In this document: positions 1 through 28,247 of the stretch, piece after piece | Layout of the letters: each line of letters begins with the position of its first letter | How positions within the stretch are numbered: position 1 is the stretch's first letter | From: a virus | Reading direction: 5' to 3' (one strand) | DNA: 28,247 nucleotides | IMG/VR virus record: IMGVR_UViG_3300038552_000058 | Location: 1 to 28,247 of that record | The notes under the pieces: model-generated | What the model was told of the DNA's origin: nothing | What the model saw: only the letters and a program-made list of their open reading frames with translations | Databases searched by the model: none | Made by a program: the position numbers and the translations under genes

Positions 1-1
1 G

Positions 2-193
2 AGAGCGGGGATTCTTGGCGAGCGACTGTGGCGTCGATTTGAGGAAGCCAGGGCCGACGCCATCGCGCAGGCGGTGCAGAAGGAACGAGAGGATTGGCAG
101 GAGCAATATCAACAGATGGCCCAGGCAGTGCGGGAGCGGGATGAGGAGATCAGGCGGCTCAGAGAGCTAGTTGCGGACCTCAACCATGACTAA
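2..193 (+). CDS. Coiled-coil protein, 5'-truncated by the window edge
   Basis: Open from the left edge to TAA at 191-193, giving 63 visible residues with no start inside the window. The composition is almost wholly charged and helical: Glu/Arg/Gln-rich heptad-like stretches such as AVRERDEEIRRLREL suggest a coiled coil. The segments ADAIAQAV and AVRERDE recur in the next gene (259-657), and 18 bases at 128-145 are identical to 460-477, so the two genes share ancestry by duplication. Function unknown. Reading frame and shared segments are seen; the coiled coil is inferred from composition. Confidence 0.6.
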   Translation, partial: RAGILGERLWRRFEEARADAIAQAVQKEREDWQEQYQQMAQAVRERDEEIRRLRELVADLNHD

Positions 194-258
194 CGCGCGG
201 CGGTGGTTCATACAATGGCTCACAAGATGGAGAATCTGGTGCCAAGGAGAGCGGTGCG

Positions 259-657
259 ATGGGCGCTGACGCGCGGCGGCCATGTACGCGAGAAAGCAAT
301 CTCGATTGTCTGACTCACGATGGCGGCCTGACACACTGCGATCAAGGCGTGGCCGACGCCGTCGCCCAGGCGGTCGCCAACGTCCAACACGTCTGCACGA
401 AGTGCGGCTACATCGCGGTTACGCACTCGGTGACGACGGAGCAGATCGTGGCCAAGGCGGTGCGGGAGCGGGATGAGCGAGATGGTCCCCTTCTGTCCTG
501 TCCGTGGTGTCAGGCAGATCAGACAGGGAAAATCATTGAGGCTCAACTGAGCCACTTGATCGAATGCGGCGACCGTCAGCGAGCCCGGCAAGCCGAGGAG
601 ATCGCCCGCCTCAAGGAGCAGATCGCTCATTGGAAGCGTCTGCTGAAAGCGCCATGA
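259..657 (+). CDS. Small Cys-rich protein with C-terminal coiled coil
   Basis: 132 residues, ATG start preceded by an AAGGAG ribosome site about 8 bases upstream. Two CxxC pairs, CTKC (residues 46-49) and CPWC (81-84), flank the AVRERDE segment and could form a zinc ribbon; four further Cys lie at 9, 17, 27 and 103. The C-terminus is a charged helix, EEIARLKEQIAHWKRLL. The central part resembles the preceding truncated gene and the C-terminal helix resembles the next gene, so this looks like a hybrid of duplicated modules. The stop overlaps the next start (ATGA). Zinc binding is inferred from Cys spacing; function unknown. Confidence 0.65.
   Translation: MGADARRPCTRESNLDCLTHDGGLTHCDQGVADAVAQAVANVQHVCTKCGYIAVTHSVTTEQIVAKAVRERDERDGPLLSCPWCQADQTGKIIEAQLSHLIECGDRQRARQAEEIARLKEQIAHWKRLLKAP
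595..615 (+). repeat. Direct repeat in coiled-coil genes (also 741-761, partly 822-837)
   Basis: 21 identical bases at 595-615 and 741-761, encoding EEIARLK, with 16 of them again at 822-837. Together with the 18-base pair at 128-145 and 460-477 they show that the three left-end genes arose by duplication and shuffling of coiled-coil segments. Confidence 0.8.
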
Positions 658-962
658 TCGACGACCTCTTCTGCGAAGATCACCTGCTTCAGCACAGCCA
701 TCCGGGCGGCTGCGTAATCTGCCAACTCGGACGGCACGTTGAGGAGATCGCCCGCCTCAAGTTAGAGTTGGCCAAGACCGCAGACTTGCGCGAAGCCTGG
801 CTTGAGGCGCAGAAGAGTACCGAGATCGCCCGCCTCACCACCGCGCTGGCCCAGGCGCGGGCGGCACTAGAGCGTCTCGCAAACGCTTGCGGTTGGCATC
901 CTGATTGGGTTCGAGAGGCCCTCACGCCCCCGCCCGCCGAGGAGGGAGAGGAGAATGCGTAA
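654..962 (+). CDS. Small zinc-finger/coiled-coil protein
   Basis: 102 residues from ATG 654, chosen because it overlaps the preceding stop (ATGA), as at many junctions here; a longer in-frame extension to 564 would lie inside the upstream gene. The N-terminus has C7-x2-H10 and C20-x2-C23, a plausible single zinc site. The rest is a coiled coil with repeated EIARL segments. 21 bases at 741-761 are identical to 595-615 in the upstream gene, and 16 of them recur at 822-837. Function unknown. The internal repeats suggest expansion by slippage or unequal recombination. Confidence 0.65.
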   Translation: MIDDLFCEDHLLQHSHPGGCVICQLGRHVEEIARLKLELAKTADLREAWLEAQKSTEIARLTTALAQARAALERLANACGWHPDWVREALTPPPAEEGEENA

Positions 963-1176
963 ACAGGCGCTGACGCCCAAGACCGCGCGCACCTTCGCCG
1001 AAATCTGCAAGCTCAAGCGGGACAACGTGGACATGCCCGAGGGCTGGGCGATGCTTGATGAGGGCGGTGTCATCATCACCAACCAGAAGAGTGGCGAGCC
1101 GGTGACTGGGCGGGTGCATGTATCGCACCGAAGCCTCCAGAAGATCATCCGCTGGTACGAGACTGGGGTGGTCTAA
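955..1176 (+). CDS. Small hypothetical protein, convergent with the ATPase gene
   Basis: 73 residues, ATG at 955 overlapping the end of the preceding gene, with purine-rich GAGGAGGGAGAGGAG directly upstream as ribosome site. The protein has a basic N-terminal helix, a short beta-rich middle and an aromatic C-terminus (IIRWYETGVV). It may be a small regulator, but no family is recognised. Its TAA (1174-1176) overlaps the TAG of the opposing ATPase gene (1175-1173) in a shared CTAA, so the two transcripts must converge and overlap. Confidence 0.6.
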   Translation: MRKQALTPKTARTFAEICKLKRDNVDMPEGWAMLDEGGVIITNQKSGEPVTGRVHVSHRSLQKIIRWYETGVV

Positions 1177-2000
1177 CACACCTGAGTCGTCCCCCACACC
1201 TGAGGATTCGGACCCCCCTTCTTCATCGGAAGAACCGTGATCCGCTGGGGGCTCTCATCCGTGACCTCGGGCCACGAGACCATGATCCGCTCGTGTTCAC
1301 TCTCAGAGCGAGACTTGATGCCGGTCACGGTGGCTTGCCGTGGCGCGTGCTGGGGGACCTCTTGCTTCCCTACCGCAATCGCCGAGTCCACGCCCGCGAG
1401 GATGTCCGTGCTCCCCGAGGCCCGATGCCGCTCCTCTCGCACGTTCTCCGCGGGAGGCTTGTTCATGTGGTGGAGCACGATCACGGTCCGGTTCCCCCGG
1501 TCCCAGATCGGCTCGATGGAGCGCCAGAAGGCCGACACGTCCTGAGCCCGGTTCTCGTCCCCGAGCATGATCCGTCTAAACGAGTCAATGAAGATGACAT
1601 CGGCGGGGAAGTCCTTCAAGTGTTGTCTCAGGGTCATCACCCGTCCACGGTCGAGCCCGGCCCCGTCGAAGCTATGGGAGGCGATCAGGAGTTCCTCGGA
1701 CCCGTCCAGGCCGATCCCGAGCCCGAGCCGCTTCATCCGTCTCCGGGTCTCCTGCTCCGACATCTCCTCATCGAGGAAGAGCACTCGTCGCTTGTTTGGT
1801 ACTTGGAAGGCCCCCATCCAGGGCTTCCCCGCGGCCAGGGACAAGGCCATCGAGTGAGCGAGGTAGGACTTCCCCGCCCCGAACTCCCCGTAGATCATGG
1901 CCCGATCCCCTCGTGTGATCCACCCCTCAACCTCCCACTCTATCGGTGCTATCGGTTCCTCCATGATCCTCCCGATGGGGAGGAGATTCTTGAGAGCCAA
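1173..2000 (-). CDS. RepA-like RecA-fold ATPase (AAA_25 type, probable replication helicase)
   Basis: 275 residues. The Walker A motif GEFGAGKS lies at about residues 38-45, a segment RRVLFLDEEMSEQET follows, Walker B VIFID is at 135-139, TVIVLHHMNKPP is the sensor strand, and RASGSTDILAGVDSAI is typical of the RSF1010 RepA/AAA_25 group. These proteins are hexameric ATPases, often replicative helicases; the length matches single-domain RepA. The TTG start is chosen for the AGGGAGG site 7 bases upstream; ATG at residue 13 is the alternative. The 5' end overlaps the upstream small gene by 74 bases and the 3' end overlaps a plus-strand gene by 4. The family is clear; the helicase role is inferred, supported by the DNA polymerase in the same genome. 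Confidence 0.85.
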   Translation of the reverse strand: MALKNLLPIGRIMEEPIAPIEWEVEGWITRGDRAMIYGEFGAGKSYLAHSMALSLAAGKPWMGAFQVPNKRRVLFLDEEMSEQETRRRMKRLGLGIGLDGSEELLIASHSFDGAGLDRGRVMTLRQHLKDFPADVIFIDSFRRIMLGDENRAQDVSAFWRSIEPIWDRGNRTVIVLHHMNKPPAENVREERHRASGSTDILAGVDSAIAVGKQEVPQHAPRQATVTGIKSRSESEHERIMVSWPEVTDESPQRITVLPMKKGGPNPQVWGTTQVC

Positions 2001-2232
2001 AGTCGAGCCTCCCTTCCTTGACCTCGTTTACCGAACGGGCCAGACTCTGAGGTTCCGCATCCTCCCAATATTTCAAGGCTCGCAGCCCAAGGAGGACGAC
2101 TTGCTGCTGGCTCAGGTGGTGGCGGTCTCGGAAGTCTTGGAGGAATCGGTAGGCAGGTGTAGGAAGGGAAGGGATAACAAAATCAGACCAATAGACCATT
2201 TTCGTGCGCTGATGGCGGTTGACTTGGCTCAT
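1927..2232 (-). CDS. Small protein, possibly ribbon-helix-helix-like
   Basis: 101 residues. The start at 2232 is set by an ATGA overlap with the stop of the 47-residue gene upstream. The middle (IPSLPTPAYRFLQDFRDRHHLSQ, quoted in part: LPTPAYRFLQDFRD, then HLSQQQVVLLGLRALKYW) has a short strand and two helices, as in ribbon-helix-helix DNA-binding proteins. The C-terminus is disordered, rich in Ser/His/Asp, and overlaps the ATPase coding start, which is why it reads as low complexity. A regulator upstream of a RepA-like ATPase would be typical of plasmid and phage replication modules. The fold is inferred by eye only. Confidence 0.5.
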   Translation of the reverse strand: MSQVNRHQRTKMVYWSDFVIPSLPTPAYRFLQDFRDRHHLSQQQVVLLGLRALKYWEDAEPQSLARSVNEVKEGRLDFGSQESPPHREDHGGTDSTDRVGG

Positions 2233-2372
2233 GAGTGGGGTTCTCCCCAAATGTGCCGCGGACATGAGCACGGCTTCAGCACCCTTACCCAAGGAACCTG
2301 GACGTGCAAACTGATATTCCTGGTCACTCGAATGAGCCACTGACTGCGACCTTCCAGCTTGATGATCTTCAC
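2229..2372 (-). CDS. Hidden 47-residue small protein
   Basis: GTG start at 2372 with a perfect AGGAGG ribosome site 5 bases upstream, and TGA overlapping the ATG of the next gene (ATGA at 2232-2229). The sequence begins MKIIKLEGRSQWLIRVTRN and ends with a CSCPRH segment. This fits the translational-coupling style of the window. It has a beta-strand-like N-terminus and a possible metal-binding Cys-x-Cys-x2-His near the C-terminus. It is the first gene of the minus-strand unit after the TATAAT box at 2436-2431. Function unknown. Confidence 0.6.
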   Translation of the reverse strand: MKIIKLEGRSQWLIRVTRNISLHVQVPWVRVLKPCSCPRHIWGEPHS

Positions 2373-2391
2373 GGCAACCTCCTGGGGGATG

Positions 2392-2412
2392 CCGGGCCGA
2401 CTCTAGGCCCGG
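2392..2412 (-). promoter_or_regulatory. GC palindrome, possible operator or leader stem-loop
   Basis: Perfect inverted repeat CCGGGCC-(7)-GGCCCGG. It lies about 20 bases downstream of the minus-strand TATAAT box and just before the ribosome site of the 47-residue gene. It could be an operator for the ribbon-helix-helix candidate, or an mRNA stem-loop. No U-tract follows on either strand, so a standard terminator is unlikely. Confidence 0.5.
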
Positions 2413-2430
2413 ACTATACATCCTTGAGGG

Positions 2431-2436
2431 ATTATA
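2431..2436 (-). promoter_or_regulatory. Candidate -10 box (TATAAT) for the minus-strand control operon
   Basis: Reads TATAAT on the minus strand inside an AT-rich patch (2428-2441) that stands out from the GC-rich surroundings. It lies 59 bases upstream of the GTG start at 2372. No good -35 box sits 16-18 bases upstream, so it may need an activator or may not be a promoter. Confidence 0.35.
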
Positions 2437-2459
2437 TTACAGACATCCTGGAAACCCCC

Positions 2460-2756
2460 TCAGCCCCTCCCCCGTTCCTTGACAGGCGGCCTCTCCCTGA
2501 AGTTCCTCAGGATCGCCTTCACCGTCTCCCCCTGCCCGATCCGCTGGACCACCCCGAGGTCGAGCCCCTCCTTCAGCATGAGGTGTAGGAGCCTGAGCGC
2601 CACCACAACGATCTCTAGCTGGTCCGCCATCTCCTTGGGCGTCCCATCAGGCAAGGTCGCGCCTGGGGCCGGGCCTAGGGCGGCTCGTGCCTCCTGGAGG
2701 GCGGCGTAGTCCCCCTTTGGTAAGGGGGGTAGGTGGAAAGAAAGGGGTCTGGGCAT
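2460..2756 (-). CDS. Small hypothetical protein, first gene left of the divergent region
   Basis: 98 residues from ATG 2756. The ribosome site is weak and no better start is visible. The N-terminal 40 residues are Pro/Ala-rich and probably flexible. From about residue 43 (MADQLEIVVVALRLLHLML) the protein becomes a helical, hydrophobic domain ending in a basic tail. No family recognised. It lies 58 bases from the divergent plus-strand TTG start at 2814, so the two share an upstream region. The stop is followed by the AT-rich patch with the TATAAT box. Confidence 0.5.
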   Translation of the reverse strand: MPRPLSFHLPPLPKGDYAALQEARAALGPAPGATLPDGTPKEMADQLEIVVVALRLLHLMLKEGLDLGVVQRIGQGETVKAILRNFRERPPVKERGRG

Positions 2757-2788
2757 CTCACTCAGGGAACGCCGGGCTCCCTCCCCAC

Positions 2789-2796
2789 GTTCCTAG
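2789..2796 (+). repeat. GTTCCTAG intergenic element, copy 1
   Basis: First copy of an eight-base element that also occurs, exactly or with one change, at 5495-5502, 6787-6794, 7818-7825 and 10865-10872. Each copy lies in or starts a real gap of the plus-strand operon and is followed by an AGGAGG-type ribosome site (AGGAGG or AGGAGGT). The copies at 6787 and 7818 extend to 13 identical bases including the preceding C. Confidence 0.55.
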
Positions 2797-2813
2797 CACA
2801 GGAGGACCCACCG

Positions 2814-3224
2814 TTGAAGATATACATATCCGCCAGTTTCGTGGCTCAGAAACGCCTCCGACCCATTCGTGACGCTCTCTGGGCCATGGGGCACGTGGTC
2901 ACCTCCTCCTGGCTGGACGAGACCGAGATGCCCGCGGGGATGTCCCGGGAAGCCTTCATGCGAAAGCTGGGGGTCAAGGACGTGGCGGAAATCCACGACG
3001 CGGACCTCCTCATCAACGATCTGGCCGAGCCCTCCACCTCGGGGGGCCGGGACATCGAACTCGGGGTGGCCATCGGTCGCCATCAGCGGTGCCAAGTCTG
3101 GATCGTAGGGACCCCTCGCTCCCCCTTCCACTTCCTCGCAGATCGGGAGTTCTCGAACTGGGATGAGGCTCTCACGGCAGCCAAGGAACTGATCCACTCG
3201 CAAGCCAAGGAGGCCAAGGAATGA
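2814..3224 (+). CDS. Nucleoside 2-deoxyribosyltransferase-like protein
   Basis: 136 residues from TTG 2814, chosen for the AGGAGG 8 bases upstream and because the family begins at the KIYISASF strand. The order fits the NDT-like/DUF4406 Rossmann-type fold: KIYISASF (2-9), GHVVTSSWL (26-34), DVAEIHDADLLIND (56-69), GGRDIELGVAIG (about 77-88) with the conserved acidic residue of the active-site loop, then QVWIVG. Family members move or cleave the N-glycosidic bond of deoxynucleosides. Adjacent MazG and DUF5664 genes point to management of the nucleotide pool. It opens the long plus-strand operon; the next gene overlaps by ATGA. Fold assignment is fairly firm, exact substrate unknown. Confidence 0.7.
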   Translation: MKIYISASFVAQKRLRPIRDALWAMGHVVTSSWLDETEMPAGMSREAFMRKLGVKDVAEIHDADLLINDLAEPSTSGGRDIELGVAIGRHQRCQVWIVGTPRSPFHFLADREFSNWDEALTAAKELIHSQAKEAKE

Positions 3225-3541
3225 GAATGGCTCACCTCTTCACCAAGCCCGTCCACACCCCCGAGTTCGCCACCCACCACGAGATTCACCTTCGGGAGGA
3301 GGAGGCGATGGCTCTCACCCGGGAACTCATCGAACTACTCGGGTTCCGCACGAACGACGACCTTCCCTATCTCACCGGGAGGTTCCCCACGCTCACCAAG
3401 ATCATGGACCTCTTGGGTGACCGCAACAGCCGCGGTCCCAAGCGCGAGGTCGAGCCGATTACCCTCTACTCCTACCCGACCAAGCGGCAGCGGGAGGAGG
3501 CACAAGACCGGAAGGCTTTCTTCAAGGAGACCTCCTACTGA
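3221..3541 (+). CDS. Hypothetical protein in the nucleotide-metabolism operon
   Basis: 106 residues; ATG 3221 overlaps the preceding stop, with GGAGG about 10 bases upstream. It is largely hydrophilic: an N-terminal His-rich stretch (HTPEFATHHEIHLREEEA), a helical middle, then a short C-terminal region rich in Arg/Lys/Glu. No Cys and no membrane segment. Its end overlaps the MazG start by one base (TGATG), so it is probably co-translated with MazG. No family recognised. Confidence 0.6.
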   Translation: MRMAHLFTKPVHTPEFATHHEIHLREEEAMALTRELIELLGFRTNDDLPYLTGRFPTLTKIMDLLGDRNSRGPKREVEPITLYSYPTKRQREEAQDRKAFFKETSY

Positions 3542-3897
3542 TGCGGACCGAGGACTACGAGAAGTTCGTGGAGTCGGTGGATATGTACACCCAGGATCGT
3601 GGGGACGCCCCCTACGCCCTCGGGCTCGCCGGAGAGGCGGGCGAGGTGGCCGACATGGTGAAGAAGGCCCTCCGCGAGAAGGGCTTCGCCAAGCCCATCG
3701 TGGGGGACCGGGAACACCAGTTCATCCTCGAACTCGGGGACGTGCTCTGGTATCTCACCCGGCTGGCGGCCCGGCACGGTCACACGCTCTCTCAGGTGAT
3801 GGACCTCAACGTGGACAAGCTGGTGACCCGCTATCAGCGGACCCCTGAAGGGAGGGCACTCCTGGCGGGGAAGCTGATCGAGGAGATGACCTCGTGA
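3541..3897 (+). CDS. mazG-like: MazG-like nucleotide pyrophosphohydrolase
   Basis: 118 residues, about the length of a single MazG domain. The signature ExxE...ExxD is present: E32-A-G-E35 in LAGEAGEVADMVKKAL, and E64-L-G-D67 in LELGDVLWYL; these acidic residues bind Mg in the family. MazG proteins hydrolyse NTPs or dNTPs to NMP plus pyrophosphate. Phage copies are thought to adjust nucleotide pools or alarmones. It is coupled at both ends (TGATG upstream, GTGA downstream) to a DUF5664-like gene. Family call firm, substrate unknown. Confidence 0.85.
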   Translation: MRTEDYEKFVESVDMYTQDRGDAPYALGLAGEAGEVADMVKKALREKGFAKPIVGDREHQFILELGDVLWYLTRLAARHGHTLSQVMDLNVDKLVTRYQRTPEGRALLAGKLIEEMTS

Positions 3898-4262
3898 TTG
3901 ACAAGTTCAAGTTCACCATCAAGGACTCTGGGGAGCGCGAGCAGTTCTCCACCGGCATGAATCGGGACGTGGAGACGGGGAAGATCGACTACACCCTGAT
4001 CTACGACGGTCCCATGCTGAAACGCTGGGCCGAGCATCTGACCAAGGGGGCTATCAAGTACAAGCCCCGAAACTGGCTTCTGGCAGCCACCCAGGAAGAA
4101 CTGGACCGCTACCGGCGTTCCTTGGGTAGGCACTACCATCAGTACATGAACGGGGAAGTAGACGAGGACCATGCGGCGGCCATCTTCTTCAACGTGAACG
4201 GCATCGAGTACGTGAAAGAGAGGCTCGCCAATGTCCACAGTCCCGTGCCCCCACTGCAATAA
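3894..4262 (+). CDS. DUF5664-type dATP/dGTP diphosphohydrolase-like protein (MazZ-related)
   Basis: 122 residues; GTG start 8 bases after GAGGAG, overlapping the MazG stop (GTGA). Motifs match the phage dATP/dGTP diphosphohydrolase N-terminal family (PF18909, formerly DUF5664): FSTGMNRDVETGKIDY, LKRWAEHLTKGAIKY followed by PRNW, then GRHYHQYMNGEVDEDHAAA. A related all-alpha protein in 2-aminoadenine phages (MazZ) hydrolyses dGTP and dATP. No PurZ or DatZ is visible here, so a Z-genome cannot be claimed. The C-terminal ten residues overlap the start of the next zinc-knuckle gene. Confidence 0.7.
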   Translation: MIDKFKFTIKDSGEREQFSTGMNRDVETGKIDYTLIYDGPMLKRWAEHLTKGAIKYKPRNWLLAATQEELDRYRRSLGRHYHQYMNGEVDEDHAAAIFFNVNGIEYVKERLANVHSPVPPLQ

Positions 4263-4374
4263 GGAGAAGGATTCCACTGGCGGCTTCCTCTCGTCCCGAG
4301 TGTTCTTCGTCGAGGGGAAGCGTCAGGTCGAGGTGTACTGCTGGAAATGTGGTCACTCGGAGCCCGTGCGGTGA
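4231..4374 (+). CDS. Zinc-ribbon microprotein (47 residues)
   Basis: ATG 4231 lies within the end of the upstream gene, in another frame. The protein has CPHC (6-9) and CWKC (39-42) separated by a charged beta-hairpin-like region (FLSSRVFFVEGKRQVEVY), a typical four-Cys zinc ribbon. Its TGA overlaps the GTG of the next gene (GTGA). Zinc binding is inferred. Such small ribbons often bind nucleic acid or act as adaptors to host proteins. Function unknown. Confidence 0.7.
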   Translation: MSTVPCPHCNKEKDSTGGFLSSRVFFVEGKRQVEVYCWKCGHSEPVR

Positions 4375-4523
4375 AGAAGATTTTCCGGTGTATCTGCTGC
4401 AATTATCCAACTCTTTACCTTCGGGCAGACGGAGAGCGGTGTGCGTGGTGTCGAGACCATCATGCTTGGGGCGAGACGTGCGCGACTGAGTGGACAAGAC
4501 TGACTGGGGAGCCCATGCGATGA
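4371..4523 (+). CDS. Second Cys-rich microprotein (50 residues)
   Basis: GTG 4371 overlaps the preceding TGA and the gene's own TGA overlaps the next ATG (ATGA at 4520). The protein begins MKKIFRCICCNYPTLYL and has a second pair, CAWC, at 24-27, followed by a Trp-rich C-terminus (HHAWGETCATEW). Four Cys in two pairs suggest one zinc site. It follows another zinc-ribbon gene directly, so the pair may act together. No family recognised. Confidence 0.6.
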   Translation: MKKIFRCICCNYPTLYLRADGERCAWCRDHHAWGETCATEWTRLTGEPMR

Positions 4524-4660
4524 ACAACCCCTTCATGTTTCTGCTGGCTGTGATAGAACTCGGGGCGAGCGGCTGGGCCATCTGGCACGGGAACGTGAGC
4601 CTGGGGGTCATGTACTTCTCGTGGGCCGTCTCCAGCGTCGTCCTCGGGAGGATGGGATGA
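4520..4660 (+). CDS. Small membrane protein (46 residues)
   Basis: ATG 4520 overlaps the previous stop, and its TGA overlaps the ATG of the nuclease gene (ATGA). Almost the whole chain is hydrophobic: FMFLLAVIELGASGWAIW, a short polar turn, then LGVMYFSWAVSSVVLGRM, i.e. two short predicted membrane helices. It sits among replication genes, not in the lysis region, so a holin role is not favoured. It may be an inner-membrane phage factor. Function unknown. Confidence 0.55.
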   Translation: MNNPFMFLLAVIELGASGWAIWHGNVSLGVMYFSWAVSSVVLGRMG

Positions 4661-5502
4661 GCGACGAACCCCGCATCTACGCCCCGACTCGGATGAAGAA
4701 CTGGGTCCGCTGCCCGCTCTACGCCTCCCTGTTGAAACAGGTCGAACCCGTGAAGGACTGGACGCCCAACCTCCTCCTGGGGCGGGCTATGGACGCCGGG
4801 CTGACCTTCTACTACGTGCAAACAGCCAACCTGGGCTCAGGACCCTCCTACCCGGGGGACCGTGAAGCTGAGGGGCTCCGGCTGGCCCTGGAGACCCTCC
4901 GCGAGGGCTACGAGGACAACGAACTCTGGCCCATCGAGGGCCTGGAGAAGATCGTCCAGCGTGCCTACGCCGCGGCGCTCGGGGAAGCCGGGGTTCTCAG
5001 CGTGGGACCCATGATCGCGGTAGATGAGTCGCTGGGAGTTGGACGCCCTGACATCATCCAGAAGTCCCGCGACGGCTCTCACCTCATCGTGACCGACCGG
5101 AAATTCACTCTCAAGCTGGAGCAGCATTACCTCGCCAAGACCCTGGCCGAGTACGAGGTCGATGACCAGTTCTGGCACTATGCCTGGGAGGCCGAGCAAC
5201 GGTGGGGCATCCCAGTCAAGTGGCTCCGGGTCCACCTTCTCGTCGGGACGCCGAAGGCCCGCTCGATTCTCCATCCCTGGCAAGTGAAGGACGGGACCAT
5301 CGCCTTCTGGCTCAAGGGGGCCGAGCAGAACTGGAAAGACATGCAGGAGGAGGAAGAGGGGAAGCGAGAGATCGTCCCCAAGTTTGCCAACTGCATGGGC
5401 AAGTACGGGCGATGCCCCTTCCATGGGTACTGCCACGAGCCTCAGCAGCGTGAACTTTTCTATCGCCCCGTGGAACCTCGAACCCTCCCATCCGATTCCT
5501 AG
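4657..5502 (+). CDS. Cas4/RecB-like PD-(D/E)XK nuclease with probable Fe-S cluster
   Basis: 281 residues from ATG 4657, after GGGAGG and an ATGA overlap. Four Cys are placed as in Cas4/AddB-type nucleases: C19 in RCPLY near the N-terminus, and C246, C253 and C259 in a C-terminal CMGKYGRCPFHGYC cluster, likely holding a 4Fe-4S centre. The nuclease core is visible: GRPDII (129-134), D147-R-K149 in IVTDRKF, and a QxxxY motif (Q171-Y175). Such enzymes are 5'-3' ssDNA exonucleases that feed recombination. A Sak4-like ATPase and a candidate ssDNA-binding protein lie just downstream. The gene ends in the second TTCCTAG element. Confidence 0.85.
   Translation: MSDEPRIYAPTRMKNWVRCPLYASLLKQVEPVKDWTPNLLLGRAMDAGLTFYYVQTANLGSGPSYPGDREAEGLRLALETLREGYEDNELWPIEGLEKIVQRAYAAALGEAGVLSVGPMIAVDESLGVGRPDIIQKSRDGSHLIVTDRKFTLKLEQHYLAKTLAEYEVDDQFWHYAWEAEQRWGIPVKWLRVHLLVGTPKARSILHPWQVKDGTIAFWLKGAEQNWKDMQEEEEGKREIVPKFANCMGKYGRCPFHGYCHEPQQRELFYRPVEPRTLPSDS
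5495..5502 (+). repeat. ATTCCTAG intergenic element, copy 2
   Basis: One-base variant of the GTTCCTAG element. Its TAG is the stop codon of the nuclease gene, and AGGAGG follows within a few bases, upstream of the ATG at 5521. Confidence 0.45.
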
Positions 5503-5520
5503 AGTAGGAGGAAAGCGATC

Positions 5521-5910
5521 ATGTGCATGTTGACCCACGACCGGGCGCTCCAAACCAAGAGGACGGTTTCCAAGGACAAGCCCATCCTGGCCTTCAAGCA
5601 ATTTCACGTCAAGGTGGTGGAGGGGAAGGTGCGTTACACTCCCATCTCGTCGAACAACTATCCTGAGGGGGGATGGGTACGAAACATCCCCTACACAGCG
5701 CACTCGGTCCCGACCACCCGGAATACCTACGTCGGGTTCCACGCGATCAAGCGTCCGACGCTCAGGATGTTCCGTACTGAGCTCTGCGTCTGTCTCCCCG
5801 TGAAGTTGTGGGGGAGGATCGTGGAGCATCGGGGGACCACGCACAGGAGCTACCCGTATCGTCCGTTTTGCCCCGCGGGCTACCGGGCTCAGTTCATGGA
5901 GATTCTCTGA
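5521..5910 (+). CDS. Conserved-looking phage protein of unknown function
   Basis: 129 residues, ATG 10 bases after AGGAGG. It starts with MCML and has a beta-rich body: FHVKVVEGKVRYTPIS, GWVRNIPYTAHSV, VGFHAIKR, VCLPVKLWGRIVEHRG and a C-terminal GYRAQFMEI. The arrangement (MCxL start, GFHA, then VKLWG and GYRA near the end) resembles a family of phage hypothetical proteins seen in many tailed phages, but I cannot name it. Its TGA overlaps the start of the Sak4-like gene (TGATG). A role in recombination is suggested only by position. Confidence 0.65.
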   Translation: MCMLTHDRALQTKRTVSKDKPILAFKQFHVKVVEGKVRYTPISSNNYPEGGWVRNIPYTAHSVPTTRNTYVGFHAIKRPTLRMFRTELCVCLPVKLWGRIVEHRGTTHRSYPYRPFCPAGYRAQFMEIL

Positions 5911-6794
5911 TGCCCCTGGTCCCTCGTACCGCCTCCTCGGCCAAGGCCCCAGGCTCCTCCACCCTCATCTCCGGGGCTCCCCTGACCTTCAAGACCACTT
6001 CCTCCCTCTCCTGGCCACACGAGCCGGGGATGATCCACGTCTCGCTCCCGGGCGAGAAGGGCTGGGAGACGGTCCCGCTCAAGGACACGACACCCGAGAT
6101 CACACCCGCGGGGGGCATCTACCAGCTTCTCTGGGAGGAGGCCGATGTCGAACGTACCTCTCCCCATGCTCTCCTCAAGCTGATCGACCAGGGCGTGAAG
6201 GATGCGGTCGCCGCGGCGCTGAAGAACTGGAAGGACTCTCGCCGCTGGACCCTCGTGCTGGAGGGGCTCCACAAGTTGTATGGCTGGCACTACAAGGCCC
6301 GGTTCCTCGACCTTCAGGCTGGCTCCGGCTACCAGAAGGACCCGGACGACGACAAGATTTCCGGGCGAGCCTATGCCATGGCCCACGACTCCTACCAGGG
6401 CTGGCTCCACGAGATCATGTCGCTCCCCATCCCCTACGTCCTGGGCACGATCTGGGAGGGCAAGACGAAGGACGACCCGGGGAATACGGCCAAGAATGCC
6501 CCCACGCATATCTTCCCCGATCTTCCCGGTGAGATGGCCAAGCGGATTGTGGGGGAGTTCACCATCGTCCTCTACTCCGAGGTGAGTATGCCGGACCCTC
6601 GGGGCCGCCAGCGTGGCAAGTGGACCGTGAAGCCTCAGGGCAAGATTTGGGGCGTAGGAGTCCATCTTCCCCCGGAGATCGCGGCCAAGGTCCCGGCGAC
6701 CATCGAGCCCCCGCCGAACGAGTGGCGGGCCTGCCGGTTCTCTGACCTGGAGCCTCACCTGACGGAATTGCAGGCGGCTCTCAAGCGTTCCTAG
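5910..6794 (+). CDS. Sak4-like RecA-fold recombination ATPase with degenerate Walker motifs
   Basis: 294 residues from ATG 5910 (TGATG with the previous gene). N-terminal SGAPLTFKTTSSLSW corresponds to a P-loop in which the usual Gly before Lys is Phe (G22...F27-K28-T29). The Walker-B-like strand WTLVLEGLHKLY has Glu where Asp is usual. Later segments (HDSYQGWLHEIMSLPIPYVLGTIW, quoted in part: GWLHEIMSLPIPYVLG; then LPGEMAKRIVGEF) follow the AAA_24/Sak4 order. Sak4 proteins support strand annealing with an SSB, and the gene sits between a Cas4-like nuclease and a candidate SSB. The two altered motifs raise doubt about ATP hydrolysis. The gene ends in CGTTCCTAG. Confidence 0.6.
   Translation: MPLVPRTASSAKAPGSSTLISGAPLTFKTTSSLSWPHEPGMIHVSLPGEKGWETVPLKDTTPEITPAGGIYQLLWEEADVERTSPHALLKLIDQGVKDAVAAALKNWKDSRRWTLVLEGLHKLYGWHYKARFLDLQAGSGYQKDPDDDKISGRAYAMAHDSYQGWLHEIMSLPIPYVLGTIWEGKTKDDPGNTAKNAPTHIFPDLPGEMAKRIVGEFTIVLYSEVSMPDPRGRQRGKWTVKPQGKIWGVGVHLPPEIAAKVPATIEPPPNEWRACRFSDLEPHLTELQAALKRS
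6787..6794 (+). repeat. GTTCCTAG intergenic element, copy 3
   Basis: Exact copy; its TAG is the stop of the Sak4-like gene. With flanks, CGTTCCTAGTGTG is identical to the copy at 7817-7829. AGGAGG follows about 30 bases later, upstream of ATG 6832. Confidence 0.55.
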
Positions 6795-6831
6795 TGTGTA
6801 AACGAAGTACCACCACCAACAGGAGGAAGCA

Positions 6832-7383
6832 ATGAGCGACGAACTCAACATGGATGAGATGTGGGAAGGCGGAATCGACCAGGACGAACTGAAGAGAGGG
6901 GCCGCCGACCTTCTCCTGCCGGTGGCCACGTACACGACGGTCCCGGCGCTGACCCTCACCTTCAACGAAGAGCCCGGCAAGTTCGACGGGCGACCCGCTG
7001 GCTCCGTGGCCCGCTACTTCGGCCAGATCGAGCGCCACGCCAACGAGAAGGACGTGGAGAAGGGACTGGCGACCAAGGAGGGCGAGATCATCGGCCGGGG
7101 TGCCATCGGCTTCGGTATCTCCCCGCTCCGGGTCAACTCCAAGGACCGTGACGGCAAGGACACCGGGAGGCCGGATCGGGCGTTCCGCCTCTGGATGAAC
7201 GCGGTCGCCGCGTACAAGATCGCCTATGGGGCCGAGCCCCAGGCGAAGAGTGACGTGCTCAACTTCGTGCGGGACTACCCCGTGCGAATCCGCGTGGGCC
7301 AGTACGGGGTCCCCACGGAGAACAACCCGGAGCCGGACATCGACCCGGGTAACAACGTCCTGGCCATCTCCGCGGTGAAGTAG
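6832..7383 (+). CDS. Candidate ssDNA-binding protein (by context)
   Basis: 183 residues with a strong AGGAGG 6 bases before ATG. The acidic N-terminus (MSDELNMDEMWEGG) is followed by a beta-rich body: YTTVPALTLTFNEEPGKF, VARYFGQIE, GAIGFGISPLRVNSKD, DVLNFVRDYPVRIRVGQYG and an acidic end before VLAISAVK. It has no enzymatic motif. A beta-rich, acidic-ended protein directly after a Sak4-like ATPase is the usual place for a phage SSB. Its own gap, strong ribosome site and a 13-bp stem-loop after the stop suggest high expression. The SSB role is inference; no OB-fold signature is certain. Confidence 0.5.
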   Translation: MSDELNMDEMWEGGIDQDELKRGAADLLLPVATYTTVPALTLTFNEEPGKFDGRPAGSVARYFGQIERHANEKDVEKGLATKEGEIIGRGAIGFGISPLRVNSKDRDGKDTGRPDRAFRLWMNAVAAYKIAYGAEPQAKSDVLNFVRDYPVRIRVGQYGVPTENNPEPDIDPGNNVLAISAVK

Positions 7384-7418
7384 CTTTCCGAGCCGGGTGA
7401 CCGCCGCATCCGGTGTGT

Positions 7419-7448
7419 GCCCTCGGGGAGGGAAACCTCCTCGGGGGC
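7419..7448 (+). terminator. Strong GAAA-tetraloop stem-loop after the candidate SSB gene
   Basis: The arms 7419-7431 and 7436-7448 pair along all 13 positions (11 Watson-Crick, 2 G-U) and close on a GAAA loop. It starts 36 bases after the stop of the preceding gene. No run of T follows at once, so it may be an attenuator, a 3'-end stabiliser or a processing site instead of a classic terminator. Confidence 0.55.
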
Positions 7449-7493
7449 CTCGGAATCTGGTCAGTTTCAAAAACCTCCCCCGGAGGAATTTCA

Positions 7494-7607
7494 ATGTATA
7501 GGGTAGGGATCAAGGTAACTGGGATTCTCACGGGCGCTCCGACAGCCCTGTACGTGCTTGCGGAGATTGTGCTACATATTCTCCGCATTCCCCACTGGCA
7601 CCCGTGA
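7494..7607 (+). CDS. Small membrane protein (37 residues)
   Basis: ATG 7494 lies 6 bases after GGAGGAA. The chain MYRVGIKVTGILTGAPTAL continues as YVLAEIVLHILRIPHWHP: mostly hydrophobic with a central Thr/Gly/Pro turn, so one long or two short membrane segments ending in a His/Trp tail. The stop overlaps the next start (GTGATG). It follows the strong stem-loop, so it may be expressed at a lower level than the gene before it. Function unknown. Confidence 0.5.
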   Translation: MYRVGIKVTGILTGAPTALYVLAEIVLHILRIPHWHP

Positions 7608-7825
7608 TGGACACCCAGCGTCCTAGTGGAGCCTATCGACGGACCCACCCTGACGACCTGTCAGTTCGAGTGTCCCGAGTCCACCTCCAGCGTCTCGTGG
7701 AGGAGATCGTGAAGGTTCTCTCCGAGCATCCGCACGATCCGAGTCTAAACGGGTTGCGTGAGTGCCTAGACCCCGTAGAAATCGCTGCCTTCCCGGAACT
7801 TCGCTCCCGCGCCCCTCGTTCCTAG
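7607..7825 (+). CDS. Small hypothetical helical protein
   Basis: 72 residues from ATG 7607 (TGATG with the preceding stop); GTG 7604, one codon upstream and in frame, is the alternative. The body is a helix-rich region VHLQRLVEEIVKVLSEH, a turn, then CLDPVEIAAFPELRS. It ends with the codons cgt-tcc-tag that form the fourth GTTCCTAG element. No motif is recognised. It could be a small regulatory or adaptor protein. Confidence 0.5.
   Translation: MDTQRPSGAYRRTHPDDLSVRVSRVHLQRLVEEIVKVLSEHPHDPSLNGLRECLDPVEIAAFPELRSRAPRS
7818..7825 (+). repeat. GTTCCTAG intergenic element, copy 4
   Basis: Exact copy; its TAG is the stop of the preceding gene, and the TGTG extension matches copy 3. AAAGGAGG follows at 7839-7846, upstream of ATG 7854. 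Confidence 0.55.
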
Positions 7826-7853
7826 TGTGAGAGAAACGAAAGGAGGCCCCAAC

Positions 7854-8291
7854 ATGGAGCCCAGAGAGTTCACCTTCGGAGACGAGACGGAAGATGAGAC
7901 CCGCACGAAACAGGAGCGTGGCATTCGGACCATCGTGCGCTCCCTGTTCGGTGCCCACACCGGGTCCGCGATCAACGGGGTCAAGCGGCTAGACCCTCGG
8001 TCGTTCATCGACGAGGCCCGAGTCATGTTCCTGGAGCGGGCTCGCCGGTCGGGCCTCAATCCCCACGAGGCGCTCCACGCCTGGGTGGATGGTGTGGACG
8101 TGGAGGCTGCGGCCACCGGACTGGTCCTCAGTGAGGACTACTGCCGGTACGAGATCGCCGACCGTCTGGGCATCACGGTCGAGGAACTGGACCGGCAGCG
8201 GGAGCAGTCCCGCGGGCAGGCGGCTCAGAGCATCTTGAACGGCATCACGAAGATGCTGCGGGGGTCTCAGAAGCCCGAGACCTTGAACTAG
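7854..8291 (+). CDS. Hypothetical protein upstream of the polymerase genes
   Basis: 145 residues. ATG 7854 is chosen because AAAGGAGG lies 7 bases upstream; an in-frame GTG at 7827 precedes that site and is unlikely. The N-terminus is acidic (FTFGDETEDETRTKQER) and the rest helical: IDEARVMFLERARRSGLN, ALHAWVDGVDVEAAATGL, DRLGITVEELDRQRE. It carries one Cys and no enzymatic motif. The ITVEELDRQRE stretch resembles a helix-turn-helix end but is too short to call. It lies 4 bases before the UDG-polymerase gene, so it is a likely replication accessory. Confidence 0.55.
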   Translation: MEPREFTFGDETEDETRTKQERGIRTIVRSLFGAHTGSAINGVKRLDPRSFIDEARVMFLERARRSGLNPHEALHAWVDGVDVEAAATGLVLSEDYCRYEIADRLGITVEELDRQREQSRGQAAQSILNGITKMLRGSQKPETLN

Positions 8292-8295
8292 CCTC

Positions 8296-9738
8296 GTGCT
8301 TCCCAAGCCTGACACATGCCGGGGCTGTCCCTTTTACGGGGATGGCCTCGGCTTCTGTCCCGATGAGCGCCACCCCGGGTCCGAGGTCGAGGTCATGGGC
8401 CAGAATCCGGGCGCAAACGAGGTCAAGGGGATGAAGCTGATCCAACGCTACCCCGAGCGGTGGGAGTCTCACCGCCCCGCCCCGTTCCTCGGCAAGACTG
8501 GGTACGCAATGGAGCACGACTTCTTCCCGGTCGCGGGGCTGGAGCGTGGGAAGGTGGACCTGACGAACTCGGTGCGTTGTCGTCTAAACGACCAGGACTC
8601 ACTCCCGGACGTGGCGATTCCTCGGATGCGTGAGGCCATCGAGCACTGCCGGGTCCACGATCAGCGCCCGGCCAACATCAAACTCATCGTTGCGGAGGGG
8701 GAACATGCCCTATACGCCACTACAGGAGAGGATGGGACGGATTCTCCCGGCTTTAAGATCAGTCGTGGAATCTCGGGCTGGCGAGGATGGCTACTGCCTC
8801 ACAATCCACCTCCACTTCCGAAACGGGTCTTTAATCAAATTTACGAACCATCAAGGGGAGAATTGTCCGTGCTCCCCACCTACCATGTTGCGTACCTCTT
8901 CCGTAACCCGTGGGAAAAGCCGAACGCCCGCGCCGACTGGCACAAGGTCCAGCGCATCCTCCGCGGGACGTGGCCCGAGTCCTTCCCGCACGTCGAACGG
9001 ATCGCGCCGACCGTCTGGCCGGGGCTCTCAGCCTACGACACGGAGTTCTACCAGACGGACGAAGAGTACGCAGCCCCGACGCGCCTCATTCGATGGTCAC
9101 TCGCAACACGGTCCCCAGTCGGGGTGCCCCGTGTGTGGGTAGTCGAGGCAGGCTACCAGGACTTCATCAAGACCCCGCCATCGCCACGGGTCTACTTCTG
9201 GAACGTGGAGGCCGACATCGACCACCTGAAAGACCTTCTCGGTCAGGAGGTAAAGATCGACATTGAAGATGCGATGTTCATTCACGCGATTCTTTGGCCT
9301 GATCTCGGCCATAAACTCGACGAGGCTGGAAGCGTCTACGCCCGAACAAACCGCTGGAAGCATCTCGTGCATTCCAACCCTACGATCTACGCTGGGGGTG
9401 ATGCTCTCGGTACGCTCGACGTGGCACTCTCGCTCACGCGAGAACTAGAGCGGGACCCGCGGTCGAAGTGGGTGTACGAGCACCTCACGCTCCCGCTCGT
9501 ACCCATCATCAACAAGGGGCACAAGATTGGGAGTCGGGTCCACCAGGGGCGCGTGCTCCAGGCTCTCGGGGAACTCGACGTGATCCAGGCGAGTCTCACG
9601 GAGCAAGCGCGGGCCTACACGGGCTACCCCATCAACCTGGGCTCCTCCGATCAGGTGGCTCAGTGGCTCTACGACGTGGAGCAGGTACATTTGAATCCTG
9701 TGACGGGTCGTAGCAGAATCCGCCGCGGGAAATACTGA
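8296..9738 (+). CDS. UDG-like domain + 3'-5' exonuclease + thumb start of a split family-A DNA polymerase
   Basis: 480 residues, GTG start, weak ribosome site. Residues 1-225 resemble a family-4 uracil-DNA glycosylase: C8, C11, C95 and C118 in the Fe-S positions, GQNPG (35-39) in place of GEAPG, TNSVRC, and TYHVAYLFRNP (H197). Residues 240-385 form a DnaQ-type proofreading domain with all motifs: D248-T-E250, N303-x3-D307, Y365-x3-D369. Residues 395-465 are the polymerase thumb, ending with YPINLGSSDQVAQWL, the counterpart of FNINSPKQL. The stop TGA overlaps the next ATG by one base, and the rest of the polymerase continues there. This is a broken gene or an evolved two-subunit enzyme. Confidence 0.85.
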   Translation: MLPKPDTCRGCPFYGDGLGFCPDERHPGSEVEVMGQNPGANEVKGMKLIQRYPERWESHRPAPFLGKTGYAMEHDFFPVAGLERGKVDLTNSVRCRLNDQDSLPDVAIPRMREAIEHCRVHDQRPANIKLIVAEGEHALYATTGEDGTDSPGFKISRGISGWRGWLLPHNPPPLPKRVFNQIYEPSRGELSVLPTYHVAYLFRNPWEKPNARADWHKVQRILRGTWPESFPHVERIAPTVWPGLSAYDTEFYQTDEEYAAPTRLIRWSLATRSPVGVPRVWVVEAGYQDFIKTPPSPRVYFWNVEADIDHLKDLLGQEVKIDIEDAMFIHAILWPDLGHKLDEAGSVYARTNRWKHLVHSNPTIYAGGDALGTLDVALSLTRELERDPRSKWVYEHLTLPLVPIINKGHKIGSRVHQGRVLQALGELDVIQASLTEQARAYTGYPINLGSSDQVAQWLYDVEQVHLNPVTGRSRIRRGKY

Positions 9739-10865
9739 TGCCCAAGCCCAAGCGTTCTGCCCGCTCCGTAGATTCGGACGTGCTCCGGCAGTTGAAGGAC
9801 CTGGGAGCCGAGTCCGTCTTGCTCGATCTCCGTCTGGAGTACATGGAGCTAGAGGGCATCGCCCGCTACCTCCGCAAGCTGGTGGGGCGCGAGCGAGTCC
9901 ATCCGCACATGCTCCCGACCCAAGCCTCTGGACGCTGGAGCACCACGAGTCCCCCGCTCGTCAACTTTCCGGCCCACGCGGAGGACGACTGTGACCGCTG
10001 CCAAGACCTCAAGGCTCGGGGAGAGCCGCTCCCTCACTGGTGCCCGCGAGCGGTGCGGGAGGTGATCCTGCCTGACGAGGGATGGTACTTCGTCCACTAT
10101 GACTTGAATGCTATCGAGGGCCGATTCGGTGCCGCCGATGCCCACGATGAGGAGGAGCTAGATGCCTACCGGAAGAACGAAGATGTCCACACAGTTCTCG
10201 GAGCCGCCCCTATGTTTGGGATGCCTGCTCCACCGATCCGCACGAAGGGGCTCCACACGGCGAGCGATCCCGCTTCAGTGGCATGGCGTGAGGCTTGGAT
10301 TCCCCCATGGAGCGGATCGGAAGATCGTCGCCGACATCTTGCTAAGACTCTCAAGTACGCTACCCTCTACGGGAAGGACCACCGGGGGGCCGCGACGGCG
10401 AAGGGGGTAGAGAAGCTGAGGCTCACGAAGGCTGAGGTCGAGCGGTTCGCCAAGGTGTATCTGAAGGTCCGGTCCGTCCTCACCGCCCACAAGGCTCGAC
10501 GCTTCGAGGAATACGCCCGGACCAACGTGAGCTACACGTTTCGGGGGCGGCGTCGTCGGCTCTTCGGGGATGCCTGGACCCGGGCCAAGGAAGGGTGGTC
10601 CCATCGGTTGCAGGGAGCGGTCCCTGACATCATGAACGACTACATCATCCAGGTGGCTAACGCCTTCCCCGAGGGCTACATCGTCTTGAACTCCCACGAC
10701 GGGCTCACCTGGGCCATGCCGGGGACCCGGGAGCAGGCCCTCCAGACCGTGCAAACGATGAAGAGGATTGTGGAGCGAGACTGGGATTACGAGGGGGTTT
10801 CCCTCCCCGTAGCGGCCGACTGGGAGATAATCTACCCGGACGGAACGAAAGAGAAGGTCAAGTAG
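9738..10865 (+). CDS. Family-A DNA polymerase, C-terminal polymerase part
   Basis: 375 residues starting at TGATG with no good ribosome site, so translation probably depends on the upstream gene. Polymerase motifs follow in order: TQASGRWSTTSPPLVNFP (61-78), motif A VHYDLNAIEGRF with D122, motif B R199-x3-K203-x7-Y211-G, and motif C NSHDGLTW with H320-D321. Motif C has Gly where Glu is usual. Tyr207 occupies the E. coli position 762. Between NFPAH and motif A there is an insertion with C85-x2-C88, H100 and C102. All catalytic Asp/Lys/Arg residues are present, so it should be active when joined to, or paired with, the first part. Confidence 0.9.
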   Translation: MPKPKRSARSVDSDVLRQLKDLGAESVLLDLRLEYMELEGIARYLRKLVGRERVHPHMLPTQASGRWSTTSPPLVNFPAHAEDDCDRCQDLKARGEPLPHWCPRAVREVILPDEGWYFVHYDLNAIEGRFGAADAHDEEELDAYRKNEDVHTVLGAAPMFGMPAPPIRTKGLHTASDPASVAWREAWIPPWSGSEDRRRHLAKTLKYATLYGKDHRGAATAKGVEKLRLTKAEVERFAKVYLKVRSVLTAHKARRFEEYARTNVSYTFRGRRRRLFGDAWTRAKEGWSHRLQGAVPDIMNDYIIQVANAFPEGYIVLNSHDGLTWAMPGTREQALQTVQTMKRIVERDWDYEGVSLPVAADWEIIYPDGTKEKVK

Positions 10866-10872
10866 TTCCTAA
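10865..10872 (+). repeat. GTTCCTAA intergenic element, copy 5 (one change)
   Basis: Variant of GTTCCTAG starting on the last base of the polymerase stop, followed by ACAGGAGGT and the ATG at 10892. Confidence 0.45.
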
Positions 10873-10891
10873 GACAGGAGGTAACACACCC

Positions 10892-11185
10892 ATGAAGAGT
10901 TTCGTGATGGCCTTGGTGATGGTGCTCGGTCTGGCAGGAGGGGGGTTCGCCGCGGACCTCGTGAGCGGGGTCTGCGAGCCCGAGATGGCTGGTCCCCGAG
11001 CGGGCCAGTGCCGGTCCTTCGGCTGGCAGGAGCGGGAGCGTATGACCGCTTCATCCTACGACTACTCCCAGTTCCAGGGGGCGGGTGGGGATTCGGCGGC
11101 CGGTGCCGATGCGTCGGCGGCTGATGCCGCGGCGGCCGAGGCTGCTGCTGATGCGGCGGCTGCGGCTGCGGATTCCGACCAGTAG
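10892..11185 (+). CDS. Exported protein with Ala/Asp low-complexity tail
   Basis: 97 residues; ATG after AGGAGGT at good spacing. The N-terminus MKSFVMALVMVLGLAGGGFA is a clear signal peptide with likely cleavage after GGFA. The mature part has two Cys (in SGVCEPEMAG and AGQCRSFGW), possibly a disulfide in the periplasm, then a polar linker. The C-terminal third is made almost only of Ala with spaced Asp, Glu and Ser, encoded by GCG/GCC/GCT runs prone to slippage. Possible roles include superinfection exclusion or lysis control. No family recognised. Confidence 0.6.
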   Translation: MKSFVMALVMVLGLAGGGFAADLVSGVCEPEMAGPRAGQCRSFGWQERERMTASSYDYSQFQGAGGDSAAGADASAADAAAAEAAADAAAAAADSDQ

Positions 11186-11195
11186 GACCATTCTC

Positions 11196-11567
11196 GTGAT
11201 CTCATCGGGGGACATCCGACAACTGGCAGGATTGCTAGAAGGGGAAGGGACGTTTCGCCTTGTCAAACGTGCCGGGCGACCACGCCTTCCCATGATTGCA
11301 GTCAACATGACAGATGAGGATGTCATCCGGTGGGCCGCGAGGCTGCTAGGTGGGAGAGTTAGTTTGTGCAAGAAGAAGCGACTTCCCCACCACAAACAGC
11401 AATATCTGACTTCCGTATCTGGTTCCAAAGCTGTAGGGTGGATGATGACGTTGTACATGTTTCTGGGAACGCGCCGTCGCGCGAGGATTCGAGAGGTCCT
11501 GGACTACTGGAAACATTCGGGCCGTCCGGGTCCTGGACAACTTTCAAACATCTGGAGCCGGGTATGA
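11196..11567 (+). CDS. Free-standing LAGLIDADG-type homing endonuclease
   Basis: 123 residues from GTG 11196 (TAGGA upstream). It has a single LAGLIDADG motif, LAGLLEGEGTF, followed by the family pattern PMIAVNMTDEDVIRWAARLLGG, quoted in part: VNMTDEDVIRWAARLLGG, then GSKAVGWMMTLYMFLG and a basic C-terminal helix RARIREVLDYWK. One motif per chain implies a homodimer. Base composition is less GC-rich than neighbours and codons such as TTA, AGA and CTA are more frequent, a sign of recent arrival. It lies just downstream of the polymerase genes, a common target of such elements. No intron is evident. Confidence 0.8.
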   Translation: MISSGDIRQLAGLLEGEGTFRLVKRAGRPRLPMIAVNMTDEDVIRWAARLLGGRVSLCKKKRLPHHKQQYLTSVSGSKAVGWMMTLYMFLGTRRRARIREVLDYWKHSGRPGPGQLSNIWSRV

Positions 11568-11600
11568 AGAATCCCTGGTTTTCAGTGTTAGGGGTACATC

Positions 11601-11951
11601 GTGGGCAGAGCAAGTCGGCTTCTCAGGGTGTTGGTTCACCCCAGCCTGGAGAGTCTCGAATCCATCCAGGCACTCCGCGACAAGGGACACGAGGTCGTGA
11701 CTGGCGCGACGTGTCGTACTTCCCAGTTACTCCCCGGGGAGAGCGATACTTCCCTGTGGGAGTACGATCTGATTCTGGGACCGAACTGCTGGCGGATGGA
11801 CCCGACGCTGGCGAAGCACGTGGACCTCGCAGTGAGGAGTTCGAGGCTGGAGAAGTACGGGTCCCCCTCGAAAACGGGTGGAAGGTCAAGCCCCAGCAAA
11901 CGAAGTTCCCCAAAGGGAGAGAGCGATGAAAGTCCTACGCCTTCTTCGTAG
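11601..11951 (+). CDS. Hypothetical protein with Rossmann-like N-terminal half
   Basis: 116 residues; GTG 11601 is the only usable start because an in-frame TAG lies shortly upstream. The first 90 residues look like a small alpha/beta domain: LLRVLVHPSLESLESIQAL, RDKGHEVVTG, LWEYDLILGPNCWRM, ending in LAVRSSRLEKYG. The pattern of a strand, a helix, GHEV and YDLILG is typical of Rossmann-type folds. The last 25 residues are Ser/Pro/Lys low complexity and overlap the next gene by 26 bases. The ORF in another frame covering the same DNA lacks these features. Function unknown. Confidence 0.6.
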   Translation: MGRASRLLRVLVHPSLESLESIQALRDKGHEVVTGATCRTSQLLPGESDTSLWEYDLILGPNCWRMDPTLAKHVDLAVRSSRLEKYGSPSKTGGRSSPSKRSSPKGESDESPTPSS

Positions 11952-12234
11952 CCTGACGTTCCTGGATTGGATGGTGGTCGCGGCGTTCGTGGTGATCTTG
12001 CTCGCCCTCGCGACCGGGAGTGCCTTCGCGCTGGGACCTCACTCTCACTGGGTCCTGCTCATCGAGCAGGAGGATGGGTCTGGTCAGGCTGGGACCTTCA
12101 ACGATGAAGCAGCCTGCAAGACCGCGGCAGCCTATGTGGATGCCGAACTCTCTCAGATCACACTGAGATCGGAGTGCATCGAGATTCCGCTCGGCGTCAA
12201 GATCGAGCGCGAACTGGAAGGGGAGAAGTCATGA
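11926..12234 (+). CDS. Membrane-anchored protein with periplasmic domain
   Basis: 102 residues from ATG 11926, after GGGAGAGAG. The N-terminus is basic (MKVLRLLRSLTF), followed by a membrane helix WMVVAAFVVILLALATGSAF. The remainder, residues 35-102, starts WVLLIEQEDGSGQAGTF and has two Cys (in AACKTAA and SECIEI) likely bonded outside the cytoplasm. Such layouts occur in phage lysis accessory and exclusion proteins. The position just before a small M15 peptidase suggests a lysis cassette, but no spanin motif is clear. The stop overlaps the next ATG. Confidence 0.6.
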   Translation: MKVLRLLRSLTFLDWMVVAAFVVILLALATGSAFALGPHSHWVLLIEQEDGSGQAGTFNDEAACKTAAAYVDAELSQITLRSECIEIPLGVKIERELEGEKS

Positions 12235-12449
12235 GCCTACACACACTGTTCGAGAAGATGGGCTGGAGCGCGACGAAGAAGAAGAAGAGGAAGGGCACGC
12301 TGGTCCGTCTCCAGGACGGCAAGCGTCACCGTGTTGACGAGAACGGGAACATCATCGGCGTGTACGCCAAGCGCCGCCACGACCGGGAACTTCGTAGGAT
12401 CGCGAAGGGTGCCCCTCAGGTGAACACGGAGCGGGACCCCGCATCATGA
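12231..12449 (+). CDS. Small basic protein
   Basis: 72 residues from ATG 12231, overlapping the previous stop (ATGA) and itself overlapped by the next gene (ATGA). A Lys/Arg-rich segment (ATKKKKRKGTLVRLQDG) leads to a short beta-turn-beta region (KRHRVDENGNIIGVYAKRR), then a charged tail. The high positive charge suggests binding to nucleic acid. It stands between a membrane protein and a predicted endolysin. No family recognised. Confidence 0.6.
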   Translation: MSLHTLFEKMGWSATKKKKRKGTLVRLQDGKRHRVDENGNIIGVYAKRRHDRELRRIAKGAPQVNTERDPAS

Positions 12450-12742
12450 CCCTCGGTGAGTTCGCGGAAGCGGCAGCCCAATACTGCCTGATGATGGATG
12501 GCTCCGTCACCTCATGGGGCCGCACCACCAAGCGGAACACGGCTGTCGGAGGGGCGAAAATGTCTGGGCATCGCTTCTTCCGCGGGCTCGACGTGGTGTA
12601 CGATGACCCCACGATGTTGCAAGCTGACCACCCCACCTACCCGGACGGTGTACGTATCATCATCGCCCGTCGTCTCGGGCTCAAGTTGATCCCCGAGCGA
12701 GACCACGATCATCTTCAGCCACTCGACTGGGAGGCCGGTTAA
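12446..12742 (+). CDS. Minimal M15-type peptidase, probable endolysin
   Basis: 98 residues. It carries the M15 zinc-peptidase signature: S40-G-H42-x6-D49 (SGHRFFRGLD), and E84-R-D-H87 followed by H89 (PERDHDHLQP). H42, D49 and H87 would bind zinc and E84 would be the catalytic base. M15 enzymes cut D-Ala or L-Ala/D-Glu links in peptidoglycan stems. The chain is shorter than most M15_3 endolysins and has no wall-binding domain or signal peptide. Overlaps on both sides and neighbouring membrane proteins suggest a lysis cassette. Alternatively it is a virion-associated wall hydrolase. Confidence 0.75.
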   Translation: MTLGEFAEAAAQYCLMMDGSVTSWGRTTKRNTAVGGAKMSGHRFFRGLDVVYDDPTMLQADHPTYPDGVRIIIARRLGLKLIPERDHDHLQPLDWEAG

Positions 12743-12744
12743 CC

Positions 12745-13638
12745 ATGCGGACCGTCCGTATCTCACTTCCGACTCCGACTTCTGAAGTCTCCCTCGCCCC
12801 GCTGGGAGACATGCAGTGGGCCGGGGACCGAAACGACCTCGCCTATGACCATCTGGAGGAGCACATTGCCTACGTGCTCGAACAGCCCGGTCCACTGCTC
12901 GTGGGGATGGGGGACTACATCGACTTCGCCTCCCCGTCTAACCGGGAGGCTCTCCGAGAAGCCCGGCTCTACGACACAGCCCGCAAGGTGATCGCTGACG
13001 CGACCACGACTCTCGTGGACGATCTCTTCACCCGACTCCTGGCTCCGACCTACGGGAAGTGGGCCGGGCTCCTCAAGGGGCATCACCACCACCCGGCCCG
13101 GACCGGCACTCGGTTGAACGCAGACGGGATCGAGCAGGACATCTACGAGGATTCCGATGTCTACCTCTCCCGGAAGCTGGGAGCCCGCTACCTGGACGAA
13201 CTCGCCATCATCAAGCTGCGCTGGCCGAACGCGGCGCGGGGTGAGACCCATGGTGTAAACGTCCTCGCCTTTCACGGGAGCGGGAACTCGGTATTCCCGT
13301 GGGGTCCTCTCAACAAGCTGTACCGCATCTCTCCCAACTTCAACGCGGACATCCTCCTCATGGGGCACCAGACGAAGAAGGCCGTGGGGGAGTACGACTG
13401 GATCGACCCCGTAGACGACGACGTGCATGGAGATCGGCTGGATCACCGGACCCGACACCTCGTCGGGACGGGAGGCTGGGGCCGGGGGTACGTCGAGGGG
13501 CGGGAAACCTACGTCTCTCGGGACGCACTCAACCCGGTGGCCCTTGGGCAGCCGATCATCCACATTCGCCCGCGGTATCGGGTCACGACCTCGACAGGAG
13601 CCCACGTGTGGGAGCCCCGGATCACCGTCGAGAGCTAG
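12745..13638 (+). CDS. Calcineurin-like metallophosphoesterase
   Basis: 297 residues. Metal-binding blocks appear in the order of the family: LGDMQW (GDxQ, 20-25), GMGDYIDF (54-61), GLLKGHHHHP (GNHD-like, 108-117), VLAFHGSG (173-180) and ILLMGHQTKK (203-212). The dimetal site would be formed by these Asp, His and Gln residues. Phage members hydrolyse phosphodiesters or phosphomonoesters; substrates are mostly unknown and may include nucleotides or DNA ends. The start is preceded by GGAGG at 10 bases. A zinc-knuckle gene begins inside its 3' end. Confidence 0.85.
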   Translation: MRTVRISLPTPTSEVSLAPLGDMQWAGDRNDLAYDHLEEHIAYVLEQPGPLLVGMGDYIDFASPSNREALREARLYDTARKVIADATTTLVDDLFTRLLAPTYGKWAGLLKGHHHHPARTGTRLNADGIEQDIYEDSDVYLSRKLGARYLDELAIIKLRWPNAARGETHGVNVLAFHGSGNSVFPWGPLNKLYRISPNFNADILLMGHQTKKAVGEYDWIDPVDDDVHGDRLDHRTRHLVGTGGWGRGYVEGRETYVSRDALNPVALGQPIIHIRPRYRVTTSTGAHVWEPRITVES

Positions 13639-13832
13639 AGGAGAAGCATCGAAGGGCTCGGAGGAGACTACGCCGCCTGTTGGGCTTGTGCGTGGATTGC
13701 TTGGAGCCTACTGGCGGTCCGACCCGCTGCCCGACGCACGCGGAGCAGCATCGAGTGACGGAGCAGCGAGCGAGGGATCGTGAAGTACAGGCTCGGGGCT
13801 ACAAGTACGTGAGAATCCCCATAGGAGAGTGA
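13608..13832 (+). CDS. Zinc-finger microprotein with basic helix
   Basis: 74 residues, GTG 13608 with AGGAG about 8 bases upstream, overlapping the phosphoesterase end by 31 bases in another frame. A basic helix (HRRARRRLRRLLGL) is followed by C28-x2-C31 and C41-x2-H44, a likely zinc knuckle, then a charged helix and a short beta end (YKYVRIPIG). The fold resembles small nucleic-acid-binding proteins, and an HNH-like reading is not supported because no catalytic His pair is present. Function unknown. Confidence 0.6.
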   Translation: MGAPDHRRELEEKHRRARRRLRRLLGLCVDCLEPTGGPTRCPTHAEQHRVTEQRARDREVQARGYKYVRIPIGE

Positions 13833-13835
13833 CAC

Positions 13836-13919
13836 ATGGAACCAACCCTACCCGGCACTTTCTATATCCTGGGCTCCCTGTGTTTCATCGTGGGGACTGT
13901 CCTGGGATGGATGAGGTAA
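13836..13919 (+). CDS. 27-residue single-span membrane peptide
   Basis: ATG 13836 lies 8 bases after AGGAGAG; TAA at 13917. The sequence is one hydrophobic helix: FYILGSLCFIVGTVLGWM with a short polar head and an Arg at the end. Size, spacing and position between the phosphoesterase/zinc-knuckle genes and a lipoprotein suit a small lysis or regulatory peptide. Because it is so short, coding status rests on the ribosome site and hydrophobic run alone. Confidence 0.45.
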   Translation: MEPTLPGTFYILGSLCFIVGTVLGWMR

Positions 13920-13922
13920 GCT

Positions 13923-14279
13923 ATGGCCCATGAAAGTCAGGCACGTGCTCGTGTTTGGTCTTTTGTTCTGGGCTTTGGACTGGTCCTTCTCGCGACCGCC
14001 TGCTCGTGGTTCGGGCTCCCTGAGCGAGAGGACCCCGAAGCCCTCGCTTGGAAAGTGGCCACCATACAACAGCGGGTCCTACTCCCTCGGGCTCAGGCTC
14101 CAGTGTCCCAAATGTGGAAGATGGTTCCGATGAGCGGAGGCCCGGCCGTTTACACGGCTTGTGTCGAGGGGGACCGGCTCTTCGCCATGAACAAGCAAGC
14201 GTGGCGGGGGACGGATGGACTCTGGCCGGACGTGGCCCTCGCGGTGAGCCCTGGAGCGTGCCGTGCCCGCCGTCACTAG
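13923..14279 (+). CDS. Probable lipoprotein (alternative frame possible)
   Basis: 118 residues; ATG follows GAGGT by about 7 bases. The N-terminus VWSFVLGFGLVLLATAC has a lipobox (LATA-C27), so the mature chain would be lipid-anchored. Later segments (GGPAVYTACVEGDRLFAM) read like a folded domain. However, the first 20 codons have poor third-position GC, and another frame (13930-14133, 67 residues, N-terminal hydrophobic run and QCPKCGRW near the end) fits better there; its stop overlaps an in-frame ATG at 14130 (ATGA). So this may really be two genes. See findings. Confidence 0.5.
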   Translation: MAHESQARARVWSFVLGFGLVLLATACSWFGLPEREDPEALAWKVATIQQRVLLPRAQAPVSQMWKMVPMSGGPAVYTACVEGDRLFAMNKQAWRGTDGLWPDVALAVSPGACRARRH

Positions 14280-14484
14280 TTCATCCTGGCTACACTGTCG
14301 CTGGTGCCAGGGAGGACTCTCTATCTACTTTCCACCCCCGCCTGCCGGATGGGCCTACGAGATGGACATGGGATATGTTCGACAGTCTCCCGGTTTCCTC
14401 GTCTGCAAATGCTGTGACCGAACCCACTGGCGTTGGGAGCCTCCCTGCCCGCATCGTGCGCTCCCTCCTCGCGTGGTAAGATAG
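14263..14484 (+). CDS. Zinc-ribbon microprotein
   Basis: 73 residues from GTG 14263 (GGAG six bases upstream), overlapping the preceding gene by 17 bases. CRWC (12-15) and CKCC (48-51) with an additional Cys near the end (PPCPHR) give a probable four-Cys zinc site. Between them is a Pro/aromatic-rich stretch (SIYFPPPPAGWAYEMDMGY). It is one of several small Cys-pair proteins in this part of the genome. It precedes the adaptor-like gene. Function unknown. Confidence 0.55.
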   Translation: MPAVTSSSWLHCRWCQGGLSIYFPPPPAGWAYEMDMGYVRQSPGFLVCKCCDRTHWRWEPPCPHRALPPRVVR

Positions 14485-14488
14485 GCCC

Positions 14489-15181
14489 ATGGTCAACAGA
14501 CTCCAGCGGGATCAGATCGTGATAGCGGCTCTGGATGCGGTGGACTCCCCCTCGCTCGACGTGAAGGAGCGGCCCGGAGGGACCCTCACCGGCACTCTGG
14601 GAACGGGCTTCCTCCAGCGGGCTCTGGACTACTTCTACAAACAGTTCCCCGTGAAGGGAGTCCTCACCTCAGCCGCCATCACCCTGGACTCGGAGTACGT
14701 GAACCTCCCCGCGGACTACGTGCAGGACTTCTTGAACGGGATCGTGCTCGCGAACGACGAGGGGCGGCTGACTCGGCGCTCGATGTCCTATCTCCTCTCT
14801 CGCCCTCGCAACACGGAGGGGAAGCCCGTCCAGTATGCCGTGGTGGACGACACCCGGATCATGCTGCGGAACATCCCGGACAAGTCCTACTCGGCCACGC
14901 TCTACTACTACAAGCTACCCGCGGCTCTGGGTTCGACGGACATCCCTCCCTTCCCGGACGATCAGGTGCTCGTGGACTTCGTGGAGATCAGGTACAAGGA
15001 GTGGCTCCAGATGATCCCCAAGGGGTCTGGGATGGAGTACGCCCGCCAGCAGGTTGCGGCGCTCCAGAAGTCCGGTGTGGGCGTGGAGCCCGAGCCCGAC
15101 CAGATCGAACTCGACCGGCAGTATTACGGGGACCAGGGCCAGGGCGACCTGAATGACTGGATGGGGAAAACCTCGCTATGA
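14489..15181 (+). CDS. Adaptor-like virion protein
   Basis: 230 residues. The order of features resembles phage head-tail adaptor proteins of the DUF6682 type: N-terminal helices (RDQIVIAALDAV, FLQRALDYFYKQFP), strand DSEYVNLPADYVQDFLNGI, a short loop domain with RSMSYLL, a strand block ATLYYYKLPAALG, and then DDQVLVDFVEIRYKEWLQM. The C-terminus is acidic and rich in Gln/Asp. If right, it would join portal and tail in the virion. It is odd that it lies on the plus strand, away from the other virion genes. The family assignment is by pattern only. Confidence 0.45.
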   Translation: MVNRLQRDQIVIAALDAVDSPSLDVKERPGGTLTGTLGTGFLQRALDYFYKQFPVKGVLTSAAITLDSEYVNLPADYVQDFLNGIVLANDEGRLTRRSMSYLLSRPRNTEGKPVQYAVVDDTRIMLRNIPDKSYSATLYYYKLPAALGSTDIPPFPDDQVLVDFVEIRYKEWLQMIPKGSGMEYARQQVAALQKSGVGVEPEPDQIELDRQYYGDQGQGDLNDWMGKTSL

Positions 15182-15450
15182 GGGACCACGGGCGCTTCAC
15201 CTCGATGCAGGGCCACACGCTCAAGGAGCGCATGGATAAGCGAGTGGGGGAGGACACCGAGTCCTTCACGGCTCCCATGCCTGAGCGGGCGACGGAGGCT
15301 GAGATCAAGCACCCTCCGGCCATCGACTTGAACGAGTGGAAAGAGGAAGAGAACATCGTGGACAACCCAGCCATGAATCCCCAGCGCGAGTTCGAGCAGA
15401 TGGAGCGGGAGGACGACCAGTGGATGCGGAGACCTCTCGGTGATACTTGA
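15178..15450 (+). CDS. Small acidic hydrophilic protein
   Basis: 90 residues; ATG overlaps the previous stop (ATGA). Composition is Glu/Asp/Arg-rich with no hydrophobic core: HGRFTSMQGHTLKERMDKR, WKEEENIVDNPAMN, EFEQMEREDDQWMRR. It is probably mostly disordered or helical. Its tie to the adaptor-like gene suggests a small virion or assembly partner. No family recognised. Confidence 0.55.
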   Translation: MRDHGRFTSMQGHTLKERMDKRVGEDTESFTAPMPERATEAEIKHPPAIDLNEWKEEENIVDNPAMNPQREFEQMEREDDQWMRRPLGDT

Positions 15451-15703
15451 GCGATGCGAAACCCACACCCGCGTTGCGTGCCCTATCTGTGGCCCTCGAA
15501 CTGGGAGTACACCTGCATCCACGGGCTCACCCACGACTACCCCGCGGGGATTATTGGTACGATTCGCCATCTGGCCGGACATCCACTGCCCGAAATGCAA
15601 GGCGATCCAGACTCACCGGGCTCTTGGGATGGAAGTGGCGGGGCAACGGTACGGGAGAGCGCAGTGCATGATGTGCGGTCTAGTACGGAGACTAGGAGCC
15701 TGA
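15440..15703 (+). CDS. Zinc-ribbon protein with three Cys pairs
   Basis: 87 residues from GTG 15440, 8 bases after GGAG. It contains RCETHTRVACPICG, HCPKC and QCMMCG, i.e. three Cys pairs plus a Cys/His pair, consistent with one or two zinc sites. The middle (residues 20-38) is Ser/Thr/Pro-rich with poor codon bias, and the overlapping frame 15454-15708 has better third-position GC there. A shorter form from TTG near 15550 is possible. The end of the protein (RALGMEVAGQRYGRAQ) looks well folded. Confidence is moderate for this frame. Confidence 0.5.
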   Translation: MILERCETHTRVACPICGPRTGSTPASTGSPTTTPRGLLVRFAIWPDIHCPKCKAIQTHRALGMEVAGQRYGRAQCMMCGLVRRLGA

Positions 15704-15704
15704 C

Positions 15705-16010
15705 ATGAAAGACGTACCCCACACTCACGTTTGCCCGTCCTGTGCTTGCGCGTGGGATTGCTTGAACCCGTACTGCACGGACTACGAGGGCCAGTGGTGC
15801 AAGAACTTCTGCCGGACCTGCGTGAATCCCCCGCCTGCTCTGGCATCGGTCCGAGCCGTGGAGGCTGCGGGCCACGAGATTCACCACGCGGCTCATCTCC
15901 TGGAGCAGGCCGGAGAGAAGTCCCTGGCTGCCCAGGCTCAGTGGCTCCGTGACGCTCTCCTTGGGCGGGTTCAAGACCTCGCCAAGGGGATCGAGCGGAA
16001 GGACGTTTAA
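15705..16010 (+). CDS. Cys-rich N-terminus plus helical protein
   Basis: 101 residues from ATG 15705, one base after the previous stop. The first 40 residues hold eight Cys: HVCPSCACAWDC, then NPYC, QWCKNFCRTC. They can bind two metals. Residues 45-101 are helical and Ala-rich: ASVRAVEAAGHEIHHAAHLL, EQAGEKSLAAQAQWLRDALL. The layout resembles other small zinc proteins in the window fused to a helix. Function unknown. Confidence 0.6.
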   Translation: MKDVPHTHVCPSCACAWDCLNPYCTDYEGQWCKNFCRTCVNPPPALASVRAVEAAGHEIHHAAHLLEQAGEKSLAAQAQWLRDALLGRVQDLAKGIERKDV

Positions 16011-16013
16011 ACG

Positions 16014-16145
16014 ATGGCTGGCATCCCTCTTCCGGCCCCGCCTCAAATCCCGCCCATTCGAGACCCCGAGGTCAACGCGGCGATCCAGGCACTCCTCGTC
16101 TACTTGGATGCCCTACGTCGCCAGATCGAGCGGGATTACAGCTAA
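16014..16145 (+). CDS. 43-residue protein, convergent with the tail-fibre gene
   Basis: ATG 16014 follows the previous stop by three bases. The N-terminal half is Pro-rich (IPLPAPPQIPPIRDPEV), the rest one helix (NAAIQALLVYLDALRRQIER). A Pro-rich start and amphipathic helix is a form seen in small phage virion proteins. Its TAA (16143-16145) overlaps the TAG of the opposing tail-collar gene (16144-16142). No family recognised. Confidence 0.55.
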   Translation: MAGIPLPAPPQIPPIRDPEVNAAIQALLVYLDALRRQIERDYS

Positions 16146-16798
16146 GTCTTGATGATGTAGTTCAAGACTAGGTAGGGCTGGAGATTGTTGTGGGCTCCCC
16201 CGCCACCCTCAGAACTCGTCGGCGTGCTCCCACCAGACTCCAGAGGCGTGTTCCCACCCGTTGCAGCCACGGCCTGATCGCTGTAGGCAATCGTGTGACT
16301 GTGAGCAGGCATCTCGGCGATGGTGAGTGTGTGGGTCTTGGCCCCGCCTGACTCCGCGAGTGCATCGAACTCAGCCTGAGCCGCGTCGAGCCCGACCGGA
16401 ACCCGTCCCTTGAGGTTCGGGACGTTGAAGGTCGTGGCTCCATCTCCAACCCCGAACGTGGTGCCAATCACTCCGAACAGCGTGGCATAAGTCGAGCGAG
16501 ATACCGCGGCCCCGTCACACAGGAGCCAACCAGAGGGGGCTGCCGCGGCTCCGTAGCTCATGACGGCTCCAGCCGGAAATCCGATGGCTCCCAGAACACG
16601 CGAGCCACTCGCCCCGGTGATCTGGAGTGTCCCGTCAATCGTCATCCACGAGGCCCCGTCCGTAGCCCCGGTGTCACGGGACAGAATCCCCTTGTCGGCT
16701 CCTCCATCCCACGTGTGCTCTCGGTTCCAGTTACCTGGACGGATGAGCGTAGCGTCGGCCCCGTCAGACTTCGCGGACTGGAAGGTGTGTTTCAGCAT
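16142..16798 (-). CDS. Tail-fibre protein with phage tail-collar domain
   Basis: 218 residues. The N-terminal 50 residues (HTFQSAKSDGADATLIRPGN, RDTGATDGASW) are shared with the next gene upstream and probably attach to the virion. From about residue 73 the tail-collar fold (PF07484) is clear: FPAGAVMSYGAAAAPSGWLL, CDGAAVSRSTYATLFGVIG, TTFNVPNLKGRVPVGLD, EMPAHSHTI, and a C-terminal NNLQPYLVLNYIIKT. This fold ends many receptor-binding fibres. Last gene of the virion operon; separated from the preceding fibre by three bases. Confidence 0.8.
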   Translation of the reverse strand: MLKHTFQSAKSDGADATLIRPGNWNREHTWDGGADKGILSRDTGATDGASWMTIDGTLQITGASGSRVLGAIGFPAGAVMSYGAAAAPSGWLLCDGAAVSRSTYATLFGVIGTTFGVGDGATTFNVPNLKGRVPVGLDAAQAEFDALAESGGAKTHTLTIAEMPAHSHTIAYSDQAVAATGGNTPLESGGSTPTSSEGGGGAHNNLQPYLVLNYIIKT

Positions 16799-16801
16799 AG
16801 C

Positions 16802-18019
16802 TTAGAGCACTTCCAGGACCGCGTGCTGCACTGTGATCGTCGAGGAATCCGCCGCGTTCCACTGAGCCGTTACAACAAGGTCCTGGGCCGCGGTACTATC
16901 GACGGCAGCCCCACCGGAGACTACGGCGACAATGGCGGGGGAGGTTTCCAGGTTTCCCGCTGCTGCACCAATAAGCACCGTACCGTGCATCACGAGATGA
17001 GCAATCTGTGCATTCGTAGCCCCATCTGCCGAGATCAAAAACTCCATCACACCAGGAACGATCCCGATGCTTACGCCTCCGTTGTCCACGACGATGACAC
17101 CAGGAGTCGCCATCGTAGTCCCGCCATACTTGAAGCGAAGCTGGACCTGACGAAGGGCACTGCTGCTTCCACTCCGGCCCCATGACATTTGGAGTACAAG
17201 TCGGAGACGCTTGTTCGTGCTGAGGGTATTTGCCGGGATTGTCTTGGAGTAGAGCGTGGTCTCAGTCGTGGTGTTGGTGACTGTGGTATCAGTCGCAACC
17301 CGGTCGAGCACGTGCGAGGTACTCTTGAACGTCTGATCGTCCGCGAGGAAAAGGGCTCCGGCCCCTGCCCCACCCGAGCCGAGGTCCGCGGAGGGGATCG
17401 GAGTTGCCTGGGTCGAGTAGCCGGTGCCCGTCCCCTTGATGTAGCCTGCCGAAACCGGAGGTCCACCCACCGTAGACGCGAAGAGGTAGAGGACTACAAC
17501 CCCTGCCGCCGCGGCTGAGAGCGCGACTCCGACTGCCCCGAGGGGAGCCGGGGTCCCCGTGCTCATGGCGGCTCCAGCGTCCTCGACGGCCCCCGTGGTC
17601 GCACTCAGCTTGACGTACTGGTGGCGAGCGATGGAGCCCTGAGCCTTGGCCGTCACGGGACCCTCAGCCGCATAGATGCCTGCCGCTGCATCCGCGTTGG
17701 TTTCCATCGCCACGAAGGCCTTCTTCAGCGAGTTCACAGTCGAGGACGCCGCGACCGAGGAATCATTGGCCGAGTCGAGGACCACGACATCTCCAACCGT
17801 ATGGGCTCCCCCTGTCCGGTTCGTGAGCCTGACGGTCGCGGGCTCCACCCATGACGCCCCACGTGTCGCCGAAGGATCACGAATGAGACGATGGCCACCC
17901 GAGCCCGCGCCGAGGTTGAGTTGGGCGTTCCAGTTCGAGGGACGGACTAGGGTGACATCCGGGCCGTCAGCCTTGCCGGAGTTGAACTGATGGGTGATCT
18001 CGACGTTTACACCGGGCAT
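16802..18019 (-). CDS. Second tail-fibre-like protein with the same N-terminal domain
   Basis: 405 residues. The start MPGVNVEITHQFNSGKADG followed by DVTLVRPSNWN and RDPSATRGASW parallels the tail-collar protein. The rest is rich in Gly, Ala, Ser, Thr and Val with beta-strand repeats: LTNRTGGAHTVGDVVVLDS, TAKAQGSIARHQYVKLS, GVVVLYLFASTVGG, and a compact C-terminal domain from TETTLYSKTIPANTL onward, with RLRLVLQMSWGRSG. This is typical of trimeric fibre or baseplate decorations. The receptor-binding role is inferred. Confidence 0.6.
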   Translation of the reverse strand: MPGVNVEITHQFNSGKADGPDVTLVRPSNWNAQLNLGAGSGGHRLIRDPSATRGASWVEPATVRLTNRTGGAHTVGDVVVLDSANDSSVAASSTVNSLKKAFVAMETNADAAAGIYAAEGPVTAKAQGSIARHQYVKLSATTGAVEDAGAAMSTGTPAPLGAVGVALSAAAAGVVVLYLFASTVGGPPVSAGYIKGTGTGYSTQATPIPSADLGSGGAGAGALFLADDQTFKSTSHVLDRVATDTTVTNTTTETTLYSKTIPANTLSTNKRLRLVLQMSWGRSGSSSALRQVQLRFKYGGTTMATPGVIVVDNGGVSIGIVPGVMEFLISADGATNAQIAHLVMHGTVLIGAAAGNLETSPAIVAVVSGGAAVDSTAAQDLVVTAQWNAADSSTITVQHAVLEVL

Positions 18020-18028
18020 GGGTCTATT

Positions 18029-19591
18029 CTACCCCTTTATGGTCGGAGGAGACTCTAGCGGGCGAGACGTGATTCGGCTCCCATGCCAGTGGACGTGGAA
18101 CCCAGCCGAGGACGTGAACTCGTGTCGGAGCCCCAGGAAGCGTCCCCTCACGTCTCCACCTCGTACATCTCGAACGGCTGTCTCCTCAGAGAGATCGAAG
18201 GTGATCCCGGCTCCGAGCGTCCCCTCGTGAGTCCCGAGGATGTTGGAGTAGACCGGCTTCACGGTCAAGTTCCCGAAGCCCACCCCTCGATGAGCAAAGA
18301 GTTCGACCTCCTCCAGGCGATTCGGCACGAGACCGGGCATGGAGACGAGGCCCGTCTGCCAGTACCCGGAGAACTCGGTCCCGTCGTCGTTCTCGTCAAC
18401 CTCCAGGAAGTTCGACTTGAAGTTGTCCGAGCGGAAGAGGAGGGCCTTGTTGTTCTCCAGGCGAAGGTCTGTGCCTGCCGAGACCGGCTTCATCAGCCGG
18501 ATCGGGAAGGCAATGTGATCCATGATCCCGTCCTGCGGGCGCGGGAGGATCACACACACGCCACCCTTCAACTCCCCTCCGTCCCCGTTCCTGGGATAGA
18601 AGAAGTACACCTCATCGAAGAGGGGCTCGTACACGCCGAAGATTCGATTGGCGTTCGCGGAGTCGAGGTCGTCCTTGATGAGGGACCAGACTCCATCCGC
18701 AACCCAGGTGAAGGAAGTCCCGGAGAACATCCCCACGCGCCCGGTGGGAGTCATGTGGTAGTTCAAGCCCCGAGCCTCGACGACTGCCGCGGGAGACACC
18801 GGCCCGTCGTAGAATCCCCGTAGCTCAAACCGGAAGAATCCCGCATCCGTCCCTCCGATGGGGACGATGCTCCAGATGGTCTTTTGCTTGTAGAGGACTC
18901 CCCCAAGGGTCCCGAGGTTGCGAACCGCGACGGCTCGATCAGGGGTATCCGCGAGGTCTCGAAAGTTTGCCGCAGGCCACGTGCTCAGGCTGAGTTCATT
19001 CCCCCACTGGACCGTGTATGGGGCCACGAGCCCCACGATCCGGTTGCCGATGGTCGTGATGTCGATGAACTTGGGAGGAGACCCCGCCGTGACCTGGACC
19101 GTGGCCGTCTGCTGGTTCCATTGGCGCATGGCATCTTTCCCGTTCGTAATGAGAGTCCAGATCACACCGGAGATTTCGATGCCCGTCATGCGGACGTGAT
19201 CGACTTCAGTGCCGGTCAGCAGGGTATCGGTAATGTCCACCCAGTTCCCGGAGTAGAAGGCGAAGATTCTCCGCGTGGTTCCGACGACTGGAATGGTGGC
19301 TCCTCCAACTCCCGCGACCTGGAACGCATCATTCTGGAAGGCATCCAACTGGAAAGCCGGAGCCGCCAGAGTCGTGTTGGCGAAGGCTCCCATGGGGCGA
19401 TCCAGGAGTGAAGTGGCTGAGTGCTGGAGCAAGCCAGGGCGCGGCGACAGACCTCCCTCTCGCACGATCACGTTGAGGGCATCGAAGAGCCCGTTGTCAG
19501 GAATCTCGTAGAGGGGTAGCTGGTGCCGGACTCCCTGACGAGGGACGGTCCAGAACTGCTCGAACTCTCCCCGACGCGGGCTACTGGCCAC
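18029..19591 (-). CDS. Beta-propeller-type tail hub/nozzle protein
   Basis: 520 residues, GTG start 8 bases after GGAGG. The whole chain is beta-rich with repeating blade-like strands: FWTVPRQGVRHQLPLYE, GLFDALNVIVREGGLS, TTRRIFAFYSGNWVDIT, GVIWTLITNGKDAMRQW, LGGVLYKQKTIWSIVPIGG, GRVGMFSGTSFTWVADGVW, ANRIFGVYEPLFDEVYFFYP. This kind of propeller is found in podovirus tail proteins (P22 gp10 hub, T7 gp12 nozzle). Position between internal virion proteins and fibres agrees. Fold inferred from strand pattern. Confidence 0.55.
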   Translation of the reverse strand: MASSPRRGEFEQFWTVPRQGVRHQLPLYEIPDNGLFDALNVIVREGGLSPRPGLLQHSATSLLDRPMGAFANTTLAAPAFQLDAFQNDAFQVAGVGGATIPVVGTTRRIFAFYSGNWVDITDTLLTGTEVDHVRMTGIEISGVIWTLITNGKDAMRQWNQQTATVQVTAGSPPKFIDITTIGNRIVGLVAPYTVQWGNELSLSTWPAANFRDLADTPDRAVAVRNLGTLGGVLYKQKTIWSIVPIGGTDAGFFRFELRGFYDGPVSPAAVVEARGLNYHMTPTGRVGMFSGTSFTWVADGVWSLIKDDLDSANANRIFGVYEPLFDEVYFFYPRNGDGGELKGGVCVILPRPQDGIMDHIAFPIRLMKPVSAGTDLRLENNKALLFRSDNFKSNFLEVDENDDGTEFSGYWQTGLVSMPGLVPNRLEEVELFAHRGVGFGNLTVKPVYSNILGTHEGTLGAGITFDLSEETAVRDVRGGDVRGRFLGLRHEFTSSAGFHVHWHGSRITSRPLESPPTIKG

Positions 19592-19742
19592 GATGGAAGC
19601 CTCCAGTTAGGTAGGTTGCCACGAGCGTTATGCCCGCGGAGATCGAGGTGGTCACCCCGAGAACCCATCCCCTGAAGGATAGCATTTTGTCCATCTTCTC
19701 TTCCAGGCGATCCAGGCGAATCGCGAGTTCCTTATTCGTCAT
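19581..19742 (-). CDS. Small coiled-coil membrane protein (XhlA/holin-like)
   Basis: 53 residues: ATG at 19742 overlaps the upstream stop (TGATG) and the end overlaps the next GTG gene by 11 bases. The first half is a charged helix (MTNKELAIRLDRLEEKMDKM), the second a membrane helix (GWVLGVTTSISAGITLVATYL) with a short tail. Charged coiled coil plus one transmembrane helix is the form of XhlA-type phage proteins tied to lysis; other uses, such as a virion membrane factor, are possible since it lies amid virion genes. Confidence 0.6.
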   Translation of the reverse strand: MTNKELAIRLDRLEEKMDKMLSFRGWVLGVTTSISAGITLVATYLTGGFHRGQ

Positions 19743-21355
19743 CACTCGACACCCACGGACGGAGCGATGAGAGGAAGGATTTTCTTGGCGTCCTCGGCTC
19801 GTCGGGCTGGAGAACTCTGGGGGATGTCCTTGATGAGATTTTCGACGCCCAGAGTCGTCGCGGTCCCGGCGATCTGGCTGGGAAGCCCACTGATCTGCAT
19901 GGAGGTCCCGATGGGTACGCGAGTCGCCGGGAGAGCCTGGGTCGAAGTGCCGAGACCCGGCAGGTACGCGCGGAACGACTGTGACCCAGGACGCTGAAGT
20001 TCACGGGCGCCGAGAGTCTGACCGCGGTGGGCGGCGACAAAGACATCCGGGAAGTCCTGGGGCTCAACGAACTTACCCGAGTTGAGGATGTCACGAAGAG
20101 CCTGCTCGTCCAGGCCGCCCTCAGTCGTGGCCCCGCCCTGCATGGCCTTGGATGCCTTCACGGCTTCCAGTAGTTCCTTCGTCTGGAGGCCCCGAGCGTA
20201 GAAGTCGGACGAGCGACGGAACTCCTGAGCGAGGTCCACGCGCCCCGCATTCACGAGGGCATCGCGTAGCTCGGCACGGACTGTCCGGTTGAACTCCCGG
20301 AGTGGACGGCCCACCATGGGCTCTCCCGCCTTGGGCTCTCCACCCGCGGTGTAGCTCGCCCGCCGCACGTAGGACCCGAACTCCTTCAAGGCATCGAGGG
20401 CTTCCTTGGCCGTGAACTTGGTATCGAGCACCGTGCGGGAGGGAGTCCCTGGAGTCCCCTGAGACACCGGCTGGCCCGTGGGACCCACGAGTCCGGTAGG
20501 AGGCGTCCCCGGAGTGCCCGGGATCGTGATGGTCTTGTTCCGAATCTGGGCCAGGAAGGGCAAGTCAAGCTGCTGACCGCGCATTCCCCGCTCCACCGCG
20601 GTCTGCATCCCCTGGTAGTCGGCTGAGATGATCTCCTGCACGTGCTCAGGACCTTTGATGATCTTCTCGGCCGGAGTCTTTCCGGCCAACGTCACGCCGG
20701 AGTTCTTCTCCAGGCTGCGCGTGAACCGATCCGCCATCTCGACCTGTTCCTCAGCCGTGCGCTCGATGTTGCGGACCGAGGGCTCCCGGCCGGTCAGGCG
20801 ACGAACTCCACGCTGGACCCCTCGGGTGGCCGCGATGGCGGTACCCATCGTAAGACCCTGGAGAGCCCCGGAAGCCGTTGCCCCGCCCGGCATGAGGCCC
20901 TCGGGGAATCCCGACTCGGCCAGATTCCGGTCCAGGTCAGAGAGATAGGCCGTCCCAGCCCCGACGAGAGGCAGGGAAGCCATGGCTCTAGGGCCTGTGG
21001 CGATCAGGGGGGCTCCCAGCTTCGTCCAGGGCAGGACAGACAGCACGACGCCCTCGGGAGTCCTCGGAATCACGCTACCGACCGCCTTGCCCACCATGCG
21101 GCCTGTCGTGGGGCCACCCGGAGCGATAGGTTCCCGGCCAGCCGGGGTCGCCTTGGCAGCCCACTCGATAGCCCGCTCGGGACCCTCGGCGACGTTCCCC
21201 ATGAGCCGGGCAAAGTTGGCCCGGAACCCAGTCGGCTCAGGTTCGGGAGCCTTCCCACCCATGACGCGCAGAATGGTCTCCGCGGCAGCCTCCGGGGTCA
21301 TTCCCTTTTCCTTCACGAGGAAGTCCTGTGCAGCCTTGACCCGTGCTTCGTCCAT
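19742..21355 (-). CDS. Large internal virion / ejection-type protein
   Basis: 537 residues. N-terminus: acidic helix (MDEARVKAAQDFLVKEKGMT). Residues 90-170 are Gly/Ala/Leu-rich with hydrophobic stretches (GAPLIATGPRAMASLPLVG, GGATASGALQGLTMGTAIAA), able to insert into membranes. Residues about 285-315 form a collagen-like GxP tract (TIPGTPGTPPTGLVGPTG). The rest is helical (TAKEALDALKEFGSYVRR, FRRSSDFYARGLQTKELL). No enzyme motif. Such long, helical, partly membrane-active proteins in podovirus virion operons are usually internal/ejection proteins. Function inferred from position. Confidence 0.5.
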   Translation of the reverse strand: MDEARVKAAQDFLVKEKGMTPEAAAETILRVMGGKAPEPEPTGFRANFARLMGNVAEGPERAIEWAAKATPAGREPIAPGGPTTGRMVGKAVGSVIPRTPEGVVLSVLPWTKLGAPLIATGPRAMASLPLVGAGTAYLSDLDRNLAESGFPEGLMPGGATASGALQGLTMGTAIAATRGVQRGVRRLTGREPSVRNIERTAEEQVEMADRFTRSLEKNSGVTLAGKTPAEKIIKGPEHVQEIISADYQGMQTAVERGMRGQQLDLPFLAQIRNKTITIPGTPGTPPTGLVGPTGQPVSQGTPGTPSRTVLDTKFTAKEALDALKEFGSYVRRASYTAGGEPKAGEPMVGRPLREFNRTVRAELRDALVNAGRVDLAQEFRRSSDFYARGLQTKELLEAVKASKAMQGGATTEGGLDEQALRDILNSGKFVEPQDFPDVFVAAHRGQTLGARELQRPGSQSFRAYLPGLGTSTQALPATRVPIGTSMQISGLPSQIAGTATTLGVENLIKDIPQSSPARRAEDAKKILPLIAPSVGVE

Positions 21356-23200
21356 TTACTTCACCCCCAGAATTTCCTTCAGCTTACCAAGGTCCTCAGG
21401 ACTCAGTGAGCCACCGCTACTCGGCTGGTCTGCACGGAGTAGTTCCTCCACATTGACGCCCTCGAATCCACGCTTGCGGAGGGAGGCATTCAGAATCTTC
21501 ACGAGAGTCCGAAGAGATGCCTCAGCCGCTTCCCTGGTCATGGGCCGGAGACCGAGGCCCGTCTGAGTCATGGCCCGCTCGGCGACCGCGATGTTGGCCG
21601 TGTCACCCAAGGCCCGCACGAGGTTCGGGATGGCCAGGGAAAGGGTCTGCATCCTCGCCACTCGCGGATCAAACCGACCCGTGACCCCAGGTGCGAATGC
21701 CGCAAGTGCCGTCCTCCACGTCACGTCGGTTTTCTTCTCAGGGAAGAGATCGCGGTTGTTCCTGATGATGTCCGCGAGTTCCGTGGCGATAGTCAAGCCG
21801 GAAGAAGTCTGGGAGATGTTCATGGCCTGATTCGGCTCGACCTCTACCGCGGTCGGGTCAGCCTGGAGTTCGCGGACAGTTTTCTCCGTCCGAGGCTCCA
21901 TCGTCACCCGGTCGAAGAAGTGACGATTGACCTCACCCGGTCGTCGATCCAGGTCTGCCTCGCGACGGCCACGAGTCCCCGCGTAGCCCCCTGCCTCGGC
22001 AATCTCAGCCTTCCGTGACTGAATCACACGAGCCCGATCTGCGGCGGCCTTCACCTCAGCGGGAACCGGCTCCCCGCGGGCGATGTATTCCTGCTCCTTG
22101 CGGATGGCCTCGGCACTCCGCTCGGTCTCAGACCCGAGGCCCTCACCGGCAACCGGAGTGGCCAGGACTGCCGCGCCGAAGAGGGCCTTCGCTCGGATGT
22201 CACCCTTGTTCACGAGCCCGACGAACTCGCCCAGGTCCGTGACCCCGAGACCCACGAGAGTTTTCATGAAGGGCTTGATGTTCTCGATGGTGAGGGGCTC
22301 CTTGCCGCCCAGACCCGTCTCGTAATTGTAGGTACGGAGTTTCCCGTCCATCCCCAGCTTCCCCACCACACCGTTCTTGGCGTCGTGGAAGTAGAAGTCC
22401 TTCTCCTTCGTGGGAAGGAGCGGAGCGAGGTCCTTCATGAGCCCGGTGTCACCCATCTGGGCTGCCTCAGCAAGCACGCTCTCTGTGGTGAGCGGTCCCT
22501 TGCTCAGGCGTTGCAGACTGGCGCGAACTCCAGCCCGATTCGTCAGTTGATTCTGCATGGAGAGGAGAGCCTGCATCGCGGCAGGATTGCGGAGGACCGC
22601 GGGATTCTTCGCCAGCGGAGCCAGGATGTTGGACGCGGCATCCAGATCGCCCTTCGCCAGAGCCGCATGGGCACTGTTCAAGGCCGTGAAGAGTCCACCC
22701 ATGGCCTCACCCTGCTCGGCCTTCGCGGCACGCTCTCGAACGCCCTGGAAGTGCATCTGCATCAACTGCTGCTGGAGGGCTCCGTTATCGCGAGGATTGC
22801 GGATGCCTGCGAGCCCGACTCCCAGAGCACCGATCAGGTTGCGGCCGAGATCAGACGTAGCGAACTCGCCCAGCGTGCCCAGGAATCCCTTTCCAGCAAG
22901 GTCGATGCGCTTGGGGCCTCCGAAGCGGGCGAGGTAGTCGGGCCGGTTCTCAGCCTGACGAACCGCGAGGGTCGAGGGATCACGCACGGGTGGCATTTCC
23001 TGAAGAGCCGGGAGGGTGAGTGAGGCGTCCTCACGAGCCTGGGCCGCGCGATCCTGCTCCAGCGCACGGATTGGACCCTCGGGACCGATCCCAGCAGGCT
23101 GGAGCGCCTGAGGCACAGTCGTCTCCGGGGTCGGAGTCTCGGCGACCTCAACCATCTTCTCTTCGCCCGTCTGCGGGTCACGTACAAGCTGCCAAGCCAT
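21356..23200 (-). CDS. Large internal virion-type protein
   Basis: 614 residues from ATG 23200, which overlaps the upstream TAA (TAATG); an in-frame GTG five codons upstream is less likely. The sequence is helical and Ala/Leu-rich: RNLIGALGVGLAGIRNPRDN, LQQQLMQMHFQGVRERAAK, AALAKGDLDAASNILAPLAK, with a charged middle (SRKAEIAEAGGYAGTRGRRE) and a helical C-terminus (LRTLVKILNASLRKRG). No catalytic motif seen. Its size and place between the Gly-rich protein and the collagen-like virion protein suggest a core or ejection protein. Ends with LKEILGVK. Confidence 0.5.
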   Translation of the reverse strand: MAWQLVRDPQTGEEKMVEVAETPTPETTVPQALQPAGIGPEGPIRALEQDRAAQAREDASLTLPALQEMPPVRDPSTLAVRQAENRPDYLARFGGPKRIDLAGKGFLGTLGEFATSDLGRNLIGALGVGLAGIRNPRDNGALQQQLMQMHFQGVRERAAKAEQGEAMGGLFTALNSAHAALAKGDLDAASNILAPLAKNPAVLRNPAAMQALLSMQNQLTNRAGVRASLQRLSKGPLTTESVLAEAAQMGDTGLMKDLAPLLPTKEKDFYFHDAKNGVVGKLGMDGKLRTYNYETGLGGKEPLTIENIKPFMKTLVGLGVTDLGEFVGLVNKGDIRAKALFGAAVLATPVAGEGLGSETERSAEAIRKEQEYIARGEPVPAEVKAAADRARVIQSRKAEIAEAGGYAGTRGRREADLDRRPGEVNRHFFDRVTMEPRTEKTVRELQADPTAVEVEPNQAMNISQTSSGLTIATELADIIRNNRDLFPEKKTDVTWRTALAAFAPGVTGRFDPRVARMQTLSLAIPNLVRALGDTANIAVAERAMTQTGLGLRPMTREAAEASLRTLVKILNASLRKRGFEGVNVEELLRADQPSSGGSLSPEDLGKLKEILGVK

Positions 23201-23775
23201 TAGAGATACCCCCACTCGTTACGAAGCATCGGCGGGGCACCAGCCCCACCTCCACCACCCAGATAGTTCGTCTGCGTATCAAACTCGGTCGGAGGCGGCT
23301 GAGAGCGCAGCACGTCGGCATAAGACTGAGCCGGACCAACCTCGCCAGTGGGTCCAACCGGCCCCTCGCGCTCGTTCCCGAAGAGTTTCTGGTATAGCTT
23401 CCCCAGCGCATCACGACCCTCAGCACCCATTTGCTTCCCTAGCTCCTGCACCTTCGGCTGAGTGAAGAGCGTCGGGTAGTCGCCCGTCGCATCCTTGACC
23501 GGAATGAACTGGACCATGGGAGCCGGAGTCGCGCCGCTCCCTGTCTTGTCTCCCGGCTTGACACCCTGAGAGGGACGAAGCCCCATGAACTGAGGCGGGG
23601 GAGCGAGCGCGAGAATCTCCGCGAAGGTCTTGTTCTGAGTGCGCCCACCCTGACCGCGCGTACCGATTCCAGAGCCCTGAGGGTTGTCACCGAGGCCGTA
23701 GGTACCCCCGGAGTATCCCCCGCCTCCACCTGAAGCCCCACCCGAAGCCCCTCCCGCTCCACCACCCTGACTCAT
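23200..23775 (-). CDS. Gly-rich virion-region protein
   Basis: 191 residues; ATG directly follows the stop of the upstream gene. The first 45 residues are extremely Gly/Ser-rich (GGASGGASGGGGGYSGGTYG), followed by a mixed region (KTFAEILALAPPPQFMGLRP, FIPVKDATGDYPTLFTQP, EGRDALGKLYQKLFGNE) and another Gly run near the end (NYLGGGGGAGAPPMLRNEWG). Likely flexible with a few helices. The gene is in the virion operon. Function unknown. Confidence 0.5.
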   Translation of the reverse strand: MSQGGGAGGASGGASGGGGGYSGGTYGLGDNPQGSGIGTRGQGGRTQNKTFAEILALAPPPQFMGLRPSQGVKPGDKTGSGATPAPMVQFIPVKDATGDYPTLFTQPKVQELGKQMGAEGRDALGKLYQKLFGNEREGPVGPTGEVGPAQSYADVLRSQPPPTEFDTQTNYLGGGGGAGAPPMLRNEWGYL

Positions 23776-24780
23776 CTAGAGAACCTCCCCCGCCACACGA
23801 GCCCGCAGCCACGGATGCACCACGGAAGCCAGCCAGGAAGTCCACGAGTGGGAGAGGACTCGATACGCCACACGCTCCCACCACGGAGCCTTGAGTGCCA
23901 CGTAGACTCTCCACTTGATCGCGTCGAGGTCAAGAGCAGCCGTGGCGAGCCAGCAGCCAGCGGCTCCACCCGCGATAGCTCCCACGAGCGGGATGATGAG
24001 GTCGCCCAGCACGTCGAAGTCTCCGCGCGTGGCAGAGGTCTTGCCCGTCGCGTAGCCGGAAACCGTGCCTCCACCCACCGGGAGCCCACCCACGATCCCA
24101 GCGATGGCTTGGAGGGGCCGCATGTACTCCGCAGACTGGGCCGTGCGCTCGGCTCCCGCGGCGCGAAGCTGGGTCTCCAGGCTCTCGATCTCGCGGCCGG
24201 GGACCTCCCCACCTAGCTGGAGGCGAGCCTGAGCAGCCCGCCCGGCGTAGTCCTGAGCCCCTTGCATGATCGGAAGAGCCATGTGGGCAAACCCACTGGC
24301 GAGGGTCTCGGGCACGACACCCTGCCGTCCCTGACCCGCCACGGTGGCATCGTTCCGCACGATGGGAGCCGCGTACTTCTCGTAGATTTCCTGAGCCTTC
24401 GCGAGTTGGGCTGAAGGGTCCCCGAGGGCCGAGAGTTCCTCAAGGCCCTGAGTCTCTAGTCCAGAGAGCCCGCCCTGCCTCGCCGCGGTCTCACCAATCT
24501 GACCGACGAGAGCCTTCTCCTGCACATTCGGGAGCGCGTAGGGGTTCGCCTGGAGGTAAGCCGGGAGTCCACCCGTCGCCTCGACACCCTTGCTGATCTG
24601 TCCGTAGGCTAGCTCGTTGATCTTGGTCAGCCACGGGTCTACCTGCTGAGTCTGTTGGGTAGACTTCGTGGAGCCCGCGGAGCCACCCCCGCCACCACAG
24701 ATCGCGAAGAGGATACGAACGGAGCCATCCTCCTCGACGAAGAGGACGGCTCCTTCGACCGCACGACTCGTGCCCTTCAC
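23776..24780 (-). CDS. Virion-associated protein with membrane-like segment
   Basis: 334 residues; GTG overlaps the upstream stop (GTGA). The first 30 residues may be a leader (FVEEDGSVRILFAICGGGGG). The middle is helical and Gln/Ala-rich (STQQTQQVDPWLTKINELAY, YEKYAAPIVRNDATVAGQG, HMALPIMQGAQDYAGRAAQA). Near residue 265 a strongly hydrophobic segment (LGDLIIPLVGAIAGGAAGCW) could insert into a membrane. The C-terminus is Trp/Arg-rich (WWERVAYRVLSHSWTSWLA). Probably an internal or ejection virion protein. No family recognised. Confidence 0.5.
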   Translation of the reverse strand: MKGTSRAVEGAVLFVEEDGSVRILFAICGGGGGSAGSTKSTQQTQQVDPWLTKINELAYGQISKGVEATGGLPAYLQANPYALPNVQEKALVGQIGETAARQGGLSGLETQGLEELSALGDPSAQLAKAQEIYEKYAAPIVRNDATVAGQGRQGVVPETLASGFAHMALPIMQGAQDYAGRAAQARLQLGGEVPGREIESLETQLRAAGAERTAQSAEYMRPLQAIAGIVGGLPVGGGTVSGYATGKTSATRGDFDVLGDLIIPLVGAIAGGAAGCWLATAALDLDAIKWRVYVALKAPWWERVAYRVLSHSWTSWLASVVHPWLRARVAGEVL

Positions 24781-25295
24781 TCCGGCTCAGTCCCTTCAGG
24801 CTGCTCACCGATGTTGCGTTCCATGATGGTGCGATGGTTGCGAAACCCGTACTTCTTGATCCAGCCCTTGTCCGCGCGGTGCGTGGCCATCAGCATCTTC
24901 TCGATGGGCTTCCGACCGCGAGGGATCAGGTTGACCTCACTGTACTTCTGCGCCCACTGATCCGCTACCTGCATGGCTGCGATCACCGCATCGCCCCAGT
25001 CACCGGGGTCCATGCTGACCTGGGAAATGAATATCCAGGTATTCGTCCCGTCCGATTCGATGGTCGCGACGGCATGACCCACGAGTTGAGACTTCTCGTT
25101 GAGGAAGCCCAGGAGCGCGATGGACGGGTCGAGCCCGTACACGCGACCCCCAATGTTGGCGACGGCCTGATCCGCGTCCAACTCCGAGGCCCGCTCTCGC
25201 GCCATGCGGCGGATGCGCTCCAGCACGAAGGGGATGAGGAGGCCCGTCTGCCCGTCGTAGGGAATCAGTGGGATGAGACGCACCGGCTGGCTCAT
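24777..25295 (-). CDS. GNAT-like protein in the virion operon
   Basis: 172 residues from ATG 25295 (TGATG with the upstream gene). The order resembles a GNAT acetyltransferase fold: FLNEKSQLVGHAVATIE strand pair, WIFISQVSMDPGDWGDAVI, ADQWAQKYSEVNLIP helix-strand, then WIKKYGFRNHRTIMERN, the usual yGF end motif. The acetyl-CoA loop (Q/RxxGxG/A) is not clear, so activity is uncertain. A GNAT-like gene among structural genes may modify a virion or host protein. Fold probable, activity not shown. Confidence 0.55.
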   Translation of the reverse strand: MSQPVRLIPLIPYDGQTGLLIPFVLERIRRMARERASELDADQAVANIGGRVYGLDPSIALLGFLNEKSQLVGHAVATIESDGTNTWIFISQVSMDPGDWGDAVIAAMQVADQWAQKYSEVNLIPRGRKPIEKMLMATHRADKGWIKKYGFRNHRTIMERNIGEQPEGTEPE

Positions 25296-25795
25296 CACTC
25301 GGCCTCCAGCGGCGCGTCTGAGAGACGGCCCATCAGATCGTCCAGGGAGATGGATTCGCCCTCAGGACCATCCTCACGTCCCTGAGCGACCGGCTCGGCC
25401 TTCTTGCGACGGCGGCCCGTGGGCTTGCCCTCGGCGTCCACGACGGCTTCCGTACCCGGTCCCTCACCCTTGGCTCGCGCCTCCGCGATCTCCTTGCGGC
25501 TGGCATCCAGCACGGACTCGACCGCGGGACCGGCAGTACGCCCGTGGAGAATGTCCATCACGTTGTCCACGGCAAAGCGGGCCTCGGGGCTCAACTTCTG
25601 GACCAGATAGTTGGCCGCCATGATCCGCTTGTTCATCTCCAGCAAGCGAGCGTCGATGAGGTCGAAGCCCGGAGAGAAGGCTTCCCGGAGGTGCTGCTTG
25701 CCCGCCCGATGCAGCTTCAACTCGTCGCCGGAGAAGTTGTGCTCGACCGACAACTGCTCTCCATCCGCAGTGACCTTGATGACGGTTACCTTCAT
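25295..25795 (-). CDS. Hypothetical protein, virion operon
   Basis: 166 residues. The start overlaps the stop of the endonuclease gene (ATGA). An N-terminal beta hairpin (MKVTVIKVTADGEQLSVEHN) leads into helices (LKLHRAGKQHLREAF, LIDARLLEMNKRIMAANYLV, FAVDNVMDILHG). The C-terminal third is charged and disordered (EARAKGEGPGTEAVVDAEGK, PTGRRRKKAEPVAQGRED). The form would suit a head-assembly or capsid-associated protein. No family recognised. Confidence 0.5.
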   Translation of the reverse strand: MKVTVIKVTADGEQLSVEHNFSGDELKLHRAGKQHLREAFSPGFDLIDARLLEMNKRIMAANYLVQKLSPEARFAVDNVMDILHGRTAGPAVESVLDASRKEIAEARAKGEGPGTEAVVDAEGKPTGRRRKKAEPVAQGREDGPEGESISLDDLMGRLSDAPLEAE

Positions 25796-26103
25796 CGCGA
25801 AGCCTCCTTGAGGTAGGTTTGGGCAGCCTCAAGCCACCCTTCTTGATCTAGCGCCACCATTGTACGATTGCAGTTTGAGCAAAGCAAACCGCGCACTTCC
25901 TCAGTCTTGTGGTCGTGATCTATCTGGACTTTTGCTTCTGACTCGAATAGGGTCCTACAGATTCCACATCGCCCATCTTGCCGATCCCATAAAGCCTGAA
26001 ACTCTTCTCTAGACAGGCCATACTGCCAGAGACGGCGATACCACCTCCATTTACCTGGATTTTTGTGGTAATACTCGCGCTGTTTCTCGGCTGACCAAGC
26101 CAT
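25792..26103 (-). CDS. Recombination endonuclease VII-like HNH protein
   Basis: 103 residues from ATG 26103 (TGATG with the preceding stop). Features of the endonuclease VII (PF02945) family: WDRQDGRCGICRTLFE with the first Cys pair (CGIC), the catalytic HDH in QIDHDHKTEEVRGLLCSNC with the second pair (CSNC), and a C-terminal helix EGWLEAAQTYLKEAS. It could cut branched DNA or act as a homing element. DNA is visibly AT-richer than the genes around it and uses codons such as AAA, TTT and AGA more often. Inserted neatly between two coupled virion genes. Confidence 0.85.
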   Translation of the reverse strand: MAWSAEKQREYYHKNPGKWRWYRRLWQYGLSREEFQALWDRQDGRCGICRTLFESEAKVQIDHDHKTEEVRGLLCSNCNRTMVALDQEGWLEAAQTYLKEASR

Positions 26104-26552
26104 CAAAACTTGGGACCCTGCCCGGGGTCCACCTGACCCTTGCCCGAGACGATCTCCACCGGCATGGCTGACCCGTAGGAGTCCGCGAAGGTCTCGACCG
26201 GGACAAAGCGCACCCGATGGGAACCCTGAGCCGTGCGTCCGCCGATGATCGCGGCTCGCTCACCACGGAAGATGGCGTCCTGCTGGTCGGCATGGTACTC
26301 GCGGTTGGAGAGTTCGCGGGCGATCTGGCCAGGGAGGGTGAGGGTTCCCGGCCCATACACGGTCCCGTTGATGTCGTGCCCCCGCTTCAGGTGGACGGTG
26401 AAGGGCCGCTGGGCTTCGAGGAAGGCCGCCCGATCCGCCTTCGCCTTGTTCATGATCCGGCGACGGGCTGGGCGATTCTGGCGCTTCTTGGGCTTCTTGC
26501 GGAGGGGAACGACAGGGTTGGGATTCACGTGCCAGGGAAGTTCGTTGTCCAT
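26103..26552 (-). CDS. Hypothetical protein downstream of the capsid gene
   Basis: 149 residues; ATG after AGGAGAGG. The N-terminus is basic and Pro-rich (NPVVPLRKKPKKRQNRPARR), the middle beta-rich (FTVHLKRGHDINGTVYGPG, TLTLPGQIARELSNREYHA, IFRGERAAIIGG), and the end Gly-rich. The VHLKRGHDINGTVYGPG block resembles small capsid-region proteins found after N4-gp56-like capsid genes in podoviruses, but I cannot name the family. Separated from the capsid by a strong stem-loop. It may be a capsid decoration or assembly protein. Confidence 0.5.
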   Translation of the reverse strand: MDNELPWHVNPNPVVPLRKKPKKRQNRPARRRIMNKAKADRAAFLEAQRPFTVHLKRGHDINGTVYGPGTLTLPGQIARELSNREYHADQQDAIFRGERAAIIGGRTAQGSHRVRFVPVETFADSYGSAMPVEIVSGKGQVDPGQGPKF

Positions 26553-26574
26553 TGACCTCTCCTAGTTGACTTCT

Positions 26575-26605
26575 GGTCCTGAGGGCGATGAGAGCCCCCA
26601 GGACC
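26575..26605 (-). terminator. Stem-loop between capsid and downstream gene
   Basis: The arms GGTCCTG and CAGGACC pair over seven bases; after one mismatch GGGC pairs with GCCC around a seven-base loop. It starts 25 bases after the capsid stop on the minus strand and no T-run follows, so partial termination or protection of the capsid mRNA 3' end is more likely than full termination. Confidence 0.55.
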
Positions 26606-26630
26606 CCAAGTCTACCAGATAGGCAGTGCC

Positions 26631-27965
26631 TTAGCCCGTGGGGAGACCCGCGGAGAACGCTGAGGCCGTCTCGATCCGGGCGAAGAAAGTGTTGTCGATG
26701 ATGAACGACTTCCACATGATCTTCGACCCGACCTTGCGACCCTGCGCCAGCGGGTTGGAGTACGACGCGCCCTTGGGGGTGATGTACGACTGCAAGGACA
26801 TGCCGTTTAGCTCCACGCGACCGAAGGAGTCCTTACCGAACACCCAGGCCACGAATACCTCGCGAGTCGCGGCGGGAGCCACCGGGAGCACCGCCTCGGT
26901 CCCTGCCGGGATCGAAGTGATGGCCGCGGAGGTTGCGGTCGTCTGCCGAGACAGCACCTTGAACAGATTGCCCGTGCCACCCGCGACGGTCATGTACACG
27001 TCGTAGGTATAGTTGACAATGCTGGCTGCCGGTACTGTGATGGTGAACGACTCGTTGTTACCCGTCGCCGCAGAAGCGATGTTGGCCGAGGTCTGCGTGA
27101 TATGACGCTCGTAATCGGTCGTCTTGTCACGGAACACCACCGCGAACTTGAAGTTCGTGGCGGAAGTGATCGAACCACCACCATCCACTGCGTTGACCTG
27201 CGGCTTGAGCGTACCTGCATCGAGCGTCCCGGACGCTGCGGCGGCATCAGGAGTCGCCTGTCCCTTGAAGATCGGAAGGAAGTTGGAACGACCCCAACGG
27301 GTCGCCATCCAAATCCCGATCTCCCCGTACTGGAGAGCCCTGACGTTCGCAAAGTTCGAGGCATCTTTGAAGGTCTGGTCAGCCGAGAGAATGTCGGACT
27401 CCTGCTGGGGGCTCATTACGCCCGCATACAGGCCTCCTTCATACTCGCCCGCGCCCTTGTTACGGAGCGCAGTCGAAGTCTTGAGCACGGTGCCAGTGTC
27501 GAGGAAGTCGGATGCCCCGATGCTACCACGAGCCACAACTGCGCCCTTGTAGTAGACCTGAGTACCCGCCATCAGCATCACACACTGTTCGCGTTCGAGC
27601 ACTTCCGCCATTGCCAGCGCGGTCCGGTCAACTGCGACCTGGAGCGCCGGGTGCTGCGTAGTGATCTCCGCTACGTCCGTGAGCAAGACCACGATTCCCC
27701 ACTGCTCCACCGTCACGTCCACGTTCTCGATGGCCAGTGCGACCGCATCGGGCGGAACGCCTTCGGAGAGCGTCGAGGTAGGCAGCGCCAAACGGCTGTG
27801 TCTCACGACGCGGAGGGTCTTGCCCATCCGCTGCGGGAGCGTGTGCAGCTTGGCGTACTTACCGACGCGCAGATTGCGCTCGGCCAGACGGTAGGTCTCA
27901 CGAGCGATCCATACGTTTGGAGCGTCGTTGGACAGCGTTGAAAAGGTCGTTGCTACGTCTGCCAC
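26631..27965 (-). CDS. Major capsid protein, N4-gp56-like, with an inserted beta domain
   Basis: 444 residues, GTG start with GAGGA 9 bases upstream. It follows the HK97-fold N4-gp56 pattern: GKYAKLHTLPQRMGKTLRVV, TLSEGVPPDAVALAIENVD, EQWGIVVLLTDVAEITTQHP, GVMSPQQESDIL, LQYGEIGIWMATRWGRSNF, then VFVAWVFGKDSFGRVEL, NPLAQGRKVGSKIMWKSFI and RIETASAF. Between residues about 233 and 365 lies a 130-residue Gly/Ser/Thr/Val-rich beta segment (FKFAVVFRDKTTDYERHIT, YTYDVYMTVAGGTGNLFKV) that looks like an Ig/FnIII-like domain on the capsid surface. It is the first gene of the visible virion operon. Family call firm; the insert fold is inferred. Confidence 0.85.
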   Translation of the reverse strand: MADVATTFSTLSNDAPNVWIARETYRLAERNLRVGKYAKLHTLPQRMGKTLRVVRHSRLALPTSTLSEGVPPDAVALAIENVDVTVEQWGIVVLLTDVAEITTQHPALQVAVDRTALAMAEVLEREQCVMLMAGTQVYYKGAVVARGSIGASDFLDTGTVLKTSTALRNKGAGEYEGGLYAGVMSPQQESDILSADQTFKDASNFANVRALQYGEIGIWMATRWGRSNFLPIFKGQATPDAAAASGTLDAGTLKPQVNAVDGGGSITSATNFKFAVVFRDKTTDYERHITQTSANIASAATGNNESFTITVPAASIVNYTYDVYMTVAGGTGNLFKVLSRQTTATSAAITSIPAGTEAVLPVAPAATREVFVAWVFGKDSFGRVELNGMSLQSYITPKGASYSNPLAQGRKVGSKIMWKSFIIDNTFFARIETASAFSAGLPTG

Positions 27966-28161
27966 TCTGGTTCATCCTCTCTTGGGGTCGGAATCTGTGA
28001 CCGGCGCTCCCGAGAGTCACCCGTCATGCGGTTGATCTCTCTGCGGAAACCGCCCGCTCATCACTCCCTCTGGCCACTCGGGGAGGCTCTGGCGGTTCCC
28101 TTGCGTCTTGTGAGGGTGCTTCGGTTGGCCCCTGCCTCTACCGATCCGGCCTCACGGACAA
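27966..28161 (-). other. Capsid operon leader, non-coding
   Basis: About 200 bases between the candidate promoter and the capsid GTG. A 24-codon open frame ends just inside the capsid gene, but it has no clear ribosome site. One short hairpin, GCGG-AAA-CCGC, lies at 28043-28053. I see no full gene. Confidence 0.5.
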
Positions 28162-28190
28162 AATGTCTCACAGGGTTTAAACGGTGTCAA
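28162..28190 (-). promoter_or_regulatory. Candidate sigma70-type promoter for the virion operon
   Basis: Minus strand TTGACA (28190-28185, a perfect -35) is 17 bases from GACATT (28167-28162, three of six to TATAAT). It lies directly after a Rho-independent terminator and 200 bases upstream of the capsid start, the logical place for the operon promoter. The -10 is weak. Confidence 0.5.
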
Positions 28191-28200
28191 ACGGGCAAGA

Positions 28201-28236
28201 GAAAACCCCCGGGAGCCTTCAGGCTCGACCGGGGGT
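28201..28236 (-). terminator. Rho-independent terminator for minus-strand genes beyond the window
   Basis: ACCCCCGG pairs with CCGGGGGT, and inside it GAGCC pairs with GGCTC around a TTCA loop (a two-base bulge on one side). On the minus strand the hairpin is followed by TTTTCTCTT. It would end transcripts arriving from the right, just before the virion promoter. Confidence 0.8.
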
Positions 28237-28247
28237 CTCCAAGGAGG

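Follow-up and report, generated by a model that had tools for sequence, protein, structure and literature searches.

Eight small Cys-pair proteins in an uncultured phage genome: probably separate microproteins, one of them in a candidate viral family

Results

The eight small Cys-pair ORFs described here are probably, for the most part, real but separate small metal-knuckle proteins, and not the members of one family or the parts of one machine. The exception is CYS8, which alone of the eight belongs, judging by its sequence, to a recognisable viral family of small proteins, not described before, that we name HxH-C6. All eight lie in the window, that is, the whole stretch of 28,247 nucleotides that was analysed. 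The original prediction placed eight zinc-ribbon-like ORFs on the plus strand, and all eight frames are indeed open there, as follows (SD, Shine-Dalgarno pairing in kcal/mol).

CYS1, 259..657, plus strand: open frame of 132 aa with CTKC and CPWC and a C-terminal coil; SD -8.5.
CYS2, 654..962, plus strand: 102 aa with CEDH and CVIC and a coil; overlaps CYS1 by 4 bases; without SD (-0.2).
CYS3, 4231..4374, plus strand: 47 aa, zinc-ribbon-like, with CPHC and CWKC; synonymous codons fit.
CYS4, 4371..4523, plus strand: 50 aa with CICC and CAWC; overlaps CYS3 by 4 bases; codon test not passed.
CYS5, 13608..13832, plus strand: 74 aa, basic, with CVDC and CPTH; SD -6.6; codon test not passed.
CYS6, 14263..14484, plus strand: 73 aa with CRWC and CKCC; codon test not passed.
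CYS7, 15440..15703, plus strand: 87 aa with CPIC, CPKC and CMMC; SD -6.6; codon test not passed.
CYS8, 15705..16010, plus strand: 101 aa with an HxHxCPxC-x5-C-x4-C-...-CxxC head and a helical tail; HxH-C6 family.

The predicted Cys pairs are present as at least two CxxC in six of the eight (CYS1, CYS3, CYS4, CYS6, CYS7 and CYS8), whereas CYS2 and CYS5 each have one CxxC and one CxxH. Two further cases had been put forward as weaker ones. The ORF at 2229-2372 exists on the minus strand only, the plus strand having stops, and it includes a CSC and no CxxC. The alternative frame at 13930 does have a CPKC, a single one at the very end of the frame. The AF2 single-sequence model of CYS7, with a mean pLDDT of 39, was too poor for use.

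The density of Cys-pair ORFs in the window is above chance. ORFs that have at least two CxxC and a length of 40-150 aa number seven in the whole window, six on the plus strand and one, the endonuclease VII gene, on the minus strand, compared to a mean of 0.33 and a maximum of 2 in 30 dinucleotide shuffles. For the best one-strand span of 15,752 bases, the window has six such ORFs, and none of 34 control sequences has more than three; the controls are 8 records of named phages together with those MazG-bearing viral loci, 26 out of 80, that are at least 15 kb long. Capsid alignment was successful; single-sequence searches for relatives with 14489-15181 and with the polymerase were not. Amongst 12 polymerase-bearing relatives, at equal span, G013 has 7 such ORFs, G041 has 6, G026 has 5 and G042 has 4, and the other eight have between 1 and 3. 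Measured against the 34 controls, the expectation that few phage windows would hold so many is borne out; it fails inside the group to which the phage belongs, where four of 12 relatives hold 4-7. A rank test that sets the relatives against all 34 controls gives p 0.0006, but this comparison includes the MazG loci, which have a lower GC and a smaller length; restricted to the 8 named phages as controls, the test gives p 0.06, which weighs against our reading.

Synonymous codon usage backs CYS3 and CYS8, and weakly CYS1 and CYS2; that of CYS4-CYS7 is not separable from wrong frames, which also counts against our reading. The codon test has little power, as the endonuclease VII gene, certain by homology, fails it too. 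Shine-Dalgarno pairing reaches -5.8 kcal/mol or better in seven of the eight ORFs, compared to 26% of 823 random ATG/GTG, and the junctions between neighbouring frames are tight. One could propose that several of the eight, CYS4-CYS7 above all, are chance Cys-rich open frames, so that the real number of genes is nearer four. The codon usage of those four is as this proposal would have it, the eight are without individual tblastn relatives at 1e-3 in the phage group, and a rival frame (15454-15708) overlaps CYS7. The start of CYS7 pairs better than that of the rival frame (-6.6 versus -3.0), and the scarcity of such ORFs in the shuffles, the codon test result for a certain gene, the Shine-Dalgarno sites and the tight junctions all argue the other way. 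We consider the chance-frame explanation unlikely, although it is the best of the alternatives.

As far as sequence can tell, the eight proteins are unrelated to each other. Unfiltered phmmer searches of each against the six-frame ORFs of the window and the relatives give no significant cross-match amongst them; the sole pair listed at all is CYS1 with CYS2, at E 0.65-0.7, in a stretch of repeated coil. In the phage group, tblastn at 1e-3 detects relatives for neighbouring genes but for none of the eight. Searching a phage collection by tblastn with CYS1, CYS3, CYS5, CYS7 and CYS8 yields a single match, at E 0.05, between CYS3 and an Acinetobacter phage. The original prediction spoke of a possible family and of a candidate for an undescribed system; because there are neither significant cross-matches nor individual relatives at 1e-3 in the group, we find no backing for either term when applied to the whole set. 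The Cys-pair ORFs stand in line with replication-side genes, and comparable sites in relatives hold other Cys-pair ORFs. Such ORFs lie, for example, between the polymerase halves in G013, G026 and G041; in G028 a CxxC-CxxC ORF occupies the position of CYS3, flanked by homologues of 3894-4262 and of 4657-5502.

These results also bear on the proposal that amplification within the phage gave rise to the eight as diverged paralogues serving as adaptors in host takeover, in the manner of the zinc ribbon of Bacillus phage G, for which some 35 copies are described (PMC7824862). The dense, co-directional arrangement is in keeping with such an origin, as are the repeated coil segments that CYS1 and CYS2 have in common. 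The lack of any significant cross-match, the differences in Cys spacing and length amongst the eight, and the grouping of CYS8 with outside ORFs instead of with the other seven are not, and we reject a single paralogous family as very improbable.

The pattern HxHxCPxC-x5-C-x4-C-xn-CxxC is common to CYS8 and to ORFs in three of the 12 relatives, and all four ORFs include the HxH, which the search did not ask for. Scanning for the motif identifies 67 viral stretches, compared to 9 for a reversed-pattern control. A further tail CxxC, likewise not searched for, appears in 50 of the 67 stretches, in 26 of them at a spacing of 7, and in 24 of 35 an aromatic residue stands two positions ahead of the third Cys. 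One of the shorter members, that of L286, has 47 residues. CYS8 itself has the HxHxCPxC-x5-C-x4-C that characterizes the HxH-C6 family, and a profile built without the row from the window recovers it with an E-value of 7.4e-4 among 59,198 segments. Its place is at the weak end of the family (21.5 bits), and its tail, CKNFCRTC, is unusual: the tail CxxC (CRTC) comes 11 residues on, with a single Cys at 7. Both features count against our reading. No model in Pfam, PHROGs or NCBIfam fits CYS8, and a literature search found no description of the motif in titles or abstract openings. Direct peptide searches for a close relative in viral contigs and bacterial genomes produced pattern matches, none of them confirmed. 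We rejected a match between CYS8 and L134 listed by phmmer (E 4e-4), as it is a low-scoring alignment to an ORF without the Cys pattern. Run with the CYS8 model on the PDB, Foldseek lists only matches at E 2 or above, for the most part helical proteins.

Discussion

We propose that the phage carries the eight ORFs in the replication-side, presumably early, half of its genome, and that each protein probably folds around one zinc, with two in CYS8 and perhaps in CYS7. Each would work as a small adaptor that binds nucleic acid or a phage or host protein. The frames, which overlap and are probably coupled in translation, would be expressed along with the replication genes. Such genes are probably gained and lost quickly, and other members of the group carry different ones at comparable positions. 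CYS8, as part of a widespread viral microprotein family, would most likely be an accessory binder of nucleic acid or protein, made with the early replication or recombination genes. More tentatively, and with the balance against it, the virus-enriched, undescribed family of CYS8, probably of two-metal microproteins, could do one conserved job of the early or recombination phase in many otherwise unrelated environmental phages, possibly aimed at a host factor.

Many unrelated microproteins, and not one system, can thus be the source of a conspicuous density of Cys pairs, and some of the other uncultured phages in the group show such a density as well. The CYS8 motif provides a searchable handle on a family that lies beyond Pfam, PHROGs and NCBIfam, which makes its role testable.

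Comparison with known systems

Mu Com, an mRNA binder and also a small phage zinc protein (PMC6483171), and TraR/DksA, an RNA polymerase binder like the lambda TraR homologue Orf73 (PMC11323111), are precedents for small phage regulators, but Pfam searches with the eight ORFs list neither family at E-values up to 1. On that ground we reject membership in either, and a divergent Com or TraR in the set is hardly to be expected. A defence system is rejected on the PADLOC profiles, which match CYS7 once, at E 0.031, and the other seven not at all up to 0.1. CYS3 has the paired CxxC ribbon of Pfam Zn_ribbon_13 and of the NCBIfam YnfU family, but its scores of 21 and 17.6 bits are below the respective curated cut-offs of 23 and 36. 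The C(P)XCG zinc-finger microproteins of Haloferax volcanii are also many small paired-CxxC proteins in one genome, described as mostly of unknown function (PMC11241148). Nine of 14 such proteins bound zinc in that report, a proportion that we count against our reading. That set comprises 49 proteins under 70 aa in an archaeal chromosome, whereas here two C(P)XCG motifs occur in CYS7 only. Bacillus phage G is the other case of many zinc ribbons in one phage; there, a single ribbon is described as repeated, whereas the eight ORFs here are dissimilar to each other.

Density of Cys-pair ORFs

The original prediction described eight small plus-strand ORFs with cysteine pairs (CYS1 to CYS8) as an unusually dense set, perhaps forming one adaptor family. 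All eight are present, six with at least two CxxC and two with CxxC and CxxH. The window, 28,247 bases long, is an entire IMG/VR record. The 'early' label for these genes would follow from the gene content and orientation of the window, which contains no tRNA and whose bases 1-16,100 have no near DNA match among 50,697 phage records.

Features of the window
259-16,145, plus: replication-type genes
259-657, plus: CYS1
654-962, plus: CYS2
1173-2000, minus: helicase-like gene
3894-4262, plus: dATP/dGTP diphosphohydrolase N-terminal domain gene (PF18909, E = 4e-12), followed by CYS3
4231-4374, plus: CYS3
4371-4523, plus: CYS4
8296-9738 and 9738-10865, plus: polymerase in two ORFs, both PHROG 17
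12745-13638, plus: DNA repair exonuclease-like gene
13608-13832, plus: CYS5
14263-14484, plus: CYS6
15440-15703, plus: CYS7
15705-16010, plus: CYS8
16,142 on, minus: virion genes, including a tail collar-type protein
25792-26106, minus: endonuclease VII (PF02945, E = 3e-19)
26631-27965, minus: major head protein

A mechanical count of ORFs of 40-150 amino acids with at least two CxxC gives seven in the window, six of them on the plus strand; the seventh is the endonuclease VII gene, outside the predicted eight. In 30 shuffles of the window, the mean is 0.33 such ORFs and the maximum is 2. Per 15,752-base single-strand span, the window has 6 versus 0-3 in 34 controls, which are 8 named phage records (MW202477, MW202742 and MW202637 among them being distant relatives by capsid or polymerase) and 26 MazG loci, those of a set of 80 with a length of 15 kb or more. 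The predicted density is real, if somewhat overstated. Two further ORFs proposed as weaker cases fare less well: 2229-2372 is a minus-strand ORF lacking CxxC, and the alternative frame at 13930 has a single CxxC.

Related phages were collected by capsid alignment, which gave 62 loci in viral contigs, with the polymerase in 10 of the 38 of their records that were searched, and by a second route through the 14489-15181 gene, which gave 16 loci and, in six further records searched, the N-terminal polymerase half in five. We compared 12 polymerase-bearing records, omitting G006 and G016 (match scores the same as for G007 and G017) and G023 (matched much like G022). The maxima per span, taken on the polymerase strand, are G007 3, G010 2, G013 7, G017 2, G022 1, G026 5, G028 1, G039 2, G041 6, G042 4, G043 1 and G044 1, so that the density recurs in 4 of the 12; for the lower-GC records the counts are upper bounds, because some of their ORFs look like chance Cys-rich frames. 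A rank test on the 12 relatives gives p = 0.06 versus the 8 named phages and p = 0.0006 versus all 34 controls.

Several other features of the window were observed. The polymerase at 8296-10865 (plus) is split in two ORFs both here and in the relatives examined, and a Cys-containing stretch opening its first half resembles, by eye, an iron-sulfur uracil-DNA glycosylase. The ORF at 11085-11567 (plus) has the stretch LAGLLEGEGTF, by eye that of a single-motif LAGLIDADG-type endonuclease; NCBIfam gave it no match. At 13836-14279 (plus), a 27-codon membrane-like peptide precedes a protein whose start resembles a lipobox (LLATACSW), both read by eye and perhaps lysis genes. Within 1-960 (plus), the first three ORFs share repeated coil-coding segments, such as GAGATCGCCCGCCTCA in three copies. 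In the window and G010, the virion-type gene at 14489-15181 (plus) shares the polymerase strand; the other relatives compared have it on the capsid strand, a pattern suggestive of an inverted segment. The endonuclease VII-like gene (25792-26106, minus) overlaps adjoining virion ORFs and has unusual codon usage.

Translation signals

Most of the eight ORFs are probably genes, CYS4 to CYS7 being uncertain. With 24 larger genes of the window as training set for a codon model, synonymous usage backs CYS3 and CYS8, weakly CYS1 and CYS2, and gives CYS4-CYS7 no support; endonuclease VII, a gene firmly established by homology, fails this test too. Shine-Dalgarno pairing at or below -5.8 kcal/mol is found in 7 of the 8 versus 26% of 823 random ATG/GTG. 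Each of the pairs CYS1-CYS2 and CYS3-CYS4 has a 4-base overlap, a single base separates CYS7 from CYS8, and CYS3, CYS5, CYS6 and CYS7 overlap their preceding genes by 32, 31, 17 and 11 bases.

Kinship and position

The idea of a single family is unsupported, as phmmer without filters finds no significant cross-match among the eight. Tblastn at 1e-3 finds relatives of none of them in the loci compared; in the same loci, neighbours including 14489-15181, 4657-5502, 5808-6794 and the polymerase halves do match. The positions do recur: G028 has a CxxC-CxxC ORF between its homologues of 3894-4262 and 4657-5502, the place of CYS3 and CYS4 in the window. The G017 homologue of 3894-4262, which shares the dATP/dGTP diphosphohydrolase N-terminal domain (PF18909, E = 8e-11), bears a Cys pair of its own at the C-terminus, and G013, G026 and G041 have small Cys-pair ORFs between their polymerase halves.

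The CYS8 family

Judged by sequence, CYS8 leads to a small family, so far undescribed, whose kind is known, that of the viral zinc microproteins. A Cys-spacing expression, applied to 2.6 Mb of loci (duplicates included), retrieves five distinct ORFs: CYS8, two from G013, one from G028 and one from locus L115, which looks like chance. All but the last have HxH ahead of the first Cys, which the expression had not required, and these four are among only six ORF segments with H.H.C..C in the set then compared. The full motif is HxHxCPxC-x5-C-x4-C-xn-CxxC (HxH-C6 microproteins). Its part ahead of the tail CxxC, used as a DNA pattern, finds 67 stretches in viral contigs versus 9 for the reversed pattern of equal composition; in 50 of the 67, a tail CxxC follows in frame 2-18 residues on, in 26 of them at exactly 7.

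Among the matches are 39 distinct complete ORFs. Our 35-row alignment (A6) has 32 of these, CYS8, and one ORF each from G013 and G028; L238, L241, L244, L247, L260, L265 and L297 were excluded as long, atypical or near-duplicate, and row L275 is identical to the second G013 ORF. F, Y or W stands two residues before the third Cys in 24 of the 35 rows, which are not all independent, versus 7% in the background. A profile built without the window row recovers CYS8 at E = 7e-4 among 59,198 segments. It also finds a truncated fragment (E = 0.11), which becomes another HxHxCPxC ORF of G026 when reading continues over the piece border; with the G013 and G028 ORFs, the family is thus carried by 3 of the 12 relatives. 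Scanning the 35 members against PHROGs, Pfam and NCBIfam gives nothing better than E = 1e-3, and their best PDB profile match has E = 0.33.

A stricter pattern, with the tail CxxC at 7, was run on 84,980 genomes of bacteria and archaea and has five matches there, each in a metagenome-assembled genome (Verrucomicrobia, Acidobacteria, Acidobacteriaceae, Bacteroidetes and Rokuibacteriota). Four look like family members by translation; the Bacteroidetes match, in a frame overlapping a larger ORF and with profile E = 5, looks like chance. In other viruses, family members have at least two settings. In one, they adjoin two same-strand ORF clusters (6 and 5 loci), which by eye, rather than by profile, resemble an SNF2-type helicase and a nuclease. 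In the other, members at L261, L281 and L294 lie beside large ORFs that resemble head genes by the same kind of inspection. CYS8 itself is the penultimate ORF before the convergent virion genes, and in G013 one member closes the plus-strand ORFs listed ahead of the convergent 14489-type gene.

An AlphaFold2 model of CYS8 from four rows has a mean pLDDT of 77, with confident helices at residues 44-99 following a less certain knuckle part (block means 64-75). On this model, CYS8 would combine a metal-stabilised head for binding with a helical tail that serves pairing or contact with a partner. Since most family members have no tail, we would place the common function in the head, whose partner may be DNA, RNA or protein.

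Comparison with known proteins

Zinc binding by the CYS proteins is to be taken with caution given results from Haloferax, where zinc binding was seen for 9 of the 14 predicted zinc microproteins that were purified and was absent for the other 5, and AlphaFold2 failed to separate the two groups (PMC11241148). Dense sets of zinc ribbons in a phage have a precedent in Bacillus phage G, in which a single ribbon is present in about 35 copies (PMC7824862). For proteins of the CYS8 sort, precedents among small phage proteins are Com, a zinc finger protein that binds mRNA (PMC6483171), and lambda Orf73, which binds RNA polymerase (PMC11323111).

What the first reader, a model, noticed from the sequence alone, without database searches (positions are those of the whole stretch)
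8296..10865. DNA polymerase split inside the thumb at a TGATG junction, with UDG and exonuclease on the first part
The first ORF holds a family-4-like uracil-DNA glycosylase, a full proofreading exonuclease and the polymerase thumb up to the SPKQL-like motif. It stops (TGA) where the second ORF starts (ATG, sharing one base), and the second ORF resumes just before the usual STD-like motif and carries motifs A, B and C. The join lies at a natural, surface-exposed spot. The second ORF has no good ribosome site, which fits termination-reinitiation or -1 frameshifting. All catalytic residues remain, so this looks like a working two-part enzyme or a programmed fusion, not decay. No canonical slippery heptamer is present at the junction.
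Basis: partly seen in the sequence, partly recalled or inferred. Interest (0 to 1): 0.8.

Follow-up and report, generated by a model that had tools for sequence, protein, structure and literature searches.

The report
Phage DNA polymerase in two genes
A lineage of uncultivated phages encodes its DNA-copying enzyme as two separate genes, cut through the part that grips DNA, and the same cut in twelve distant viruses shows that it is an old, maintained design and not a broken gene.

Summary
ORF1 (8296-9738) is a family-4-like UDG domain, a 3'-5' exonuclease and the first thumb helices. ORF2 (9738-10865) is the rest of the thumb, the palm and the fingers of a family A polymerase. They overlap by one base (TGATG).

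The split is not private to this contig. Eleven further viral genomes, at about 27-41% protein identity to the window, break the same enzyme between the SPKQL-like and STSEEVL-like thumb motifs. The C gene lies in all three frames relative to the N gene. Spacing runs from -1 to +791 nt, with up to three small unrelated ORFs between the halves. Each genome has one N half, one C half and no second family A polymerase found. Both halves are under purifying selection, with all exonuclease residues and most polymerase residues kept. Decay, sequencing error and frameshift fusion are excluded as general explanations, and no intron was found where tested.

Best reading: a two-chain family A polymerase whose halves reassemble at the thumb tip; assembly itself is inferred. 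Split phage family A polymerases are known (MEP401), but that one breaks just before motif A.

New detail: the UDG domain's catalytic Glu is an invariant Gln, so it may read uracil and not cut it.

The parts
8296..9738 (+). N-half gene (GTG start, TGA stop, 480 aa): UDG domain + 3'-5' exonuclease + first part of thumb
8299..8970 (+). family-4-like UDG domain (residues 2-225) with invariant C8, C11, C95, C118, N91, H197; motif-A Gln36 (8401-8403) where family 4 has catalytic Glu
   Evidence: Z 20.3 to 1ui0, 172 aligned, 29% id; direct alignment GQNPGANE / GEAPGENE; columns
8977..9450 (+). DEDDy proofreading exonuclease (D248/E250, N303-D307, Y365-D369 all kept in 12 genomes)
   Evidence: PF01612 in 5 of 12 relatives
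9457..9678 (+). first thumb helices up to the SPKQL-like motif (NLGSSDQVAQWLY); profile aligns to E. coli Pol I about residues 494-598
9736..9740 (+). TGATG stop-start overlap; break maps to thumb tip, between the SPKQL-like motif and the STSEEVL-like motif
   Evidence: same junction in L023
9738..10865 (+). C-half gene (375 aa): rest of thumb, palm, fingers of family A DNA polymerase
   Evidence: PF00476 74.4 bits; Z ~20 to Taq/Bst Pol I
10101..10118 (+). polymerase motif A, D122 and E127 (YDLNAIE)
   Evidence: invariant in 12 genomes
10332..10370 (+). motif B / O helix R199, K203, Tyr207 (position 762 of E. coli Pol I), Y211
10695..10703 (+). motif C His320-Asp321-Gly322 (HDG; the second acid is absent in all 12)

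Best explanation
This is a lineage-wide two-gene, two-chain family A DNA polymerase. The N gene encodes a UDG-like domain, the proofreading exonuclease and the first thumb helices. The C gene encodes the thumb's second half, the palm and the fingers. Each is translated on its own; in this window the C gene, which lacks a good ribosome site, is most likely coupled through the TGATG stop-start overlap. Because the break falls inside the thumb tip and not between domains, neither chain has a complete thumb. The likely working form is therefore a non-covalent N-C complex rebuilding a Klenow-like enzyme with a fused UDG module. Shown: conserved two-gene layout, break position, domain content, catalytic residues, purifying selection, no other family A polymerase found. 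Inferred: the heterodimer, its replicative role, and coupled translation.
For: Twelve distinct viral genomes are all split at the same point. Spacing is -1 to +791 nt, frames are 0, 1 and 2, and the intervening small ORFs are unrelated to each other. Each genome holds exactly one N half, one C half and no second family A polymerase. Catalytic residues are kept. dN/dS is about 0.07-0.27 for both halves. The C-half fold matches Taq 597-832 and the N half matches the UDG, exonuclease and thumb start. C-half residues 1-100 alone are predicted with low confidence, as expected for a thumb lacking its partner. Fused outgroups (Manatee phage, vir526, ctfzr933) suggest the ancestral state; the split set is one side of a branch in the best tree. 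Near-identical L006/L007 come from two IMG/VR records.
Against: No protein, complex or activity has been observed. AlphaFold was run on single chains only, so the interface was not modelled. Support for a single origin of the split is weak (68/55), because the fused Manatee sequence has a long branch. All split members are metagenomic contigs.
Confidence: 0.83

Rival explanations
1. The two products are made separately but work apart: N is a repair or proofreading protein with UDG and exonuclease, and C is a stand-alone exonuclease-free polymerase.
For: Independent genes with varying spacing. The palm-fingers part is predicted well alone (pLDDT about 90). A separate exonuclease-subunit family is named in PHROGs (phrog_403).
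Against: The break cuts through the thumb in all 12 genomes instead of between exonuclease and polymerase domains, so both parts carry thumb helices that make sense only together. The genes are always neighbours on the same strand, and the nearest relative is fused.
Confidence: 0.12
2. A programmed -1 frameshift makes some fused polymerase besides the two parts.
For: The C frame is -1 to the N frame in the window and L023, and in the window frame -1 is open from 9714.
Against: No slippery heptamer; the relative frame is 0 or +1 in other genomes; gaps of 136-791 nt with stops and, in most, other ORFs separate the halves in seven genomes.
Confidence: 0.02
3. The gene is decaying, or a sequencing error split it.
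For: At least one relative has a single intact gene.
Against: Same break in 12 genomes, dN/dS about 0.07-0.27 in both halves, catalytic residues kept, same TGATG in L023.
Confidence: 0.01
4. The break is an intron, or a split intein with trans-splicing, so that a continuous protein is made after all.
For: SPO1 carries a homing-endonuclease intron in its UDG-like polymerase, and a split polymerase B with an intein is reported in phage MIJ3 (PMC6892783).
Against: No intron family in Rfam matches the gaps tested (L027-L029) or the window. No intein domain in either half. No room for one where the genes overlap or touch. Intervening ORFs share no similarity.
Confidence: 0.02

Closest known systems
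Methylophilales phage MEP401/MEP402 split DNA polymerase (OP830906; PMC10580990)
   Different: It breaks just before motif A, after the thumb, about 195 alignment columns downstream of the break here. The N part starts at the exonuclease, with no UDG domain. The authors left open whether an intron is involved.
Manatee Spring phage polymerase (MW202572, 815 aa)
   Same: Same UDG-exonuclease-polymerase order, about 31% identity in both halves, the same LQNPG motif (Gln for Glu) and the shared TQASGRWS motif.
   Different: Single continuous gene, with a short continuous thumb-tip linker where the others break.
Bacillus phage SPO1 gp31
   Same: UDG-like domain fused in front of exonuclease and family A polymerase.
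   Different: Lacks the Fe-S cysteines, keeps a Glu in motif A (QENPF), and is interrupted by an annotated intron further downstream, before the palm.
Family 4 UDG (Thermus UDG, 1ui0) and UdgX
   Same: Fold (Z 18-20), four Fe-S cysteines, motif N91, motif-B histidine.
   Different: Motif A is xQ(N/A/S)PG, not GE(A/G)PG; no KRRIH loop seen on reading, so not UdgX.
vir526 (Methanomicrobiales virus) and ctfzr933 polymerases
   Same: Fused UDG-exonuclease-polymerase proteins that branch next below the Manatee-plus-split clade.
   Different: Single genes with canonical GEAPG UDG motif.

Membership tests
Family A DNA polymerase (PF00476) | Sequence profile match above the curated cut-off | tested here: met
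   74.4 bits against 34.3 for the window; all 12 C halves match at E <= 0.01
Family A DNA polymerase (PF00476) | Motifs A (D, E), B (R, K, F/Y, Y) and C (HD) with the Klenow palm-fingers fold | tested here: met
   D122, E127, R199, K203, Y207, Y211, H320, D321; Z ~20 to Taq/Bst Pol I
Family A DNA polymerase (PF00476) | Second acid in motif C (E883 of E. coli Pol I) | tested here: not met
   Gly or Ser in all 12. Other phage enzymes of the family also lack it (HDS in ctfzr933 and TJE1, HDQ in vir526), so it is not treated as defining and does not exclude membership
Family A DNA polymerase (PF00476) | Polymerase activity | not testable with these tools
   needs purified protein
DEDDy 3'-5' exonuclease | DxE, N-x3-D and Y-x3-D motifs | tested here: met
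   invariant in 12 genomes
Family 4 UDG | UDG fold and four Fe-S cysteines | tested here: met
   Z 20.3 to 1ui0; C8, C11, C95, C118 invariant
Family 4 UDG | Motif A GE(A/G)PG with catalytic Glu | tested here: not met
   Gln in all 12. It is called family-4-like, not a family 4 UDG
Family 4 UDG | Motif B HPS | tested here: inconclusive
   His kept; Pro replaced by V/I/L and Ser by Ala
MEP401-type split family A polymerase | Break just before motif A | tested here: not met
   break lies upstream, inside the thumb
Two-subunit polymerase (heterodimer) | Two chains bind each other and act together | not testable with these tools

The most novel reading that the evidence does not exclude
An obligate two-chain family A replicase in which the UDG domain no longer cuts uracil (Glu to Gln) but reads it, so that the polymerase can sense uracil in the template, with the exonuclease-UDG chain able to exchange on and off the polymerase chain.
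Probability: 0.25. Interest if true: 0.85.

Novelty: new variant of a known kind. Interest (0 to 1): 0.63.

Why it matters
Family A polymerases are normally single-chain enzymes. A natural, long-maintained cut through the thumb would be a ready-made split polymerase. It would show that the thumb tip tolerates a chain break, that proofreading can be supplied by a separate subunit, and possibly that uracil sensing can ride on that subunit. It also warns annotators against calling such genes broken or spliced.

Tried and rejected
Frameshift fusion, sequencing error, decay, intron and intein were each tested and rejected (see rivals). Single-protein scans with the window's halves found nothing; only alignments reached relatives. 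Two scans of bacterial and archaeal genomes found no relative, so the host is unknown. Human-faecal 'phage' hits were bacterial-type PolA genes and were used only as outgroup. An SSB-like role for the upstream gene 6832-7383 could not be shown. dUTPase, ThyX and MazG are not shared by the lineage, so they give no support for a uracil-DNA lifestyle. A hoped-for statistical demonstration of one origin of the split failed (68/55).

Full report
Observation. ORF1 ends in TGA at 9736-9738 and ORF2 starts with ATG at 9738. Pfam finds UDG in ORF1 (just under its cut-off) and family A polymerase in ORF2; PHROG 17 (phage DNA polymerase) matches ORF1 up to model position 912 and ORF2 from 959. The window is a 28,247-base IMG/VR virus record.

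Relatives. Single-sequence scans failed. A tblastn of annotated phages found one fused relative, the Manatee Spring phage polymerase of 815 aa, about 31% identical to both halves. Aligning the two opened the viral collection: brought eleven further distinct viral genomes (L007, L008, L009, L010, L013, L015, L016, L023, L027, L028, L029; L006/L007 and L023/L024 are near-identical pairs of records). Every one of them encodes the enzyme in two genes.

Where the break lies. A joint alignment puts all twelve breaks between the SPKQL-like motif and the STSEEVL-like motif. Profiles of the two halves against solved structures place the N half up to about residue 598 of E. coli Pol I and let the C half resume shortly after, which is the tip of the thumb. 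The split polymerase of phage MEP401 breaks elsewhere, just before motif A (PMC10580990).

Two genes, not one shifted gene. Relative frame is 0 in one genome, +1 in five and +2 in six. Spacing is -1 (window, L023), 2, 4, 17, 136, 143, 199, 492, 541, 565 and 791 nt. Up to three small ORFs lie between, with no detectable similarity to each other. Rfam finds no intron in the window or in L027-L029. The C genes of L008, L009, L015, L023 and L029 have a good ribosome site, while the window's is weak. L023 repeats the TGATG junction.

Not decay. The exonuclease triads and the polymerase motif A acids are kept in all twelve, as are the motif B Arg, Lys and final Tyr. Exceptions are small: His replaces the O-helix aromatic in L027-L029, and motif C is HDG or HDS. 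dN/dS of closer pairs is 0.07-0.27 in both halves, though dS is often near saturation. Each genome has one N half, one C half and no other family A polymerase, although several records may be incomplete.

Structure. ORF2 alone: mean pLDDT 77.6, about 90 over palm and fingers, about 50 over its thumb part. It matches Taq and Bst Pol I at Z about 20. ORF1: mean pLDDT 82.2; UDG part Z 20.3 to Thermus UDG, exonuclease part Z about 15-16. A model of both chains together could not be made here.

Evolution. In trees with fused outgroups the split genomes fall on one side of a branch, with the fused Manatee sequence next to them, but support is only 66-68%. The wider clade of Manatee plus split members is well supported (100/99). 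The fused outgroups vir526 and ctfzr933 have the canonical UDG motif GEAPG; Manatee and all split members have Gln in place of that Glu. The Glu-to-Gln change thus appears to predate the split. In UdgX this Glu is needed for full activity, and it is described as activating the water molecule used in family 4 UDGs (PMC10359453); whether Gln abolishes activity in this context is not known.

Mechanism. The simplest account is that the two chains fold apart and meet at the thumb to rebuild a Klenow-like enzyme carrying a UDG module. That the break is inside the thumb, not between domains, is the main argument that they act together. Assembly, activity and the role of the UDG domain are inferences.

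Novelty. UDG-exonuclease-polymerase fusions are known (SPO1 gp31, here by sequence inspection), and split family A polymerases are known (MEP401). A conserved split through the thumb of a UDG-bearing enzyme was not found in the papers searched; the held library is partial. I rate it a new variant of a known kind.

Noticed in passing
window 8401-8403 and the same column in L007-L029 and MW202572: The catalytic Glu of family-4 UDG motif A is an invariant Gln in this clade, while Fe-S cysteines, N91 and H197 are kept in all 12; the UDG domain may bind without cutting.
   Followed up: partly
L027:9012-10094, L028:9268-10350, L029:6350-7453: His occupies the O-helix position that is Phe or Tyr (762 in E. 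coli Pol I) in the other members, an unusual residue at a site linked to nucleotide selection.
   Followed up: no
L009:6053-7255, L010:6995-8167, L013, L015, L016 C halves: This sub-clade has an insertion of roughly 30-50 residues right after the O-helix motif (YGGQYFYV...), and a Cys/His-rich stretch (CINPxCP...HEKTxxCW) before motif A that looks like a small zinc site; a similar Cys/His stretch is in L027-L029, and the window has CDRC...HWC there.
   Followed up: no
window 3541-3897 and 2733-3224: A MazG pyrophosphohydrolase and a nucleoside deoxyribosyltransferase-like gene upstream; MazG was not found in the other 11 split genomes.
   Followed up: partly
window 5808-6794: Weak AAA_24 match (below cut-off), possibly a Sak4-like recombination ATPase near the polymerase.
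   Followed up: no
gaps between the halves in L007, L009, L016, L027-L029: Unrelated small ORFs of 47-102 aa occupy the gap, one of them a likely single-span membrane protein (L016:6858-7001).
   Followed up: partly
MT835881, MT835753, MT839172, MT839648 (human faecal 'Bacteriophage sp.'): These deposited phage scaffolds carry full bacterial-type PolA genes, some with bacterial-looking neighbours, and look like bacterial contigs.
   Followed up: no
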